From: Planomicrobium okeanokoites
Lineage (GTDB): Bacteria; Bacillota; Bacilli; Bacillales_A; Planococcaceae
Reading direction: 5' to 3'
Assembly: GCF_003428875.1 (NCBI RefSeq)
Contig: NZ_QQRS01000004.1
Coordinates: 62,001 to 126,000 of the forward strand
DNA: 64,000 nt
Shown here: positions 1-64,000 of the stretch, in pieces
Numbering within the stretch: position 1 is the first letter of the stretch
How the letters are laid out: every line of letters starts with the position of its first letter
The notes under the pieces: model-generated
Database searches by the model: none
Told to the model about the DNA's origin: nothing
What the model saw: only the letters and a program-made list of their open reading frames with translations
Made by a program: the position numbers and the translations under genes

Positions 1-860
1 GTTGCATACCGCAGTGAACGGCTCGGCTTATCCGTGCTGATGTACATATGTTTCGGAAGATCGCCTTTTACTTTTGCCGCCACCACATATGAACGTTCTA
101 CTGACATCCTCGCGAAATACATCCCGTCAGCGTCATTAAATGGATAATGGGTAGCCACAATCACTTTCTCACAGGACAGGTGTGACATGTTTTCCGTTTG
201 GACTACCGGATCTTGTTTGCTGAGAATTTTTATAGCCCGTGTTTTTTCATAAACCGTGCCGCCGAGCCGTTCAAATTCCTTCACGAGTCCCGCCAGAAAT
301 TTCACTGGGTGAAATTGGGCCTGGTCGCGCATGACAATCGCTTCTTTGATGTCAAACGGCAACTCTGCTTCCGATTTCGCCAAACCACCGGGCAGTCCAA
401 GCTGTTCATACGCTTCCGCTTCCTGCTCAATCAATTTGGCTCCGGCTTCCGTATTGGCATAGACAAACGCATCGTGATGCTCGAAGTCACAATCAATACC
501 AAGTTCTTTTGCCGTGTTTTTGATGAATTCAAGTCCTTCGATGTTGGCATCATAATATTTTTTCGCTTCCACTTCGCCGGACATCTTGATTAAATCAGAA
601 TAAATCAAGTCATGCTGGGCTGAAATTTTCGCCGTAGTGTAGCCGGTGACGCCGTCAATCAGTTTTCCGGCATCGATCAAGGTCACTTTTTTCCCGGCCT
701 TTGCCAAGAGATAAGCACTGATGATGCCGGCAATGCCACCGCCGACCACCCCAACTTCCGTCGATTCGTTCTTTTGCAGCTGCGGATAATTCGGTACATC
801 TTTAAATGCGCGCCAGTAGGATTCTTTCGATTCTGGAATGTTCATGTTTTCATTCGTCAT
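1..860 (-). CDS. FAD-dependent oxidoreductase (DAO family), C-terminus beyond window edge
   Basis: Reading leftward from an ATG at 860 preceded by AGGAGGTA (871-878), the frame stays open to the window edge (286 codons seen). The N-terminal part carries a Rossmann dinucleotide-binding signature, VGGGIAG, around residues 38-44, followed by a glycine/threonine-rich stretch (GVTGYTTAKISAQHD) typical of D-amino-acid-oxidase-like flavoproteins. In Bacillus relatives (YhfW type) this domain is followed by a C-terminal Rieske 2Fe-2S domain, but that part would lie outside the window and cannot be checked. Substrate unknown. It is followed on the left by the edge and is separated from the azoreductase upstream by a terminator, so it is probably transcribed alone. 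Confidence 0.8.
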   Translation of the reverse strand, partial: MTNENMNIPESKESYWRAFKDVPNYPQLQKNESTEVGVVGGGIAGIISAYLLAKAGKKVTLIDAGKLIDGVTGYTTAKISAQHDLIYSDLIKMSGEVEAKKYYDANIEGLEFIKNTAKELGIDCDFEHHDAFVYANTEAGAKLIEQEAEAYEQLGLPGGLAKSEAELPFDIKEAIVMRDQAQFHPVKFLAGLVKEFERLGGTVYEKTRAIKILSKQDPVVQTENMSHLSCEKVIVATHYPFNDADGMYFARMSVERSYVVAAKVKGDLPKHMYISTDKPSRSLRYA

Positions 861-935
861 CGCCGCATGATACCTCCTAATATTTTCATTTACTTCCTAT
901 GTACCCTTCCGTCTGAAAATTAAGCGCAAAGAAAA

Positions 936-963
936 ACCCGGAAACGCATTTGCGCTTCCGGGT
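936..963 (-). terminator. Rho-independent terminator of azoreductase gene
   Basis: Inverted repeat of about 13 bp (one mismatch) with a 2-3 nt loop, followed in the leftward direction by a T-rich run. It sits 12 nt beyond the azoreductase stop codon. Confidence 0.8.
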
Positions 964-975
964 AAGTCCCTTCTG

Positions 976-1605
976 TTACACTCTTATTTTTTCAAGTGAC
1001 TGAGCCATTTCTTCGACACGTTTCATGCCGTCCTCAATGATTTCCTGCGCTTTGTCAGGATACATGTTATGGCCTTCGATAATCACTTCTTCGATGTCTT
1101 CGATGCCGAAGAAGTTCATGATCATGCGCACATAGTTGACGCTCATTTCGCTTGGTGCCATTTCCGGAGTCGAGTAGACGCCGCCGCGGGCATTTAGGAT
1201 GATGACTTTCTTTTCAGGTACAAGGCCTTGTGGACCTTCTTCCGTATATTTGAATGTTACGCCTGCGCGGTAGATGTAATCGATGAATGTCTGCAATGGC
1301 GCTGGAATTGTTTTATTCCATAACGGGAATGCGAATACGACAACATCAGCATCAAGGAAAGCGTCCATCGCTTTGTTCGCAGCTGTCAAAATGCGCTGCT
1401 CGATGTCATTCAATTCTTCAGCTTGCGCTGATTTCTGCATAGCGTCGAAGAAATCCTGGCCGAAATACGGCATATCTTCTTTGAACACGTCGAACGTTTT
1501 CACATTCGCGCCAGATCCCACATTATCCATAAATACGTCGTACATTTTACTTGAAACGCCCTCTGATGCGGGACGGTTATTGGCTTTTACTACTAAAACG
1601 TTCAT
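976..1605 (-). CDS. azoR: FMN-dependent NADH-azoreductase
   Basis: A 209-residue flavodoxin-fold protein of the AcpD/AzoR family, which reduces azo dyes and quinones by two-electron transfer using NADH and FMN. The N-terminus (MNVLVVKANNRPA) has the family's first strand and phosphate-binding loop. The central FPLWNKTIPAPLQTFIDYIYRAGVTF region matches the FMN/quinone pocket (FPLWN.. motif), and the 209-residue length is normal. A TTG nine bases upstream is in frame but lies only 2 nt from AGGAG (1617-1621), so the ATG at 1605 with 11 nt spacing is preferred. Monocistronic, with its own terminator. Family assignment is firm; physiological substrate unknown. Confidence 0.9.
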   Translation of the reverse strand: MNVLVVKANNRPASEGVSSKMYDVFMDNVGSGANVKTFDVFKEDMPYFGQDFFDAMQKSAQAEELNDIEQRILTAANKAMDAFLDADVVVFAFPLWNKTIPAPLQTFIDYIYRAGVTFKYTEEGPQGLVPEKKVIILNARGGVYSTPEMAPSEMSVNYVRMIMNFFGIEDIEEVIIEGHNMYPDKAQEIIEDGMKRVEEMAQSLEKIRV

Positions 1606-1709
1606 GAAAAACAAAACTCCTTTATTTCTTAGTATTATTTATCTCAAATTAAAGACTTCTTAATTCTAATTAATTTTTATGACCTGGTCAATTAAGTTGC
1701 CTGGCAGAC

Positions 1710-2423
1710 TCAGTCAGAAGAACAGGAATCTCCAGTGCAATAGCTGGTTTTTTTGCTGCCCAAGGGTTTTAAAGCAGGACGCAAGCCTTCTTCATCGGCG
1801 ATTTGCTTGATGGAATCAACAAAAGCATCCAAAGGCTGTGCACCGGATATAGCGTATTTCCGATTGATGACGAAAAAAGGAACTCCCTGAACGCCCAATT
1901 GACCGGCTTCCGCTATATCCTGCTCCACATCGGCCATGAACTCATCAGAATCCAGGACGGCTTTGGCTTCATTGCGCGGCAATCCTGCTTTTTCTGCGTG
2001 ATCCAATAACACATCATGCTTGCCGATATGCTCGGCATTTACGAAATATGCGTTCAGCAGCTGTTCTGTCAAAACTGCTTCAAGATTTTTCGTTTCTGCA
2101 AATTTCACCAGGCGGTGAGCGGCCAGTGTGTTTGCCTGCACCATATTGTCAAAGTCATAATGCAACCCGACTTGCTGTGCATGCTGAGCTACACCTTTCG
2201 TCATCTCTTTCGCCTGTTCCACGGACTGGCCAAATTTCGCGGCCAAACTTTCATATACTGGCATGCTGGAATCTACCGGAGTAGCGGGATCCAACTGATA
2301 AGCTTTAAAAGTAACTTCGGCCTGATTATTAAAGCCTGTTTTTAGAAGTGCCTGTTCCAGTGTACGTTTGCCTATGTAACAAAACGGGCACACGTAATCC
2401 GACCAAATTTCAATTTTCAACAT
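1710..2423 (-). CDS. DsbA family oxidoreductase, FrnE-like
   Basis: 237 residues, thioredoxin fold with a helical insertion as in FrnE/YwbO proteins. The active-site motif CPFC is at residues 12-15 (SDYVCPFCYIGKR) and the cis-Pro loop GVQGVPFFVI lies near residue 178. The C-terminus carries an additional CTGDSC pair (about residues 228-233), as in some FrnE proteins where a second cysteine pair takes part in disulfide exchange. No signal peptide, so it is probably cytosolic. ATG at 2423 follows GAGGTG at good spacing. Likely a dithiol-disulfide isomerase or related redox enzyme, exact substrate unknown. Confidence 0.87.
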   Translation of the reverse strand: MLKIEIWSDYVCPFCYIGKRTLEQALLKTGFNNQAEVTFKAYQLDPATPVDSSMPVYESLAAKFGQSVEQAKEMTKGVAQHAQQVGLHYDFDNMVQANTLAAHRLVKFAETKNLEAVLTEQLLNAYFVNAEHIGKHDVLLDHAEKAGLPRNEAKAVLDSDEFMADVEQDIAEAGQLGVQGVPFFVINRKYAISGAQPLDAFVDSIKQIADEEGLRPALKPLGSKKTSYCTGDSCSSD

Positions 2424-2531
2424 CGTTGTTCACCTCGTTCTATACTATAGCAAGCACAAAAGGCATCCTCAATCATTCTGCTTGTTAAACTCCATTTACA
2501 ATTCAGTTCTACATTTATAAATTAAAAAAAA

Positions 2532-2553
2532 CTGATTCCCAAAAGGGAATCAG
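2532..2553 (-). terminator. Terminator of ppaC
   Basis: Perfect 9-bp stem (CTGATTCCC) with a 4-nt loop followed leftward by eight Ts. The ppaC stop codon lies inside the stem. Confidence 0.85.
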
Positions 2554-3476
2554 CTTAAGGCTTCCGTGATTACCGGAACGATCTGCTTCTTGCGTGAAAC
2601 GATGCCTGGCAGCAGGACACGATTGTCGACAACGCTCGATTTGAATGCGCCTTCGATTATGCCGGAATTTCTTCCAAGTACGATCGCTTCCGAATTGTTG
2701 TTCAGAATATCCGTCACCACAAATACAAAGAGGTCAAGACCTTTGTCGGCAACCAGCTGGTTCATCAGCACTTCAATCTCGTGCTGGCGATCAAGGACTT
2801 CATTTACATCAATCGCATTCACTTGGGCCACTTCAAAACGGTGATCTCCTGCTTCAAATTCTTTTGAATCCAGCGAAATCAAGTCTTCAAGTGTTTTATT
2901 GCTTAAATCCGCCCCTGCTTTCAGCATAGCCAGCCCGTATACCTCAGCATCGACGCCGGCGATTTCAGCCAGTTCGCGTGCTGCCTGGATATCCTGGTCA
3001 GTGCAGGTAGGCGATTTGAATAACAGCGAATCGGAAATGATGGCGGACAGCATCAGCCCCGCAATATTGGCAGGTACCGTTACGCCATTTTCTTTGTAAA
3101 GCTTCAACAGGATGGTTGTTGTGCAGCCGACCGGCTCCGCCCGGAAGAACAAAGGATCTGTTGTTTCAAAGTTGGCGATCCGGTGATGGTCGATTACTTC
3201 AATCACCTGGACTTCATCAATATCGTCAGCACTTTGCTGGCGTTCGTTGTGGTCCACAAGGATTACCTGTGAAGCTTCCTCTGATACCCGCGTTACAAGC
3301 CGAGGTGCTTCAAAACCGAATTCCTTAAGTGCGTAAATCGTTTCGTTATTCATCTCGCCAAGGCGGATGGCTTCCGCTTCCATTCCTGTTTCTTTCTTGA
3401 GATGCGCATAAGATAAAGCGGAACAAATGGAATCCGTGTCCGGATTTTTATGGCCTAATACAAAAACTTTTGACAT
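2550..3476 (-). CDS. ppaC: Manganese-dependent inorganic pyrophosphatase (family II)
   Basis: 308 residues. Hydrolyses pyrophosphate to phosphate in the cytosol, pulling biosynthetic reactions forward. DHH-superfamily motifs are all visible: [10 protein letters not shown] near residues 8-17, VDHNE at about 74, and the DHH signature VIDHHRI at about 95-101, all metal ligands. The C-terminal DHHA2 domain ends in a PGIVSRKKQ substrate-binding motif near 290-298, as expected. Start ATG with AGGAGG eight bases upstream. Length and motifs match family II enzymes of Bacillus and Streptococcus. Apparently monocistronic. Confidence 0.96.
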
Positions 3477-3862
3477 TTTTATGCCTCCTGATCATTGTTG
3501 GTTTCTGTGTAATTCTATCATAACTGTCCGGACAGCTGAACTTTCTGTGTTAAAGTCGCTTAAATTCGTCATTTCCTGTGATTTATATAAACCTAATGAA
3601 AAATTTAATAAAAAAAGCCATAGTGATTTTTTTCATTATGTAGTATTATATGACTACGCCTTTATAATTACTAAAATTGGTTTTATTGTTAAAACAAGTA
3701 CTTTTAATGGAATTTTAAAGTAAAATATCTCTATATTTGAAATTATTATTATTCTGAATAGAATTTTTTTAGTATTAAGGGACAAATCAATATACTTAGC
3801 AATAGTACTAATGGTATAATTAATACAATTAAGCCATAAATTTCTGAAGGGAAGTGAAAATA
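3477..3862. other. AT-rich intergenic region between divergent genes
   Basis: Nearly 390 bp separate ppaC from the GNAT gene. The stretch from about 3590 to 3850 is far richer in A and T than its surroundings and has no supported gene. It holds the promoters of the two divergent genes. I see no structured RNA or repeat in it. Confidence 0.5.
3812..3820 (+). promoter_or_regulatory. Extended -10 promoter of the GNAT gene
   Basis: TGGTATAAT is a perfect extended -10 element, about 43 nt upstream of the start codon. The -35 hexamer is weak, which is common for extended -10 promoters. Confidence 0.6.
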
Positions 3863-4666
3863 TTGACTATAATTCTGGAAAAGAAATACATTCCTTTAGC
3901 AAATTACTTTTCATCTGCCACAAATCCAACAATCAAGCTAAGCTTCAATGAAATCGAACAGATTATGGGCCAGCAATTGCCTAACGCTGCTTATTTGAAT
4001 AGAAGCTGGTGGAAAAAGACCAAAGCGCCTGCCAAGCATTTCCACGCCTGGATGGATGCCGGTTATTTTGTCAGTGAAGTGGAGACGAATCGTTATGTCG
4101 TATTTGAAAAAATCGATTCTTCCAAAGGTAAAAATGCGAAGGATGGCAATGGTGATGAAGATATCCTATTGATCCGCAATGCTGAACACGGCGACGCACG
4201 TTCCCTTGCCGCTTTGATGAAAACGGTGGAAGCTGAATCCGAATTTATGCTGTACGGGAAAGACGAACGTACCCAGTCCACCCAAAAAGTCCGCAAACAA
4301 ATCATTGAATGGCGCCAAAGTGGCCATTCCACGATCTTTATCGCTATTTTGAACGGTGAACATGTGGGCTTTTTGACAATCATCGGCAACGCAGCGAAGC
4401 GCGCAGCACATCGCGCTGAAATGTGCGTAGGCGTTCAAGCGGATGCCCGCCGCAAAGGCATTGCCACTAAACTGCTTCAAAAAGGCGAAGAATGGGCAGC
4501 TTCGAAAAACATCAGCCGCCTCGAATTGACTGTGGTCGAGAATGATAAGCCAGGCAGGAAATTATTCGAAAAAGCCGGTTATGTTTCCGAAGGGATTCGA
4601 CAGGATTCCATGTTTATCAATGGTAAATATTATGATGAAATCTATATGGCTAAGTTTTTGGATTAA
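3863..4666 (+). CDS. Two-domain protein: DUF7662-like N-terminus plus GNAT acetyltransferase
   Basis: 267 residues. The first 80 residues (YIPLANYFSS, LSFNEIEQIMGQQLP, SWWKKT, AWMDAGYFV) resemble the small DUF7662 domain often found alone or attached to DNA-related proteins. Residues from about 100 on form a GNAT N-acetyltransferase with the acetyl-CoA loop VQADARRKGIATKLL and the C-terminal ENDKPGRKLFEKAGY motif. A GTG at 3854 is also in frame but abuts the Shine-Dalgarno GGGAAG, so the TTG at 3863 is the likelier start. The acceptor substrate is unknown. The N-terminal match is by pattern only and should be treated as tentative; the GNAT domain is clear. Confidence 0.75.
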   Translation: MTIILEKKYIPLANYFSSATNPTIKLSFNEIEQIMGQQLPNAAYLNRSWWKKTKAPAKHFHAWMDAGYFVSEVETNRYVVFEKIDSSKGKNAKDGNGDEDILLIRNAEHGDARSLAALMKTVEAESEFMLYGKDERTQSTQKVRKQIIEWRQSGHSTIFIAILNGEHVGFLTIIGNAAKRAAHRAEMCVGVQADARRKGIATKLLQKGEEWAASKNISRLELTVVENDKPGRKLFEKAGYVSEGIRQDSMFINGKYYDEIYMAKFLD

Positions 4667-4670
4667 GCAA

Positions 4671-4838
4671 AAGAAAAGCGGAAGTGCCTGTTCAGCTCTG
4701 ACGGGTATAAGACGAATCAGTGTAGTGGCGATCTTTGCCACGCAGCTGGTTTGACTTATATCCCGAAGAGCTAGGCACTGGAGACTAGACACAAAGTGGC
4801 TTATGACCCGAAGAGCTGGGCCGCTGGAGTCTGGACAA
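4671..4838 (+). repeat. Family A intergenic element, copy A1 (one full unit plus 3' half unit)
   Basis: Begins 4 nt after the GNAT stop codon, in the same orientation. A full unit (4671-4794) starts AGAAAAGCG and ends GGAGACTAGACA. A second partial unit (4796-4837), beginning at the CTTATGACCCGAAGAGCTGG segment, follows. The unit folds into a long hairpin: GTGCCT pairs with AGGCAC, AGCTCT with AGAGCT, GGGTATAAG with CTTATATCCC (one bulge), and an apical GTGGC with GCCAC. Function unknown. Confidence 0.8.
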
Positions 4839-4841
4839 TGT

Positions 4842-4876
4842 AAAACAGGCACTCTATTTCTAGGGTGCCTGTTTTT
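4842..4876. terminator. Terminator after GNAT gene and element A1
   Basis: Stem AAAACAGGCAC/GTGCCTGTTTT with a 12-nt loop and T-runs on both sides, so it could act in both directions. Confidence 0.8.
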
Positions 4877-4906
4877 TATTATCAATAAAGTGAACCGATT
4901 TCACTT

Positions 4907-5006
4907 TTACTCCCAACTTTGTCCGATTTATTCCCAACTTTTATCGGTTTATTCCCAACTTCTATCGGTTTATTCCCAACTCTCCTGCTTTTATTCCCAA
5001 CTCCGC
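4907..5006. repeat. 21-bp tandem array 1 (five units)
   Basis: Units start at 4907, 4928, 4949, 4970 and 4991, an exact 21-bp period. The conserved core TTATTCCCAACT (reverse complement AGTTGGGAATAA) is followed by 8-9 variable bases. It lies between two terminators (4842-4876 and 5016-5050) in a convergent gap. Because 21 is divisible by 3, it leaves an open frame with repeated YSQLLSV heptapeptides, which is not a credible gene. Confidence 0.85.
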
Positions 5007-5015
5007 CAAAAGGCC

Positions 5016-5050
5016 AAAAAGAGGTTCACCGTAACAGGTGAACCTCTTTT
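5016..5050 (-). terminator. Terminator of arsB
   Basis: Stem AAAAGAGGTTCACC/GGTGAACCTCTTTT with a 6-nt loop, ending 7 nt beyond the arsB stop. A-rich and T-rich sides suggest activity in both directions. Confidence 0.85.
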
Positions 5051-5056
5051 ATTTAT

Positions 5057-6352
5057 TTAGTTCAAGATTGTCAGCCACAAATACAGGCCGGTCAACGTGA
5101 TGAACAATGTCGGAATCGTCAGGATGATCCCGATTTTGAAATAATAACCCCAACTGATGGTGACGCCCTTTGTTTTCAGGACGTGCAGCCATAATAATGT
5201 AGCGAGCGAGCCGATCGGCGTGATTTTCGGACCGAGATCCGAGCCAATGACATTGGCATAGATCAACGCTTCCCGCACGACGCCTGTCGTATTGGTTTCA
5301 GCGATGGCCAACGCATCGATCATGACGGTCGGCATATTATTCATGACTGACGAAAGGATGGCCGCGATAAAGCCCATGCCGATTGTCGCCGCATATAGTC
5401 CGTGCCCCGCCGTCCACTCGATTGCAGTTGCCAAAACCGAAGTCAAGCCGACATTGCGCAACCCATAAACGACTACATACATACCGATCGAGAAGAAAAC
5501 GATCGCCCAAGGCGCACCCTTCAGCACGGTCATCGTCTCGACCGCTTCGCTTCTGCGCGCAATCGCCAGGAAAATGATGGCGACCGCTCCCGCGATGAAC
5601 GAGACCGGAATATCCAACGTTTCACTTGCGAAATACCCGATCAGCAATACCGCCAGAACCACCCAGGACAGACGGAACATTTTCAGATCCTTAATAGCCG
5701 AGGCAGGTGTTTTCAATACACTGGCATCGAATTCTTTCGGAATATCTTTACGGAAATAAAGGTAAAGAACCAGCATGCTGGCCAGGATACTGAACAAGTT
5801 AGGTACAACCATGCGAATCGCATATTCAGTGAATCCGATATTGAAAAAGTCCGCTGAAACGATATTCACCAAGTTACTGATGACAAACGGCAATGATGCC
5901 GTGTCCGCAATAAACCCGGAAGCCATGATGAACGGCAGAATCATCGCATCCTTGAAATTCAAAGCTCTCACCATCGCCAGGACGATCGGCGTCAAAATCA
6001 ATGCCGCTCCGTCATTGGCGAAAAGCGCCGCAACAATGGCGCCAAGAACTGTCACCAGAAAGAACATCCGAAGGCCGCTCCCTTTAGCCAAGCGGGCCAT
6101 ATGTAATGCCGCCCATTCAAAAAACCCGATTTCATCAAGTATTAAAGAGATGATGATCAAAGCGACAAACGTCAATGTCGCATTCCAGACGATGCCGGTC
6201 ACATCCCAGACATCACCAAAATCAACCACTCCGAATAATAATGCTACCACTGCGCCGGCAATCGCCGACCAGCCGATTGACAATCCGCGCGGCTGCCATA
6301 TGACAAAAATTAATGTGACGATAAAGATAAAACTTGCTAATCCAACTTCCAC
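5057..6352 (-). CDS. arsB: Arsenite efflux permease, ArsB family
   Basis: 431 residues with about 11-12 hydrophobic segments, typical of the ArsB branch of the ion transporter superfamily. It exports arsenite or antimonite, driven by membrane potential. Family landmarks include [17 protein letters not shown] near residues 111-127, [18 protein letters not shown] near 155-172, and [16 protein letters not shown] near 335-350 facing the substrate path. The start is GTG at 6352 with AGGAG 11 nt upstream. It follows arsR by 15 nt in one operon. No arsC reductase or arsA ATPase is nearby. Confidence 0.9.
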
Positions 6353-6367
6353 TATCCAAACAACTCC

Positions 6368-6697
6368 TTATTCACAAACTACTTTTTTTCCTTCCGCTTC
6401 CAGAGATTCCACTGTAATTTCCGGCTCAGGCAACAGGCTGAGCAAATGGATCAGCATCGGATAAAGCGCATGACGAACGTTCAGCGACCAAATGGTCCAA
6501 CGCCCCCGCTTTTCTTCAGTCACCAATTCAGCCGTTTTCAACTTGCGCATATGCTGGCTAACCGCCGGCTGCGTCATATCCAGCAATTCCGTAAATTCAC
6601 ATATACAAAGTGAGTCTTTCGACAAGTACTTCAGTATCAGCATCCGATTATGATCGCTGATTGCCTTCAAATAGGATTCCATGTATGAATAATCCAA
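6368..6697 (-). CDS. arsR: ArsR/SmtB family metalloregulator
   Basis: 109 residues, winged helix-turn-helix. The trivalent-arsenic binding motif is present as LCICEF (residues about 32-37, the equivalent of ELCVCDL), followed by the recognition region LLDMTQPAVSQHMRKLKTAELV. It represses arsRB and is released by As(III)/Sb(III). A GTG at 6706 is in frame but touches the Shine-Dalgarno AGAAGG, whereas TTG at 6697 has 8 nt spacing and is preferred. First gene of arsRB, with the operator-promoter directly upstream. Confidence 0.92.
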   Translation of the reverse strand: MDYSYMESYLKAISDHNRMLILKYLSKDSLCICEFTELLDMTQPAVSQHMRKLKTAELVTEEKRGRWTIWSLNVRHALYPMLIHLLSLLPEPEITVESLEAEGKKVVCE

Positions 6698-6730
6698 AGC
6701 ATTCACCTTCTTTCAAGAGTTCCGTCACCC

Positions 6731-6759
6731 ATTATATAAGTGTTTACTTATTTAATCAA
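6731..6759 (-). promoter_or_regulatory. arsRB promoter with ArsR operator palindrome
   Basis: Reading leftward, -35 TTGATT (6754-6759), 17-bp spacer and -10 TATAAT (6731-6736). The spacer holds a perfect inverted repeat, ATAAGT-GTTT-ACTTAT (6736-6751), in the position where ArsR would block RNA polymerase. Confidence 0.8.
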
Positions 6760-6781
6760 GGTAAAATCCAGTGAATTTGCT

Positions 6782-6886
6782 GTTGTTTGTGCGATAGCAG
6801 AGGTTGTTTGCGGGATAATTACCGTTGTTTGCGTTATAGCCTTTGTTGTTTGCGTTATAACCCCGATTGTTTGCGTTAACCCGATT
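6782..6886. repeat. 21-bp tandem array 4 (five units, divergent core)
   Basis: Units start at 6782, 6803, 6824, 6845 and 6866, with exact 21-bp period. Core GTTGTTTGCGTTATA with a variable tail. The core differs from the other three arrays (AGTTGGG-type), but period and layout are the same. It lies between the arsRB promoter and the terminator of the DJ-1/PfpI gene. Confidence 0.85.
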
Positions 6887-6899
6887 TTCCGCACCAAAA

Positions 6900-6928
6900 A
6901 ACCCCGGCATCCGAAGCTGCCGGGGTTC
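6900..6928 (-). terminator. Terminator of the DJ-1/PfpI gene
   Basis: Perfect 10-bp stem AACCCCGGCA/TGCCGGGGTT followed leftward by TTTTTT. Confidence 0.88.
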
Positions 6929-6942
6929 CTTTACCTAGATTA

Positions 6943-7470
6943 TTATTTTGACGAATACTGTTCAAGTACACGCAATGATTCACGGTTGAATGCCGGGATG
7001 TCATCCGGTTGGCGGCTTGTCACCAATTGATCCTGGCAAACGGCCACTTCTTCATCCACTAATTTGGCACCGGCGTATTCCATATCTGTTTGGATCGATT
7101 TGAAGCCTGTCGCCTTGCGGCCTTCAAGCGCTTTTGCTGAAATCAGCAATTGCGGGCCATGGCAGATTGCGAATACCGGTTTTTTTGCATCCATGAATGC
7201 TTTCGTGAAGTCCACGAAACGATCATCCGCACGCAATTGGTCCGGCGAAAATCCACCAGGCAGGAACAGCGCATCATAATCGTCCGGATTCACTTCGTCG
7301 ATGCCCTTATCGATAGACACAACAGCTTCACCCTGCTTGCCTGTAACTTCCTTGCCAGCTTCTTTTTCAATCGTGAAAACTTCGTGACCTGCATCGTTGA
7401 ATGCTTTCGATGGGTCGGTATATTCTACATCCTCAAACATATCAGTAATTAGCGTTGCAATTTTTGCCAC
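6943..7470 (-). CDS. DJ-1/PfpI family protein, general stress protein 18-like
   Basis: 175 residues, class I glutamine amidotransferase-like fold. The nucleophile elbow AICHGPQLL (Cys about residue 102) and the upstream LFLPGGFSPDQLR glutamate/glycine loop are both present. Homologues in Bacillus (YfkM) are general stress proteins, and others act as proteases, deglycases or glyoxalases, so the activity cannot be fixed. Start GTG at 7470 follows GGAGTGG. Transcribed alone, ending at its own terminator. Confidence 0.88.
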   Translation of the reverse strand: MAKIATLITDMFEDVEYTDPSKAFNDAGHEVFTIEKEAGKEVTGKQGEAVVSIDKGIDEVNPDDYDALFLPGGFSPDQLRADDRFVDFTKAFMDAKKPVFAICHGPQLLISAKALEGRKATGFKSIQTDMEYAGAKLVDEEVAVCQDQLVTSRQPDDIPAFNRESLRVLEQYSSK

Positions 7471-7539
7471 TGTCTTCCACTCCTTTAATTTAATACTCTC
7501 CCTTATTATTCCACATAGAGAAATTACTAAACATGGCGC

Positions 7540-8130
7540 TTACCGGAATTTCGAGACATAAGGATTGTCCTGTTCCCAAAATCGATATGGGTAATGGACA
7601 GCTTCCTGTGAATTGCCGATGCCGACCCTCGGTCCGACAGAAACGGCATGCACCGGATCTCCTTCAGCGATATACAATGGGCGCTCTGTAAAATGATGGC
7701 CATAATAATCCATTGAAATCCCCATCGCCTTTGTCAGTTTGCCGGGACCGCTCGTCCATTGCTTAATCGGCAGATGCCGGCCGCGCAGGTCCGCCATCAA
7801 GTCAATCCCTTCAACCGGTTCCACTGCCCGGATCAGAATGGCACGTGGTGTGTCGACCGGACCGCTGACAACATTGATCAGCGTATGCGTATGCATTTGG
7901 TACGTATAGACAAGCCCTGACTTGCCGAACATGATTTCAGTCCGTTTCGTCCGCCTATTGCCGAAGCTGTGCGCCGCACGGTCTTCCGCTCCCATATAGG
8001 CTTCCGTCTCGACGATCCGCCCAGCGACGATTCCTTCCGGAAGCTCGTGTACAAGCAGCTGCCCCAGCAGGTTGCGCGACAAATCAAGAGTGGGCATATC
8101 AAAAAAATCCGCTGTGACTGGTTTGAACAT
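7540..8130 (-). CDS. DNA-3-methyladenine glycosylase (AAG/MPG type)
   Basis: 196 residues. Excises 3-methyladenine and other alkylated purines, starting base excision repair. Motifs of the AAG fold are visible: LARNLLG-like LSRNLLGQLL, IVETEAYMGAEDRAAHSFGNRRT containing the catalytic glutamate and aromatic pocket, and VSGPVDTPRAILIRAVEP. An in-frame ATG at 8148 lies upstream of GGAGGG (8137-8142), so the ATG at 8130, 6-7 nt after that site, is chosen. It begins 21 nt after trpA and may be co-transcribed with the trp operon. Bacillus YxlJ belongs to the same family. Confidence 0.92.
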   Translation of the reverse strand: MFKPVTADFFDMPTLDLSRNLLGQLLVHELPEGIVAGRIVETEAYMGAEDRAAHSFGNRRTKRTEIMFGKSGLVYTYQMHTHTLINVVSGPVDTPRAILIRAVEPVEGIDLMADLRGRHLPIKQWTSGPGKLTKAMGISMDYYGHHFTERPLYIAEGDPVHAVSVGPRVGIGNSQEAVHYPYRFWEQDNPYVSKFR

Positions 8131-8151
8131 CTTACATCCCTCCGGCATCCA

Positions 8152-8922
8152 TTATACCGGGTTGCGCTGGGTCACTGCATGGATGAGGGGTTCGATGTCT
8201 TCGATTTTATTGTCGTGAAAAGCTTTAACAATCGCCGACCCCACGATGAATCCGTCGACGTCATCCCGCAGCATTTCAATATGTTCGGTTTTCGAAATCC
8301 CGAAACCCGCGTAAACCGGCACAGGGCTCTTAGAGCGTACCGTTTTCATGAATTCCTGCACTTCCTGCGTCATTTCGTCACGCACACCGGTAATGCCGGT
8401 TACCGTAACGGCATAAACAAATCCTTCAGCCGCCGCCAAGATGTCTTCGAGCCGATTTTCAGTGGTGGTAAGCGTAACAAGCTGGATCAGTGTGATGCCG
8501 GTCTTTTTCAAATAAGGTTCGACCAGCTGCTGGTGCTCAAATGGCAGATCCGGGATGATGACCGCTGAAACGCCGGCCTCCTTGCAGGACTCAGCGAACC
8601 GCTCCGCGCCGTAGCGGATGACCGGATTTAAATATGTCATGACGATCAATGGGATCTTTAAGTTGAAATCCCAGCTCTCCATTTCGAGTAAAACCTTATC
8701 CAGTGTCACACCTTCCGCGAGCGCACGGTTTCCTGCTTCTTCGATGACCGGTCCATCTGCGACCGGATCGGAAAAAGGAATGCCGATTTCGATCGCTGTT
8801 ACACCTGTCGTCTGCAGATACTCCACTTGGCCGCGCAATTTATCGAGCCCTCCATCTCCCGCCATGATATAAGCGACAAATGCTTTATCTCCATTATCTT
8901 TCAAATCCTTCAAGCGTTTCAT
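8152..8922 (-). CDS. trpA: Tryptophan synthase alpha subunit
   Basis: 256 residues, TIM barrel. Cleaves indole-3-glycerol phosphate to indole, which is channelled to TrpB. The general base glutamate is in [21 protein letters not shown] (Glu about 42), and the catalytic Asp is in IPDLPFEHQ (about residue 124). Phosphate-binding TGITGVR and FGISKTEH loops are intact. Its ATG overlaps the trpFB stop (ATGA), indicating translational coupling. Last trp gene of the operon. Confidence 0.97.
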
Positions 8923-10724
8923 GCCAGTCCCTCCAATTTTTCCGCGTAGGTCGCCATGTCCTTATCACCACGTCCGGAAACGCAGATGATCAATATTTCT
9001 TCCGGCCCCATCGCAGCGGCTGCCTTTTCCGCTTCCGCCACGGCGTGCGCCGATTCAAGCGCCGGAATGATGCCCTCGAGTCTCGACAGCTTGATGACCG
9101 AAGCCAGCGCTTCTTCATCTGTTACCGCCTTATATTCAACTCGGCCGATGTCTTCCAAATGGACATGTTCAGGGCCTACACCCGGATAATCCAAACCAGC
9201 CGAAATCGAGTGCGCTTCCTGGACCTGTCCGTTTTCATCCTGCAGAAGCTTCATATAGGCTCCGTGCAGCACGCCTTCTGTTCCTTTTGTCAGTGTCGCG
9301 GCATGCCGGGCCGTATCAACGCCTTCGCCTGCCGCTTCCACTCCGATGAGCCTCACGGATTCGTCTCCCACAAAAGGATGGAACATGCCGATTGCGTTTG
9401 ATCCGCCGCCGACACAAGCCAGGATGACATCCGGCAAGCGCCCTTCCTTGTCGAGAATCTGCTCACGCGTCTCACGGCCGATCACACTCTGGAAATCGCG
9501 GACCATTGTCGGGAACGGATGCGGTCCGAGTGCAGAACCGATGAGATAATGAGTATCTTCCACATTCGTCACCCAGTAGCGCAGCGCTTCATTCACTGCA
9601 TCTTTCAAAGTGGCACTGCCTTTTGTGACACTCTCGACTTTCGCTCCCAAAAGCTTCATCCGGAATACGTTCAATTGCTGCCGCCTGATGTCTTCTTCTC
9701 CCATGAAAATGACGCATTCCAAGTCAAGCAGCGCACAGATTGTGGCTGTCGCCACACCGTGCTGGCCGGCGCCTGTTTCCGCGACAATTTTGCGTTTGCC
9801 CATCCTGATCGCCAGCAGCGCCTGACCGATTGCGTTATTGATTTTATGGGCCCCGGTGTGATTGAGGTCTTCCCGTTTCAGATAAACTTTCGGGCCGCCC
9901 CATGCTTCCGTCAGCCGCGCCGCATATGTCAGCGGCTGTTCACGTCCGACATATTCTTTTAAATACTTATGATAATCCGCCTGGAAATCGGCATCTTCTT
10001 TCGCTTCCGCATAAGCCGCTTCCAGCTCCTTCACAGCTTTCATCAATGTCTCCGGCACAAATTGGCCGCCGAAACGTCCGAAAAACCCTGTTACGTTCTC
10101 TGTTCCCGTTGCTTGCTGCATCGAATCACCCTTTACAGTTTTTATGAAACTTTTTATTTTATCTGCGTCTTTCTTGCCTTTAGTTTCGACTCCACTGGAC
10201 ACATCGACCATATACGGAGCCAGAGAACCGATTGCCTGTCCAACATTTGCCGAATCCAGTCCGCCCGCCACAATCAGTCTTGCGGGATCGATTGAGGATT
10301 TTTCCAGCAAGCTCCAATCGAAGGTCCGCCCGCTCCCCCCGCGAAAGTCGATTCCAGGTGCATCAACCAGCACATAATCCGCAATCGATTTTTCAAGTTT
10401 TTTTACATCTTCAATGTCACGGACCGAAAATGCCTGTATGACTTTTACGGGAATACTGCGAATAAACTCATCCGTTTCATCTCCGTGCAGCTGCACCATC
10501 GTCAACGGGACTTCTCGAACCGCTGCCAGCACTTCATCCAGTTCCGCATTTACAAAAACACCTATTTTTTCTACTGATCCAGGCAACTCATCAGCCAGGT
10601 GGGCAGCCTGTTCCACCGTTACCCGCCTGCGGCTCGGCGCAAAAACGAATCCCGCCGCATCAGCAGCGGATGCAGCGCGGACATGCACTTCTTCCTGCAA
10701 GCCGCATATCTTCACCTTCGTCAT
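8919..10724 (-). CDS. trpFB: TrpF-TrpB fusion: phosphoribosylanthranilate isomerase and tryptophan synthase beta
   Basis: A single 601-codon frame. Residues 1-201 are TrpF (VKICGL with catalytic Cys at 7, VQLHGDE, VLVDAPG with catalytic Asp near 142, AGGLDSANV). Residues 202-601 are a complete 400-residue TrpB with GGQFVPE, the PLP lysine in [10 protein letters not shown], and the GGGSNA phosphate loop. No linker separates them, and TrpB's usual first Met is residue 202 (ATG at 10121). That ATG is preceded by AAGGGTGA, so separate TrpB could also be made by internal initiation. The frame overlaps trpC upstream and trpA downstream through ATGA junctions. Either a true fusion or a very recent stop loss; a base error at the junction would also give this. 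Confidence 0.93.
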
Positions 10725-11497
10725 TCCCCCACCTCCAGCGACGTCACCGCTGTAATCCAGCCACCTGCATCTTCCGACCGCATCAGCGCTTCACCGACCA
10801 GAATGCCGGCCGCACCTTTGCCGAATGCAAATGCCGCGTCGTCTTCTGTAAAAATACCGCTCTCACTGATCAATAAAGCGTTGCTGTCCGACGGGAAACA
10901 TTCGGCGATTTCCGCTGTCTGCTGCAGTGATACTTCGAACGTTTTCAAATTCCGGTTGTTGACGCCGATCAATTCCGCTCCCAAGTCCACTGCAGCCTGA
11001 AGTTCTTCGGTGTCATGCACTTCGACGAGCACTTCCAGCCCTTGTGTCTGCGCATATGAAAACAGGCGTTCAAGTTCTTTTTGCTGAAGTGCCGCAACGA
11101 TCAAAAGAATGATCGTCGCTCCCGCATTTTTCGCCCGGTCTATCTGAATTTCATCTATGATAAAGTCTTTACAAAGCACCGGCACTGAAACGAGCTGCGC
11201 CACATTTTTCAAATCTTCAATCGATCCTTTGAAATAAGATTTATCCGTTAAAACCGAAATCGCGGCCGCTCCTGCCTGTTCGTATTGCTTCGCCTGCCCC
11301 GCGACATCAACGTCCAGCCGGATATCGCCTTTTGACGGTGAAGCCCGTTTGATTTCCGCGATGACACCCGGCCCTTGCCGCAATCGTTCGGCCAAGCGGA
11401 ATTTCTGAGGAAATGCATTCCCTTTAACTTGTTCAACTGGTGAATAACTTTTTATTTCTTCACGTTTTGCCACAATGATTTCATCCAATATATTCAT
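10721..11497 (-). CDS. trpC: Indole-3-glycerol phosphate synthase
   Basis: 258 residues, TIM barrel. Ring-closes CdRP to indole-3-glycerol phosphate. Catalytic lysines appear in [14 protein letters not shown] (about residues 46-59) and [13 protein letters not shown] (about 110-122). The phosphate-binding [13 protein letters not shown] and GILVGEALM segments are complete. It overlaps trpD upstream and trpFB downstream by 4 nt (ATGA), so translation is coupled. Not fused to TrpF, unlike E. coli. Confidence 0.97.
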
Positions 11498-12486
11498 ACC
11501 AACACCCCCACTGCCTGACGGTGCGCTTCAAATACACGGCCTGTTTCTCCGGAAAGGATGGATTTTCTTGCTGCGTGTACGCCTTCCGCAATCGTTCCGG
11601 CGTTGCCACTTGCGAAAATGGCGACTCCCGCGTTCAGCGCCACTGTATCCAGGTATGCACTTTCGCGTCCTTCCAGCACTTCCATAAAAATCGCCGCGTT
11701 GCGTTTGGCGTCTCCGCCTCGGATTGCCTCAACCGGCGCCAGCTTCAAGCCCGCTTCTTCCGGATGAAACTGGACCGCCTTCTTGCCATCTTCATCAAAA
11801 AACAATAATTCATTGGTGCCCGCCAGCGAAAGCTCGTCCATGCCGCCTGCTCCGTGGACCATCACACCGCGTTTTCTGCCGAGCCGCATCAATGCATCCG
11901 CCATCGGCTCCAGCATATCGCGCCGGTACACGCCGGTCATCTGCACTTCAATCGGTAACGGATTGGCGAGTGGCCCGACCAGATTGAAGATGGTCGGTGT
12001 CGCGATGCTCTTCCGCACTTCCCGCAATTTTCCGAGCGCCGGATGGATAGCTGGCGCAAATAAAAACGCGATTCCCGTCTGGTCAATCAATTCAGGAATA
12101 ATTGCCGGATCCGCTGTCGTCCCAATCCCCAGTTCTTCCAGCACATCCGCGCTGCCCGTCTTGCTCGAAACACTGCGGTTGCCGTGCTTCGCCACTTTCA
12201 TGCCGCAACCCGCAAGTACGAACGCCGTCAGCGTGCTGATATTAAAACTGAACGAACGGTCGCCTCCCGTGCCGCATACATCAATCAACAGCCCCTCCGT
12301 TTCCGGCAAAGCCACCGCTTTTGAGCGCATCGCTTTTACAAGGCCGACCATCTCGTCAGCCGTTTCTCCTTTAGCATGCAAAGCCACAAGAAATTCCCTG
12401 ATTTCATGGTCTTCCATCCGTCCGTCCAATATTTCCATCGATTTGCTGTACATTCTGTGCTCACTTAAATTCTCTGCTCGTCTCAT
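11494..12486 (-). CDS. trpD: Anthranilate phosphoribosyltransferase
   Basis: 330 residues. Transfers phosphoribose from PRPP to anthranilate. PRPP-loop CGTGGDRSFSFNIST and KHGNRSVSSKTGSADVLEELG are clear. The N-terminus is somewhat atypical and short before the conserved FLVALHAKGETADEMVGL helix. An ATG at 12492 is only 2-3 nt from GAGGAG, so the ATG at 12486 with 8 nt spacing is preferred. First structural gene after the T-box leader: the operon has no trpE or trpG here, so anthranilate must come from genes elsewhere. Confidence 0.95.
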   Translation of the reverse strand: MRRAENLSEHRMYSKSMEILDGRMEDHEIREFLVALHAKGETADEMVGLVKAMRSKAVALPETEGLLIDVCGTGGDRSFSFNISTLTAFVLAGCGMKVAKHGNRSVSSKTGSADVLEELGIGTTADPAIIPELIDQTGIAFLFAPAIHPALGKLREVRKSIATPTIFNLVGPLANPLPIEVQMTGVYRRDMLEPMADALMRLGRKRGVMVHGAGGMDELSLAGTNELLFFDEDGKKAVQFHPEEAGLKLAPVEAIRGGDAKRNAAIFMEVLEGRESAYLDTVALNAGVAIFASGNAGTIAEGVHAARKSILSGETGRVFEAHRQAVGVLV

Positions 12487-12522
12487 CTTCATCTCTCCTC
12501 AGCTCTTTTGGAATACAAAAAT

Positions 12523-12847
12523 CCCCGCAACCGGAAATAGATCCGGTTGCGGGGACGGGTTTAAAAAACCGCGGTACCACCACGCATTAATGCATTTCTG
12601 CACTCACTCAAACAGGCTGTTCGCCTTTCCCTTTAACGCAGGGCATACGTCTGCCTTACTCATTTTCATTTTCAGGCCAGCTCTCCTAAGTCCATTCGTG
12701 CAAGAATTCCAATCAGCTCCCACCAGCCGCTGACTCTCTAAATAGAATCCATTGCCTACTCGTCTCAATCCTCGATTTTGCTCTCTGCTATTCTAGTCTT
12801 CTCTGGGCTCTTCTCTCAAATAGACTTGCCGCTCTTCCAACAAGTTG
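12523..12847 (-). ncRNA. T-box leader, tryptophan-specific, of the trp operon
   Basis: Leftward transcript of about 325 nt. The T-box core TGGTACCGCGG (12569-12579) is followed by a strong terminator, stem CCCCGCAACCGGA/TCCGGTTGCGGGG (12523-12555) with T-run. Upstream is a stem I region with AGAGAG, GGTGGGAGC and a specifier loop in which UGG, the Trp codon, is at 12692-12694 (sequence GAA-UGG-A). Uncharged tRNA-Trp should pair with UGG and with UGGN of the T-box, favouring the antiterminator. The specifier is read by position in the loop, not by folding software. Confidence 0.9.
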
Positions 12848-12853
12848 ATGTTC

Positions 12854-12882
12854 AGATTAAATTAGTTTGTTTATTCTGTCAA
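12854..12882 (-). promoter_or_regulatory. trp operon promoter
   Basis: -35 TTGACA (12877-12882), 17-bp spacer, -10 TAATCT (12854-12859). Predicted start near 12847, immediately before the T-box leader and only 9 nt from the end of the acyl-CoA dehydrogenase gene. Confidence 0.8.
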
Positions 12883-12891
12883 GCAGAAGGT

Positions 12892-14040
12892 TCAAAGACC
12901 CATCCGCTTCGCGACAATCGTTTTCATGATTTCATTGGATCCGGCATAGATCGCTGCCACCGGAATGTCGCGGTAGCGGCGGGCGATTTTGTATTCTTCC
13001 ATATAACCGTAGCCGCCGTGCAATTGCATGCATTCGCCCGAGATTTTTTTGGCGGTATCCGTCAGCCAGTATTTGGCCATCGATACTTTGGACACGATAT
13101 CCTTGCCCGCCATATGCTCTTCGATCAACGACTCAAGGAATGAATGCCCCAGTTCCACTTCAGTAGCCATTTCAACCAACTTGAATTGCGTGTTCTGGAA
13201 AGCGCTGATCGGCTTGCCGAATGCCTGTCTTGATTTTACATAGTCGACGGTCATTTCCAGCATATCTTCTGAAGCCGTCTGGGCTGCCATCGCCACCACG
13301 AGGCGCTCCTGCTGTAATTTTTCCATCAAATAGGTGAAGCCTTTGTTCTCTTCACCGATCAAATTCGCTGCCGGCACGACACAATCCTCAAAATATAATT
13401 CGGAAGTATCCTGTGCGTGAAGGCCGACTTTATCCAGTTTGCGCCCTTTTGTAAAGCCCGGCATCCCTTCTTCGATCATCAGCAAGGAAATTCCACGGTG
13501 CTTCGGCTCCACTTTTGTATCGGTTTTTACGACAACAACCACATGCGTCGAATTGATGCCATTGGTGATAAAGGTTTTTTGGCCATTGACGATATAATTA
13601 TCACCGTCACGTACAGCCGTAGTTGATATATTGGCCAGGTCAGAGCCCGCTCCAGGTTCCGTCATCGCGATCGCCGTGATGTAATCCCCTGAAATGCAAC
13701 CTGGCAGCCAGCGCTGTTTCTGTTCTTCATTGCCGTAGGATTCGATATACGGCACAGTGATATCGTTGTGAAGTCCGACACCGGTGAGGCTGGCGCCGAC
13801 CCGCTCCATCTCTTCGCCGATGATGACGGCGTAACGGAAATCAAGCCCGAGGCCGCCATACTGCTCTTCAACCTGCGGGCATAGGAAGCCCATGTCCCCA
13901 AGTTTCTTCCAGAATGATTTCGGAATCAGGCGATCCTGTTCCCATTGCTCATATTGTGGCACCGCTTCTTTTTCAAGAAATTTCCGCAGCGACTTACGGA
14001 ACATGATATGCTCATCTTCTTCAAAACGATATTTGCCCAT
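12892..14040 (-). CDS. Acyl-CoA dehydrogenase
   Basis: 382 residues. FAD enzyme that introduces the 2,3-double bond into acyl-CoA. Signatures ITAIAMTEPGAGSDLANI (about 125-142, flavin/substrate contact) and MQLHGGYGYMEEYKIARRYRD (about 336-356) are intact. The usual YEGT catalytic Glu of short/medium chain enzymes is replaced by YAGSNEI. As in long-chain and isovaleryl enzymes, the catalytic Glu is then probably that in KLQQERL (about 240-246). Follows the SDR gene by 11 nt as the last gene of a FadR-type beta-oxidation operon. Confidence 0.93.
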   Translation of the reverse strand: MGKYRFEEDEHIMFRKSLRKFLEKEAVPQYEQWEQDRLIPKSFWKKLGDMGFLCPQVEEQYGGLGLDFRYAVIIGEEMERVGASLTGVGLHNDITVPYIESYGNEEQKQRWLPGCISGDYITAIAMTEPGAGSDLANISTTAVRDGDNYIVNGQKTFITNGINSTHVVVVVKTDTKVEPKHRGISLLMIEEGMPGFTKGRKLDKVGLHAQDTSELYFEDCVVPAANLIGEENKGFTYLMEKLQQERLVVAMAAQTASEDMLEMTVDYVKSRQAFGKPISAFQNTQFKLVEMATEVELGHSFLESLIEEHMAGKDIVSKVSMAKYWLTDTAKKISGECMQLHGGYGYMEEYKIARRYRDIPVAAIYAGSNEIMKTIVAKRMGL

Positions 14041-14051
14041 TTTAATGCCCC

Positions 14052-14822
14052 CTATTTCGGCTGCATGCGGATTGCTCCGTCCAGCCGGATTGTCTCACCA
14101 TTCAGCATCGGATTCTCCACGATGCTTTCCACTAATTGCGCATATTCCTCCGGCCGTCCCAGCCGCGCCGGGAATGGCACCGCCGATTCGAGAGACGCGA
14201 TTGCCGCTTCCGGCAGACCGTCAAACATCGGCGTCTTCATAAGTCCCGGTGCAATGGCCATAACCCGGATGCCGTCACGCGCGAATTCACGGGCAATCGG
14301 CAGTGTCATGGAGACGATGCCGCCTTTCGAGGCGCTGTAGGCTGCCTGGCCGATTTGTCCTTCATACGCCGCAACAGAAGCAGTCGAAATGATGACGCCA
14401 CGCTCTCCGTGTTCATTCGGTTCATTCTTTTGCATGGCAGCTGCAGCCACGCGCAGGACGTTGAAACTGCCGATCAGGTTAATGCGGATCACTTTCTCGA
14501 ATTGTTCGAGCGGCTGAGGCTGTCCTTTTGAAACGACCTTGCCTGGCGTCCCGACACCCGCGCAATTGACGACAAGATTGACCGAACCAAACCGTTCAAT
14601 GACAGCGGCGGTTTGCCGCTCCACTTGAGCAGCATCCGTCACGTCCGTTTCGGCATACCAGACCGATTTTTCGCCAAGTTCTTTGATAAGTTTCTCCGCT
14701 TTTTCAGAATTCAAATCAAAAATCGCCGCTTTCCCGCCTTTTTCCACGATACGGCGGACGGTTGCTTCACCAAGCCCCGATGCTCCGCCCGTGATGATCG
14801 CTTTCACTTCACTGGTTTTCAT
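14052..14822 (-). CDS. SDR family dehydrogenase, probably 3-hydroxyacyl-CoA dehydrogenase type
   Basis: 256 residues. Classical SDR with [10 protein letters not shown] cofactor loop, DLNSEKAE acidic residue favouring NAD(H), NCAGVG, and catalytic YSASKGG. The PGLMKTPMF segment is typical of the HSD17B10-like branch that oxidises 3-hydroxyacyl-CoA. The frame is open 37 codons further upstream into the thiolase gene, but the ATG at 14822 follows a GGGGGCAAAGAG site and gives normal length. Lies 19 nt after the thiolase and 11 nt before acyl-CoA dehydrogenase, which supports a beta-oxidation role. Confidence 0.88.
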
Positions 14823-14841
14823 CTCTTTGCCCCCGAACCTT

Positions 14842-15990
14842 TTATAGTCGTTCAATGATTGTCGCGTTTGCCATACCCATGCCTTCACAGATTGCGAGCA
14901 AGCCGTAGCGTCCGCCGCTGCGCTCCAATTCATGCAATAAAGAAACCATCAGTTTCGTGCCGGTTGCACCCAGCGGATGCCCAAGCGCAATCGCCCCGCC
15001 GTTGACATTCAATTTTTTAGGGTCTGCCCCGATATCATGGAGCCATGCCAGCGGCACAGGCGCAAATGCTTCATTCACTTCATAGCGGTCCATGTCTCCG
15101 ATTCCGAGCCCTGCTTTTGCCAGCACTTTTTTCGTCGCTGCAATCGGCCCAGTCAGCATCAAGGTCGGATCCGAACCGACTACGGAGCGGGCAATGATGC
15201 GTGCTTTCGGTTTCAGTCCCAATTCATTCGCTTTTTCACGCGCCATCAAAAGAACCGCTGATGCTCCGTCACTCATCTGGCTCGCGTTCCCTGCTGTTAT
15301 GACGCCGTTTTCATCAAATACCGTTTTTAAACTGCCAAGAACTTCCATGGATGTTCCCGGCCGCGGCCCTTCATCTTTATCGACGAGGCGTTTTTCACCG
15401 TTTTCATCCTGCACTTCAACACCGATAATTTCCTTGTCATATCGGCCGGAACTGATGGCATCAATTGCCCGCGCATGGCTCTGTACCGCAAATTCATCCA
15501 ATTGCTGACGGCTGAATCCCCATTTTTCTGCGATGCGTTCTGCAGACAGCCCCTGGTTGATGATTTCGTATTGTTCGGTCAGCTTCGGACTCGGTTTGGC
15601 GCCTTGCATATTTGAAAACATCGGCACCCTTGTCATACTCTCCACACCGCCCGCAACGACAATATCCATGTCTCCCGCAAGAATGGCCTGCGCGCCGAAA
15701 TGGATCGCCTGCTGGCTTGATCCGCATTGGCGGTCAATGGTTACGCCTGGCACATAATCCGGAAAACCAGCAATCAATGCAGCTGTCCGCGCAATATTTC
15801 CGCCTTGCTCGCCTGATTGCGAAACGCACCCGAGAATGACGTCTTCCACATCTCCTTTGCTGACGCCTGCCCGCTCCACCAGCTCATCCAGAACCAACGC
15901 TGCCAATTCATCCGGCCGCGTTTCAGAAAATGACCCTTTTCTTCGGCCAACTGCCGTTCTTACCCCTTCAACGATTACCACTTCCCGCAT
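14842..15990 (-). CDS. Acetyl-CoA C-acyltransferase (thiolase)
   Basis: 382 residues. Thiolytic cleavage of 3-ketoacyl-CoA, the last beta-oxidation step. Nucleophile Cys is in TIDRQCGSSQQAI (about residue 88), the His motif is NGGAIALGHPLGATG, and the second Cys is in AICEGMGMAN near the C-terminus. ATG at 15990 is preceded by GGGGTGG at 6 nt; in-frame ATGs further upstream lack a site. First gene of the thiolase-SDR-ACAD operon behind a FadR box. Confidence 0.94.
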   Translation of the reverse strand: MREVVIVEGVRTAVGRRKGSFSETRPDELAALVLDELVERAGVSKGDVEDVILGCVSQSGEQGGNIARTAALIAGFPDYVPGVTIDRQCGSSQQAIHFGAQAILAGDMDIVVAGGVESMTRVPMFSNMQGAKPSPKLTEQYEIINQGLSAERIAEKWGFSRQQLDEFAVQSHARAIDAISSGRYDKEIIGVEVQDENGEKRLVDKDEGPRPGTSMEVLGSLKTVFDENGVITAGNASQMSDGASAVLLMAREKANELGLKPKARIIARSVVGSDPTLMLTGPIAATKKVLAKAGLGIGDMDRYEVNEAFAPVPLAWLHDIGADPKKLNVNGGAIALGHPLGATGTKLMVSLLHELERSGGRYGLLAICEGMGMANATIIERL

Positions 15991-16031
15991 ATCTATCCAC
16001 CCCATCATCATTTATCGTCAATTATAAAATC

Positions 16032-16062
16032 ATTTTAAATTGAATGACTATTCATTCAATTT
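16032..16062 (-). promoter_or_regulatory. FadR-type operator over the beta-oxidation operon promoter
   Basis: Perfect inverted repeat AAATTGAATGA / TCATTCAATTT with 4-bp centre (16037-16062). It matches the known Bacillus FadR consensus TGAATGA-N4-TCATTCA. A candidate promoter TTGAAT-16-TAAAAT (16054-16059 and 16032-16037) lies within it, so binding would block initiation until long-chain acyl-CoA releases FadR. Confidence 0.9.
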
Positions 16063-16099
16063 AATTGTACTCGAATTCCTTCTTTGAAACCATATAAAA

Positions 16100-16123
16100 A
16101 TCCCGCAGAATAATCTGCGGGAT
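16100..16123 (-). terminator. Terminator of osmoprotectant ABC operon
   Basis: Perfect 10-bp stem ATCCCGCAGA/TCTGCGGGAT, 4-nt loop, then TTTTTAT leftward. Confidence 0.9.
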
Positions 16124-16130
16124 TACCTCG

Positions 16131-17036
16131 TTATTCTTCAATTAAACCCTTTTCAATCAAAAAGTCCCTCGCTATGTCCTGCGGCTGGTCTTGGTCAACA
16201 TCGACGCGCGCATTCATCGCAAGCATTTCTTCTTCACTGATCTGCCCTGCAAGTTCATTAAGTAAATCTTCAAGTTCAGGATATTGTTCCAAAGCTTCCA
16301 AGCGCACTACAGGCGCCGCATCATATTTCGGGAAAAAAGATAAGTCATCTTCGGTTGTTTCCAGGTCGAATAACCCGATCCGGCTGTCCGTCGTAAATGC
16401 CGGGATGACATCCACCTCGCCGTTACTCACCGCTTCATACATGATTGCCGGATCGAAGCTCTCAGTGGCCGAAAATTCAAATGGGTAAGTAGCGATCAGA
16501 TCGTCATAGCCATCTCCCTTGCGCTCATAAAATGGATGCGGTGCACCGAAACTCATGTCTTCAGACTGCGAAATCTCCGCCAGATCCGAATAGGTTTCGG
16601 CATCGTAGCCGCTGTCTTTCGAGTAGGCTAATGTATAGCCATTTTCAAAACCGAGTGGTTCAAGCCATGTCGCACCCAGTTCTTCCTCGTATCCCTCACG
16701 CACGCGTTGCAATACTTCTTCGGAAGACTGGCCAGGTTCCGAGTCCTGCTTCAAGACGTCTTTTAACCCCGTTCCGGTATATTCAACATACAGGTCGATG
16801 TCTCCTTGCTCCAGCGCCGGAGTCAAGATGGAAACTTCTCCGAGCCCTTCTTCATATTCAACCGTATAATCCGAGTTCGCTTCGATATACTGTCCCAAGA
16901 TATGCGGAAGAATGTATTGTTCCGTCCACGGCTTCCCGCCAATCACAATCGGCTCCGATTCCTCGCCGCCCGTCGAGCCACATCCCGCCAAAATCAAAGC
17001 GCCTGCTGCGAAAACACCAATCAATTCTTTTTTCAT
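16131..17036 (-). CDS. Glycine betaine/choline-type ABC substrate-binding lipoprotein
   Basis: 301 residues. Lipoprotein signal with lipobox LAGC (Cys about 19), then an OpuAC-type periplasmic binding fold (IGGKPWTEQYILPHILGQYIE, VEYEEGLGEVSILTPALEQGDIDLYVEYTGTG). The latter motif is typical of OpuCC/OsmF/YehZ proteins that bind quaternary ammonium compounds. Third gene of the ATPase-permease-binding protein operon, 16 nt after the permease. The ligand (glycine betaine, choline, carnitine or another) cannot be read from sequence. Confidence 0.88.
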   Translation of the reverse strand: MKKELIGVFAAGALILAGCGSTGGEESEPIVIGGKPWTEQYILPHILGQYIEANSDYTVEYEEGLGEVSILTPALEQGDIDLYVEYTGTGLKDVLKQDSEPGQSSEEVLQRVREGYEEELGATWLEPLGFENGYTLAYSKDSGYDAETYSDLAEISQSEDMSFGAPHPFYERKGDGYDDLIATYPFEFSATESFDPAIMYEAVSNGEVDVIPAFTTDSRIGLFDLETTEDDLSFFPKYDAAPVVRLEALEQYPELEDLLNELAGQISEEEMLAMNARVDVDQDQPQDIARDFLIEKGLIEE

Positions 17037-17052
17037 CCTTCTATTCCCCCTT

Positions 17053-17691
17053 TTAATTTTTCAAGCCTTTCGGCGTAGCCCTTTTCTCAATCCACTTAAG
17101 GATCAGATCAAAACCGATCGCCAGCAATGCCACCGGCAGAGCTCCGGCCAGGACCAATGAATTATTATAGGATTGGAGTCCGCGGTAAATGATGTCCCCC
17201 AGTCCGCCTGCCCCCACAAAAGTTGCCAGCGTTGCAATTCCCACCGTCAGGACAGTCGCTGTCCGAATCCCGGCCATGATGAACGGCAATGCCAGAGGCA
17301 ATTCAATTTGCCTCAGTATCTGGGTGCGCGTCATTCCCATACCGCGTCCCGCTTCGATAGTCGAGCCGTCAACACCCGTTATGCCGGTGTATGTATTCCG
17401 CAGAATCGGCAATAATGCGTAAATAATAAGTGCAATCAAAGCTGTCGGTGAACCGATTCCAAGAATAGGCACTAAAAAACCGAATAACGCGAGACTTGGT
17501 ATGGTTTGAAATATGGCGGTCACACCGATGACCGGTTCCGCGTACCGCCGATACCGGGCGATGATGATACCTGTCGGCAAAGCGATTGCTATCCCGATTG
17601 CCACAGCTACGAAAGATAAGTAAATGTGCTCCAAAAAAGCATCCTGGATCATGTCCTGACGGCTGACCAAAGTATCAAAAAAGTTCCTCAC
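17053..17691 (-). CDS. Osmoprotectant ABC transporter permease
   Basis: 212 residues with about five membrane spans. The ABC-permease EAA loop reads EAGRGMGMTRTQILRQIELPLALP (about 120-143), as in OpuCB/OpuCD and YehW/YehY. Its start overlaps the ATPase stop by ATGA (17688-17691). Only one permease gene is present, so a homodimer is likely, unlike OpuC systems with two. Confidence 0.9.
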   Translation of the reverse strand: MRNFFDTLVSRQDMIQDAFLEHIYLSFVAVAIGIAIALPTGIIIARYRRYAEPVIGVTAIFQTIPSLALFGFLVPILGIGSPTALIALIIYALLPILRNTYTGITGVDGSTIEAGRGMGMTRTQILRQIELPLALPFIMAGIRTATVLTVGIATLATFVGAGGLGDIIYRGLQSYNNSLVLAGALPVALLAIGFDLILKWIEKRATPKGLKN

Positions 17692-18656
17692 ACATTTTCA
17701 ACCTCCTCTTTTCGGAGAGCCGCTTTTACAAGATCCCGGTCACTGGCATAGGCCAATACCCTGCCATCATCCACTATCTGCAAATTGGCGTATCCGCTTG
17801 ATTCGAGTTTGGAAAATGCCTCATCAATTGTCGTTTCCAATGAAACCTGCAATGCGTCACCGATCGGTTCCATCCCAAAAACAGATAGAAATTCCTTCAG
17901 TTTGCGTTCGCCGAATGTACGCTGCCGATTAATGCGATCCAATCCGATAAAACTGCGCACAAAATCATTGGCCGGCTCATTGATCAATTCTTGGGGAGAA
18001 CCTGTCTGTTCAATTTTTCCATCGCGCATCACGACAACCATGTCGGCTATTTTCAGCGCTTCATCCATATCATGCGTGACAAATACGATTGTCTTTTGTA
18101 TTTCCTGCTGTAAATTACGCAAATCATCCTGCAATTGTTCACGGCTGATCGGATCCAGCGCAGAAAATGGTTCGTCCATCAGAATAATATTAGGATTTCC
18201 TGCCAATGCCCGGACAACCCCTACCCGCTGCTGCTGGCCACCGCTCAATTCCAGTGGATATCGCTCCTTATACACTTCCGGTTCCAATCCGACCAGCTTC
18301 AGCAGTTCTTCCACTCTTGCCGCCGTCTTTTCTTTGTCCCATTCCAGTAAACGCGGCACTAACGACACATTATCTTCTATTGTCATATGGGGAAATAGCC
18401 CGATGCGCTGGATGACATAACCGATCGACCTGCGCAGCTTCACTTCTTCAAGACCAGTAATCGACTCCTCATCAATAAAAATATCGCCCGCAGTCGGCGT
18501 TTCCAACTTATTGACCATTCGCATCAGCGTCGTTTTTCCGCAACCGCTCGGTCCGATGACGACCGTCAATTTGTGGGTCGGAAATACCACTGATACATCT
18601 TTCAAGGCTTCTGTCCCATCCGGGAACTTTTTTGTAACTTGTTCAAAACGGATCAT
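17688..18656 (-). CDS. Osmoprotectant ABC transporter ATP-binding protein with CBS-like C-terminus
   Basis: 322 residues. Walker A GPSGCGKTTLMRM, signature [15 protein letters not shown], Walker B NIILMDEPFSALDP and switch His in FVTHDMDEA are all intact. After about residue 240 there is roughly one CBS motif (SLETTIDEAFSKLESSGYANLQIVDDGRVLAYASDRDLV). OpuCA proteins have two, used to sense ionic strength. The open frame extends 44 codons upstream without a ribosome site, so ATG at 18656 after AAGGGG is used. First gene of the operon. Confidence 0.9.
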   Translation of the reverse strand: MIRFEQVTKKFPDGTEALKDVSVVFPTHKLTVVIGPSGCGKTTLMRMVNKLETPTAGDIFIDEESITGLEEVKLRRSIGYVIQRIGLFPHMTIEDNVSLVPRLLEWDKEKTAARVEELLKLVGLEPEVYKERYPLELSGGQQQRVGVVRALAGNPNIILMDEPFSALDPISREQLQDDLRNLQQEIQKTIVFVTHDMDEALKIADMVVVMRDGKIEQTGSPQELINEPANDFVRSFIGLDRINRQRTFGERKLKEFLSVFGMEPIGDALQVSLETTIDEAFSKLESSGYANLQIVDDGRVLAYASDRDLVKAALRKEEVENV

Positions 18657-18793
18657 AGCATCCGCCCCTTCCTGTAACTTTCCTACTATCTTTTCCATTA
18701 CCCTATTTGCTTTGACTGTAACCGTGCATTTTTCGGAAACCCGCCTTAATAACCAATAAACTCTACAGAGGGCGCAGGCACACCTCATAAAGA

Positions 18794-18826
18794 AAAAAGC
18801 GGCTGCATGAACGCAGCCGCTCTTTA
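18794..18826 (-). terminator. Second copy of the ABC-F gene terminator
   Basis: 33-bp hairpin sequence (stem AAAGCGGCTGC/GCAGCCGCTCTT) identical except for one base to 19068-19100. It lies 138 nt upstream of the osmoprotectant ATPase start. Confidence 0.75.
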
Positions 18827-18904
18827 AAGGCAGTCGAAAAACTATATCAACATTTTCAATTTATATCCACTTACTACCCAACTCCATTTTAAGAAGACAA
18901 ATAG

Positions 18905-19037
18905 CGATATGGAGCAAAACAGCGAAGACTCCCAGGTGACTAAGCGAAGTGCTGAGATCCACTCGGTCGAAGTGGAACGAGACCGAGTTAGCTCAGTGCA
19001 AGCCACCAGGAAAGCGGAGCTGTTTTGCGGAATATCG
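18905..19037 (+). repeat. Family B intergenic element, copy B1
   Basis: About 133 bp bounded by imperfect terminal inverted repeats: CGATATGGAGCAAAACAGC at left and the complement of CGATATTCCGCAAAACAGC at right. The middle holds a further hairpin (ACTCGGTC at 18961 with GACCGAGT at 18981). It occupies the gap between the ABC-F terminator and the next operon, flanked by duplicated terminator copies. No coding potential recognised. Confidence 0.75.
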
Positions 19038-19067
19038 GATTCCTAGTTTTCTTTCCCAACAATCCGT

Positions 19068-19100
19068 AAAAAGCGGCTGCATGAAAGCAGCCGCTCTTTA
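19068..19100 (-). terminator. Terminator of the ABC-F gene
   Basis: Hairpin with stem GCGGCTGC/GCAGCCGC, T-rich leftward, starting 3 nt beyond the ABC-F stop codon. Near-identical copy at 18794-18826. Confidence 0.85.
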
Positions 19101-19102
19101 CA

Positions 19103-20743
19103 CTAATGATTATTTTTTCCGATCATCTTAATGGAAGCAGTCAATTCATTAAATCGCCGGTCCAATCCTTCATACTCCTTGTTCACTGGTGTCATGAAGC
19201 TCAATTTCCCCAATACTTCCTGCCTTTCCCTCTCCAGCTGCATCAAATCCAGCCGCTCCGCAGCACTCTCCCGATCCATCCACTCTGAATAGCCGCCTTC
19301 ATATTTAGACAATGTGCCTCTTTCGAAAACAAGTAATTTATCGCTCAGCTTTTCCATGAAATAGCGGTCATGGGTAGCAATCAGCATAGTCCCCCCAAAA
19401 AAGCTGAGCGCACGCTCCAATTCTTCCCTGGAAGGTAAATCCAAATGGTTCGTAGGTTCGTCCAGCAGCAATACATTACACTCCGACAACATAAATTCCA
19501 TCAGCTTCAGCCTGACGCGTTCGCCCATGCTCATATTCAGAATCGGCTGGTCCCAATGCACTTTTTCGAAACCCAGATGATCCATCAAATTGCGGATCTT
19601 GCCTGTTTCTTCATAACTCGGAGCCCAAAACAGCTCAGAAGGCGTTTTTTCTTCCGGCAAGTCAAAAACATCCTGGCTTAAATAGCCGATTTTCATGCCT
19701 TTGCTCAACCAGACCTCCCCGTCGTGTCCACCACTGCCGAGCATCATTTGAAGGAGGGTCGTTTTCCCGCTGCCATTAGCGCCAAGCAAGCCGACCCGTT
19801 CACCATGCTGTATGGTGAATGTTGCCCGGTCGAACAGCAGTCTGTCTCCATAGCTTTTGCATACATTTTTCAAGGCGATGACTCTGCGTCCTTTCTTCGC
19901 AGCATCATTTATATCAAATGAAATTTGCAATTCGTCCTTCGGCTCAGACACCTGCTCCTGGTCCAGTTCCGCCTGAAGACGCTGTCGTTTGCTGCGGATT
20001 TGAACATCTTTTTTCTTCGCTTTCATTCGGAAATATTCTTTTGCCCCATCTTTTTTCGTTGATTCGGCATGCGCTTTGTCAGACCATGATTGTAATTGAG
20101 CAATCTGGTTTTCCACCTGCGCAATTTTCGCCTGTTGTTTATCGTATTTGCGTTTCTGCGTATGCCGCTGGTGCGCTCTTTCCACTCTGGATGCAGAATA
20201 ATTCCCTTCATACTCAATCAAAACCGCGTCTTCTATTTCCCAGACATGCGTTGCTACCCGGTCGATAAAATGGCGGTCATGTGAAACAAAAATCACTGTT
20301 CCTTCCATTTCTTTAATGCTGTCCGCCAGGGTTTCCAGACTTTCTGCATCCAAATGATTGGTCGGTTCATCCAGCAGATATATATCTCCACTCTGCGCCA
20401 AAGCATTCGCGAGCCTCAGCTTCATAGTTTCCCCGCCACTCAGTTTATGCCGTTCGGCAGGAACACGCCACTTCCTTTCCATCGCCCTTGTTTCCGCATC
20501 CAAATTTGCCTTCTCGACATCTCTGACCTCTTGCTCCATATAAACAATTTCAGGGTCACTTCCCAGCCAATGGACTCCTTGCGCACCTCGCGCTATCGCT
20601 TCAAGAACACTGGTCTTTCCTGAACCGTTTGCTCCGATCACAGCAATTCTTGATTGCTCATGGATAACGGCTTTAGCTTCTTCTACAATCACTCGATCCA
20701 TATAACGGATGGTCAATTTGTTTAATTTGCCTACGATGGCCAT
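19103..20743 (-). CDS. ABC-F protein, antibiotic-resistance (Vga/VmlR-like) type
   Basis: 546 residues, two ABC domains and no membrane spans. Walker A sites GANGSGKTSV (about 36) and GANGSGKTTL (about 320), two signature motifs LSGGE and MSMGE, and two Walker B LLDEPTNHLD are present. An arginine/lysine-rich interdomain linker runs between the domains. These proteins bind the ribosomal E site, and resistance-type members displace antibiotics from the peptidyl-transferase centre. The length equals Bacillus VmlR and the gene has an attenuator leader, as known antibiotic-inducible members do. The open frame extends 27 codons upstream into the attenuator, so ATG at 20743 after AAAGGGAGAG is used. 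Drug spectrum cannot be told. Confidence 0.87.
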   Translation of the reverse strand: MAIVGKLNKLTIRYMDRVIVEEAKAVIHEQSRIAVIGANGSGKTSVLEAIARGAQGVHWLGSDPEIVYMEQEVRDVEKANLDAETRAMERKWRVPAERHKLSGGETMKLRLANALAQSGDIYLLDEPTNHLDAESLETLADSIKEMEGTVIFVSHDRHFIDRVATHVWEIEDAVLIEYEGNYSASRVERAHQRHTQKRKYDKQQAKIAQVENQIAQLQSWSDKAHAESTKKDGAKEYFRMKAKKKDVQIRSKRQRLQAELDQEQVSEPKDELQISFDINDAAKKGRRVIALKNVCKSYGDRLLFDRATFTIQHGERVGLLGANGSGKTTLLQMMLGSGGHDGEVWLSKGMKIGYLSQDVFDLPEEKTPSELFWAPSYEETGKIRNLMDHLGFEKVHWDQPILNMSMGERVRLKLMEFMLSECNVLLLDEPTNHLDLPSREELERALSFFGGTMLIATHDRYFMEKLSDKLLVFERGTLSKYEGGYSEWMDRESAAERLDLMQLERERQEVLGKLSFMTPVNKEYEGLDRRFNELTASIKMIGKNNH

Positions 20744-20773
20744 ATCAATCTCTCCCTTTTCGGAGAAATAAAA

Positions 20774-20922
20774 AATTCCTCCGATTGATTTTCGGAAGAA
20801 TTCGGCAACCCAAATAAACTGCATTAATTCGGATTAAATAAAAATTGGGCAGACGAATCCTATTTCTTTCAAGCTGAAAAAACTTCAGTTGCTCAGAAAA
20901 AGGATTTTATTTCATCGTCCAC
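20774..20922 (-). promoter_or_regulatory. Leader with short ORF and transcription attenuator of the ABC-F gene
   Basis: An intrinsic terminator (stem 20774-20784/20792-20802, one wobble pair, then TTTTTTATTT) stands 31 nt before the ABC-F start codon. Upstream is a GAGGTGA site (20926-20932) with either a two-codon ORF (ATG AAA TAA, from 20915) or a nine-codon ORF starting GTG at 20922. The nine-codon ORF has worse spacing. A second long hairpin covers about 20862-20912. The layout matches ribosome-stalling attenuators of antibiotic-induced ABC-F genes. Confidence 0.7.
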
Positions 20923-20981
20923 CCGTCACCTCGTTTTCATTGATATTGATATTTTACCACTATTCAGAATAATTGCCACCC

Positions 20982-21821
20982 CTATTTAAACCGCAAGTGG
21001 ACCGGGTTGGCAATTTGTTCGTAGCCGATTTCACTGTAGATCTTATTGGATGTCGGATTTTTCAAGTCTGTGTACAGCATGACGAAGTCGAATTCCAGCA
21101 GCAATTCTTCCGTCACTTCTGCCACCAGTGTCCGTGCATACCCCTTTTTTCTGTATTTTTGTGGTGTAAACACAAACCCCACTGAGATTCCGTGCTTCGA
21201 AGGCCGTGATTTCTTCATGCAGGAAACCACTTCCCCTCGGACTTCCCATACATAAATTTCTTTGTCATCCAGAAACTGCTCGATTTTCGCCGCCGCTTCT
21301 TTATGGCTCGACGAACCAATGCCCGTGTCCTTTTCAAATAACAGATACCATTCTTCCAATAGATCAGCATCGCGTTTATTGGCGACCCGCCAAGTGCCGG
21401 GACTTTTTTCGAGACCTTTTGTCACCGCATCAATGCGGTACAGCCCTTCATCCATCTGCAGTTCAACGGCAACTCCTGTTTCAGCTGCCCACGCTTCCGC
21501 AAATTTCTGCGCCGCAGCCTTATCGCCGATCACTCCCGGAATATCCGCATTTTCTTTTTTCAGCTGTCTCGCAAGCGCCGCCGCTAACTCCGGCATTTCA
21601 TTCAAAATGATCAATTGCAGCGGGTGCGGCGGTGTCATCATCACTGCTGCCAGCACCTGAGCGCCTTCGGTTGCCAGACCCAGGAAATATTCCTCGTATC
21701 TGCCGTTTCTTATCTGGCTGAGTATCCCAAGGAACAGGCTGTTCCTGTCTTCACCTTTATACAGCAGACTTTCAATCTGTTCACTGAAAGCCATTGGATC
21801 TTCGTATCTTTTCCAGTCCAT
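20982..21821 (-). CDS. GNAT family N-acetyltransferase
   Basis: 279 residues. The C-terminal half is a GNAT domain with GISVGFVFTPQKYRKKGYARTLVAEVTEEL (acetyl-CoA loop Q-x-x-R-K-K-G-Y-A) and the terminal NKIYSEIGYEQI motif. The N-terminal half (MDWKRYEDPMAFSEQIESLL onward) resembles degenerate GNAT-like domains in tandem acetyltransferases. Substrate unknown. Convergently spaced from neither side; it precedes the ABC-F leader on the same strand. Confidence 0.85.
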   Translation of the reverse strand: MDWKRYEDPMAFSEQIESLLYKGEDRNSLFLGILSQIRNGRYEEYFLGLATEGAQVLAAVMMTPPHPLQLIILNEMPELAAALARQLKKENADIPGVIGDKAAAQKFAEAWAAETGVAVELQMDEGLYRIDAVTKGLEKSPGTWRVANKRDADLLEEWYLLFEKDTGIGSSSHKEAAAKIEQFLDDKEIYVWEVRGEVVSCMKKSRPSKHGISVGFVFTPQKYRKKGYARTLVAEVTEELLLEFDFVMLYTDLKNPTSNKIYSEIGYEQIANPVHLRFK

Positions 21822-21915
21822 AAATCCACACTCTTTTCTTATTAATTCATTTGTTAAGTATTGGCTATCGCCTTAATTTTTCCTGCCGGTTTCCGGAAAA
21901 AAATAAAAAATAGCC

Positions 21916-21939
21916 GCCGGCAGCTTATAGACTGCCGGC
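21916..21939 (-). terminator. Terminator of niaP
   Basis: 8-bp GC-rich stem GCCGGCAG/CTGCCGGC (extended by GCC pairs) followed leftward by a long T-rich run. Confidence 0.85.
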
Positions 21940-21954
21940 AGCCGTTCAGAAATT

Positions 21955-23184
21955 TCATTCCAATTCTTTCTGCTTGGTTTCAGTGCCGAGAAAAGCCACC
22001 GCCAATGCCGCAATAATGATGGCAGTGCAGAATATCGCAAATATTACATTAACACCGATTCCTGCAGTCAGCATGAATCCGACGAGGAGCGGTCCAAAGA
22101 TACCGCCGATACGACCGAACGAAGCGGCCATACCCGTACCCGTTCCTCTTATGACTGTAGGATATTGTTCCGGTGAATAGGCATACAACGCTCCCCATGC
22201 TCCGAGATTGAAGAAGGACAGGAAGGCGCCCGCTGTAATCAGCATCGCAAGCGACTCCGCGTTGCCGAATGCAAGCGCACTTGCCGCTGTACCCAGCAAA
22301 TAAGTGACGAGCACAAATTTACGGCCGATTTTTTCAATAAGCCAGGCTGCCGTGAAATATCCCGGGAGCTGTGCCAATGTCATAATCAGGACGTACTGAA
22401 AACTCTTGATCAACGTAAAGCCTTTCAACACCATGACACTTGGCAGCCACAGGAACATTCCGTAATAGGAAAATACGACCATGAACCATACAATCCAAAG
22501 CATCAATGTGGCTTTGACATATTTCTTCGACCAGACATCTTTGATATTCACCGAAATTGAGCGAAGCACATTTTTCTTCGCCGTAAATTGCGGAGAATCA
22601 GGAAGATTGATCCGGAGGTAGAGCGCATAAAGAGCCGGCAATGCCGTGATCAATAATGCGATTCGCCAGCCATATTCTGAGGCAGGTATAACAAAATAAG
22701 AAATGATTGCCGCAAGCAGCCAGCCGGCCGCCCAAAAACTTTCCAACAGAACGACGACACGCCCGCGCTCTTTTGCAGGAACACTTTCCGACACTAATGT
22801 CGAAGCCACCGGCAATTCACCGCCGAGTCCCATGCCAACAAAGAAGCGCAAGATCATAAACGCTGCCAAAGTCGTTGTAAAAGCGGAAATGCCGCTTGCC
22901 AACGAGAACAACAGCAACGTGATGATGAATATTTTCTTTCTTCCCACACGGTCCGCATAAATTCCGAAGACGAACGCACCTACAGCCATTCCGATGGAAT
23001 TAATGCTGCCGATCCAGCCCATCTGATCAGTAGACAGATTCCAATCCTGCTGGAGAGCTGCGATGATGAAAGACAGAATCCCTACATCCATGGCATCGAA
23101 CAGCCAGCCGAGCCCAGCTACCCATAATAATTTGTTGCGCGAAATCGGCGCAGTACTTTTTTCATTGCTTGTAATTGCAGACAT
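21955..23184 (-). CDS. niaP: MFS transporter, probable niacin permease
   Basis: 409 residues, 12 membrane spans. MFS motif GIYADRVGRKK between TM2 and TM3, and the start LLWVAGLGWLFDAMDVGILSFIIAAL and PDSPQF loop closely resemble Bacillus YceI/NiaP. It imports nicotinate for NAD synthesis. Upstream in-frame ATGs abut the AAGGAG site, so ATG at 23184 (7 nt spacing) is used. The palindrome overlapping its transcription start fits NiaR control and supports the assignment. Confidence 0.82.
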   Translation of the reverse strand: MSAITSNEKSTAPISRNKLLWVAGLGWLFDAMDVGILSFIIAALQQDWNLSTDQMGWIGSINSIGMAVGAFVFGIYADRVGRKKIFIITLLLFSLASGISAFTTTLAAFMILRFFVGMGLGGELPVASTLVSESVPAKERGRVVVLLESFWAAGWLLAAIISYFVIPASEYGWRIALLITALPALYALYLRINLPDSPQFTAKKNVLRSISVNIKDVWSKKYVKATLMLWIVWFMVVFSYYGMFLWLPSVMVLKGFTLIKSFQYVLIMTLAQLPGYFTAAWLIEKIGRKFVLVTYLLGTAASALAFGNAESLAMLITAGAFLSFFNLGAWGALYAYSPEQYPTVIRGTGTGMAASFGRIGGIFGPLLVGFMLTAGIGVNVIFAIFCTAIIIAALAVAFLGTETKQKELE

Positions 23185-23214
23185 TTGCATTCTCCTTGTC
23201 ATAAGCATTCACTT

Positions 23215-23263
23215 AGGTGTCTTTACACCTTATTACTATAACCGTAAGGAGAAAATGACACAA
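23215..23263 (-). promoter_or_regulatory. niaP promoter with candidate NiaR operator
   Basis: -35 TTGTGT (23258-23263), 17-bp spacer, -10 TATAGT (23235-23240). Directly downstream, AGGTGT-CTTT-ACACCT (23215-23230) is a perfect inverted repeat resembling NiaR (YrxA) sites of NAD-related genes. Identity of the regulator is inferred from memory of that motif. Confidence 0.6.
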
Positions 23264-23299
23264 GTTTACATTTCTCTTCATCTCCACATAAATAAAAAA

Positions 23300-23334
23300 A
23301 CGCTTCCGCGCTCCAGAAAAGGAGACGGAAGCGT
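23300..23334 (-). terminator. Terminator of the ZIP transporter gene
   Basis: Stem ACGCTTCCG/CGGAAGCGT extended by CTCC/GGAG, followed leftward by TTTTTTTATT. Confidence 0.85.
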
Positions 23335-23343
23335 CCAGATTTG

Positions 23344-24153
23344 TCAAACCAATAACACAAGACTCACAGCCATCACGGCCATACCGGCCACCAGGCCATA
23401 AATCGACAGGTGAGCTTCATCATACCGTTTCGCCGCCGGCAATAATTCATCCAAAGAGATGAAAACCATAATACCGGCCACCGAGGCAAAAACGATACCG
23501 AAAAGGGTGTCACTCAAAAACGGCATCAGGAACAGCCAGGCTGCAATTGCGCCAACCGGCTCCGAAATCCCGGATAGCACACTATATAACAATGCCTTCT
23601 TCCGGCTGCCGGAAGCATAATAAATCGGCACAGAAACCGCAATACCTTCCGGAATATTGTGGATGGCTACAGCGATGGCTATCGCAATGCCAAGCGCCGG
23701 ATCCTGGATGGCAGACATGAATGTCGCGATTCCTTCCGGAAAATTGTGGATGCCGATGGCAAGAGCCGTAAAGACCCCCATTTTACGGAGTCTGGCATAT
23801 TCGTCATTGCTCGGCCCTGTATCCATATCTTCCACCGTTTTAACTTCGTGCGGATTCCCAAGCTGCGGCAGGAGCCGGTCCAGCAGGGCCATGAAGACCA
23901 TCCCGCCGAAAAAACCAGCCAGCGTCAACCAATAACCAGTCGCTTCACCATGCGCCCCTGTTAAGGAATCTTTTGCTTTAAAGAAAATTTCAATCATCGA
24001 TACATATATCATTACACCCGCTGAAAAACCCAACGAAACGGATAAAAATTTTGTGTTGGTCCGCGATGCAAAAAACGCCAGCAAACTGCCGATACCGGTA
24101 GCCAAACCGGCAAAAAGCGTAAGCCCCAAAGCAAATAAGACCGTATTGTCCAT
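23344..24153 (-). CDS. zupT: ZIP family divalent metal transporter, ZupT-like
   Basis: 269 residues, eight membrane spans. TM4 has HNFPEG (IGIHNFPEGIATFMSA) and TM5 has HNIPEG (VAIHNIPEGIAVSVP), the binuclear metal site of ZupT/GufA-type importers, normally zinc with broad specificity. A cytoplasmic loop around residues 100-120 is acidic. Start ATG after GGAAG. No Zur-like site recognised upstream. Confidence 0.92.
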   Translation of the reverse strand: MDNTVLFALGLTLFAGLATGIGSLLAFFASRTNTKFLSVSLGFSAGVMIYVSMIEIFFKAKDSLTGAHGEATGYWLTLAGFFGGMVFMALLDRLLPQLGNPHEVKTVEDMDTGPSNDEYARLRKMGVFTALAIGIHNFPEGIATFMSAIQDPALGIAIAIAVAIHNIPEGIAVSVPIYYASGSRKKALLYSVLSGISEPVGAIAAWLFLMPFLSDTLFGIVFASVAGIMVFISLDELLPAAKRYDEAHLSIYGLVAGMAVMAVSLVLLV

Positions 24154-24254
24154 ATTCCATGACTTCCTTCCACTTCTGCTGAATATGGTTATTGTACGCC
24201 TAAAGTTTCCTTAGTGCAACATTTTTTAACAAAGAAAGATATTCGACTATTCCT

Positions 24255-24899
24255 TCATCTTTTCAACTTAAGAATTTCACCCAGTTTCCGCCAATCGTCT
24301 TCTTTTAAATAGCGTACAGGCGGATTATAAAAAACGCTGGCCGGATGGAAAGTGGGGAAAATGTGGTAATTCTCCATCGTTTCCTTGAAAGCCCCTTTTT
24401 CTTCATCCCACCTTAAGATTGGCGTTTCCAAAAGCACGCCATGCAATTCTGTCACTTTTGCCTGAGAGCCGATCAGGCGTTGCAGGCCGACATTGCCCAA
24501 AGTCACGATCAATGGCGGCTGGATATCGCTTATTTCCGTATCGAGAATCGGCGCATGGGCGATAATCTCTTTCTTCGTCGGTGCACGATTGTATTTTCTT
24601 TCTATAGTTTCCCCGTTCCGCTTTTTCTTCGTTCCCCATTTATAGGGCCGGCTTCTTACAGCACTTGTTATATAGACATCATCCCGGCTCAGGCCGACAC
24701 TCGATAAAGACTCCATCAATTCTTTTCCTGCTCTGCCTGTAAAAGGGATGCCGGTTTCCAGCTCATTTTCACCAGGAGCTTCCCCTACAAGCATGACCGC
24801 CGGCTTCAAGGGGCCACTGCCTCTGACAAACCCTTCCACTGGAAAGCCTTCTATTCGCTTCACTCCCAGAGCGACAAGTTCTTCACTGATTTTATACAT
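24255..24899 (-). CDS. Uracil-DNA glycosylase superfamily protein lacking cysteines
   Basis: 214 residues. Motif A VMLVGEAPGENELETGIPFTGRAGKEL and the C-terminal FPTFHPASVFYNP (HPA motif) belong to family 4-type uracil-DNA glycosylases, which remove uracil from DNA. Classical family 4 enzymes hold a 4Fe-4S cluster through four cysteines, but this protein has no cysteine at all. ATG at 24899 follows GAGGTGA. An N-terminal segment typical of the family before motif A is present (VALGVKRIEGFPVEGFVRGSG). Activity is likely but unproven. Confidence 0.82.
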   Translation of the reverse strand: MYKISEELVALGVKRIEGFPVEGFVRGSGPLKPAVMLVGEAPGENELETGIPFTGRAGKELMESLSSVGLSRDDVYITSAVRSRPYKWGTKKKRNGETIERKYNRAPTKKEIIAHAPILDTEISDIQPPLIVTLGNVGLQRLIGSQAKVTELHGVLLETPILRWDEEKGAFKETMENYHIFPTFHPASVFYNPPVRYLKEDDWRKLGEILKLKR

Positions 24900-24935
24900 A
24901 AGAATCACCTCAATTTCATTTTATCATATCCATTA

Positions 24936-25014
24936 TGTTAACTTTCCTAACATTAATTTAAATTAAAACTTGATTTATCAGAAATATTTATATAATATGT
25001 TAAGAAACCTAACA
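24936..25014 (+). promoter_or_regulatory. Two TnrA/GlnR boxes and promoter of PII-amt operon
   Basis: Two perfect TGTNA-N7-TNACA sites: TGTTA..TAACA at 24936-24952 and again at 24998-25014. A -10 TATAAT sits at 24991-24996 between them. The upstream site is placed for TnrA activation and the downstream one, over the start point, for GlnR repression, as in Bacillus nitrogen genes. Confidence 0.88.
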
Positions 25015-25049
25015 TTAGTTAGAAGATTATGAAAAAGGAGGAGAAGAAT

Positions 25050-25391
25050 ATGAAGAAAATCGAGACAATTATTCGACCGACCGTCTTTGAAAGTGTTCGG
25101 CAAGCTTTGGCTCTTGAAGGTATTGATGGCCTGACCGTCACTGAAATTGCCGGCATCGGCAAACAGGAAGGGCGCATCGGCATGTTTCGCGGAAATCCTT
25201 ATAAAATGGAATTTTCACCAAAGCTGAAACTGGAAATGGTGGTGGAAGATGCTAAAGTCGAAGCCATTATTGAAGCGATACTTGAATATGCAGGCACAGG
25301 CGAAGTCGGTGACGGAAAGATATTCATCTACCCAGTGGAGGAAGCGATCAGAATACGAACGAAAGAACGCGGCAGAGTCGCGATCGGATAA
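25050..25391 (+). CDS. PII nitrogen regulatory protein (GlnB/GlnK/NrgB type)
   Basis: 113 residues. Trimeric signal protein that binds ATP/ADP and 2-oxoglutarate and gates the ammonium channel. N-terminus MKKIETIIRP, T-loop region GKQEGRIGMFRGNPYKMEF with the tip Tyr kept, and the C-terminal signature GDGKIFIYPVEEAIRIRTKERG are all present. A run of AAGGAGGAGAAG upstream sets the ATG at 25050. Followed after 12 nt by the ammonium transporter, the reverse of the Bacillus nrgAB order. Confidence 0.95.
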   Translation: MKKIETIIRPTVFESVRQALALEGIDGLTVTEIAGIGKQEGRIGMFRGNPYKMEFSPKLKLEMVVEDAKVEAIIEAILEYAGTGEVGDGKIFIYPVEEAIRIRTKERGRVAIG

Positions 25392-25403
25392 GGAGGAGAT
25401 TGG

Positions 25404-26687
25404 ATGGAAGCAGTTCAAAGTTCAGTAGATATGATTTGGGTGATGCTCGGAGCCATGCTCGTGTTCTTTATGCATGCAGGCTTTGCCATGGTGGAGACCG
25501 GCTTTACGCGCTCTAAAAACACATTGAATATTTTAATGAAAAACCTGATCACCGTTTCACTTGGCTCTATTTTATATTTCATCATCGGCTTCGCTTTAAT
25601 GTTCGGAACTTCCGCTTTCGGTTTGATAGGCACCGAAGGATTTGCGATGCTCGGGCGTGAAGACGTCGGCTTCTTCGTGTTCCAGGCGGTGTTCGCCGCA
25701 ACTTGCGCAACGATTATTTCCGGCGCCGTAGCCGAACGCATGAATCTCGGCGCCTATATTTTATTGACAGTCGCCATGACAGCGATCATCTATCCGATAG
25801 TCGGCCACTGGGTTTGGGGCGGCGGCTGGCTGGCTGAAATCGGCTTTATCGATTTTGCCGGTTCGACTGTAGTCCACTTGACCGGAGCTGTTGCAGCTTT
25901 TGTTACTGCCTGGAAAATCGGTCCACGGATCGGCAAATACAGCGGCAAAATCGTCAATTCCATTCCCGGCCACAATATTCCTTTAGGCGCTTTGGGCGTT
26001 TTCATCCTTTGGCTTGGTTGGTTCGGATTCAATGGCGGAAGCACATTGGCTGCAGATCCGGCACTCGTGCCACCAGTCATCGCCAACACGCTTCTTGCCG
26101 CATCCGCCGGCGTACTGGCGACAGCGGGTTACACCCGTTTGCGCTACGGCAGAATTGATCCATCGCTCACTTTGAACGGTGCACTTGGCGGTCTCGTCGG
26201 CATAACTGCCGGCGCAGCCAATGTCTCATTTATTGGAGCAATCGCCATCGGCCTGATTGCGGGCATAATCATGACCGAGGCCATCCACCTTCTCGACACA
26301 AAAATTCGCATCGACGATCCCGTCGGCGCAATTTCGGTTCACGGCATCGCCGGAATCTGGGGCACACTGGCAATCGGACTCTTTGACACAAGCGGCGGTC
26401 TTCTTTACGGGGGCGGTGCAGAGATTCTGGGCATCCAAACACTCGGTGTTCTGGCAGTAGTCGCCTGGACCGCCGCTGCCACTGGATTGGGCTTGTTATT
26501 GATTGGAACAATAGTTCCGCTGCGTGTATCAGCGGAAGATGAAGAAAGCGGGTTGGATTTCGCTGAGCATGGTTCACAGGCCTATTCAATGCAAGGTGTC
26601 TTAAAAGGAAATTCATCGACACCCGAAACGTCTTTTGCACATCGGCTGAATCAATTGGGCGATGATCCCGAAGTCCAGAAATCCTGA
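25404..26687 (+). CDS. amtB: Ammonium transporter, Amt family
   Basis: 427 residues, eleven membrane spans. Imports ammonium. Phe gate and Amt signature are visible (FAGSTVVHLTGAVAAFVTAWKIGPR, about 147-170), twin pore histidines are in VHLTGA and VHGIAG, and an early MHAGFAMVETGFTRSKN motif is present. The cytosolic C-terminal tail that contacts PII (GLDFAEHGSQAYS) is complete. Start ATG follows AAGGAGGAGATTGG. Forms an operon with the PII gene under TnrA/GlnR. Confidence 0.95.
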   Translation: MEAVQSSVDMIWVMLGAMLVFFMHAGFAMVETGFTRSKNTLNILMKNLITVSLGSILYFIIGFALMFGTSAFGLIGTEGFAMLGREDVGFFVFQAVFAATCATIISGAVAERMNLGAYILLTVAMTAIIYPIVGHWVWGGGWLAEIGFIDFAGSTVVHLTGAVAAFVTAWKIGPRIGKYSGKIVNSIPGHNIPLGALGVFILWLGWFGFNGGSTLAADPALVPPVIANTLLAASAGVLATAGYTRLRYGRIDPSLTLNGALGGLVGITAGAANVSFIGAIAIGLIAGIIMTEAIHLLDTKIRIDDPVGAISVHGIAGIWGTLAIGLFDTSGGLLYGGGAEILGIQTLGVLAVVAWTAAATGLGLLLIGTIVPLRVSAEDEESGLDFAEHGSQAYSMQGVLKGNSSTPETSFAHRLNQLGDDPEVQKS

Positions 26688-26712
26688 AGATCGGGAACTT
26701 AAGAAACAGAAA

Positions 26713-26740
26713 AAGGGCGACCCTATAGCGGTCGGCCCTT
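26713..26740 (+). terminator. Terminator of amtB operon
   Basis: Stem AAGGGCGACC/GGTCGGCCCTT with 7-nt loop, then TTTTTT. Lies between convergent genes. Confidence 0.9.
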
Positions 26741-26748
26741 TTTTCAAC

Positions 26749-27384
26749 TTATTCAAAACTTTCTTCTTCAATTTCTTTTTTGAAACTTCTCTCCCTCATC
26801 TCATACCAAACTGCTACGGCTGCAAACAGCGAATAGCCGATAAACCAGCCAGCCAGCACATCCGAAAAGAAATGCTGTCCGCTTGCGACTTGAGATAAGC
26901 CAACACCTGCAACGAATAATGTTGTGAAGATCCAAATTGCCCAGCGGACACCATTATTGCGAATGAGGCCAGTTATGAAATAAACGGCTGTGAACAAGTA
27001 TAATAGCCCAACCATTGCATGGCTCGAGGGAAAACCGAACGTTTCAAGCCCTCTCGGAAGGTCGGGTCTTTGCTCAGTAAAGAAATATTCCATCAGCTGA
27101 CTCAATGCGTTTCCGATACCGACTGTCAGGAATACAAATAGCATGCCCCTGTAATTCTGTCTTTTGAGCCAAAGGAAAACCATCAAGCCCAAGCTGACAA
27201 TAAAAATCATCCACCGTTCTCCAAAAACCGACAACGCATCCAGAAAAACGTTGCCATGGAGCCATTCCATCGTACGCAGATCAAGTTCCTGAAAACCATC
27301 GTTCGTATAACTCATCAAGATTGCAAAAAAACCGATCAAAGTCGCCATTCCCAGTGCGTAGAATAGACGTTTGATAGCCTTCAC
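26749..27384 (-). CDS. PAP2-family phosphatase with altered motif
   Basis: 211 residues, six membrane spans. PAP2 motifs: TEQRPDLP (motif 1 remnant), GFPSSHAMVG (motif 2 with catalytic His), and SQVASGQHFFSD (motif 3). In motif 3 the usual Arg of SRxxxxxHxxxD is Gln, which contacts the phosphate in active enzymes. Substrate could be undecaprenyl-PP or phosphatidyl phosphate. GTG at 27384 abuts AGAGG, so the exact start is uncertain; the next good start would be Met13. Confidence 0.82.
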   Translation of the reverse strand: MKAIKRLFYALGMATLIGFFAILMSYTNDGFQELDLRTMEWLHGNVFLDALSVFGERWMIFIVSLGLMVFLWLKRQNYRGMLFVFLTVGIGNALSQLMEYFFTEQRPDLPRGLETFGFPSSHAMVGLLYLFTAVYFITGLIRNNGVRWAIWIFTTLFVAGVGLSQVASGQHFFSDVLAGWFIGYSLFAAVAVWYEMRERSFKKEIEEESFE

Positions 27385-27442
27385 CCTCTTTCTTCAGTAT
27401 ATTCAGTTTATCACAGAAGGACTTCCGCATCATTTATTGAGA

Positions 27443-27459
27443 CAAAAAGGCGAACCGGA
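27443..27459. repeat. Partial duplicate of terminator left arm
   Basis: 17 bp (CAAAAAGGCGAACCGGA) identical to 27735-27751, the left arm of the monooxygenase terminator. The two copies bracket family B copy B2. Confidence 0.7.
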
Positions 27460-27482
27460 TCTTCCTTAGCATCGAGTAAAAC

Positions 27483-27615
27483 CGATATTTCGCAAAACAG
27501 CTTCGAAGACATTAGCCGAAGCTGCGCGAGGCTAAGTCTTTGCGACGAAGCTAGCGCAGCGATGCAGGAGCACGGGGTTTCACCCTACCCTGTCTTCGCT
27601 GTTTTGCTTCATATC
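27483..27615 (+). repeat. Family B intergenic element, copy B2
   Basis: 133 bp with long terminal inverted repeats: GATATTTCGCAAAACAGC plus GAAGACA at left, complement of GATATGAAGCAAAACAGC plus GAAGACA at right. Inner hairpin TTAGCC/GGCTAA and the segment TTTGCGACGAAG followed by AGCGCAGCGATGCAGGAGC, also seen in B3 and in the hybrid at 58034. The rest of the gap 27616-27734 holds nothing I can name. Confidence 0.78.
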
Positions 27616-27738
27616 TCAGATTGTTTTCTAGAATGGAATAAGGGTTTAAGTTCATGATTTAAAAGTTAATCCTGCCCTTAATAATGAGAATTAAGTGGAG
27701 CGGAATGAATGTATTCTTTCTAAAAATTTCATTACAAA

Positions 27739-27766
27739 AAGGCGAACCGGAAATCCGGTTCGCCTT
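27739..27766 (-). terminator. Terminator of the heme monooxygenase-like gene
   Basis: Perfect 13-bp stem AAGGCGAACCGGA/TCCGGTTCGCCTT with 2-nt loop and T-run leftward. Confidence 0.88.
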
Positions 27767-27783
27767 ATGTTTTATTCGCTTGC

Positions 27784-28089
27784 TCAACCATGTACATGGT
27801 AAGTGTTTTGGGTGACTTCAATAATGTGATCTGGTTTCGGCTTGCCGATTTTCGCTTTATGGCCAGCGATATGGTCGGGGTGCTTCTCCCAGTTCTTCCA
27901 GTCCTCTTTGGATTCCCATCGCACATAAAGGACCACTTCTTCATCACCGCGGCGAACATCCTTTTTCAGGATTGTACGATCAATAAACCCAGGCTGCTCC
28001 GCCAATTTATTCTGCCCCGCAAAACGGTCCAGCACAATCTGCGAAGTTCCTTCTTTTACAACAAAGGTTTTCATTTGCACGAACATCAT
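27784..28089 (-). CDS. Antibiotic biosynthesis monooxygenase domain protein, HmoA/IsdG-like
   Basis: 101 residues, ferredoxin-like ABM fold. The WESKEDWKNWEKHPDHIAGH segment aligns with the IsdG region carrying the Trp and His of the heme-degrading triad. The N-terminal Asn of that triad appears to be Thr (VQMKTFVV). Family members open heme to release iron, and the adjacent siderophore importer supports an iron role. Two ATGs at 28089 and 28086 are both possible after GGGGG. No Fur box recognised directly upstream. Confidence 0.75.
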   Translation of the reverse strand: MMFVQMKTFVVKEGTSQIVLDRFAGQNKLAEQPGFIDRTILKKDVRRGDEEVVLYVRWESKEDWKNWEKHPDHIAGHKAKIGKPKPDHIIEVTQNTYHVHG

Positions 28090-28154
28090 AGTATCCCCCT
28101 ATTCATATATGCAGAAAATATTTCCTCTGCAATTTAAACTAATTTTTTAGTAGT

Positions 28155-28312
28155 CGATATTCCGCAAAACAGCTGCGAAGACATTAGCCGACGCTTGCGA
28201 GGCTAAGTCTTTGCGACGAAGCAGCGTAGCGATGCAGGCGCAGGGTTTTCGCCTTCGAGCTAACTTACGAATAAACTCCGAGTGGATCTCGCCCTTCGTC
28301 GAAACGGAATAT
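28155..28312 (+). repeat. Family B intergenic element, copy B3 (rearranged right end)
   Basis: Left end CGATATTCCGCAAAACAGC, then GAAGACATTAGCC / GGCTAAGTCTTTGCGACGAAG and the GCGATGCAGG segment shared with B2. The right end lacks the GCTGTTTTGC repeat; instead it carries CCGAGTGGATCTC, the reverse complement of GAGATCCACTCGG from B1. It lies between the monooxygenase start and the siderophore operon terminator. Confidence 0.7.
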
Positions 28313-28347
28313 AAATGTTATTAATTCGATTAAATATATTTAGCTAA

Positions 28348-28385
28348 AACAATACTCAGCGGTAAGCAGCCCGCTGAGTATTGTT
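28348..28385 (-). terminator. Terminator of the siderophore uptake operon
   Basis: Perfect 15-bp stem AACAATACTCAGCGG / CCGCTGAGTATTGTT, T-rich leftward, 6 nt beyond the binding-protein stop. Confidence 0.85.
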
Positions 28386-28390
28386 CGCTC

Positions 28391-29350
28391 TTATTCGAAT
28401 GCAGATTGGATTTCCTTGACCATTTCGCTGACAGATTGCAGTCCGCCACCAGACAGGTACCAGTAATCCGGATCAAGGTAGATGATTTTATCTTCTTTAT
28501 AAGCAGTTGTTTTTTGCACCAATTCATTTTCAAGAGAGTCTTTCGCACTTGCATCCGTACCGACTGCAGCGTTGCGGTCGACGACAAACATCATATCCGG
28601 GTTTGTTTCAAGGATATATTCAAATGAGATGCTTTGTCCGTGAGTGGAAGCTTCGATGCCTTCGTCCGCTTGTGCCACACCGAAAACATCGTGGATGATT
28701 CCGAAGCGCGAAGCCGCTCCGTAGGCACTTACTTTGCCTTCATTCGCCAGAACGATCAAAGCTTTTTCATCTGTTGCGCTTGCTTTAACCTCTTCAATTT
28801 GTGTTTCAATTGCAGCCAGTTCTTCTTTCACTTCATCTTCTTTACCGAAGATTTCACCCAGCGTGTTCATGTTGCTTTCGAAAGACTCCATGTATTTCGT
28901 CGTATCCACACCCAAGTGGATTGTTGGCGCGATATCAGTAAACTCTTCGTACATAGCAGCCTGACGGCCAGAGATGATGATAAGATCCGGATCCATTGCA
29001 TGGATCGCTTCAAAATCAGCTTCCTTCAAAGTACCGACATTTTCATATTTTTCAGCGTCAGCGAATTTTTCAAGGTATGAAGGAATGTTTGCCTGTGGCA
29101 CACCTGCTACCGCTTCGATGCCCAGTTTATCCATCGAATCAAGGATACCGAAGTCGAATACGACCACTTTTTCAGGATTTTTATCGAAAGTCGTTTCACC
29201 AAGTTCATGAGTAACTGTAATCTCTTCAGTTTCCGCGGATTTTGTATCCGCTGAAGCCGTGTTTGAATCCGTCGCTTCTTCATCCGCCCCGCATGCTGCA
29301 AGGAAAGCAGCCATCATCAATGTGAAGGCAATCAATAATAATTTTTTCAT
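28391..29350 (-). CDS. yclQ: Iron-siderophore ABC transporter substrate-binding lipoprotein
   Basis: 319 residues. Lipoprotein signal with lipobox LAAC (Cys about 20), then a class III binding fold (HELGETTFDKNPEKVVVFDFGILDSMDKLGI, MDPDLIIISGRQAAMYEEF). Closely resembles Bacillus YclQ, the petrobactin receptor. Last gene of a permease-permease-ATPase-receptor operon in the yclNOPQ order behind a Fur box. The catecholate ligand is inferred from that resemblance. Confidence 0.9.
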   Translation of the reverse strand: MKKLLLIAFTLMMAAFLAACGADEEATDSNTASADTKSAETEEITVTHELGETTFDKNPEKVVVFDFGILDSMDKLGIEAVAGVPQANIPSYLEKFADAEKYENVGTLKEADFEAIHAMDPDLIIISGRQAAMYEEFTDIAPTIHLGVDTTKYMESFESNMNTLGEIFGKEDEVKEELAAIETQIEEVKASATDEKALIVLANEGKVSAYGAASRFGIIHDVFGVAQADEGIEASTHGQSISFEYILETNPDMMFVVDRNAAVGTDASAKDSLENELVQKTTAYKEDKIIYLDPDYWYLSGGGLQSVSEMVKEIQSAFE

Positions 29351-29371
29351 TTTTCGTCGAGCTCCTCTTTT

Positions 29372-30133
29372 TTAAGAATTGAAATACACACAAATCCGGC
29401 AATTGTTCATCTGCTGAATTGGAATATCCATATCGTAGATTTCTTTTAATGCTGCACTTTGGATAATTTCTTCTGTCGGCCCGTCTTTTACGACCCGGCC
29501 ATTTTTCAATGCCACAATCCGGTCCGAATAGACCGATGCGAAATTGATGTCGTGCAAAACGATGATGACAGTTTTGCCTAGCTCATCAACAAGGCGGCGC
29601 AGAATTTTCATGATTTGTACTGAATGTTTCATGTCCAGGTTGTTTAAGGGCTCATCAAGAAGCACGTAATCCGTATCCTGGGCAATGACCATGGCAATAA
29701 ATGCACGTTGGCGCTGGCCGCCGGACAGTTCATCCAGATAGGCATGCTCCATTTCAGCCAAATCCATGTAGGCAATTGCCTGATCCACCATTTTTTCATC
29801 TTCCGCGTTTAAACGCCCCTTAGAATAAGGAAAGCGTCCAAATGACACCAATTCGCGGATTGTCAGCCGCACGTTCATGAAATTCGACTGTTTCAAAATC
29901 GATACCCGTTTTGATAATTCATTGGATTTCATTTTTTTCGTGTTTGTCGAATCAATCAGCACTTCACCGGTGTCCGCATCCAGAAGCCGGCTGACCATTG
30001 ATAAAAGCGTCGATTTACCGGCTCCGTTCGGGCCGATGAAAGACGTGATCTGGCCCCTTTGGATATCAACAGTGACATTTTCCACGACTTGTTTTTTTCC
30101 GTAAAGCTTGCTCAATTCACGTACTTGGATCAT
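29372..30133 (-). CDS. yclP: Iron-siderophore ABC transporter ATP-binding protein
   Basis: 253 residues. Walker A GPNGAGKSTLLSM, signature LSGGQRQRAFIAM, Walker B DYVLLDEPLNNLDM and switch IIVLHDINFASVYSDR of FepC/FhuC type. ATGA overlap with the permease stop (30130-30133). Powers siderophore uptake with the two permeases. Confidence 0.94.
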   Translation of the reverse strand: MIQVRELSKLYGKKQVVENVTVDIQRGQITSFIGPNGAGKSTLLSMVSRLLDADTGEVLIDSTNTKKMKSNELSKRVSILKQSNFMNVRLTIRELVSFGRFPYSKGRLNAEDEKMVDQAIAYMDLAEMEHAYLDELSGGQRQRAFIAMVIAQDTDYVLLDEPLNNLDMKHSVQIMKILRRLVDELGKTVIIVLHDINFASVYSDRIVALKNGRVVKDGPTEEIIQSAALKEIYDMDIPIQQMNNCRICVYFNS

Positions 30134-31080
30134 TTAGCCCGACTCTCCTTTAATAGCAGATAGATGAAGTAAATTCCACCGATGAAGTTGATGATGACGC
30201 TGAGCGTCGTGTTGAAAGTGAAGAGCCTCTCCACCACCCATTGCCCGCCGACCAAGGCGAGAACACTGATGACGATGGCGCCCAACAGCAACACTGAATG
30301 TTTGTAAGATCTGAAAAATTGATAGGACAAGTTCGCTACGATCAAGCCGAAGAACGTAATCGGACCGACAAGTGCTGTAGCAACCGCGATCAATACCGCG
30401 GACAGGATAAGCATGTAGCGGACAAGCGAATCATAATCGACTCCCAGGTTGAGCGCTGTATCCCTTCCCAGTGATAATACGTCCAGTGACGCGTTATGCC
30501 TCCAGGCAAAGGCGACCAGTATGATGATCACCAGCAGAGACAGCCAGACCAGATCGGAATTGACATTATTGAAGCTCGCAAACATCTGGTCCTGCACAAT
30601 CTGGAATTCATTCGGATCGATCAGGACTTGCAAAAAGGTTGAAATACTTCCGAAAAACGTACCGAAGATGATACCGATCAATAACAGGAAATAAATCGGC
30701 TGGTTCCCTTTTTTAAATAGGAAATGGTAGAACAATAATGCAAAAACGATCATTGCCGCTATAGATAAAATGAAATTGACTTGTCTGTTCATGATGCTGA
30801 TATGATCGGACCCGAGGAAGAAGATCAGCAAAGTTTGAAGCAGCATGTAAAGTGAGTCCAGTCCCATGATGCTGGGTGTCAGGATCCGGTTATGCGTTAT
30901 GGTCTGAAAAACCACTGTCGCATAAGCGATCGCTATTCCTGTCAGCACCATGGCGAATACTTTGACGCCGCGTCTCGGCAGTGCATAATCGAAACTTCCA
31001 TTCAGGTCATGGAACAGGTAAACGCCACAAGCCACCAGAGCCATGGCCACTAATATGAGCATCTTATGTAAATCACGCAT
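30130..31080 (-). CDS. yclO: Iron-siderophore ABC transporter permease
   Basis: 316 residues, about nine to ten spans, FecCD family (GPITFFGLIVANLSYQFF near residues 237-254, a conserved motif). The open frame extends 17 codons upstream, but ATG at 31080 has AGGAGG inside the end of the upstream gene, which it overlaps by 8 nt. Forms the channel with the YclN-like permease. Confidence 0.92.
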   Translation of the reverse strand: MRDLHKMLILVAMALVACGVYLFHDLNGSFDYALPRRGVKVFAMVLTGIAIAYATVVFQTITHNRILTPSIMGLDSLYMLLQTLLIFFLGSDHISIMNRQVNFILSIAAMIVFALLFYHFLFKKGNQPIYFLLLIGIIFGTFFGSISTFLQVLIDPNEFQIVQDQMFASFNNVNSDLVWLSLLVIIILVAFAWRHNASLDVLSLGRDTALNLGVDYDSLVRYMLILSAVLIAVATALVGPITFFGLIVANLSYQFFRSYKHSVLLLGAIVISVLALVGGQWVVERLFTFNTTLSVIINFIGGIYFIYLLLKESRAK

Positions 31081-32023
31081 ACGCCTTCCTCCTAAACAAT
31101 AAGAAGAGGAAGATGAAGCTTCCAATAACACCGACCATCAGGCTGATTGAAATTTCATACGGGTAAATCAAAACTCTTCCTAAAATATCGCACATCAGCA
31201 AGAAGATAGCTCCGAGCATTGCTGTATGCGGCAATGTTTTCTGCAGATGGTCGCCTTTGAAAATCGAGACGATGTTCGGGATGATCAACCCAAGGAATGG
31301 GATGATGCCCACTGTTAAGACGACTGTCGCCGTTATGAGGGCAACAAGGACCAAGCCGATATTGACGATGCTGCGGTATTTCAGTCCAAGGTTCTTCGAG
31401 AAATCCTCACCCATTCCAGCAACCGTAAAGCGGTTGGCATACAGATAGGCGATGATGAACACCGGGACGCTGATATAGAGCAGCTCGTAGCTTCCTTTCA
31501 TGACCATCGAAAAATCTCCCTGCAGCCAGGCGGACATATTCTGGATCACATCCGCTCGGTAAGCGAAAAACGTTGTAATGGAAGAAAGGATATTACCGAA
31601 CATCAAACCGACCAATGGAATGAAAATCGCATCTTTGAATTTGATCCGGTTGAGAATTTGCATAAAAAGGAATGTACCCGCTAAAGCAAATACGAAAGCT
31701 ACAGCCATTTTCTCAATCATGGACGCATTGGCGAACATGAGCATTGAAACGAGAATCCCGAGTCTTGTAGCATCAAGAGTACCCGCTGTCGTTGGTGACA
31801 CAAATTTATTGCGGCTCAATTGCTGCATGATGAGTCCTGCCATACTCATCCCTGCACCCGCCAGCAATATGGCAACCAGCCTTGGCAGACGGCTGATCAG
31901 GAAAATCTGTGTTTCTTCCGATCCGAAATCCAGCAGATCAAATGGACTGATACTGCTGACTCCGACAAACAGCGAAATGACAGACAGTATGAATAATACT
32001 GGTATTAAATATCTTTTTTTCAT
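31073..32023 (-). CDS. yclN: Iron-siderophore ABC transporter permease
   Basis: 316 residues, FecCD family with LAGAGMSMAGLIMQQLSRNKFVSPTTAGTLDATRLGIL (about 54-91) and VGIIPFLGLIIPNIVSIF. First gene of the operon. ATG after GAGGG. About 50 nt upstream is a perfect Fur box. Confidence 0.93.
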   Translation of the reverse strand: MKKRYLIPVLFILSVISLFVGVSSISPFDLLDFGSEETQIFLISRLPRLVAILLAGAGMSMAGLIMQQLSRNKFVSPTTAGTLDATRLGILVSMLMFANASMIEKMAVAFVFALAGTFLFMQILNRIKFKDAIFIPLVGLMFGNILSSITTFFAYRADVIQNMSAWLQGDFSMVMKGSYELLYISVPVFIIAYLYANRFTVAGMGEDFSKNLGLKYRSIVNIGLVLVALITATVVLTVGIIPFLGLIIPNIVSIFKGDHLQKTLPHTAMLGAIFLLMCDILGRVLIYPYEISISLMVGVIGSFIFLFLLFRRKAYA

Positions 32024-32074
32024 GACTGACCCTCATCCGTGTCCAGTAAAAACTTACTTGACTGATTATGATAG

Positions 32075-32089
32075 TGATAATCATTATCA
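32075..32089 (-). promoter_or_regulatory. Fur box of the siderophore operon
   Basis: TGATAATCATTATCA is a perfect 7-1-7 Fur box, 51 nt before the first permease start. Iron-loaded Fur would repress the operon. Confidence 0.93.
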
Positions 32090-32217
32090 CTTACTCACAA
32101 ATCTTAGTATAGCAGTTGGAAATTCACTGTCAACGAATAATTGAGAATAATTTTCATTTAGAAGAGAAAAAAGACATTTGTCGTTCTTTTGCCACAATTG
32201 GACAGGGGTAAAAAAAA

Positions 32218-32245
32218 CACGTTCCACCTTTTAAGGTGAAACGTG
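32218..32245 (-). terminator. Terminator of the DUF6612-like lipoprotein gene
   Basis: 13-bp stem CACGTTCCACCTT / AAGGTGAAACGTG (one mismatch) with T-run leftward. Confidence 0.87.
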
Positions 32246-32264
32246 CGGCTAGTTAGAGCGGTTT

Positions 32265-33128
32265 TTAGTAGCTATTCATTTCTTCGGCATTCTCAATTAC
32301 TTCTGCAGGTACAATAATCTCATCAATTCCATTGAAATTACTGTATTCCGCTTGCATATCGCTTTGGATATTGACGGACTCGCCTTCCATTTCCATGTCA
32401 AAATCCATCGTCATATTAATCGTATTTGGCTGGTAAGTTTCTTTATCAATGAAAATCTCGTAATAGATTTTATTGATATTCATGCCATCCATGATTTCCT
32501 GCGCTTCGACGTCAAGTTCGCCAAGCATCTGGCCCATCTCTTCAGTAATGAGCTTTTCGTATTCTTCTCCCGCAGCGTCCAGCGTCAAAACGAATTCATC
32601 TCCGGTCTGTTCGAATGTGAAATCATCCTGAAAGGCTTCCAGCTGTTCCAATTGACCCGCCAGGTCGCCTGATTGCTGCTCCATCATCATCAATGCCTCC
32701 AGATCTTCCATCTCATCCGCCGGCAATTTGACCCACATATCCATCATTGGATCGTAACTGAAGAGGCCATCAGCCGTGTAGTACATTTCTGTTTCCATGG
32801 CCGGCATATCATCCATGCCTTCCGAGACAAAAGTGGACTGGGCTTTTTGATAGAATGCCAGTGGCTCGACAGTCATATCCATGGAAACGTCCATTTTCAT
32901 GTCCATATCCATTTCTGGCCCCATTACCATGGTCTGGTTGGTCACCATATCCATGTGAAAACTTTTCGCTTCTTCAGATGCTGCAGTCGTTTTGGCAAAC
33001 AATTCTTCCAATGTGAGATCGCTTGTCTCATTCGGATCTGTTTCTTCAGACGGTTCCGCCGATTCACCGCAACCAGCCAAAGTCAGGGCAATGGCACCCG
33101 CTCCCATATAAGCTATCCATTTCTTCAA
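32265..33128 (-). CDS. Met-rich lipoprotein, DUF6612-like
   Basis: 287 residues. Signal peptide KKWIAYMGAGAIALTLAGC with lipobox LAGC. The mature part is acidic and very methionine-rich (MDMDMKMDVSMDM near residue 75; MMDMW, MMMEQQ). The fold region resembles DUF6612 and LppX/LolA-like lipoproteins of Bacillales, of unknown function. ATG at 33137 touches AAAGG, so TTG at 33128 with 9 nt spacing is chosen. Metal binding by the methionines is only a thought. Confidence 0.78.
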   Translation of the reverse strand: MKKWIAYMGAGAIALTLAGCGESAEPSEETDPNETSDLTLEELFAKTTAASEEAKSFHMDMVTNQTMVMGPEMDMDMKMDVSMDMTVEPLAFYQKAQSTFVSEGMDDMPAMETEMYYTADGLFSYDPMMDMWVKLPADEMEDLEALMMMEQQSGDLAGQLEQLEAFQDDFTFEQTGDEFVLTLDAAGEEYEKLITEEMGQMLGELDVEAQEIMDGMNINKIYYEIFIDKETYQPNTINMTMDFDMEMEGESVNIQSDMQAEYSNFNGIDEIIVPAEVIENAEEMNSY

Positions 33129-33324
33129 ATCGCTCATCCTTTCCAATTTCTGTGTTACTGAATAATACGAAGCAAACCTCAGGAAGTTTCAATAAATAAT
33201 TCTATTTCCGAAATTTCAATCGTTTATTTTCCTTATTTGGACTATACTTTTCTTTGTGAGAAAAAATTTCAGCATTCAGATTCCCGTTCTGCGGGCTGTT
33301 AAATAAACACAAGAGGTGAATTTT

Positions 33325-35043
33325 TTGAATTTAAAACATTTTTTCAAGTACTACAAACCGCATAAACGTCTGTTTATCGTCGATTTCACGAGTGCGGTGA
33401 TTGTTGCGATTTTGGAATTGGCTTTTCCGGTAGCCGTCCAATATTTTATCGATGAATTATTGCCGAGCGGTGAATGGAGCACTATCGTTACCGTAAGTAT
33501 TCTTTTGCTGGCCGTATTCCTGCTCAGTACTTTCCTGCAGTATGTCGTCAGCTTTCTCGGACACAAGCTCGGCATCAATATTGAAACCGATATGCGTGAA
33601 GAACTTTTTACTCACGTACAGCGGCAGTCTTTCCGCTTTTTCGACAATATTAAAACCGGCCATATCATGAGCCGCATCACCAATGACTTATTTGATATCG
33701 GCGAACTTGCCCATCATGGTCCCGAAGATTTCTTCATCGCCATCATGACGTTCTTTGGCGCTTTCGGCATCATGTTCTGGATCAATCCGAAATTGGCGCT
33801 TGTTACACTGATTGTAGTGCCATTCCTGATTTGGCTGATCACTTATTGCAACATCAAGATGAATTCGGCATGGAGCAATATGTACGGCAAAATCGCCGAT
33901 GTCAACGGACGGGTGGAAGACAGTGTTTCCGGCGCCCGCGTCGTGCAATCCTTCACCAATGAAGAATTTGAAATCAACCGTTTCAAAAAAGACAACGGCA
34001 GTTTCCGCCTTGCCAAGCTTGTCGCTTATAAAGTGATGGCTGCGACCCATTCCAGCATCTACATGATGACACGTCTTTTGACATTGATCGTCCTGGTTTA
34101 CGGCGCATGGCTGAATTATCAAGGCGAATTAAGCTATGGTGAACTCGTCAGTTTCGTGCTGTTCCTGAATGTACTGATCAAGCCGATCGATAAAATCAGC
34201 GCGCTGCTTGAACTGTATCCGAAAGGAATGGCCGGCTTCAGCCGCTTCCGCGAACTGATTGATCAGGATCCCGATATCGTCGATAAAAAAGGCGCCAAGC
34301 CGATTACAGGTTTGCAGGGCAATATCACTTTCGATAATGTCCATTTCGGCTATGACGAACATAAAAAAGTGCTCAACGGCATCGATTTGAACCTGCGCGC
34401 AGGCGAAACGATCGCTTTTGTAGGCCCATCAGGCGCCGGCAAGACGACCATCTGTTCATTGATCCCGCGCTTTTATGACATCCAGCAAGGCTCGATCGCC
34501 ATTGATGGAATCGATATCCGGGATATGACCAAGCATTCCTTGCGTTCCCATATCGGCATCGTGCAGCAGGACGTTTTCCTGTTCACAGGTACAATCCGCG
34601 AGAATATCGCATACGGCAGACAAGGCGCGAGTGATGAAGAGATTCTTGCCGCGGCCCGCAAAGCCCATCTTGAAGACTTCGTCAATAAATTACCGGAGGG
34701 CTACGAAACCCAGATCGGTGAACGCGGACTGAAATTATCAGGCGGCCAGAAACAACGGCTTGCCATTGCGCGCATGTTCCTGAAAAATCCACCGATCCTG
34801 ATCCTGGACGAAGCGACTTCCGCGCTGGATACGGAAACTGAACGTGTAATCCAACTGGCTCTCTCTGAGCTTGCCGAAAACCGCACCACTTTGATCATCG
34901 CCCATAGACTGGCAACGATACGCGACGCGGACCGTGTCATCGTCGTAACAGAAGACGGCATTGCGGAACAAGGCGGCTACAGCGAACTCCTTGAACACGA
35001 TGGCATCTTTGCGAACCTGCACAGGATCCAGTTTCAGCAATGA
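33325..35043 (+). CDS. ABC transporter, fused permease-ATPase (multidrug/lipid exporter type)
   Basis: 572 residues: six spans (about 1-290), then ABC domain with GPSGAGKTTICSL, KLSGGQKQRLAIARMF and PPILILDEATSALD. Half-transporter that would homodimerise, MsbA/BmrA class and similar in length to Bacillus YwjA. GTG at 33316 abuts AAGAGG, so TTG at 33325 with 6-8 nt spacing is favoured. Substrate unknown. Its stop codon is immediately followed by family A element A2. Confidence 0.9.
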   Translation: MNLKHFFKYYKPHKRLFIVDFTSAVIVAILELAFPVAVQYFIDELLPSGEWSTIVTVSILLLAVFLLSTFLQYVVSFLGHKLGINIETDMREELFTHVQRQSFRFFDNIKTGHIMSRITNDLFDIGELAHHGPEDFFIAIMTFFGAFGIMFWINPKLALVTLIVVPFLIWLITYCNIKMNSAWSNMYGKIADVNGRVEDSVSGARVVQSFTNEEFEINRFKKDNGSFRLAKLVAYKVMAATHSSIYMMTRLLTLIVLVYGAWLNYQGELSYGELVSFVLFLNVLIKPIDKISALLELYPKGMAGFSRFRELIDQDPDIVDKKGAKPITGLQGNITFDNVHFGYDEHKKVLNGIDLNLRAGETIAFVGPSGAGKTTICSLIPRFYDIQQGSIAIDGIDIRDMTKHSLRSHIGIVQQDVFLFTGTIRENIAYGRQGASDEEILAAARKAHLEDFVNKLPEGYETQIGERGLKLSGGQKQRLAIARMFLKNPPILILDEATSALDTETERVIQLALSELAENRTTLIIAHRLATIRDADRVIVVTEDGIAEQGGYSELLEHDGIFANLHRIQFQQ

Positions 35044-35162
35044 AGAAAAGCGACGGCACCCGTTAAGCTCTGAAAGGCATAAGACAGAATAGCGCAGCGG
35101 TCCTGACCGCGCAGCTAGGCTGGCTTATGACCCGAAGAGCTGGGTCGCCGGAGACTGGACAA
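35044..35162 (+). repeat. Family A intergenic element, copy A2
   Basis: 119 bp starting at the base after the ABC exporter stop codon, same orientation. Stems: GGCACCC with GGGTCGCC, AGCTCT with AGAGCT, CATAAG with CTTATG, apical GCGGTC-CT-GACCGC. Ends GGAGACTGGACA. Over most of its length identical to the second unit at 39384-39502. Confidence 0.85.
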
Positions 35163-35179
35163 TGAAGAACAGCGACAGT

Positions 35180-35206
35180 GCGACCGGTCCTTCCGGTCGC
35201 GCTTTT
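35180..35206 (+). terminator. Terminator after ABC exporter and element A2
   Basis: Stem GCGACCGG/CCGGTCGC, 5-nt loop, then GCTTTTTT. Confidence 0.87.
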
Positions 35207-35212
35207 TTGCTG

Positions 35213-35310
35213 GTTGGGCGTATTCCCTTTGAAGTTGGGCGTATTTCGGGTAAAGTTGGGCGTATTTGGACCAGAGTTGGGCGTATTTGGACCAGAGTTG
35301 GGCGTATTTC
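35213..35310. repeat. 21-bp tandem array 2 (five units)
   Basis: Units start at 35213, 35234, 35255, 35276 and 35297. Core GTTGGGCGTATT, variable tail of 8-9 bases, with units 3 and 4 identical. Lies between two facing terminators in a convergent gap next to A2. Repeats translate as KYAQLWS or IRPTLVQ heptapeptides on the minus strand, which are not credible proteins. Confidence 0.87.
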
Positions 35311-35329
35311 AAAAATCAATCAAAACAAA

Positions 35330-35356
35330 AGCAGACTTCCGCGTGCGGAAGCCTGC
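35330..35356 (-). terminator. Terminator of hflX
   Basis: Stem GCAG-ACTTCCG with CGGAAG-CCTGC (one mismatch), A-rich/T-rich flanks giving a T-run leftward. Confidence 0.8.
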
Positions 35357-35366
35357 TTTTTCGTTT

Positions 35367-36638
35367 TCATTTCCCTACAACGAACTCCTGGTAGCGGTCG
35401 TAATCCGCCCGGCTAAGTTCCACCCGCAGCGAAGTGCCTTCTTCTTCATACTCCGTTTCCCGGATGGTGGCTGTCTCGTTCAGGTAGGCGACTACATCAC
35501 CGCGGTCGAATGGAATGACCATCCGGCAAGTCACGTAATCGGCGAAAATGCGCTGTTTGACCATTGCCAGCAGTTCATCAAGGCCCCTATCGTTTTTCGC
35601 CGAAATCCAGAGCCCGTCCCCGTTTGTCCGTGGATGCGGGATACCGGCAAGATCTGATTTATTATAGACATATATCGTTGGTATGTTTTCAACCCCCACT
35701 TCGTGGAGCGTCCGGTTGGTGACATCCATCATGTGGCGATGTTCCTCGTGGGAAACGTCAACGACATGGAGCAGCAAATCGGCATTGCGCGCTTCTTCAA
35801 GCGTCGAACGGAACGCGCGCACCAAGTGATGCGGCAGTTTGCTGACAAACCCTACCGTATCGGTAAGGAGGAAGCTCTTATTATCATTAAGCAAAATCTG
35901 GCGGACAGAAGTTTCCAATGTAGCGAAAAGCATGTCTTTTTCAAATACCTGCTTATCTTCCTGCTGTCCCGCTTTCTTAAGCAATTCATTCATTACAGTA
36001 GATTTCCCGGCATTCGTATAGCCGACAAGCGACACGACCGGCATGCCTTTTTTCGTGCGCTGTTTGCGCTGGGTCACACGCTGGTCTTTGATATGCTCAA
36101 GTTCCTTATGAAGTTTGGAGATCTGGTCTTCAATTTTCCGGCGGTCAAGTTCAAGTTTCGTTTCACCGGCACCGCGGTTCGCGACTCCCCCGCTGCTGCT
36201 GCCGCCTTGGCGGCCAAGCGAAGCGCGAAGTCCGATCAGCCTTGGCATCATGTATTGCAATTGAGCCAATTCCACCTGCACCTGCGCTTCACGTGTTTTC
36301 GCGCGGCGCGAGAAAATATCAAGGATCAGCATGGTGCGGTCGATGACCTTGCATTCCAGATCTTCCTCGAGATTCCGGATTTGGGAAGGAGATAATTCAT
36401 CATTGAATATGATGAGATTCGCTTCAGTTTCCTCATAGAATGCTTTGAGTTCATCGACTTTCCCTTTCCCGACATAATGGGACGGGTTAATACGCTCCAG
36501 GTTTTGGGTAATATCACCGAGCACTTCGACGTTGCAGGCTTCCGCCAGATTTTTCAGTTCATCCATTTCGTAATCGAAATGAGTGTCTTTCTGAAGCTGA
36601 ACACCGACAAGTACCGCTTTTTCAATCAATGTATCCAT
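35367..36638 (-). CDS. hflX: GTPase HflX
   Basis: 423 residues. Ribosome-associated GTPase that splits stalled 70S ribosomes. N-terminal HflX domain with INPSHYVGKGKVDEL, a helical RQGGSSSGGVANRGAGETKLELDRR linker, and G domain with VGYTNAGKST (G1), DTVGF (G3) and NKSD (G4). The frame is open 20 codons further upstream, but ATG at 36638 follows AAGGAG. Monocistronic with terminator. Confidence 0.95.
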   Translation of the reverse strand: MDTLIEKAVLVGVQLQKDTHFDYEMDELKNLAEACNVEVLGDITQNLERINPSHYVGKGKVDELKAFYEETEANLIIFNDELSPSQIRNLEEDLECKVIDRTMLILDIFSRRAKTREAQVQVELAQLQYMMPRLIGLRASLGRQGGSSSGGVANRGAGETKLELDRRKIEDQISKLHKELEHIKDQRVTQRKQRTKKGMPVVSLVGYTNAGKSTVMNELLKKAGQQEDKQVFEKDMLFATLETSVRQILLNDNKSFLLTDTVGFVSKLPHHLVRAFRSTLEEARNADLLLHVVDVSHEEHRHMMDVTNRTLHEVGVENIPTIYVYNKSDLAGIPHPRTNGDGLWISAKNDRGLDELLAMVKQRIFADYVTCRMVIPFDRGDVVAYLNETATIRETEYEEEGTSLRVELSRADYDRYQEFVVGK

Positions 36639-36726
36639 ATGCACATTCTCCTTTACAGCCGCTCTGCGATGCAGATTCTGTTCTTCCCATCTTATCACAT
36701 GAGTCAGGGTCTTTAAATTCAGCCCG

Positions 36727-37431
36727 TTAAACCAGGTAAATTCCTTTTTCGTATACTATCTGTTCTTTACCATTTTGATAATGGACTTCTTCCAGCCGTT
36801 CTTTCTGTCCCGTCCGCTTACGGAATTCTATCAGGCAATTCGCCAATTGCAGGTTGCCACCAAGAAGTTTTTTCCACTTTTTGACCGCTGCCTTTTCATC
36901 ATCCACTCCAAATATACAGCGCTGCAATGTCCGGTTTTCATCTGCCGGGGCAATAGCGCCCACAGCACGCAGTCCCGCGTATCGCTCATCATCCCTTTCA
37001 CTCCATTCAATGAAGAAGGGGTTCGGCAGGCGGTCCGAAAATTCCTCATCGATGAACAGCATTTTCCACTCAATAAGTTTCCCTTCCGTTGTCCGCCGGC
37101 TGCCGTCCAGAATTCCACTTGTCTGAAAGCCTTCTGCCGTTAAGCGCTCTTCCAGGTCTTCAATGGATTCAACGCGGAAACACACGGTGCCAAAACCAGC
37201 TCCATTATGAAGCAATAATTTCGTCAACGGATGGGAGGCGGATTCAGCAATTCGCCGGTTCTCCAGTGACAGCCATTCAATATAACTGTCTTTGCCATAC
37301 CTTAAGGCGTTCCGGGTTCCCCAGTTGTCATGGCGTCCGCCAATTACTGCATGCTGATTTTTTCGTTGCCAAAATTCGACTGCCTGTTCCGGTGTTTCTT
37401 CTATAAAATGTATGACGTGATCAAATTTCAT
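36727..37431 (-). CDS. VOC superfamily protein (glyoxalase-like domain)
   Basis: 234 residues beginning MKFDHVIHFIEETPEQAVEFW, a glyoxalase-like opening with a metal-ligand His. A long insertion (IEWKMLFIDEEFSDRLPNPFFIEWSERDDER) is typical of the glyoxalase-3-like family. A second beta-alpha-beta half follows (LQRCIFGVDDEKAAVKKWKKLLGG). Enzymatic role unknown. ATG at 37431 follows AAGGGAG. Confidence 0.82.
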   Translation of the reverse strand: MKFDHVIHFIEETPEQAVEFWQRKNQHAVIGGRHDNWGTRNALRYGKDSYIEWLSLENRRIAESASHPLTKLLLHNGAGFGTVCFRVESIEDLEERLTAEGFQTSGILDGSRRTTEGKLIEWKMLFIDEEFSDRLPNPFFIEWSERDDERYAGLRAVGAIAPADENRTLQRCIFGVDDEKAAVKKWKKLLGGNLQLANCLIEFRKRTGQKERLEEVHYQNGKEQIVYEKGIYLV

Positions 37432-37558
37432 CGTTTCCACTCCCTTTACGCTGTTACTATAAGCTTTCGCCATGTTCAGTTAAAAACCTTCCGGCTGATT
37501 CCTGTCCATCGATTTGGGCGATATACCACCTTTCTTGCCATATGGGTGGTTTTCAAGC

Positions 37559-37582
37559 GTTATTTTCGATAGGCTGGGGTAT
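37559..37582 (+). promoter_or_regulatory. Possible sigma-B promoter of the BCCT transporter
   Basis: GTTATT-N12-GGGTAT. The -10 is a perfect sigma-B element while the -35 (GTTTAA consensus) matches only in its first half. Stress control of betaine uptake is plausible. Confidence 0.35.
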
Positions 37583-37618
37583 ATAGAAAATATCTTTTCA
37601 TTAACTCAGGAGGTCGAC

Positions 37619-39169
37619 ATGGACAAAAAATTATGGACAAATCCCGTTTTTCTGGTTTCAACAGCCGTGATTCTGTTGCTGGTGGTGCTCGGCGCACTCG
37701 CCAACGAACAATTCCAATCAGTATCCGACACGCTTTTCAACTTTACCACCAATAACTTCGGATGGTTCTACCTGCTTGCTGTATTCATCATTACCCTCTT
37801 CCTCATCTTTATATCCATCAGCAAATACGGCAATATCCGCCTTGGGGCAGATACGGATCGCCCCGAATTTCCCTTTTTCACCTGGATTGGCATGCTGTTT
37901 TCAGCCGGTTTCGGTGCAGGCCTTGTGTTTTGGGGCGTCGCTGAACCGATGAGCCATTTCTTCACCACCCCTTTTGGCAATGAAGCGCAAACGCCGGAAG
38001 CGGCCCGCATCGCAATGGGCTATTCCTTCTTCCACTGGGGCGTCAGCCAGTGGTCCGTGTTCGCCATTGTCGGACTCGTCATCGGCTTTCTGCAGTTCCG
38101 GAAGAAAAAATCCGGATTGGTTTCGACCGCCCTTGAGCCGGTGACCGGTTCAAAACCACTGATCAAGCAATCCATCGATTCCCTGGCCGTCATCGCAACC
38201 GTCATGGGGATTGCCACATCTCTGGGACTCGGTGTCCTGCAGATGAACGGCGGGTTGAACGCCGTCTTCGGCATCGAGAATTCATTCACCATCCAATTGA
38301 TCATCATCGGCGTCATGTTTGCCGCCTATACGCTATCGTCATCGACCGGACTGCATAAAGGCATCGCCTATCTCAGCAATTTGAATCTTGGCCTGGCCCT
38401 CGTGCTGATGGTATTCGTCTTTTTCGCCGGCCCTACTGTGTTCATCATGGAAACCTTCACTCTTGCTTTGGGTGATTACATCACCAACTTCGTGCAGTAC
38501 AGCCTGCGCATGGAACCATACGCGGACGGTGAATGGGTCCGCGGCTGGACCATCTTCTACTGGGCCTGGGCCATCGCCTGGTCGCCGTTTGTCGGCGCCT
38601 TCGTTGCCCGCGTTTCACGCGGGCGCACAATCCGCGAGTTTGTGCTCGGCGTGCTGGTCATTCCGCCAGCCATCGCATGTGTGTGGATCGCCGTCTTCGG
38701 CGGCACCGCTTTGTATTATGATTTGAACAACGGCACAGGAATCGCGGAAGCGGTCAATAACAACCTGACTTCGGCGCTATTCCAGACCTTCAGTGTCTTG
38801 CCACTGACTACGATTATGTCAATTCTCGCGATTCTTTTGATCTTTACATTCCTGGTAACGTCTGCTGACTCCGCCACTTACATCCTGGCGAGCATGACGA
38901 GCCACGGAAGCCTGAATCCGCCAACTGCTTTCAAAATGATCTGGGGCGTATTGATGGCTGCCATTGCAGCAGTCCTTCTTTACTCAGGCGGACTCGAAGC
39001 GCTGCAAACCGCTTCCCTGATTTCGGCCCTGCCGTTCACCGTGCTGCTCCTGCTCATGGTATGGTCGTTCGTGAAGCTGCTACGCGATGAAACACCGCCG
39101 ATCCGCAAATCGGATTTGCGCCAGTTTAAAAAGATGGAACGCGAAGCCCGCAAGGATCAGCGAAAATAA
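37619..39169 (+). CDS. opuD: BCCT family glycine betaine transporter, OpuD-like
   Basis: 516 residues, twelve spans. Sodium-coupled uptake of glycine betaine for osmoprotection. BCCT signature AIAWSPFVGAFVARVSRGRTIREF (about 320-343), substrate-site GAGLVFWGVAEPMSHF, and the aromatic FYWAWAIAW stretch are present. Basic C-terminal tail REARKDQRK. ATG at 37619 follows AGGAGG; the frame is open 35 codons upstream without a site. Length equals Bacillus OpuD. Assignment to betaine rather than choline is by resemblance. Confidence 0.92.
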   Translation: MDKKLWTNPVFLVSTAVILLLVVLGALANEQFQSVSDTLFNFTTNNFGWFYLLAVFIITLFLIFISISKYGNIRLGADTDRPEFPFFTWIGMLFSAGFGAGLVFWGVAEPMSHFFTTPFGNEAQTPEAARIAMGYSFFHWGVSQWSVFAIVGLVIGFLQFRKKKSGLVSTALEPVTGSKPLIKQSIDSLAVIATVMGIATSLGLGVLQMNGGLNAVFGIENSFTIQLIIIGVMFAAYTLSSSTGLHKGIAYLSNLNLGLALVLMVFVFFAGPTVFIMETFTLALGDYITNFVQYSLRMEPYADGEWVRGWTIFYWAWAIAWSPFVGAFVARVSRGRTIREFVLGVLVIPPAIACVWIAVFGGTALYYDLNNGTGIAEAVNNNLTSALFQTFSVLPLTTIMSILAILLIFTFLVTSADSATYILASMTSHGSLNPPTAFKMIWGVLMAAIAAVLLYSGGLEALQTASLISALPFTVLLLLMVWSFVKLLRDETPPIRKSDLRQFKKMEREARKDQRK

Positions 39170-39180
39170 AAGAAATTAAA

Positions 39181-39217
39181 AAAGCTCAACCCTTTCCAAA
39201 CGGAAGGGTTGAGCTTT
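39181..39217 (+). terminator. Terminator of the BCCT gene
   Basis: 14-bp stem AAAGCTCAACCCTT / AAGGGTTGAGCTTT with T-run. Confidence 0.9.
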
Positions 39218-39235
39218 TTTGTGGTCAGATGCGGC

Positions 39236-39502
39236 CCGGCTTAACGGGTGCCGTCGCTTTTCTTTGTCCAGACTCCAACGGCCAACTCCTCGGACTTAAG
39301 CTGCCCTTCCTGTGCGGCAAAAGACGCCGCTTCGGAAGTTCATCTTAAGCCTGTCGGAGCTTAACGGCCGTTTCCGCTTTTCTTTGTCCAGACTCCGGCG
39401 ACCCAGCTCTTCGGGTCATAAGTCAGCCTAGCTGCGCGGTCAAGACCGCTACGATATTCTGCCTTATGCCTTTCAGAGCTTAACGGGTGCCGTCGCTTTT
39501 CT
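39236..39502 (-). repeat. Family A intergenic element, copy A3 (two tandem units plus fragment)
   Basis: Leftward orientation, beginning 2 nt after the putP stop codon. First unit 39384-39502 is nearly identical to A2. Second unit 39263-39383 is diverged but keeps the fold: CGGCC/GGCCG, CTTAAG/CTTAAG and apical GCGGC/GCCGC. A 5' fragment of a third unit covers 39236-39262. Unit length 119-121 bp. The convergent BCCT terminator bounds it on the left. Confidence 0.85.
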
Positions 39503-39504
39503 AA

Positions 39505-41025
39505 TTACTTATCTTCATTGATCAAACGTAAAGTTTCATCGAACTCTGTTTCAATCTCAGGGTTCGGTTTGTAAGTGACAAGACTCACCAACCAGGCAAC
39601 CAATAGACAAAGGATGAATCCTGGAATGATTTCATAGACACTGCCGATGAAATTAGTAGTCGCTGTTGCACCAGCATCTTCTGGAGTCGTACCTACCAAA
39701 TCCCAGATGATGACAGTTGCGGCACCGACGATCATGCCAGCGAGTGCTCCCATGCTCGTGAACTTACGCCAGAATAATGACAACAGGATCAGCGGACCGA
39801 ATGCGGCACCGAAACCTGCCCATGCGTAAGCAACCAGTTCTAAGATGGTTGCATTCTTTTCCCATGCAAGTACAGCAGCTAACAAAGCTACGATCAATAC
39901 ACCCGCACGGCCAAGATTTACTACAACTGTATCTGAAACTTTCTTTTTGAATGCGATTTTATACAAATCTTCTACCAGTGCCGAAGAACTTACAAGCAAT
40001 TGCGAAGATATTGTACTCATAATTGCCGCTAGCACCGCCGCCAACATCAAACCGGCAATTAACGGGTGAAACAGGATCTGTCCAAGCGCGATGAATACCG
40101 CTTCCGGATCCGTCAGTGTAGCACCTGGATTCTGCTGGAAATACGCGATACCGACAAGCGCTGTTGAAACAGCTCCGATCAGGCTCAGAATCATCCAGCC
40201 AATACCGATGCGGCGAGCAACACGGACTTCTTTCAAAGTCTTGATCGCCATAAAACGGACGATGATGTGGGGCTGTCCAAATTAACCAAGTCCCCATGCT
40301 ACAGCTGAAATGACACCGACAACTGATACACCGGTAGTGAAGTTAAGCAAAGTCGGATCTACAGCACGAATGCTGTCTGCAGTCCCTTCAAAACCGCCAG
40401 TCGAAAAAATTCCGATGGACGGGATTGCGATCAATGCCAGGAACATCATGATTCCCTGGACAAAGTCAGTATAACTGACGGCAAGAAATCCGCCGAATAA
40501 TGTATAAGCTACAACTACTGCGGCTACGATGACCATCCCAAGCTGATAGCTCAGCCCGAATGAACTTTCGAAGAATACGCCTCCTGCAACCATACCTGAA
40601 GATACATAGAAAGTGAAAAATATCAAAATGATTATGCCTGAAACGATTCTTAATAATCTCGAAGAATCTCTTAACCTGTTTTCCAAAAAGCTTGGAATGG
40701 TAATGGAATCTTTTGTTACAAGCGAATAAATACGTAAACGTGGTGCTACGAAATACCAGTTCAAATAGGCTCCGACCGTTAAACCGATCGCTATCCAAAC
40801 TTCCACTAGGCCTCCGACGTAAATGGCACCCGGAAGACCGAGCAACAACCATCCCGACATATCGGATGCTCCTGCACTGAGTGCGGCTACGGCAGGTCCA
40901 AGACCCCGGCCACCCAGCATGTAATCTGACAAATTGACGGTTTTACGATAAGCATACCATCCGATGAACAACATAGCGATGAGGTAAATAATTAGCGCTA
41001 TGATTTGATAAGTTAAATCTGACAT
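39505..41025 (-). pseudogene. putP: Sodium/proline symporter with an in-frame stop codon
   Basis: Full coding span of 506 codons for a PutP-type SSS family symporter (VNLSDYMLGGRGLGPAVAALSAGASDMSGWLLLGLPGA is diagnostic). Codon 248 is TAA (40282-40284) in the sequence WGLG-stop-FGQPHIIVRFMAI, where family members have Tyr. The frame is otherwise intact on both sides with no other damage, so this is one point mutation (TAC/TAT to TAA) or a sequencing error. The upstream piece would have about six spans and be inactive. Start ATG at 41025 follows AAGGGGGAGATAAG. Confidence 0.9.
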
Positions 41026-41084
41026 CTTATCTCCCCCTTCCACACCATTGTAACATCCTGAGTCTTTAATACCAGTAAATTTTT

Positions 41085-41111
41085 GTTTTATTTCCTATTA
41101 AAATGGGGAAA
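41085..41111 (+). promoter_or_regulatory. Candidate sigma-B promoter of ydaT
   Basis: GTTTTA (41085-41090), 15-bp spacer, GGGAAA (41106-41111). One mismatch to the sigma-B -35 consensus. B. subtilis ydaT is a known sigma-B gene. Confidence 0.5.
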
Positions 41112-41134
41112 TGAGAGGCAAGGAGGCGATTATT

Positions 41135-41500
41135 GTGCCATGGAATAAAGACGATTATCCGGATTCATTCAAAAATTTGAACGCTGACGTGCGCAACAAA
41201 GCAATTGAAATCGCTAATGCGCTCCTCAGAGATGGGTATGAGGAGGGGCGTGCAATTTCAATTGCCACAGCTCAAGCTCAAAAAAATGTGGAAGGGGAAG
41301 GGGACCATCCCATTTACGAAATCCGCTCCCACGATGATGGCTGGCAATTGAAGAAAAAGGACAGTAAAAAAGCAATATTAATTGAAGAAACCAAAGAGGA
41401 GCTCATGGATGAGGCAAAACGCTATGTCACCAAGAACCACGGTGAACTCCATATCTATACTAGTTCCGGTGAGCTTCAGGACACACTCTACGAAGATTAG
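41135..41500 (+). CDS. ydaT: General stress protein, DUF2188 domain, YdaT-like
   Basis: 121 residues. N-terminus MPWNKDDYPDSFKNLNADVRNKAIEIANALL with GYEEGRAISIATAQA is the ChaB-like module of YdaT. The C-terminal half is DUF2188 (WQLKKKDSKKAILIEETKEELMDEAKRY, ELHIYTSSGELQ). GTG at 41135 follows AAGGAGG at 8 nt, and the open frame before it lacks support. Function beyond stress association is unknown. Confidence 0.85.
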   Translation: MPWNKDDYPDSFKNLNADVRNKAIEIANALLRDGYEEGRAISIATAQAQKNVEGEGDHPIYEIRSHDDGWQLKKKDSKKAILIEETKEELMDEAKRYVTKNHGELHIYTSSGELQDTLYED

Positions 41501-41509
41501 AACGACTAT

Positions 41510-41539
41510 AAAAGCCGCTGTCAATTGACAGCGGCTTTT
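41510..41539. terminator. Bidirectional terminator between ydaT and desR
   Basis: Perfect palindrome with 11-bp arms AAAAGCCGCTG/CAGCGGCTTTT, T-runs on both sides. Confidence 0.9.
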
Positions 41540-42138
41540 CATTTGAACCAGCCTTTTTCCTTGAAACGCGAAATGGCTTCAATCCGGTTGCTGACTTCCA
41601 ATTTATCAAGGATAGTGGAGATGTAATTCCGTACTGTCCCCGATGTGATAAACATCTCTTTCGCGATTTCGTTGGTGCTGCGGCCTTGCGCGATCAGCTC
41701 CATCACTTCTCTTTCCCTCTCTGTAAGGGGATTGTCACCCGCATAAGCAAGATCTACAAGCTCAGGAGCATAAATGCGCCGCCCTGCCATGATGCTGCGG
41801 ATCGATGTGGCGAGATCTTCACTCGGACTGTCTTTCAGCAGATAGCCGCTGACTCCAGCGTTTCTGGCACGTTCAAAATAACCCGAACGCGCAAAGGTCG
41901 TCAGTATGATGACTTTGCAGGGATGCTCTTTCAGATGTTCAGCTGCATCCAACCCGCTTTTCAATGGCATCTCGATATCCATGATGCATATATCCGGATT
42001 CAGCTCTGCTACCAGGTCGATTGCTTCCTGACCGTTCGCAGCCATCCCCACCACTTCCATATCTTCTTCAAGATCAAGCAGGGAGCCTAAAGCTCCAAGC
42101 ATCATTCGCTGATCTTCAGCCAATACGATTCGGATCAT
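41539..42138 (-). CDS. desR: Response regulator of the fluidity-sensing system
   Basis: 199 residues. Receiver with phospho-acceptor Asp in DICIMDIEMPLKSG (about 54), Thr in ILTTFAR and Lys in LLKDSPSEDL. NarL/LuxR-type HTH (LTEREREVMELIAQGRSTNEIAKEMFITSGTVRNYISTILDKL). ATGA overlap with the kinase stop (42135-42138). Activates des when phosphorylated. Confidence 0.93.
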   Translation of the reverse strand: MIRIVLAEDQRMMLGALGSLLDLEEDMEVVGMAANGQEAIDLVAELNPDICIMDIEMPLKSGLDAAEHLKEHPCKVIILTTFARSGYFERARNAGVSGYLLKDSPSEDLATSIRSIMAGRRIYAPELVDLAYAGDNPLTEREREVMELIAQGRSTNEIAKEMFITSGTVRNYISTILDKLEVSNRIEAISRFKEKGWFK

Positions 42139-43271
42139 ACCATCTCCTCCTTGGAATTATGAAGAATTACATTAGGGACACGTATATTCAAAGTCATCCC
42201 CTCAGTACCTTTGATATCCGCTGAGCCGTTGATGAATTCAAGCCGCTCCCTCATTCCGGCCAAGCCATTGCCTTGCATGAATCCACCGGTTTCCGGCAAG
42301 CCGACGCCATCATCCTGCACCTGCACCAGCACTTCCTGCGGTGTTTGCTTGATAAGGATGATACATCTTGTTGCCCCGCTGTGCTTGACAACATTATTGA
42401 CCGCCTCTTTCAGGCACATGCTGAGGACGTTTTCCACCAGTAAAGGCGTGTTCTTAAGTTTCGGGCTGCCGTACATCACAAAATCGATTTCAGCGGCTTT
42501 AAGTATTTGCTGCACCCGCAGCAATTCATCTTCCAATTTCGTCCCTCGCATATCCGACACCAGTTCACGCACTTCTTTCAACGCCGTACGCGCTGTTTGC
42601 CTGACATCATTGATTTCATTCAGCGCAGCTTCCGGATCCCGGTAAATCAGCTTGCTCGCCAAGTCACTTTTCAGTCCCATCAAGGATAGTTTTTGACCGA
42701 GCGTATCGTGCAGATCCCGGGCGATGCGCTCCCTTTCTTCTATAATGACCAATTGCGAAATACGCTTGTTTGCATCTTCCAGCTGCCCTTCCAGCTTTTC
42801 ACGTTTATTGCGGTTATATGTGTTGAACGGCAAAAGGATGACCCCGAGAATTGTCAGTACAATGAAAGGCAATTGGGACATGAACAATACGCTGTGGAAG
42901 GCGATGCCAAAAGCCACAGCCGTGATCGTGGTGCCAATATGAATCCCATAAATGATGAAGAAGCCTATTTTATTGCGGATATTGCCAATGAAAAACGCTA
43001 CGAAGATCGCCAGATAAACATAGCCGAACAGGTAGGTCAGGACGATATTGACCGCCATCTCCATGCTCACCCAGACATAGACAAAACCGGTTCTCGAATT
43101 TACAGACAGGCGATAGGCCAAAAAGAACAGCCCTAACAGGGCGATGCCTACAAAAATTTCGATTGCCGATGACGAACGGAAAATGAAGAAGAAAGGCAAA
43201 ATACAAAAAATCACCCAAGCATACAGACTGAGCCATGGGTTTTTCGGAAATAATTGATACCAGCTTTGCAT
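42135..43271 (-). CDS. desK: Membrane sensor histidine kinase, DesK-like
   Basis: 378 residues: four to five N-terminal spans (about 10-150), a coiled helix, HisKA_3 phospho-acceptor in EERERIARDLHDTLGQKLS (His about 190), and HATPase with NVVKHSGATR and GVGLPETGGFMQGNGLAGMRERL. In Bacillus, DesK senses membrane thickness or order on cooling. Overlaps desR. Separated from des upstream by a terminator hairpin. Confidence 0.93.
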   Translation of the reverse strand: MQSWYQLFPKNPWLSLYAWVIFCILPFFFIFRSSSAIEIFVGIALLGLFFLAYRLSVNSRTGFVYVWVSMEMAVNIVLTYLFGYVYLAIFVAFFIGNIRNKIGFFIIYGIHIGTTITAVAFGIAFHSVLFMSQLPFIVLTILGVILLPFNTYNRNKREKLEGQLEDANKRISQLVIIEERERIARDLHDTLGQKLSLMGLKSDLASKLIYRDPEAALNEINDVRQTARTALKEVRELVSDMRGTKLEDELLRVQQILKAAEIDFVMYGSPKLKNTPLLVENVLSMCLKEAVNNVVKHSGATRCIILIKQTPQEVLVQVQDDGVGLPETGGFMQGNGLAGMRERLEFINGSADIKGTEGMTLNIRVPNVILHNSKEEMV

Positions 43272-43331
43272 AAGCTCCTCCTCGTATTGCTATTATTATC
43301 CATCATACCAAAAACTGAATCAAAGAAAAAA

Positions 43332-43350
43332 CCATTCCGGAGAGGAATGG
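43332..43350 (-). terminator. Terminator between des and desKR
   Basis: 7-bp stem CCATTCC/GGAATGG followed leftward by TTTTTTCTTTG. May be partial, allowing read-through into desKR. Confidence 0.75.
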
Positions 43351-43361
43351 CTTTTCAATCT

Positions 43362-44384
43362 TTAGTTGGCAGCTGTCTTCTTGGAATCCTCCAGAAGATG
43401 TTTAATGTCGCCAAACGTAACAAAGGTTTTATTTTTTGCGTCATATACTTTATAACGCAGTGATTTAAGACTGGATTTAATGTTAATCGTTGTCGCCTGG
43501 TGAAGAGGCGGAGTTGAAACATGCGCTTTTTCCAAATTGTAGTTCGGTACACGCGGGCTCAAGTGATGTACATGGTGGAATCCGATGTTTCCTGTCACCC
43601 ATTGCAAAACTTTTGGTAGCTGGTAATACGAACTTCCTTCCACAGCAGCTTTTACATAATCCCATTCGCTTTCATCTTCGAAATACGAATCTTCAAATGT
43701 ATGCTGTACGTAGAACAGCCAGATGCCTAGTGCTCCGGCTACGAACATTGTCGTGCCTTGGACGATCAGGAATGCCTGCCAGCCGATTGCCCAAATCAGC
43801 AGTGAATAGATCACCACTAATGAGATGTTGATCAGGTAAGTATTGTTGCGTTCCTTTTTGCGAGCGTCTTTGCGGTTGAAACGGCTCGAAATCAATACAA
43901 GGAATAATGGCCCTAATCCAAACATGACCAGCGGATTACGGTACATGCGGTATTTGAAACGTTCCCATTTTGATGCTTCAACATATTCCTCGATCGTCAT
44001 AACCCAGATATCGCCGACTCCCCGTTTGTCGAGGTTGCCGCTTGAAGCATGGTGAATTGTATGTTCGCGTTTCCACTTTTCAAACGCGAATAATGTCATG
44101 ATGCCTGTGATTGTGCCTACAATGGCATTCGCTTTTTTGTTTTTAAAGAAAGATCCATGTGTACAATCATGGAAAATGATGAACGTTCTGATTACAAATC
44201 CTGCGGCTACGATGGATGATGCAATGCTCAGCCAGATCGACACGTCCAATGCCTGATACGCAAGGAACCAGAACAGGATGAAGGGAGGTATGGTATTGAC
44301 CAATTGACGGACGCTTGCTTTCACATCTGCCTGCTCAAAAGGTTTCACGAATTTACGGAGTTGCGCTGTTTTTTCTTTACTCAT
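43362..44384 (-). CDS. des: Acyl-lipid delta-5 fatty acid desaturase
   Basis: 340 residues. Three histidine boxes: HDCTHGS (about 82), HTIHHAS (about 116) and HHVHH (near 270), ligands of the di-iron centre. The LFYVQHTFEDSYF segment is typical of Bacillus Des. It desaturates membrane phospholipid acyl chains on cold shock. ATG at 44384 follows GGAGG; the open frame before it has no site. Regulated by DesR through the upstream palindrome. Confidence 0.95.
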   Translation of the reverse strand: MSKEKTAQLRKFVKPFEQADVKASVRQLVNTIPPFILFWFLAYQALDVSIWLSIASSIVAAGFVIRTFIIFHDCTHGSFFKNKKANAIVGTITGIMTLFAFEKWKREHTIHHASSGNLDKRGVGDIWVMTIEEYVEASKWERFKYRMYRNPLVMFGLGPLFLVLISSRFNRKDARKKERNNTYLINISLVVIYSLLIWAIGWQAFLIVQGTTMFVAGALGIWLFYVQHTFEDSYFEDESEWDYVKAAVEGSSYYQLPKVLQWVTGNIGFHHVHHLSPRVPNYNLEKAHVSTPPLHQATTINIKSSLKSLRYKVYDAKNKTFVTFGDIKHLLEDSKKTAAN

Positions 44385-44483
44385 GATTTTCCTCCTTATT
44401 CGGACATTTGGAGTCCGCATAACTTATTAACCTAATCATAAAGAAAGAATCAGGTATGAATAAGTCATAAACGCACGGATTTA

Positions 44484-44515
44484 TACATGACACTTGTCAT
44501 GTATGTCACTTACAC
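44484..44515 (-). promoter_or_regulatory. DesR binding region upstream of des
   Basis: Perfect 9-2-9 palindrome TACATGACA-CT-TGTCATGTA (44484-44503), followed by a weaker adjacent copy (TGTCACTTACACGTGA). This tandem arrangement is like the two DesR sites of B. subtilis des. Confidence 0.85.
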
Positions 44516-44649
44516 GTGAGTTTTCTTTCCAAATAAGCAGGGTATTATAAGATTAATATGAATACATAAACTGGACATGACAAAACCTTTCAAACAGCAA
44601 TCTTAAAAGACGATAACTCCTTTACACATTAAAGAAAGAGGTGGATTCC

Positions 44650-44880
44650 ATGATTTATCTGGTTGCAGTCATTATGATCTTTTCCATACCGTTAGCCGCG
44701 ATCATCACATCACATTTGGAAACGCAGACCAAACTGAAACATAAGATGATCGAAAGCGAAGTTGAGCTGGAAAAGCTTAAGCATGAAAACTATGTTATTG
44801 AAACGCAAAAATTGCGGTTGGAACTGGAACAGATGAGACTGGAAGACGCGAAAAAGGAGCAGGATTTTTTAGCGAAATAA
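44650..44880 (+). CDS. Small membrane protein with coiled coil
   Basis: 76 residues. One N-terminal span (MIYLVAVIMIFSIPLAAIITSHL), then a highly charged helix with heptad-like pattern (KLKHKMIESEVELEKLKHENYVIETQKLRLELEQMRLEDAKK). General shape resembles small phage-shock or envelope-stress proteins, but I recognise no family. ATG at 44650 follows AAAGAGGTGG. It is divergent from des and convergent with cydC. Confidence 0.72.
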   Translation: MIYLVAVIMIFSIPLAAIITSHLETQTKLKHKMIESEVELEKLKHENYVIETQKLRLELEQMRLEDAKKEQDFLAK

Positions 44881-44915
44881 AAAGGCAGAGCTGAAAAATC
44901 AGCCTTGCCTTTTTT
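44879..44915. terminator. Bidirectional terminator between the small membrane protein gene and cydC
   Basis: Stem AAAAAGGCA-GCTGA / TCAGC-TGCCTTTTTT with short loop. Confidence 0.85.
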
Positions 44916-44919
44916 AAAT

Positions 44920-46626
44920 TTATGCCATTACTTGCTGTTCAATTTCCTTCAATCCGTAAAAATAGCCTTTGCTTCGCATCAATTCATCGTACGATCCCTT
45001 TTCCATCAGCTTCCCATTTTCAAGCACAATAATCTGGTCCATCTTTTCAAGTCCGGTCAAGTCGTGGCTGACAATAATAAACGTTTGCTCTGGATAGTCA
45101 TTGAAAAGGCGTTCATATATAAGCTGCCCTGTTGCAGAATCGACAGAAGAAACGGGTTCATCCAACATCCATACTTCCCCTTTTTTCAATATCGCTCTTG
45201 CTATTGCCAGACGTTGTTTTTCGCCGCCTGAGAAATTCTGTCCTTTTTCCTCAACATCCATTTCAAGGGAGAACCTGCCAAGTTCCACCCTTTCCAAAGC
45301 CGCTGCCAATTGATCATCGTTTGCTTTCGAATCGGCAATCTTCAGGTTGCTGCGCAATGTACCTTGGAAAAAGTGATTTTCCTGCAGCACCACGTTCAAG
45401 CTCTGCCAGATGCTTTCCTGTGAAAATTTTTCTGAATTCGCACTATTAATCAATACCTGGCCACTTCGCGCCGGCAATATATCCATTAACACAGCCAGCA
45501 AAGTCGATTTCCCTGAGCCACTCGGTCCGACAATTGCAGTTTTACTGCCTCGCGGCAAATCAATGGAGACATCATCGAGCGCCGGCCGCTGCTCATCCGG
45601 AAATACATAAGACAAATTCCTGGAGGAGATTGAAAGTCCACCTTCCGGCAAATCTGAACTTCCCTTCACGCGTGGCATTTCATCGACTATAGAGTCCAAA
45701 CGGACTGCCGCTTTGCGGCTTTCTTCGAAATGGGATGGGAAGGCCGCCATAGGTGCCATATTTTCAAAAACGCCGAGCGAAATCATCACCAGCATAGCAA
45801 GGAATAAACCATCCAATTCTCCGGCCGCTGTAAAATAAGCTCCGCTTGCCAGGATGGCCAAAGAAATTACCAATGCGATAAACCCATTCATCGATTGGCT
45901 GTAAACTTCTTCTTTGCCTTCATTTCTCTGCTCTTCATTATAGAAATCGATCAAATCGGATATTTGCTGTTCTTTGCCAGCCAATTGCCGGTGAATCTTC
46001 AAATCCCGGAAGCCGTAAAGGAACTCAGCTGCTTCCGCTGATAATGCCCCCCTGCTTTCTCTCGTCCGCCAATCACGACGACGCTTTCGCCAGGCAAAAT
46101 AAGCTGGAACCGCGACCGCGGTCAATAGATAGCCGATCGCCAGCAGGATCGCTGTGTAGATTGAAAAGTACACTGTAAAAAGAATCGTTCCCATAAATAC
46201 AAGCAACAGGACGACTGGCGGATAAAAAACACGCAGCAGGAAATTCTGCAGGCTCTCAACATCCCCGATAATCCGCGCCAATAAATCTCCGCTCCGGTAT
46301 TTACTGTAAAGTTCCGGCGCTAATGGCGATAGCCGCTCAAAAAACGAAACCCTTAAATTTCCCAGCATAGTAAAGGTTGCTCTATGAGAGAACAGTCTTT
46401 CTGAATAACGGCTGACTGCCGAACCGAGACCGAATAACTTCAGGCAGGCGCCTATTACAATCAATACGGTCATTTGGCCGGTCAACGCCGCTTTGGAGAT
46501 CAAGTAACCACTTGAAGCAAGCAATGCTACACTGGCCAATCCTGCCAGCACACCAAAAACGATGGCCAGTGAGACATCCCTTTTTTCGCGTAATGTAAGT
46601 TTCAGCACGTGCGTCAATTCACTCAT
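44920..46626 (-). CDS. cydC: Thiol reductant ABC exporter subunit CydC
   Basis: 568 residues. Six spans then ABC domain with [30 protein letters not shown] and WMLDEPVSSVD. Partner of CydD, which in other bacteria exports or moves cysteine/glutathione and is required for cytochrome bd assembly. ATGA overlap with cydD. No cydAB nearby. Confidence 0.9.
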   Translation of the reverse strand: MSELTHVLKLTLREKRDVSLAIVFGVLAGLASVALLASSGYLISKAALTGQMTVLIVIGACLKLFGLGSAVSRYSERLFSHRATFTMLGNLRVSFFERLSPLAPELYSKYRSGDLLARIIGDVESLQNFLLRVFYPPVVLLLVFMGTILFTVYFSIYTAILLAIGYLLTAVAVPAYFAWRKRRRDWRTRESRGALSAEAAEFLYGFRDLKIHRQLAGKEQQISDLIDFYNEEQRNEGKEEVYSQSMNGFIALVISLAILASGAYFTAAGELDGLFLAMLVMISLGVFENMAPMAAFPSHFEESRKAAVRLDSIVDEMPRVKGSSDLPEGGLSISSRNLSYVFPDEQRPALDDVSIDLPRGSKTAIVGPSGSGKSTLLAVLMDILPARSGQVLINSANSEKFSQESIWQSLNVVLQENHFFQGTLRSNLKIADSKANDDQLAAALERVELGRFSLEMDVEEKGQNFSGGEKQRLAIARAILKKGEVWMLDEPVSSVDSATGQLIYERLFNDYPEQTFIIVSHDLTGLEKMDQIIVLENGKLMEKGSYDELMRSKGYFYGLKEIEQQVMA

Positions 46627-48350
46627 CGCATTGCACCTCCTGTTTGAAGCGGCAGAAGATTTTGATATGGCGTGAAGTTTGCAGCCAGCTCCTCATGTGG
46701 ACCGACAGCTGCCACTCTGCCGTTATCAAGATAAACGATCTGGTCTGAATCGCGGATTGTATGCAACCTGTGCGCCACCGTTATAACTGTCGCGTTACGT
46801 GAAAGTTCAGCAATCGATTGTTGCAGAATCCGTTCTGTCTGCAAATCCAAACCAGTCGTCGGTTCATCGAACAGGATTATGGTCGGTTTTTTCAAGAAGG
46901 CGCGGGCCAGGGCGATACGCTGTTTTTCCCCGCCCGACAAGCCGCGTCCCCCTTCGCCAACACGTGTATGGTAGCCTTCAGGCAATGACTCGACCAGTTC
47001 GTGTATCCCCGCTTTTCTCGCAGCTTCATCAATTTCTTTCGCGCTCGGATTTCCATTGACTCCAATTGCGATATTTTCTCTGATCGTACCGGCGAAAAGA
47101 TAAGGGGATTGTGAAATATAACTAAGTTGTTTAAACCAGGAAGATTCATCGATTTCTTTTCTCGGTTTTCCATCAATCAGGATATCGCCATCATCAATCG
47201 GCAATAATCCCGCAATCAGGTTCATCAGAGTGGTTTTCCCTGAACCGCTTTTTCCGATAACCGCAATTTTGCTGTAAGGCTTTATGGCCAATGAAACATC
47301 GGCCAGTTCAAATTGCTGGCCATATGAAAAACTCAAATGTCCGATATCCAATTGAGGGACTTTCCCATCCGGCAATTCGATATCCCCCCACTCCACTTGT
47401 TTGCGTTCTTTCGAAAATTCTTCATTCATCATTTGTGAAGCAGAGACACTTCCGCGCGCTGTATGGAACGCGCTGCCGAAATCTTTCAGCATCGTAAAGA
47501 AATCAGGAACCAGGATCATGATGAAAAACGCACTGAAAAAAGTGAGATTATCGAATACAACCAGCCGCAAACCCACTTCCAGGGCGATGATCCCGATACT
47601 CAGCATCGAAATATATTCAAGGGTCAATGAGGACATAAATGCCGACTTCAGCACATCCATGGTTGAATCCCGGAAATTTTTGCTGCTTTCTTTTATTTTT
47701 TCTTTTTGTTTTTCTCCTTGACCGAATAGGCGCAAAGTCGTCAGCCCTTGCAGGATATCAAGAAAAGTTCCGGAAAATCTGTTGAGCTGCACCATCTTTT
47801 CATCCGCTTTTTCTTTTGTCCGCTTACCGACAATTGCCATGAAGACCGGGATAAATGGAGCTGTCACCAAAATAATCAAACCGGTCGTCCAGTTTTGTGA
47901 AAAAATAGCGGCCAACAGCATGATTGGAATAATATAACTTTGAATCAACTGGGGAATATATTTACTGAAAAAGCCATCCGTCTCATCCACCGCATCCATC
48001 AATAAGCTCACTTTTTGGCCGGAATGGCTTTCAGTTGAAGATAGTAATGGATCTTCTTTGAACGATTGGATCAACCTTAAACGAAGCTGCTTTTTAATCG
48101 AAGCTGCCATATCGACACCCGTCCGACCGATCAGATAGCCTGTACCGGAACGGATGATAATGGCAAGTAATAATCCGATCAGAAACGGAGTGATTTCTTC
48201 AAAAGAACTATTTTTTATAAAGACGCCATCTACAACAAGAACGAAAAATACAGCCTGACCAATCATTGCGGCTCCTCTAAGGGCAGACATCACAATCAGC
48301 AGGCTTATTGCACTTTTTTGTTCGAAAGCAAGTTGTTTCAAGTCTTTCAT
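46623..48350 (-). CDS. cydD: Thiol reductant ABC exporter subunit CydD
   Basis: 575 residues. ABC exporter half with GKSGSGKTTLMNL, GLSGGEKQRIALARAFL and IILFDEPTTGLD. ATG at 48350 follows AGAGGAAG at 7 nt; an ATG at 48368 is a possible alternative after GGGG. First gene of the cydDC pair. Forms a heterodimer with CydC. Confidence 0.9.
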   Translation of the reverse strand: MKDLKQLAFEQKSAISLLIVMSALRGAAMIGQAVFFVLVVDGVFIKNSSFEEITPFLIGLLLAIIIRSGTGYLIGRTGVDMAASIKKQLRLRLIQSFKEDPLLSSTESHSGQKVSLLMDAVDETDGFFSKYIPQLIQSYIIPIMLLAAIFSQNWTTGLIILVTAPFIPVFMAIVGKRTKEKADEKMVQLNRFSGTFLDILQGLTTLRLFGQGEKQKEKIKESSKNFRDSTMDVLKSAFMSSLTLEYISMLSIGIIALEVGLRLVVFDNLTFFSAFFIMILVPDFFTMLKDFGSAFHTARGSVSASQMMNEEFSKERKQVEWGDIELPDGKVPQLDIGHLSFSYGQQFELADVSLAIKPYSKIAVIGKSGSGKTTLMNLIAGLLPIDDGDILIDGKPRKEIDESSWFKQLSYISQSPYLFAGTIRENIAIGVNGNPSAKEIDEAARKAGIHELVESLPEGYHTRVGEGGRGLSGGEKQRIALARAFLKKPTIILFDEPTTGLDLQTERILQQSIAELSRNATVITVAHRLHTIRDSDQIVYLDNGRVAAVGPHEELAANFTPYQNLLPLQTGGAMR

Positions 48351-48518
48351 GCCGCTCTTCCTCTCCATTCGTATACCCCTATTATAAAGCATAGCCGGTT
48401 ATATTCCGTTCCATGCGCCTGTCTTGCAGCTATAAATCCCCGATTTTGTTACAGCCTTGTTAACAAACTTCCTGTGTTTTATTTCCCGGGAAATAGTATC
48501 ATTTATCGCAAAGAAAAA

Positions 48519-48544
48519 ACCCACAACAATGTATGTTTGCGGGT
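48519..48544 (-). terminator. Terminator of the 58-residue ORF
   Basis: About 10-bp stem ACCCGCAAACA / TGTTGTGGGT with one wobble pair, then TTTTTTC leftward. Confidence 0.8.
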
Positions 48545-48546
48545 CT

Positions 48547-48723
48547 TCAGAATATATTGTCTTGTCTATCCAATTCATTGCCGGAATTTGAAATCACTTT
48601 TTGAAGCAGGGCTATATCCTCTCTGATTTGCTGGCGCATGGAGAGGTCAGTGCATTTCCGATATTCGTGCTGCAGCTTATCCAGTTCGTAAACGAAAACG
48701 ACTTTTTCCTCTTCTTTAACCAT
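48547..48723 (-). CDS. Small hypothetical protein
   Basis: 58 residues, charged and helical (VKEEEKVVFVYELDKLQHEYRKCTDLSMRQQIREDIALLQKVIS). No membrane segment or recognised domain. ATG at 48723 follows GAGGTGG, and the gene ends at its own terminator, which argues that it is real. An inverted repeat upstream may be its operator. Confidence 0.65.
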   Translation of the reverse strand: MVKEEEKVVFVYELDKLQHEYRKCTDLSMRQQIREDIALLQKVISNSGNELDRQDNIF

Positions 48724-48737
48724 AATGGCCACCTCAT

Positions 48738-48765
48738 AGTATAGTAGTTTTAAAGGCTTATACTA
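48738..48765 (-). promoter_or_regulatory. Inverted repeat upstream of the 58-residue ORF
   Basis: TAGTATA (48738-48744) and TATACTA (48759-48765) separated by 14 bp, about 15 nt before the start codon. The arms themselves are near-palindromic TAGTATAGTA-type sequence. Could be an operator; no regulator recognised. Confidence 0.35.
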
Positions 48766-48832
48766 TAGTACCTATTTATTTGAGTTGAATTATACCCTAC
48801 CTAGTGATAAATTGCTATCTATTTGCTATTTT

Positions 48833-49558
48833 TTAAATTAATAGAAGTACTACAGAGTATGATAGCATTCCGATTCCAAAAGAGACGAAACTGCTTTCAC
48901 GCTCTTCAGGCAGCTCTTCTTTCATTACGTTAAGAATGACGCCGCCTGCCAACAGCGCTACAAGAAAGGAAACCACGACATCCGACACTTCTGTAAAAAT
49001 ACCTGTCAGCCAGCCGACGACGATTGCTGCAGTCAACAGCCATCTGCCGTATTTGTCATAATCCGCTTCATGTGAGCTTCGCAAAGCTTTGTCGTTCGTT
49101 ATAAAATGGAGACCCATCGCCACGAAATAAAAGAAAGTGCCCCAGCTGTTTTCAAAATGGTCATGAACCAATAAATATCCAATCAGTGAATTATATAACG
49201 TGAAAGAACCGATATGGATCCAGAAAACCCCGGAGCCTCCCTTCACTTCGCCGCCTTCACTTTTTTTCGATTTTTTGACCATCACTTCCAGCCCGTAAAA
49301 GATTGCGAGTCCGATCATTGCAACAATATAGATATGGCTCTCAATGAAAGCCCAGGCGCTGCCTTCCAGTTCACCTTCCAGCTCACTTTGGAAATGGCCA
49401 AGCTCCGGAAGAAGATGCAGAAACACATAAGCTACTGAAATGCCGCCGGCAACGGACAAAAAACGGCTGCGTGGAACAACTTTAAGAAACTTCATATATT
49501 TTGAAAATAAATGAATAAGTACAAAACCGATAATATAAATAAGAGTAGTCCAAAACAT
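48833..49558 (-). CDS. Membrane protein, ZIP-like
   Basis: 241 residues, seven to eight hydrophobic spans. FLSVAGGISVAYVFLHLLPELGHF (about 33-56) and KEELPEERESSFVSFGIGMLSYSVVLLLI at the C-terminus resemble ZIP-superfamily proteins. The intracellular HNxPEG-type motif is missing; instead GLHFITND and HEADYDKYGRW appear in mid-protein. A divalent-metal role is tentative. Start ATG or alternative lies near 49558; monocistronic. Confidence 0.6.
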   Translation of the reverse strand: MFWTTLIYIIGFVLIHLFSKYMKFLKVVPRSRFLSVAGGISVAYVFLHLLPELGHFQSELEGELEGSAWAFIESHIYIVAMIGLAIFYGLEVMVKKSKKSEGGEVKGGSGVFWIHIGSFTLYNSLIGYLLVHDHFENSWGTFFYFVAMGLHFITNDKALRSSHEADYDKYGRWLLTAAIVVGWLTGIFTEVSDVVVSFLVALLAGGVILNVMKEELPEERESSFVSFGIGMLSYSVVLLLI

Positions 49559-49637
49559 CTGAATCGCTCCATTCGTATCTTGACAAGAGGTTATTCCCGT
49601 CTAGCCGATGGGATGAAATAGATTAAAAGAAGAAAAA

Positions 49638-49663
49638 CAGGTGAGGATTTTTAAACTCACCTG
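49638..49663 (-). terminator. Terminator of wrbA
   Basis: Perfect 8-bp stem CAGGTGAG/CTCACCTG followed leftward by TTTTTC. Confidence 0.85.
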
Positions 49664-49683
49664 CTTGCTATACAAAGCTGCCC

Positions 49684-50301
49684 TTACTGCTGGCCGCGTC
49701 CGTTCTGAATCCATTGTGCCACTTCGACAGTGTGCTTCGCCTGGTAATGGACAGCATCCTGTACATCTTCGACCATATTGCCGTCCTGATCGACTGAAAC
49801 ACTTGTGCCGTATGGGTTTCCTCCAGCTTTAAAGAGAACGGGATCTGCATAACCCGGTGCCGCCACTATTGCGCCCCAATGGAACATTGAGGTGTACAGT
49901 CCAAGAATCGTAGCTTCCTGCCCGCCATGCGGATTTTGCGCGGAAGTCATCGCACTGACAACTTTATTCGCTAATTTCCCTTGTGCCCATAAGCCGCCGG
50001 TCGTATCAAGGAATTGCTGGACCTGGGACGATACGTGGCCGAAACGAGTCGGTACACTGAATATAATGGCGTCTGCCCATTCCAGCAGATCGACTTCTGC
50101 TGTAGGTACATCCGTTGTTGCATTTAAATGTTCACGCCAGGCAGGGTTAGAGTCGATTGCTGCATCCGGTGCATTTTCTCTCACTTTCGCTACCTTCACT
50201 TCTGCTCCTGTTTCCTTAGCCGCTTCTTCAGCCCATCTGGCCAATTGATAATTGGTCCCTGTCGAGCTGTAATAAATGATTGCCAGTTTCACATTTGCCA
50301 T
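49684..50301 (-). CDS. wrbA: NAD(P)H:quinone oxidoreductase, WrbA type IV
   Basis: 205 residues, flavodoxin-like. FMN phosphate loop YYSSTGTNYQLARWAEEAA (about 9-27), PTRFGHVSSQVQQFLDTTGGLWAQGKLANKVVSAMTSAQNPHGGQE is the WrbA signature. Reduces quinones by two electrons, limiting redox cycling. An open frame of 46 codons precedes the ATG, but AAAGGAGAG fits ATG at 50301. Confidence 0.93.
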   Translation of the reverse strand: MANVKLAIIYYSSTGTNYQLARWAEEAAKETGAEVKVAKVRENAPDAAIDSNPAWREHLNATTDVPTAEVDLLEWADAIIFSVPTRFGHVSSQVQQFLDTTGGLWAQGKLANKVVSAMTSAQNPHGGQEATILGLYTSMFHWGAIVAAPGYADPVLFKAGGNPYGTSVSVDQDGNMVEDVQDAVHYQAKHTVEVAQWIQNGRGQQ

Positions 50302-50446
50302 TTTGAACATCTCTCCTTTATATAAGTTTTCCCGTGGCAGTTGCAGTCCAATTAAATATCCTGCATTCAAGATATTTGTTACTCTATCAGTTTCCCCTGT
50401 ATTGACTTCAATTAAACAAATTTTCACTGTTTTCATCACAGAAAAA

Positions 50447-50471
50447 GGCGCCGCAAAAAAAATGCGGCGCC
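50447..50471. terminator. Terminator of the acyl-CoA synthetase gene
   Basis: Perfect 9-bp stem GGCGCCGCA/TGCGGCGCC, T-run leftward and a CCTTTTT run rightward. Confidence 0.87.
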
Positions 50472-50511
50472 CTTTTTCCTTCGATTCCCAATATGGCTCA
50501 AAGTGGATTCC

Positions 50512-52155
50512 TTATACCCCGCTCCTCTGTGTAAGTTCCACTGACAGTTCGCGCAGTTTGAATTTCTGGATTTTACCGGATGCCGTCATCGGATATTCTT
50601 TGGTGAATTCAAAATAACGCGGAATCTTATGGCGCGAAATCTTTCCTGTGCAATAATCCCGAAGCTCTTCCGCGTCCAGACTTTCGCCTTCTTTTAAAAT
50701 GATCCATGCCATCAATTCTTCCCCGTATTTCGGATCCGGCACGCCGACTACTTGGACATCCTGGATAGCGTAATGGCTGTAGAGGAATTCCTCGATTTCA
50801 CGCGGATAAATATTTTCTCCTCCGCGGATGACCATATCCTTGATCCGGCCGGTGATGGCAATATATCCGTCTTCATCCTCCACCGCAATGTCGCCCGTGT
50901 GCAGCCAGCCTTCCGGATCGATCGCATTTCTGGTCGCTTCTTCATTTTGATAATAGCCCTTCATTATATGGTAGCCTCGTGTGCACAATTCACCCGGCAC
51001 ACCAGCAGGCACCGTTTCACCTGTAGCAGGATCGATGATTTTCACTTCGACTTCAGCATGCGGTTTGCCGACAGTGGAGACCCGTTTCTCGATATCATCG
51101 TCTGCCCGTGTTTGTGTGATGACCGGTGAAGATTCCGTCTGGCCATAGGCAATGGTGATTTCTGATGCCCCCATATCACTGATCACTTTCTTCATCACTT
51201 CGATCGGACACGGTGAACCGGCCATGATGCCAGTACGGAGAGTCGACGTGTCGAACGATGCGAAATCCGGATGGTTCAGCTCAGCGATGAACATGGTCGG
51301 TACACCGTGCAGCCCTGTGCATTTTTCATCTTGCACCATTTGCAGCACACGTTTCGGTTCAAACTGTTCAGCAATGACCATCGTCGTCGAATGCGTGACG
51401 GCCGCCATCGTTCCGAGAACGCAGCCGAAACAATGGAAGAAAGGCACCGGGATACACAAACGGTCATGCTCGGTCAGGTTCATCGTATCACCGACCAGTT
51501 TACCGTTGTTGACGACATTCAGATGTGTCAGCATGACTCCTTTGGGGAATCCTGTCGTACCGGAAGTATATTGGATATTGATGACATCATCCGGATCCAT
51601 CGATTGGAATCGCTCTTCCAATTGTTCGTCTGAGACCCTGTCTGCGAAAGCTTCGAATTCACTCCACGTAAAAATACCGGGATATTGATTTTCGCTCATG
51701 ACGATGACCCGCTTGAATTTCGGCAGCACCGCGCTGTCAATTTCGCCTTTCCGGGATTCTTTCAGTTCCGGACAAACAGTATTAATAATATCGATATAAT
51801 TATTCCCTTTGAATTCTTCCCCTAAAATCAATGTCGTCGAATCGGATTGCTTCAATAGGTATTCCAGTTCGCTCGACTGGTAGCTCGTATTGACGGTCAC
51901 CAGCACACCGCCCATTTTGCCTGTAGCAAATTGGCTCAACAGCCATTCACGCTTATTATCCGACCAAATGGCGACATGTTCCCCTTTTTCAATGCCGATG
52001 CCCATAAAAGCTTTGGCCAGCCTGTCCGTTTCTTCATCAAATTCCTTGTACGTTTTACGGATGTTATGCTCCGGATAAACATAAGCCTCGGTATCGGGAT
52101 GAAGAGTCGCCCGCTCACGCACCACTTCTCCTACGGTCTGTTTTAAAATCGCCAT
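50512..52155 (-). CDS. AMP-binding acyl-CoA synthetase, YngI-like
   Basis: 547 residues. Adenylation motifs YTSGTTGFPKGVMLTH, AYGQTESSPV, GWLHTGDIAVEDEDGYIAITGRIKDMVIRGGENIYPREIEEF and the C-terminal catalytic Lys in TASGKIQKFKLRE are intact. Activates medium- or long-chain fatty acids to CoA esters. Length equals Bacillus YngI. ATG at 52155 has GGGGG at 7 nt; the ATG two codons earlier abuts it. A cre site just upstream suggests glucose repression. Confidence 0.92.
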   Translation of the reverse strand: MAILKQTVGEVVRERATLHPDTEAYVYPEHNIRKTYKEFDEETDRLAKAFMGIGIEKGEHVAIWSDNKREWLLSQFATGKMGGVLVTVNTSYQSSELEYLLKQSDSTTLILGEEFKGNNYIDIINTVCPELKESRKGEIDSAVLPKFKRVIVMSENQYPGIFTWSEFEAFADRVSDEQLEERFQSMDPDDVINIQYTSGTTGFPKGVMLTHLNVVNNGKLVGDTMNLTEHDRLCIPVPFFHCFGCVLGTMAAVTHSTTMVIAEQFEPKRVLQMVQDEKCTGLHGVPTMFIAELNHPDFASFDTSTLRTGIMAGSPCPIEVMKKVISDMGASEITIAYGQTESSPVITQTRADDDIEKRVSTVGKPHAEVEVKIIDPATGETVPAGVPGELCTRGYHIMKGYYQNEEATRNAIDPEGWLHTGDIAVEDEDGYIAITGRIKDMVIRGGENIYPREIEEFLYSHYAIQDVQVVGVPDPKYGEELMAWIILKEGESLDAEELRDYCTGKISRHKIPRYFEFTKEYPMTASGKIQKFKLRELSVELTQRSGV

Positions 52156-52171
52156 TTCCATACCCCCATGT

Positions 52172-52185
52172 TGTAAACGTTTTCA
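52172..52185 (-). promoter_or_regulatory. CcpA cre site
   Basis: TGTAAACGTTTTCA matches the consensus TGWAANCGNTNWCA at every position, 17 nt before the acyl-CoA synthetase start codon, where CcpA binding would act as a block. Confidence 0.85.
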
Positions 52186-52341
52186 AATTCCTTATTATTT
52201 TATCATAAAATTCTAAATTATTTTAACCCTTTAGTATATAAACTCTGATCCTGTTCATCTATTTCCCGCCAAACAGTTGCTGTCTCATTTACTAAATTCC
52301 ATGATAAACTTGTAGTATCATGAAACAGGAAAGGAACTGCA

Positions 52342-53499
52342 ATGGAATTACAACAAATGCATCAAAACCTGGCTGAACGAATCGGCCGGCAGGAACTTGT
52401 TTCTGCGACCATCAGCCAGCCGCGGCAGAAATCGAACGATTTGAAACGCGTTAAAATAAAGCCTGTAGAAATTAAAAATGATTATCATATACAATTCGAA
52501 TACCAGCATGAATATGTATTGAAACACAAAAACATGACGACGGAAGAAGCGACAGGAGAACTGGAGAATTTATTCACGGAGTTTCGCCAAGGGCTTTTCC
52601 AGTTCACTGAAGAAAAAGTGCAGCTCCAGCTTTCCAAGAAATTCAAAGTGAGCTGGAAAACCGAAGCAACCGAAAAAACAACAGCACAGCTATCGCATAA
52701 CCGCAAAAAGCAATATCTGCTTGAAGACGGCATCCCATACCCATTTCTTGTTCGCCTCGGTGTTCAGAATCCCGATGGCAGCGTCAAAAAGCAGAAATAC
52801 GATAAGTTCCGCCAGATCAACCGGTTCATCGAATTCATCGACGACGCACTGATCCATCTTCCAAAAGACCGGACTGTACGCATCCTTGACTTTGGTTCCG
52901 GTAAATCATATCTGACATTCGCACTCTATCATTATCTGCGGGTGGAAAAAGGGCTTGACCTGCGGGTGACCGGCCTCGACCTGAAAAAAGAAGTGATCGA
53001 AGAATGCCGGGGGATTGCGGAAGATCTGAACTATGAGCAATTGGAGTTTCTTGTGGGAGACATCAATGATTACAACGAGGAGTCCGCAGTCGATATGGTG
53101 GTTACATTGCATGCTTGCGACACTGCAACAGATATGGCGCTGTCCCGGGCGGTTAAGTGGAACGCGAAAGTCATTTTGAGCGTCCCTTGCTGCCAAAGCG
53201 AACTGAATCACCAGATTGACGCGCCGGAACTCGGCATCATGCTGCAGCATGGTTTGATCAAAGAACGCTTCAGCGCCTTGGCGACCGATTCCATTCGCGC
53301 TGAACTGCTGTCGCTCGTCGGTTATGAAACGCAATTGATGGAGTTTATCGACATGGAGCATACGCCGAAGAATATCCTGATCCGCGCCTATAAAACCGGA
53401 CGGAAACCCGCAGACGGCCAGTTGGAACGCTATCGCCAGTTTACCGGCATGCTATCGGCAAACCCTTATCTTGAAAACGAATTGAAGGAGCTGCTATGA
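52342..53499 (+). CDS. SAM-dependent methyltransferase (methyltransferase_32-like)
   Basis: 385 residues. Residues 1-170 have no recognised motif. From about 180, a Rossmann methyltransferase with ILDFGSGKSYLTFALYHYL (SAM loop), LDLKKEVIEECRGIAEDL, VVTLHACDTATDMALSRAV and PCCQSELNHQI (Pro-Cys-Cys). This combination is typical of the TRM13-related Methyltransf_32 family, whose bacterial substrate is unknown. ATG follows AAAGGAAC. Overlaps the next small gene by ATGA. Confidence 0.85.
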   Translation: MELQQMHQNLAERIGRQELVSATISQPRQKSNDLKRVKIKPVEIKNDYHIQFEYQHEYVLKHKNMTTEEATGELENLFTEFRQGLFQFTEEKVQLQLSKKFKVSWKTEATEKTTAQLSHNRKKQYLLEDGIPYPFLVRLGVQNPDGSVKKQKYDKFRQINRFIEFIDDALIHLPKDRTVRILDFGSGKSYLTFALYHYLRVEKGLDLRVTGLDLKKEVIEECRGIAEDLNYEQLEFLVGDINDYNEESAVDMVVTLHACDTATDMALSRAVKWNAKVILSVPCCQSELNHQIDAPELGIMLQHGLIKERFSALATDSIRAELLSLVGYETQLMEFIDMEHTPKNILIRAYKTGRKPADGQLERYRQFTGMLSANPYLENELKELL

Positions 53500-53753
53500 A
53501 AAGAATCCACATTGTCAACGGCATCATTTTAGCGTTTTCCGTCATACTGGTACGCTATATCGATGTGCACGTCTATGATATGCACATCATACTCAACTTG
53601 CTCGTTTTGGTCGGACTGATTGTCGGCGGGATGAAAATCGCTGAGCGCTTTCCGGCACTCGATTACGATGTCAGCAGAAAAACCGGCATGATCATCAACA
53701 CGATTGTCGTACTGACGATTTTCCTGGCGTTTTTCGTTTTAGAATTAGGATGA
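53496..53753 (+). CDS. Small membrane protein
   Basis: 85 residues with three hydrophobic segments (IILAFSVILVRYI, IILNLLVLVGLIVGGM, TIVVLTIFLAFFVLEL). Translationally coupled to the methyltransferase (ATGA). No family recognised. Confidence 0.75.
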   Translation: MKRIHIVNGIILAFSVILVRYIDVHVYDMHIILNLLVLVGLIVGGMKIAERFPALDYDVSRKTGMIINTIVVLTIFLAFFVLELG

Positions 53754-53756
53754 AAA

Positions 53757-53792
53757 GAAGCATCCCTCCGTTTTTCGGAAGGATGCTTCTTT
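53757..53792. terminator. Bidirectional terminator
   Basis: Stem AGAAGCATCC..CCG / CGG..GGATGCTTCT between convergent genes, with T-runs on both sides. Confidence 0.88.
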
Positions 53793-53796
53793 TCTG

Positions 53797-54219
53797 TTAA
53801 GGCGAATTTTCATTCGGCTTTTTATCTGCCTGTTCCTGAATGACTTCCATTACATATTCTTCCACAGGCTTCAAAGTGAACTCCAAGCCGCTCGTCTTCA
53901 AATTATTTTCAAGGTAATCCAATTGATGGTCTTCAACGGACTCAGACTGAAGATTCAAGGCGTTGTTGACGTATAGCATCCCTTCATTGGTTGCCATCGG
54001 GCTGTCCACCCCATCTTCTTTTTTGCGGGCTTCCGCTTTTTCGATGCCGAATACCAGCCCTTCACCTTCCAGTTCCTTCATCGCTTTTTGATAACGTTCT
54101 TCACCTATCGCGCCGGACAGCCGCTTATCAAGATTTTTTACGTCATCCAGTGTAGCGCCTTTGAAATATTGCGCGTAATAAGCGATTAAGATCTGCTCTT
54201 TATCCTGCAATTCCTTCAT
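53797..54219 (-). CDS. Hypothetical protein, possible YjcQ-like
   Basis: 140 residues, soluble and charged (MKELQDKEQILIAYYAQYFKG, LDKRLSGAIGEERYQKAMKELEGEGLVFGIEKAEARKKEDG). The arrangement of helices followed by a short beta wing resembles a winged helix, but I do not recognise the family. ATG at 54219 follows GGGAGG; upstream codons are unsupported. Confidence 0.65.
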   Translation of the reverse strand: MKELQDKEQILIAYYAQYFKGATLDDVKNLDKRLSGAIGEERYQKAMKELEGEGLVFGIEKAEARKKEDGVDSPMATNEGMLYVNNALNLQSESVEDHQLDYLENNLKTSGLEFTLKPVEEYVMEVIQEQADKKPNENSP

Positions 54220-54299
54220 TGCAATTCCTCCCACATGAAAGCTGTTTACACCTCCTTTCCCCCTTTGTCGGTTCATTAGACATTTATTTGGAAATTCTA

Positions 54300-54328
54300 T
54301 TGCAATCAGCATTGTCTCGGTGTACTAT
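54300..54328 (+). promoter_or_regulatory. Promoter of the GntR-ABC cassette
   Basis: TTGCAA (54300-54305), 17-bp spacer, TACTAT (54323-54328), 34 nt before the first gene's start codon. The A/T-rich sequence just downstream may hold the GntR operator. Confidence 0.6.
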
Positions 54329-54361
54329 TTAATTAATACAGTAAGACAAGGAGAGGTAATT

Positions 54362-55126
54362 ATGAATCAATTGCGCGGCTTATTCATGAAAGACTGGACC
54401 ATCATTAAAGGTTATCTATTGATAGCATTGCTATTGGATGTCCTTATACCATTCGGTTCAGCGATGCTGTTTCAAGTGGAGTTTTTTGAAGGTTTGCTGG
54501 TTTTTTCGGGTACAGTGATGGCATTGCATGCACTGCTGCCGATTGTCCTGCTTTCCATTCTTTTCACGAAAGATATGGACCGCCCTGATATCTTCTTTCA
54601 TTCCAGTGCGTCGATACACACAATCAATGCCAGCAAATTTGCCGCGGTTCTTTTGGCTACAGCCATTTCGCTGGTCTGGATCAGCTTACTGACATTCGTA
54701 TTCCTGCTTTTTGCACCTGATTTGGAGGAAATGAAGAGTTTTATCCCTTCCGGCGCCGCTTTTGCAGCAGGAATCTTATTTTTCTCATTATTGATTACAA
54801 TTATCTATTATTTCTATCTAACAATGTTCTATACCATGAAACCAAAAATTGGCGGTTTTGCCTATATTGTCACGTTTGGCCTGTTTATCTTCGGCCTTGA
54901 AATGTGGGATCGCTTCATGGCGACGGATCTGTATGCCGCTGCCACAGACTTTTGGGTAATCCAGCTGAACGAGTCTGAGCTTCTGACGAATATCGGACGG
55001 GGCATGATGATATCTTTCGAAAATCAGCTTACGCTGCACGTCGGCCAATTACTGGTCAGCACTTTATTATTGATCCTGCTATACCTGATAGCGGCTTACT
55101 GGTTCGAGAAGAAAGTGAGGGCTTGA
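54362..55126 (+). CDS. ABC-type cassette membrane protein
   Basis: 254 residues, six spans: ABC-2-like permease with no recognised signature. First gene in a cassette with a GntR regulator and two ATPases, the order seen in YtrABCDEF-like units. ATG at 54362 follows GGAGAGG. Probably pairs with the ATPase at 55484. Confidence 0.78.
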   Translation: MNQLRGLFMKDWTIIKGYLLIALLLDVLIPFGSAMLFQVEFFEGLLVFSGTVMALHALLPIVLLSILFTKDMDRPDIFFHSSASIHTINASKFAAVLLATAISLVWISLLTFVFLLFAPDLEEMKSFIPSGAAFAAGILFFSLLITIIYYFYLTMFYTMKPKIGGFAYIVTFGLFIFGLEMWDRFMATDLYAAATDFWVIQLNESELLTNIGRGMMISFENQLTLHVGQLLVSTLLLILLYLIAAYWFEKKVRA

Positions 55127-55127
55127 G

Positions 55128-55487
55128 ATGGGGCTCGATTTTGAAAAAGACAAACCGATCTACCAGCAGCTGATCGACCGTCTGTCAGGCGATATCATCC
55201 GTCGCGTAAGAAAACCCGGCGATAAACTCCCTTCTGTGCGGGAATATGCAATCGACGTCGGCGTCAACGCCAATACCGTGCAACGCGTATACAAGGAGAT
55301 GGAATCGATGGAACTTATAGAAACCAGGCGCGGCCAAGGGTCATTCATAACTGAAAATGAAGAGCGCCTGCAGCTGCTGCGCGACAGTAAAAAAGAGGAT
55401 TTGGTCAAATCGTTCATAGCCAATGTGGAAGCCTACGGTTTTTCGAAAGATGAAATCGTGGAACTCGTCAGGAGGGAAATAAAATGA
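55128..55487 (+). CDS. GntR family regulator, YtrA subfamily
   Basis: 119 residues. Starts DFEKDKPIYQQLIDRLSGDIIRR, wHTH with PGDKLPSVREYAIDVGVNANTVQRVYKEMESMELIETRRGQGSFI. Short C-terminal tail instead of an effector domain, the mark of YtrA regulators that control adjacent ABC transporters. Starts 1 nt after the upstream stop and overlaps the next gene by ATGA. Confidence 0.92.
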   Translation: MGLDFEKDKPIYQQLIDRLSGDIIRRVRKPGDKLPSVREYAIDVGVNANTVQRVYKEMESMELIETRRGQGSFITENEERLQLLRDSKKEDLVKSFIANVEAYGFSKDEIVELVRREIK

Positions 55488-56188
55488 TTGAACTGAACAA
55501 TGTAAAAAAAGCGTACGGATCCACCAAAGCCCTGAACGGCATCAATCTGCGCCTTGAACCAGGAAAGATCATCGGCATTGCCGGTGAAAACGGCAGCGGT
55601 AAGTCGAGTCTGCTGAAAGCAATCGCAGGTGTCAGCAAAATCAGCAGCGGCTCTGTTTTAATTGACGGAAAGCCGGTCTCCCGAAAGGATGCGGCACGAA
55701 TCGCCTATCTCCCTGACGCCGATATGTTCTATTCTTATTTTACCGTCGGGCAATTGTTCTCCTATTATAAGAGCCAGTTCGCCGATTTCAATGAAACGAA
55801 GGCGAAGGAAGTATTGGATTTTTTGGAAGTTCCGCTTTCTTCGAAAATGAAGAACCTGTCCAAAGGAATGCGCGGACGGGCAAAAATGGCTGCAACTTTA
55901 GGACGTGAAAGCCGTTATTATTTAATGGACGAACCTTTCTCCGGACTTGACCCGATGGTGCGAAGCGATTTGATCAAAGGACTGATCCGATTTACAGACC
56001 TCGAGCGCCAGACCCTAATCTTGTCGACGCATGAAATACGCGAAGTCGAAACTTTGCTCGATGAATTGGTTTTATTGAAAAACGGCAAGGTTCTGGCACA
56101 CAGGCATTTGGATGAAATCCGCGGAGAAACGGGAATGGATACAGTGGAATGGATGACAAAAGAGACGAAAGCAGGTGCGGCTGGATGA
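55484..56188 (+). CDS. ABC transporter ATP-binding protein
   Basis: 234 residues. Walker A AGENGSGKSSLLKA, signature LSKGMRGRAKMAATL, Walker B RYYLMDEPFSGLDP. Type YtrB ATPase of ABC-2 exporters. ATGA overlaps with both neighbours. Likely pairs with the membrane protein at 54362. Confidence 0.92.
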   Translation: MIELNNVKKAYGSTKALNGINLRLEPGKIIGIAGENGSGKSSLLKAIAGVSKISSGSVLIDGKPVSRKDAARIAYLPDADMFYSYFTVGQLFSYYKSQFADFNETKAKEVLDFLEVPLSSKMKNLSKGMRGRAKMAATLGRESRYYLMDEPFSGLDPMVRSDLIKGLIRFTDLERQTLILSTHEIREVETLLDELVLLKNGKVLAHRHLDEIRGETGMDTVEWMTKETKAGAAG

Positions 56189-57108
56189 ATGAACAAGCAT
56201 TGGTGCAGATAAAAAATCTGTCAAAGACAATCGGCAGCAAGAGGATCATCAAGAACTTGAATCTCGATTTGTACAAAGGCCAGATCACGGGATTTCTGGG
56301 CCCGAACGGAGCAGGTAAAACGACGACGATCCGGATGATGGTCGGACTGATGAAACCGTCTGAAGGCGACGTGCTTATCGACGGAAAATCAGTGAAGCAC
56401 AATTTTGAAGAGAGCATCGAAAAAGTCGGCGTGATCGTCGAAAACCCGGAAATGTATAAATATATGTCCGGTTATAAGAACCTGCTCCATTTTTCAAGAA
56501 TGCATAAAGGCATTTCAAAAAAACGGATTGATGAAGTGGTCCACCAGGTCGGCATGAAAAACCGCATCAATGAAAAAGTCGGTTCGTATTCACTCGGCAT
56601 GCGGCAGCGCCTCGGTTTGGCACAAGCCCTCCTGCATGACCCGAAATTCCTGATTCTCGATGAACCCACCAACGGACTCGATCCGGCCGGCATCCGGGAA
56701 TTCCGTTTATATCTGCAGAAAATTGCACGTGAGAACGGCGTGGCTGTTTTTGTTTCCAGCCATTTATTGTCGGAAATCGAATTACTGTGCGACCGGATCG
56801 CCATTATCCAAAATGGTGAGTTGATCGACATCAAAAACGTAAAAGAGCTTCAGCAGTCCCGCTTCCTCTTTAAAGTTGAACCTTTGGCTGAAGCGGAAGA
56901 AATACTGACCGGCATCGGTTTTCCGGTTTCCCAATTCGAAGGTGGATTATTGGTCGAAACAGAGGCGGAACATGTTCCCGGGGCAGTGAAAATCCTCGTG
57001 AATGCGAACATTTCAATATTTGCGGTCCAGCCTTTCAAGGCGACTTTGGAAGATCAATTCCTTGAAATGACAGGAGGTGGAGACATTGCTCAAGCTCACT
57101 CAAAATGA
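56185..57108 (+). CDS. ABC transporter ATP-binding protein, BcrA/lantibiotic-immunity type
   Basis: 307 residues. Walker A GPNGAGKTTTIRM, signature YSLGMRQRLGLAQAL, Walker B FLILDEPTNGLDP. C-terminal ALEEVFLEMTG-like tail (LEDQFLEMTGG) seen in BcrA/NatA proteins. Overlaps the permease gene by 23 nt. Substrate may be a peptide antibiotic, by family analogy only. Confidence 0.92.
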   Translation: MNEQALVQIKNLSKTIGSKRIIKNLNLDLYKGQITGFLGPNGAGKTTTIRMMVGLMKPSEGDVLIDGKSVKHNFEESIEKVGVIVENPEMYKYMSGYKNLLHFSRMHKGISKKRIDEVVHQVGMKNRINEKVGSYSLGMRQRLGLAQALLHDPKFLILDEPTNGLDPAGIREFRLYLQKIARENGVAVFVSSHLLSEIELLCDRIAIIQNGELIDIKNVKELQQSRFLFKVEPLAEAEEILTGIGFPVSQFEGGLLVETEAEHVPGAVKILVNANISIFAVQPFKATLEDQFLEMTGGGDIAQAHSK

Positions 57109-58030
57109 ATGGATGAAATTATGGAGCCGTAAATCCTCCTGGATCATGATCATCCTATTGGCCCTCATCCTGCTGGCATCTGCCGCCATCACCAAATGGG
57201 TCGATAACTCGATGGATATGAACAACACAGAAAGCTGGCAGGAAGTAGAAACCAATGAAATGATATACAACCAAAGCATGCTGGAAGACAACAGCCTGAG
57301 CGAGGCGCAGCGCGAGTTTTACGAAGGTGAAGTGGCCATTTCCGAGCACCGCCTCGAGAACGATCTGCCTCCGTATGAATACGACAGCATGCAGCAGGGC
57401 GTCATCGACTCGCATATCATGATGTCAGTTGTCACTTTGTTCACTGTCATCATCGCCGGCGGCATTGTCGCTGCGGAATTTTCGCAAGGCACCATCAAGA
57501 TGCTCTTGACGCGCCCGGTAAAACGCTGGAAGATTCTGACCTCAAAATATATCGCCACGATGCTTTATGCGATTCTGCTGGCGATAGTTTTATTTATCGT
57601 CACCGCCATCGCCGGATTGATCTTTTATGGCATCAGCGACGGGACATTCCTGACGTGGAACGGTTCTGAAGTTGTTGAAGGGTCGTTCTGGCTGGAAGGA
57701 CTGAAATTGCTTGCACTCAGTTTTGCGAGCGTCTGGATCATCGGCACATTCGCCTTTATGCTGGGCACTGTATTCCGCTCCAGCTCGCTTGCTATCGGCT
57801 TGTCGATCTTCCTGATGTTCACGGGAATCCAGGCAGTATTCCTGCTGGCAAATTACGAAATCGTCAAATACTACCTCTTCACCCATACTGACCTGACGCA
57901 ATATTATACTGGCTTCATGCCGGTTGAAGATATTACGATGACGATGTCGGTGATTGTGCTGATTGTGTATTTCATCATTTTCATGGCGATCAGCTACCTG
58001 ACGTTCAGCAAACGGGATGTTACAGCTTAA
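57086..58030 (+). CDS. ABC-2 type permease
   Basis: 314 residues. N-terminal span (WIMIILLALILLASAAI), an extracellular domain of about 80 residues, then five more spans, as in BcrB/YxlG permeases. GTG at 57077 abuts AGGAGG, so TTG at 57086 with 8 nt spacing is preferred. Its stop is followed 3 nt later by the hybrid element A4. Confidence 0.88.
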   Translation: MLKLTQNEWMKLWSRKSSWIMIILLALILLASAAITKWVDNSMDMNNTESWQEVETNEMIYNQSMLEDNSLSEAQREFYEGEVAISEHRLENDLPPYEYDSMQQGVIDSHIMMSVVTLFTVIIAGGIVAAEFSQGTIKMLLTRPVKRWKILTSKYIATMLYAILLAIVLFIVTAIAGLIFYGISDGTFLTWNGSEVVEGSFWLEGLKLLALSFASVWIIGTFAFMLGTVFRSSSLAIGLSIFLMFTGIQAVFLLANYEIVKYYLFTHTDLTQYYTGFMPVEDITMTMSVIVLIVYFIIFMAISYLTFSKRDVTA

Positions 58031-58033
58031 TAT

Positions 58034-58162
58034 AGAAAAGCGGCAGCGAAGAGATGGCCCAGATTTTTGGGTCCATCTCTTTGCGACGAAGCAGCGCAGC
58101 GATGCAGGAGCAGCCTTTGGCTGGCTTATGACCCGAAGAGCTGGGCCGCTGGAGTCTGGACA
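58034..58162 (+). repeat. Family A element A4, hybrid with family B core
   Basis: Outer parts are family A (AGAAAAGCGGC at 5', CTTATGACCCGAAGAGCTGG and GGAGTCTGGACA at 3'). The middle is family B (TTTGCGACGAAGCAGC, GCGATGCAGGAGC) with a separate hairpin AGAGATGG / CCATCTCT. The outer stem AGCGGC/GCCGCT is kept. Starts 3 nt after the permease stop in the same orientation. Confidence 0.82.
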
Positions 58163-58205
58163 CAGAAATACCCTTTCCCAACAATGTTAAACTGAAACAA
58201 ACTAA

Positions 58206-58234
58206 ACCGCGCAGGCAACGATTGCCTGCGCGGT
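58206..58234 (+). terminator. Terminator of the GntR-ABC cassette
   Basis: Perfect 12-bp stem ACCGCGCAGGCA/TGCCTGCGCGGT, 5-nt loop, then TTTTTTC. Confidence 0.9.
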
Positions 58235-58254
58235 TTTTTCGGTTATTTTGGCGA

Positions 58255-58330
58255 GTTGGGCATATATGAGGTAAAGTTGGGCATATTCTGATGAAAGTTG
58301 GGCATATTTCACCCTAACTTGGGCATAAAT
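58255..58330. repeat. 21-bp tandem array 3 (three and a half units)
   Basis: Units start at 58255, 58276, 58297 and 58318 (partial). Core GTTGGGCATAT with variable tail. Lies between terminators 58206-58234 and 58334-58358. Confidence 0.85.
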
Positions 58331-58333
58331 AAA

Positions 58334-58358
58334 AACAGCCCGAAATTTCCAGGCTGTT
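58334..58358 (-). terminator. Terminator of the SDR-like reductase gene
   Basis: 7-bp stem AACAGCC/GGCTGTT with an 11-nt loop, T-run leftward. Confidence 0.75.
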
Positions 58359-58364
58359 CCCTTA

Positions 58365-58979
58365 TCAATAAGCTATACCGACACGGCTCCGGACAAAAGT
58401 GGATTCCTCCAATTGCCGATAAGCGAATTCACCGGTGTCGCCCGTGCTGATTTCCTTGCCGCCTTCAGGCAGAAAGTCTTTCTCGACGCGGTAGCCGCCT
58501 TTCGCTTCGCCGTCCGGAAGATATGTCGGACAAACGATGGTCCATTCAAGATTCGACTGCTCCAGCAGGCGGAAAGCTTTTTCGTGCTCTTCGGCCGCAA
58601 AAGTCATTTTGCGGTTCGAGTCGCCGCCCTGGTAGCGGAGTTTTCCATCCTCAAGCCGGCTGTCCAGGATGCCTGCTGTACCGATTGTGATAATCCGTTT
58701 GATGCCGTGACGTTCCATCGATTCGATGATGAACGGCAAAGCATCGGTCAAAGTGGTCGTCTTATCTGTTCCCAATGCGCTGAAGACCGCATCCGCCCCC
58801 GTTATCACGCGTTCAATGTCTTTTCCTTCCCTTACATTGCCGAATACAGTTTCAAGGTTCGGGTGTTTGTCGAGTTTAGGAGAACGCTGCAGCGCCGTAA
58901 CTTGGTGCCCGTCCGCCAAAGCGCGTTTCAGGATTTCACTTCCGACTCTGCCTGTTGCTCCAAATATCGCCAGTTTCAT
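58365..58979 (-). CDS. NAD(P)H-binding atypical SDR, NmrA/HSCARG-like
   Basis: 204 residues. N-terminal MKLAIFGATGRVGSEILKRAL is the GxxGxxG cofactor loop; VFSALGTD and IITIGTAGILDSR follow the atypical SDR pattern. No catalytic YxxxK found, so it could act as a reductase or sensor. ATG after GGAGGG. Likely transcribed with the nitroreductase upstream (20 nt gap). Confidence 0.85.
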   Translation of the reverse strand: MKLAIFGATGRVGSEILKRALADGHQVTALQRSPKLDKHPNLETVFGNVREGKDIERVITGADAVFSALGTDKTTTLTDALPFIIESMERHGIKRIITIGTAGILDSRLEDGKLRYQGGDSNRKMTFAAEEHEKAFRLLEQSNLEWTIVCPTYLPDGEAKGGYRVEKDFLPEGGKEISTGDTGEFAYRQLEESTFVRSRVGIAY

Positions 58980-58999
58980 CGTATCGCCCTCCTTGCAGA

Positions 59000-59731
59000 T
59001 TATTTAAAACTATACCCTTTTCTCGCCAATACTTCTTTAATATCCGGACGGTGCGGTTTATTCAAGAAGTTGGCCATTTGCTGCGACCAAGTTGCCGTCT
59101 TCTGATTGGAACCGCGGCTGCCGTAATATTCCTCGATGCTCTTGTCGTATTCAGGCAAAATCGTTTCGTATTTCTTCTCATCATAATCATTTTCATGAAG
59201 AATCGCTTCCACCGGCAAGCGCGGTTTCACGCCATTGCTTTCATTCGGTATGCCGACCGTCAAACCGTAGACAGGGAACACGCCTTCCGGCAAACCGACC
59301 AGCTCGCTGATGGCTTCCATGTTATTGCGGACGCCGCCGATATAGCAGATGCCGTAGCCTTTCGATTCCGCTGCAAGTGCCAAATTTTGTGCCAGTAAAC
59401 CTACATCCGTCACAGCGACCAGCAGGTTTTCAGCCTGGTCGAATACAATCGATTCCCCTTGCATTTCAACGGCATGCTTCAAACGGTTGTAATCCGCGCA
59501 CATCAGGAACACCGCACCGGCGCCTTCCATTTGCTTCGGATTTTTCGAGAGCTCACCAAGCTTCCGGCGTTTCTCCGGATCTGTCACCCAAACCACTGAA
59601 TAAGCCTGGACAAAATGTGAAGTTGCCGCGTATTGCGCCGCTCCGATCAGCTCTTCCACTTCTTCTCTTGTTAATTGTTTTTCTTTATAATCACGCACTG
59701 AAGCATGCGATTTCATCAACTCGATCACCAT
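59000..59731 (-). CDS. NADPH-dependent nitroreductase, NfrA-like
   Basis: 243 residues. FMN-binding HASVRDYKEKQL at residues 9-20, ATSHFVQAYSVVWV, and the GICYIGGVRNN segment of NfrA/NfsA flavin reductases (about 150-160). Reduces nitro compounds, quinones or FMN with NADPH. ATG at 59731 follows AAGGAGG. Upstream partner of the atypical SDR. Confidence 0.92.
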   Translation of the reverse strand: MVIELMKSHASVRDYKEKQLTREEVEELIGAAQYAATSHFVQAYSVVWVTDPEKRRKLGELSKNPKQMEGAGAVFLMCADYNRLKHAVEMQGESIVFDQAENLLVAVTDVGLLAQNLALAAESKGYGICYIGGVRNNMEAISELVGLPEGVFPVYGLTVGIPNESNGVKPRLPVEAILHENDYDEKKYETILPEYDKSIEEYYGSRGSNQKTATWSQQMANFLNKPHRPDIKEVLARKGYSFK

Positions 59732-59835
59732 ATGTATTCCTCCTTAACATTATTGCTTCTATCGTACCAAATTCTTTCCGAGGATACTGTTCCAACGATT
59801 TTTGATAAAATAAAATCTATAAGAGGTGATGGATA

Positions 59836-60393
59836 GTGAAAAACGCAAAAACCGCATTTACAATACTTTTTCTTTTACTGCTTGGCGGTTTTTTGTTTAT
59901 TTGGATTCAGCGGGAAATTGAGTTCCGTGAAGAACTGGAATCCAGGCCATTGCCTGATTCTCTCCATCCTATAGTAGCTGAAAAGAGCCGTGAACTGGTG
60001 GATGCCGCCGAAGAGATCGGCATCGATATCGTCATCACAGACGGCTTCCGTTCGTTCGAGGAACAGGACGCCCTCCACCAGCAGGGGCGGACATCAGACG
60101 GCAATATCGTAACTTACGCGGAGCCCGGCGAATCTTATCATAATTACGGGTTGGCCATCGATTTCGCTTTGAAGCTCGATGACGGTTCAGTCGTCTGGGA
60201 TATTGAACGCGACGACAACGGCAACAGCCGGTCCGATTGGTTCGAAGTGGCGGAAATCGGCAAAGAGCTCGGCTTTGACTGGGGCGGGGATTGGAACCGC
60301 TTCAAGGATTACCCCCATCTCGAAATGCCTTTCGGATTATCGATTCGCGAGCTGCAGAAAGGCTGGCGTCCGGAAGATACGATGGAAAAATGA
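59836..60393 (+). CDS. cwlK: M15 family cell-wall endopeptidase, CwlK-like
   Basis: 185 residues. An N-terminal anchor or signal (ILFLLLLGGFLFIWI), then the VanY/CwlK domain with TDGFRSFEEQDALHQQGRT, HNYGLAIDFAL (zinc ligands His and Asp) and WGGDWNRFKDYPHLEM (Glu/His). Cleaves the L-Ala-D-Glu linkage of peptidoglycan stem peptides in homologues. GTG start after AGAGGTG. 57 nt before the lipoprotein gene. Confidence 0.92.
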   Translation: MKNAKTAFTILFLLLLGGFLFIWIQREIEFREELESRPLPDSLHPIVAEKSRELVDAAEEIGIDIVITDGFRSFEEQDALHQQGRTSDGNIVTYAEPGESYHNYGLAIDFALKLDDGSVVWDIERDDNGNSRSDWFEVAEIGKELGFDWGGDWNRFKDYPHLEMPFGLSIRELQKGWRPEDTMEK

Positions 60394-60450
60394 GTGTAAC
60401 TCTTTCCCCCGCCACTACGTCTTCTTCAGTAAAGAGGGGGTGACGTTTCA

Positions 60451-61029
60451 ATGAAAAGACTTTTACATTTCCTGTTGCTGCTGTTAACCCTGCTGCTTGC
60501 TGCATGTGGAACAGCGGAAGAACCTGCAAATGGAGATTCATCTGCAAGTGTTGAGGACTATACAGTCAAAGCCACCGAAGCTGAAGCAACCGAAGGAGAT
60601 TTCATTTACCGCCTGGTTTCTGAAAAAGAAGAATACGCGAGCGGTGGTCCTGTCGAGCTTTATGCTGAACTGGAATATATCGGCGATCTGGAGACCATCG
60701 ACATTTTCCATGCCGCTTCCCCTTTCTACTTTCCCATGGAAGAAAAGACACGTAGTTATGAAATACATTACGGAATGGAAGAACCTTTGATAACGACAAC
60801 CCTGACGAAAGGGGAGCCTCTTCGTGAAAAGTATTCCGGCAGCGGCGGCTACAGTGACCAGGATGACGATGCGTATATCGAGTTCACCAAAAATATAATG
60901 AATAAGCAGTTTCTAGAGGGCTATTATGTTGTTGAAGGCTATGCCGATTTTTATACAGAACCTCCCGAGAATGGTCAACCAAATTACAAACTACAGGCAG
61001 AAATCGATTTCAAGGTAGTCGACAAATAG
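60451..61029 (+). CDS. Lipoprotein of unknown function
   Basis: 192 residues. Lipobox LLAAC (Cys about 19) after a long hydrophobic signal, mature part acidic with beta-sandwich character (LVSEKEEYASGGPVELYAELEYIGD, YEIHYGMEEPL), reminiscent of YtkA-like or immunoglobulin-like domains. ATG after GAGGGGG. Confidence 0.82.
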   Translation: MKRLLHFLLLLLTLLLAACGTAEEPANGDSSASVEDYTVKATEAEATEGDFIYRLVSEKEEYASGGPVELYAELEYIGDLETIDIFHAASPFYFPMEEKTRSYEIHYGMEEPLITTTLTKGEPLREKYSGSGGYSDQDDDAYIEFTKNIMNKQFLEGYYVVEGYADFYTEPPENGQPNYKLQAEIDFKVVDK

Positions 61030-61030
61030 T

Positions 61031-61064
61031 GAAGAGCGCGCTCCCGACCGGGAGCGCGCTCTTC
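61031..61064. terminator. Bidirectional terminator
   Basis: Nearly perfect 16-bp stem GAAGAGCGCGCTCCCG / CGGGAGCGCGCTCTTC with 2-nt loop, then TTTTTA. Confidence 0.92.
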
Positions 61065-61075
61065 TTTTTATGGCA

Positions 61076-62374
61076 TTACATTTCCTGTCTCAAAGCCTGA
61101 ATGATATCGATCTGCGTCGCTTTTCGTGCCGGACGCCAGCCTGATACCATCGCCACCCCGATGCTGATAGCGGATGCAATTACAACCAGTTGCCATGGAA
61201 TTGTAGAGATGACAATCGATATTCCGGCAGCATCCTCTTCTCCCAGCGAACTCAAAATAATGATCGGTACCAGCCAGTTCGCAAGCACACTGATACCGTA
61301 TGAAATAACCACCGCCAATGCCGTACCAATCAGACCGATGGCCGCACTTTCCATGAGGAATAGTTTGCGGATCAGCTTCGGCTGTGCACCGATTGCTTTC
61401 ATCACACCGATTTCGCGTGTGCGTTCCGTTACTGCCATTGTCATCGTATTGAAAATACCGATGGAAGCGATCAGAACCGCAATGGTGCCTACAAAAATGA
61501 GACCAGCTTTCAATGCGGTAAAGAAGACATTCATCGTCCCTAACTCTTCCGTTACGGAATAGACGTAAAAACCGTCTTCTTTCAAAGCATCTGTGATTCC
61601 CCCGACATTCTGTAATTCGTCAGCATAAACCAGGATATTCTTAAAGCCTTTCTCCAGTCCCAATTCTTCATTGAATATCGGCGCCCATGAACTGTCTGCA
61701 TAAATAGCAACATCTGTCATCCAATCCTTTGCCGGTTCTTTGGCAATGCCTGTTACGACAAACTCCCACGTTGACGATTCCGTTCTTTCTTCGCCTTCAT
61801 TCAAGAATGGCGTCAATTCCAATTCAACAGTCTGGCCAATGAGGCTGCCGGCAAATCCCTCGACCTCTTCGCCGTTCGCTTCCTTTTCCATTTCCGCTTC
61901 TGTCAGCAATCGTTCGGCCATATGATAGCCTACTACGACTTCTCCAGCTTTAGCCGGCATCTTCCCTTCAGAAAGAGCAAAGCCCGCTTTTTGTTCTTCT
62001 TCCATACTGGATAGCACAACTTGCGAATATGTACTGCGATTGCCAATCATAATTTCCGCTTCCGCTTCAGGCTGGTTGCGCTCCACCACCGCTATGACAT
62101 GTTCCATCCCTTTGATCTGCTGAAGTTCAGCATCTGGTATGTCGGCCGGAGCAAGTTCTGTGTCCCCATCCGTTTTACCGGCAACTTCAATTTGTGTCAC
62201 CATATTATTATCCAGGACATCATCCGTGATGGTCTGGTGCAGCCCAAAACCGACGGAGGCCAGGACGATCAGAAAAGCGCAGCCCATTGTCGCAGCCAGA
62301 ATCGTTGTAGCGACACGCAGTTTATTGCGTTTCATATGCTGTCTGATAAAGTCGATCTGATCTTTAAACTGCAT
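61076..62374 (-). CDS. MacB-like ABC transporter permease
   Basis: 432 residues. TM1 near residues 20-45, a long extracellular MacB-type core domain (about 50-290), then FtsX domain with three spans and TEIGVMKAIGAQPKLIRKLFLMESAAIGLIG motif. Pairs with the ATPase upstream, overlapping it by 11 nt. Exports or senses peptides/lipids in homologues. Confidence 0.92.
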   Translation of the reverse strand: MQFKDQIDFIRQHMKRNKLRVATTILAATMGCAFLIVLASVGFGLHQTITDDVLDNNMVTQIEVAGKTDGDTELAPADIPDAELQQIKGMEHVIAVVERNQPEAEAEIMIGNRSTYSQVVLSSMEEEQKAGFALSEGKMPAKAGEVVVGYHMAERLLTEAEMEKEANGEEVEGFAGSLIGQTVELELTPFLNEGEERTESSTWEFVVTGIAKEPAKDWMTDVAIYADSSWAPIFNEELGLEKGFKNILVYADELQNVGGITDALKEDGFYVYSVTEELGTMNVFFTALKAGLIFVGTIAVLIASIGIFNTMTMAVTERTREIGVMKAIGAQPKLIRKLFLMESAAIGLIGTALAVVISYGISVLANWLVPIIILSSLGEEDAAGISIVISTIPWQLVVIASAISIGVAMVSGWRPARKATQIDIIQALRQEM

Positions 62375-63062
62375 GGCGCTGCTCCCCTTTCACTAATTCG
62401 CCGTCGTGCAGACGGTATTGACGGTCAGCCACCGCGGCCACTTCTTCGTCGTGTGTGATGATGACGAACGTCAAACCCAGTTTTTTATTCAACGATTGAA
62501 TCAGCAATAAAATCTCTTTTTCCGTTTCCGAATCCAAACTTCCGGTCGGCTCATCAGCCAGGATGATCGGCGCATCCGTTATTAATGCTCTTGCAATACT
62601 GACCCGCTGCTGCTGTCCGCCGGAAAGTTCGTTCGGATAATGGCCGGCCACTTGATCGAGCCCCACTTTCTCAAGCAGTTTCTGTACTTTCATTTTGCGT
62701 TCCGTTTCTGCCATCCCTTTTATTTTCAGGGGCAATTCAACGTTTTCGAAAGCGTTCAGTCCGGGCATCAACTGGAAATTCTGAAAGATGAAACCGAAAT
62801 TCGCCAATCGGAAGCTCGCTTGTTCCGCTTCCTTCAGAGCCGCTGTTTCCTGTCCGTTAACTACGACAGAGCCTTTTTCCGGAGACATGAAGCCCGCCAG
62901 TATATGGAGCAAAGTCGATTTTCCCGAGCCGCTTTTACCGAGGATGGCGACAATTTCCCCTTTTCCTATTTCCAGTGTGACACTTTTTAACACTGGCACA
63001 TGCCGTTCGTTCCCTTTTTTGCCGATTTTAAAATGATGCTGTAAATCCTTTATTTTTATCAT
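62364..63062 (-). CDS. MacB/LolD-type ABC transporter ATP-binding protein
   Basis: 232 residues. Walker [14 protein letters not shown], signature [15 protein letters not shown], Walker [14 protein letters not shown], as in MacB/LolCDE and FtsE-like modules. ATG after AAAGGGG. Operon with the permease. Confidence 0.94.
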
Positions 63063-63281
63063 TCTTTATTCCCCTTTCCCTGATAACATTAGTATAGGAA
63101 TAAAATCTTAATAATTATGAAGCAGGTTTATGAAGATTTCCTTAAGATGCTGTGTGAAAGCGCCGCTGCTTGGGTATTCTTATATATATGCACTTATAAT
63201 CAGCGCTATACTTAACCGTAAGGACGATTCATAAATTGGGGTATTCCCTGCAAATCAGCAGGACCGGAAAGGAGGTCATAC

Positions 63282-64000
63282 ATGAATCAATTCGCTATTA
63301 TTATTCCAGCATACAAACCAGATCAAAAATGCCTGAATACCGTCGAGAAAATCATCGACACCGGCTTCGACCGGGTCATCATCGTCGATGACGGCAGCGG
63401 AACAGAATACAAACATATTTTCAATTCACTCGAAACATTTGAAGAAGTGACGGTCCTAAAACACGCCGTCAATAAAGGAAAGGGCCGCGCCTTGAAAACC
63501 GCTTTCCGATACATACTCACCAATCAATTTCCTTTCGAAGCCGTCATAACTGCGGATGCGGATGGCCAGCATCTGGCGAGTGATATGGTGAAACTGTCTG
63601 AACAACTGCTGGAAACGCCAGATAAAGTTGTACTTGGCGCCCGTGATTTCAGCAAAAAGGAAATTCCGTTCAGGAGCCGGTTCGGCAATCGCTTTACGCG
63701 ATTATTGTTCAGGCTGTCGACCGGCACCGTCCTCACTGATACACAAACCGGTTTAAGGGGCATTCCGGTTAAATACCTGTCGCAATTATTGGAGGTCAAA
63801 GGTGAACGTTTTGAATACGAAATGAATATGCTTGCCTCTTTGCGGAAAAATGAGGTCGAGGTAACAGAAGTAACGATTGAAACCGTTTATATCGACGACA
63901 ATAAGTCGTCGCATTTCAACCCTTTGCGTGACTCCTATCATATTTATAAGATTTTCATTTTCTATGGTTTATCAGGCGGAGCTTCTTTTGTGCTCGATAT
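63282..64000 (+). CDS. Family 2 glycosyltransferase (dolichol-phosphate mannosyltransferase-like), C-terminus beyond edge
   Basis: 239 codons seen. GT-A fold with IIIPAYKP, VIIVDDGSG, ITADADGQHL (DxD-like metal site) and GVDTQTGLRGIP-like LTDTQTGLRG segments. The last residues (IFYGLSGGASFVLDI) begin a hydrophobic GtrA-like domain, so it may be a fusion of polyprenyl-P glycosyltransferase and flippase. ATG at 63282 follows GGAGG. The region 63063-63281 holds a TATAAT at 63195 as a promoter candidate. Confidence 0.85.
   Translation, partial: MNQFAIIIPAYKPDQKCLNTVEKIIDTGFDRVIIVDDGSGTEYKHIFNSLETFEEVTVLKHAVNKGKGRALKTAFRYILTNQFPFEAVITADADGQHLASDMVKLSEQLLETPDKVVLGARDFSKKEIPFRSRFGNRFTRLLFRLSTGTVLTDTQTGLRGIPVKYLSQLLEVKGERFEYEMNMLASLRKNEVEVTEVTIETVYIDDNKSSHFNPLRDSYHIYKIFIFYGLSGGASFVLD

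Follow-up and report, generated by a model that had tools for sequence, protein, structure and literature searches.

Introduction

The BOX elements of Streptococcus pneumoniae are described as small repeats between genes that are predicted to fold as RNA, show MITE traits and contain a variable number of tandem modules; they occur clustered with other repeats and inserted into them (PMC3049150, PMC10969869). According to one of these accounts, 36 of the 58 coding sequences that BOX overlaps take their stop codon from it, at their extreme 3' end, truncation not being strongly evidenced there, and another repeat, SPRITE, was suggested to be a terminator captured as a repeat (PMC3049150). RU-1 of the enterobacteria is reported as a MITE-like intergenic element of 127 bp (PMC2267715, PMC2759123). 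Described from the Bacillus cereus group, bcr1-bcr18 are intergenic repeats of 100-400 bp, about half of which are transcribed, often within UTRs, with bcr1-3 being MITE-like (PMC3446304, PMC6542083), and Bhal-1 is listed for Bacillus halodurans as a 74-bp intergenic stem-loop family with 36 copies (PMC2267715). The mycobacterial MIRU are presented as tandem units, apparently mobile, whose docking at the boundaries of genes spares the gene (PMC12548453, PMC2734929).

Here we analysed a stretch of 64,000 nucleotides from Planomicrobium okeanokoites (the window), in which a first-pass annotation had noticed a structured element just behind the stop codons of four genes. We propose that this element is probably a non-autonomous, MITE-like mobile hairpin of the Bacillales.

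Results

The repeat unit and its copies in the window

The repeat unit, AGAAAAGCG...GGAGTCTGGACA, comprises 117-123 nt (30 copies measured) and folds into one long, interrupted hairpin of ~120 nt, or ~170 nt including a tail. All four loci proposed by the first-pass annotation were recovered (Table 1), three of them as full units and the one at 58034 as a chimera: its 3' half derives from the hairpin family, while its 5' half belongs to another repeat module (repeat D8, also found at 28208-28248), which explains its low score. The chimera was left out of the model alignment, and L272, a gammaproteobacterial contig, was discarded as a chance match. A second, tandem unit was confirmed at 39265-39383, two partial copies add to the original list, and the unit as first drawn had missed a 3' tail conserved in some copies elsewhere. 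Distances from the stop codon to AGAAAAGCG, claimed to be 0-4 nt, reach 5 nt at one locus. The upstream genes were identified correctly, with Pfam assigning putP to the sodium:solute symporters (SSF) and the permease to the ABC-2 type, and are mutually unrelated.

Table 1. Copies of the hairpin family and neighbouring terminators in the window (G numbers denote compared genomes).
Position	Strand	Feature	Context and evidence
4672..4791	+	hairpin unit	5 nt past GNAT stop codon; cmsearch 124 bits (model R1); fold z -6.2; G029 and G003 without copy
4792..4837	+	3' half of second unit, probably the leftover of an outer unit	query positions 78-127 at 90%; search numbering 66797-66846
35044..35161	+	hairpin unit	0 nt past ABC exporter stop codon; cmsearch 138 bits; G026 without copy
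35162..35208	+	AGAACAGCG remnant, then native intrinsic terminator	sequence read; corresponding terminator in element-free G026
39385..39502	-	hairpin unit	2 nt past SSF (putP-like) stop codon; cmsearch 132 bits; G003, G026 and G029 without copy
39265..39383	-	second unit of tandem array	cmsearch 115 bits
39239..39263	-	25-nt 5' fragment of third unit, end of array	100% match; search numbering 101239-101263
39180..39219	-	native intrinsic terminator downstream of array	same terminator in element-free orthologues
58034..58162	+	chimeric copy	3 nt past ABC-2 permease stop codon; cmsearch 22.7 bits; G010 and G039 without copy

Distribution and docking at stop codons

The element was present in 46 of 46 genomes of the genus, 136 of 200 of the order and 56 of 398 of the class, and the family spans the Bacillaceae sensu lato and the Planococcaceae. 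Rfam 15 (4227 families) gave no match on the element above the gathering cut-off across the whole window, and the three chance-level matches at 34000-40000 (up to E 5) did not fall on a unit; the suspicion that no named RNA family fits thus holds for Rfam 15. Among the top-ranked results from the open-licence literature, no title or abstract start described the hairpin family, and one string of its sequence occurred in one neuroscience paper on Drosophila.

The host genome (3.3 Mb) holds 59 strong copies, which together with the 58034 chimera form 45 loci, and two additional copies with an enlarged middle. The family is hence short, non-coding, multi-copy and dispersed, as MITEs are. One locus, C9:14462-14670, lies outside the 45; it follows what appears to be the TAA of a short ORF missed by the gene caller. 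Of the 45 loci, 31 have a co-directional gene whose stop codon is -1 to 8 nt away from the element's 5' end; this count depends on a simple in-house gene caller, 5 of the 31 upstream genes being ORFs of 61-86 aa and 26 of the 45 loci resting on genes >100 aa. Strictly counted, 28 loci fall at 0-8 nt and three at -1, and the 0-8 nt behind co-directional stop codons make up 2.4% of non-coding strand-positions. The p-values for docking were calculated for 31 or more (and 32 or more) of 45, thus including the three at -1, which the 0-8 nt control range does not cover. Two loci (C12:9824 and C23:27936) are nested within another unit, and for these the inner unit was measured. Besides the 31 stop-adjacent sense copies, 2 loci are sense but distant and 12 are antisense to both neighbours. 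Thus the spread is not random in orientation and distance, yet the claim that copies are always sense stands for the window and fails for the genome. Within the named set, 35 of 66 first units are antisense to their upstream neighbour.

The docking distance has its mode at 3 nt in the host genome and at -1 in the named set, and spacings of -1 or -2 occur in 15 of the 31 first units of the named set that are sense and in 3 of 33 sense host-genome loci (one of these, C4:8986, behind the remnant of another unit). Of the 24 named copies that abut a stop codon, 15 themselves provide its final bases; as in BOX, part of the copies therefore encode the end of the upstream gene's stop codon. ERIC, which is identical to RU-1, uses TA targets. 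In the present family, 27 of the 54 first units from Bacillaceae have TA in front of them.

In a relaxed scan, a terminator-like hairpin was detected within 130 nt downstream of 23 of the 31 stop-adjacent copies and upstream of one of them, as compared to 58 of 420 random non-coding starts. Over the same downstream distance, the scan detected a terminator for only 4 of the 12 antisense copies, and a version that demanded A- and T-runs on both sides picked out 13 of the 31 copies next to a stop codon and none of the 12 antisense ones. The idea that all copies aim their 3' end at a terminator, while suiting the stop-adjacent ones, was consequently dismissed.

Docking is tighter than a landing anywhere before the terminator predicts, and active targeting or a function at the mRNA level could explain this better than tolerance alone.

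Covariation and strand asymmetry

The compensatory variation of the stems was borne out: among the host-genome copies, 17 of 36 pairs changed on both sides with 98.3% of cells still paired, and none of 500 shuffles was equally high on any of five measures. Strong covariation was also found in 109 further copies, and the proposed selection for a hairpin is supported by both sets. Unpaired bases are conserved, and the loops and bulges have stayed asymmetric. Counted on the strand of the element, G.T exceeds A.C in three alignments (35:4, 122:25 and 77:15; of these wobble alignments, A6 has most copies in common with A4). Sense copies gave 94:16, as against 45:18 where both neighbours run antisense to the copy (Fisher p 0.03, the cells not being independent), and a looser antisense class, comprising named copies antisense to the upstream neighbour only, gave 63:22. 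Since the excess, though weaker, extends to antisense copies, the fold of the element's own strand is constrained, and the persistence of the excess there indicates that selection acts on how the element propagates itself. Its significant weakening in antisense copies, in turn, means that host mRNA function may contribute, and led us to weigh the mobile reading slightly down and a host function up.

Empty sites, tails and arrays

Orthologous loci differ between genomes, the element being present in some genomes and absent from others, and such filled and empty sites are a further MITE trait. Among the orthologues shown, the site was filled in 6 of 30 for the ABC exporter, 4 of 30 for the symporter, 2 of 20 for C9:5786 and 4 of 19 for C12:164800. 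At the compared sense sites, the element has inserted ahead of a native terminator that was kept and behind the stop codon, where its 5' end is found. Some copies carry a linker and a conserved 3' tail, AAAnTTATACTTTCTT, beyond the hairpin, which many others lack; across the 46 genus genomes, each of the 8 exact tail matches immediately follows a hairpin or hairpin remnant. Units are arranged head-to-tail in arrays, and nested composites occur as well. Inverted terminal repeats are at best very short (AAGAAA/TTTCTT at the ends of tail-bearing copies, judged by eye). At C12:164800, CAATAA precedes the element in G010 and CCAATAA follows the tail in G000, G039 and G029, the empty sites having diverged. 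Because the empty sites come from other species and are only ~80-90% identical, no clean target-site duplication could be defined. Taken from sequence comparison, presence and absence at orthologous loci as well as tandem and nested copies support the proposal of a mobile element that would target gene ends.

Discussion

Under the mobile reading, which we consider probable, a putative trans-acting transposase would recognise the top strand in its folded state, whether as RNA or as single-stranded DNA, and insertion may take place at AT-rich, often TA-containing sites. The left end (TA|AG..., T|AG...) could complete TAA or TAG upon landing after a stop codon. Such a landing would keep protein and terminator intact, and copies would survive there for this reason. 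The host mRNA would acquire a 3'-UTR hairpin, whose effect on stability, if any, may be secondary. A bolder variant, which we consider improbable, is that the element's own strand is copied into a structured RNA by which the family spreads, integrated at gene 3' ends beside stop codon and terminator; the hairpin would then be a minimal, class-wide mobile RNA of the Bacillales, and docking at gene ends a targeting rule instead of a by-product of selection.

The main alternative is a host-functional 3'-UTR element, selected at each locus, whose hairpin would block 3' exonucleases or recruit an RNA-binding protein or RNase III; the first-pass annotation had likewise considered mRNA end formation or stability. 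The sense excess with its narrow spacing, the covariation with conserved unpaired bases and the larger G.T excess of sense copies all fit such a role, and B. cereus genes co-transcribed with bcr3 are reported to have longer mRNA half-lives (PMC3446304). However, the many antisense copies, in the host genome and in the named set, retain the strand asymmetry, which suggests a constraint from the element's own propagation; furthermore, the majority of the orthologous genes shown lack the element, and the four window genes are unrelated. We thus regard a host function as the primary explanation as unlikely, though as the strongest competitor. Template switching between the hairpin arms, which long inverted repeats generally undergo, would produce compensatory changes by quasi-palindrome correction with no selection on structure. 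Arm copying should give symmetry, though, while G.T lies far above A.C, and the asymmetric loops and bulges persist, making this account highly improbable.

Another possible mobiliser is an IS200/IS605-like or RAYT (Y1_Tnp) enzyme, as for REP, since a hairpin that is single-stranded and asymmetric between strands suits Y1 chemistry. Y1_Tnp genes, often one per genome and ~200 aa long, occur in 29 of the 46 genus genomes. However, neither the host genome nor G039 yielded a Y1_Tnp match despite their many copies, and just one of 30 examined loci (39 matches overall) had an element within 1.5 kb. REP-style mobilisation was accordingly rejected, as we deem it very improbable, and our search, which covered Y1_Tnp, found no transposase or autonomous partner. 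Equally hard to credit as template switching is that the element is itself an intrinsic terminator captured as a repeat: a strong hairpin at gene 3' ends speaks in favour, but the unit ends in GGACA, followed by mostly A-rich sequence and no T-run, and native terminators are still present downstream.

New in this study are the conserved tail, the insertion between stop codon and native terminator, the spread over Bacillaceae sensu lato and Planococcaceae, the strand constraint and the supply of stop codon ends. The family would be a structured repeat that is very widespread in the Bacillales and lacks an Rfam model, and its 3'-UTR hairpins at unrelated genes form a natural series. Alongside BOX and MIRU, the family suggests that the precise boundary of a reading frame is a place where small mobile repeats can settle. 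The wobble asymmetry offers a sequence-only test for the working strand of a mobile hairpin, and a model of the family would improve the annotation of many genomes.

With ERIC/RU-1 the family shares its size, MITE-like nature and intergenic position, as compared by description across different hosts; we know of no stop-codon docking in ERIC. MIRU are described to insert at start codons and to carry an ORF coupled to the next gene, whereas the present family docks past stop codons as a structured hairpin. Judged by its description, Bhal-1 could belong to the hairpin family, while bcr1, which according to its description has a TTTAT motif and is confined to the B. cereus group (PMC3446304, PMC6542083), is set apart on the same basis, since the hairpin family occurs in many other genera. 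BOX is similar in its intergenic location, predicted fold, MITE traits, tandem modules and supply of stop codon ends. However, BOX is built as boxA-(boxB)n-boxC, and boxB has little interaction with the fold of boxA and boxC (PMC3049150), whereas every tandem unit of the present family is a complete hairpin, and a short tail follows. An orientation lock to the upstream gene is not among the BOX traits described in that account (PMC3049150), the hosts again differing and the comparison being one of descriptions. On the best reading of these comparisons, the hairpin would resemble pneumococcal BOX by its location and ERIC by its shape.

The hairpin unit and its distribution

One sequence of about 120 nt, which starts with AGAAAAGCG and ends with GGAGTCTGGACA, is common to the four places at which the first-pass annotation had proposed a repeat family, and copies are indeed present at all four, the one at 58034 being a chimera whose 5' part is like another module at 28208-28248. 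Matches were scored with a covariance model (R1) based on 31 copies (alignment A4). The gap to the preceding stop codon agrees with the 0-4 nt proposed earlier at three genes and exceeds it at the GNAT gene. None of the window's units matched Rfam, which bears out, for that database, the earlier statement that no named RNA family fits.

Features of the window and their coordinates
Feature	Position	Strand	Details
Hairpin unit	4672-4791	+	R1, within 115-138 bits; 5 nt after GNAT stop codon
Hairpin unit	35044-35161	+	R1, within 115-138 bits; 0 nt after ABC exporter stop codon
Hairpin unit	39385-39502	-	R1, within 115-138 bits; 2 nt after SSF symporter stop codon
Hairpin unit	39265-39383	-	R1, within 115-138 bits
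Chimeric copy	58034-58162	+	R1, 22.7 bits only; 3 nt after ABC-2 permease stop codon
SSF symporter gene	39505-41043	-	Frame split by one in-frame stop
Second module	28155-28250
Second module	27483-27523
Second module	58034-58118
21-nt tandem repeat	4906-5010
21-nt tandem repeat	6777-6860
21-nt tandem repeat	35212-35335
21-nt tandem repeat	58254-58335
T-box leader	12548-12781	-	107.5 bits
Rfam ncr1575 match	20769-20947	-	84.7 bits; overlaps 5' end of ORF 19103-20824

The second repeat module, TCTTTGCGACGAAGCAGCG.AGCGATGCAGG, was found fused to the hairpin family, and pieces resembling it follow the stop codons of ABC exporter orthologues in four genomes of the genus (G024, G025, G030, and G032). 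The 21-nt tandem repeats differ from one another; three of them lie directly past the terminators of hairpin-carrying genes, and other versions (GTTGCTCGTAT...) occur at ABC exporter orthologues of G004, G007, and G013.

The element was detected in all 46 genomes of the genus, in 136 of 200 genomes (11 of 17 genera) of an order sample and, since nine candidates were scored per genome, in at least 56 of 398 genomes and at least 31 of 145 genera of a class sample, 29 of the 56 positive genomes lying outside the window's family. A pattern scan of named genomes gave at least 119 stretches (80 listed); genera among the matches listed include Planococcus, Sporosarcina, Psychrobacillus, Rossellomorea, Cytobacillus, Mesobacillus, Neobacillus, Metabacillus, Anoxybacillus, and others.

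Location relative to genes

The host genome holds 72 matches with an E value of 0.01 or less. Together with the chimera, the 59 strong ones make up 45 loci, 13 of which are arrays of two to three units. The first-pass annotation had placed the element always in sense and just after a stop codon. This holds for 31 of the 45 loci, where the distance between a co-directional stop codon and the 5' end is -1 to 8 nt (0-8 nt in 28 of them; mode 3), but not for 12 loci antisense to both neighbors and two in sense but distant. In a non-coding control from the same stretches, 1,864 of 76,404 strand-positions (2.4%) lay 0-8 nt after a sense stop codon. The end facing a stop codon within 8 nt was the 5' end in 31 cases and the 3' end in one. 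Among the named loci listed, 66 first-in-array units from 79 of 80 loci were scored: 31 are sense and 35 antisense to the upstream gene. Of the sense units, 24 lie at -2 to 5 nt from the stop codon, which in 15 of these is completed by the element's first A or AG.

Across the genus, the same genes occur both with and without the element. Among the loci listed, it is present at the ABC exporter in 6 of 30, at the symporter (as element or derivative) in 4 of 30, and the same picture was obtained for C9:5786 (2 of 20), C12:164800 (4 of 19), and sites A, B, and E of the syntenic 64 kb. The final codons before the stop are equal in filled and empty loci of the ABC exporter (G000 vs. G026), site B (G000 vs. 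G029), site E (G000 vs. G010), and C12:164800 (G000 vs. G003). G026, the nearest ABC exporter locus without the element, has 20 nt from stop codon to terminator, and the counterpart of this terminator sits 3' of the element in filled genomes. Most symporter orthologues among those listed form a single frame of about 500-590 codons.

On the 3' side, some copies have a further tail, AAAnTTATACTTTCTT, which the first reading overlooked and which runs into an A-rich stretch ahead of the terminator. The linker that joins hairpin and tail measures 34-35 nt in the listed copies from the genus and 9-34 nt in the listed loci of the named-genome scan. All eight exact matches to the genus-form tail in the 46 genomes follow a hairpin or hairpin remnant; in the 80 named loci listed, 10 of 11 fuzzy matches follow a hairpin, that pattern having been derived from these loci. 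The ends are inverted (left AAGAAA, right TTTCTT), and of 54 Bacillaceae first units 27 have TA in front of them, against a background of 5.8% of dinucleotides in those loci, coding included; these features are suggestive of MITE-like ends.

In several arrays successive units are 1-4 nt apart. By eye, units nested at the corresponding point of another unit's apical stem were seen at C12:9824, C23:27936, C12:164800 (G010 and G029), and C1:582722 (G029), two of which a strict pattern recovered; it is as if a composite had spread. Separately, G003 carries a seven-unit array (C1:623152-624017; 124-nt spacing) whose units score equally or nearly so and which might serve for typing.

Fold and strand asymmetry

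The unit folds into a single long hairpin broken up by loops. Five copies in the window fold more stably than their shuffles do on average (z -3.0 to -6.2), 2 of 200 shuffles equaling the chimera and none the others. Pairing holds for 98.3% of cells in the sequence alignment of 31 copies, and both sides change at 17 of 36 pairs; 0 of 500 shuffles come up to the observed value on any of five measures; the compensatory stem changes noticed earlier are thus confirmed. A further 109 copies, obtained by searching 69 named loci and mostly from Bacillaceae, gave 94.8% paired cells, double changes at 34 of 36 pairs, and a covariation score of 0.623 vs. 0.169 shuffled and at most 0.085 slid, although this alignment, fitted to the model, leans toward it and counts of this kind are inflated by common ancestry. 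Among host copies, the flanking AGAAAAGCG and GGAG.CT.GACA are in large part invariant; named copies were chosen by these motifs, whose conservation there is therefore not independent.

If both DNA strands folded alike, as in a cruciform, G.T and A.C mispairs on the element strand should be equal. They stand at 35:4 in A4, a sequence-only alignment, and at 122:25 and 77:15 in alignments A5 and A6, both fitted to a G.U-favoring model and the latter including most A4 copies. Copies antisense to both neighbors still show 45:18 (binomial p 0.0009, cells taken as independent). Since these copies share the excess, folding of the element's own top strand, be it RNA or single-stranded DNA, is important, and not just where host transcription from an upstream gene covers that strand. 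We read the asymmetry as mainly selection on the element's propagation. However, the excess is stronger in stop-adjacent sense copies (94:16; Fisher p 0.03), and this weaker antisense signal is compatible with an additional effect in host mRNA.

Comparison with known repeats

Taken together, the element is a genuine small repeat, widespread and constrained in its structure, which docks after stop codons and behaves as a mobile element would; there is good support for its fold, its docking, and its presence or absence at orthologous loci. A RAYT mobilizer is unsupported: neither the host genome nor G039 gave a match to Y1_Tnp. In 29 of the 46 genus genomes there are Y1_Tnp (RAYT-like) genes, about 200 aa long and in many cases a single one per genome. 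The B. halodurans family Bhal-1 may belong to the hairpin family. The other likenesses are to published descriptions, in location, shape, or docking. Pneumococcal BOX, which supplies the stop codon of 36 CDSs, is alike in location (PMC3049150); ERIC, a single long stem-loop, is alike in shape (PMC2267715); and MIRU shares the safe docking, but at the opposite gene end (PMC12548453).
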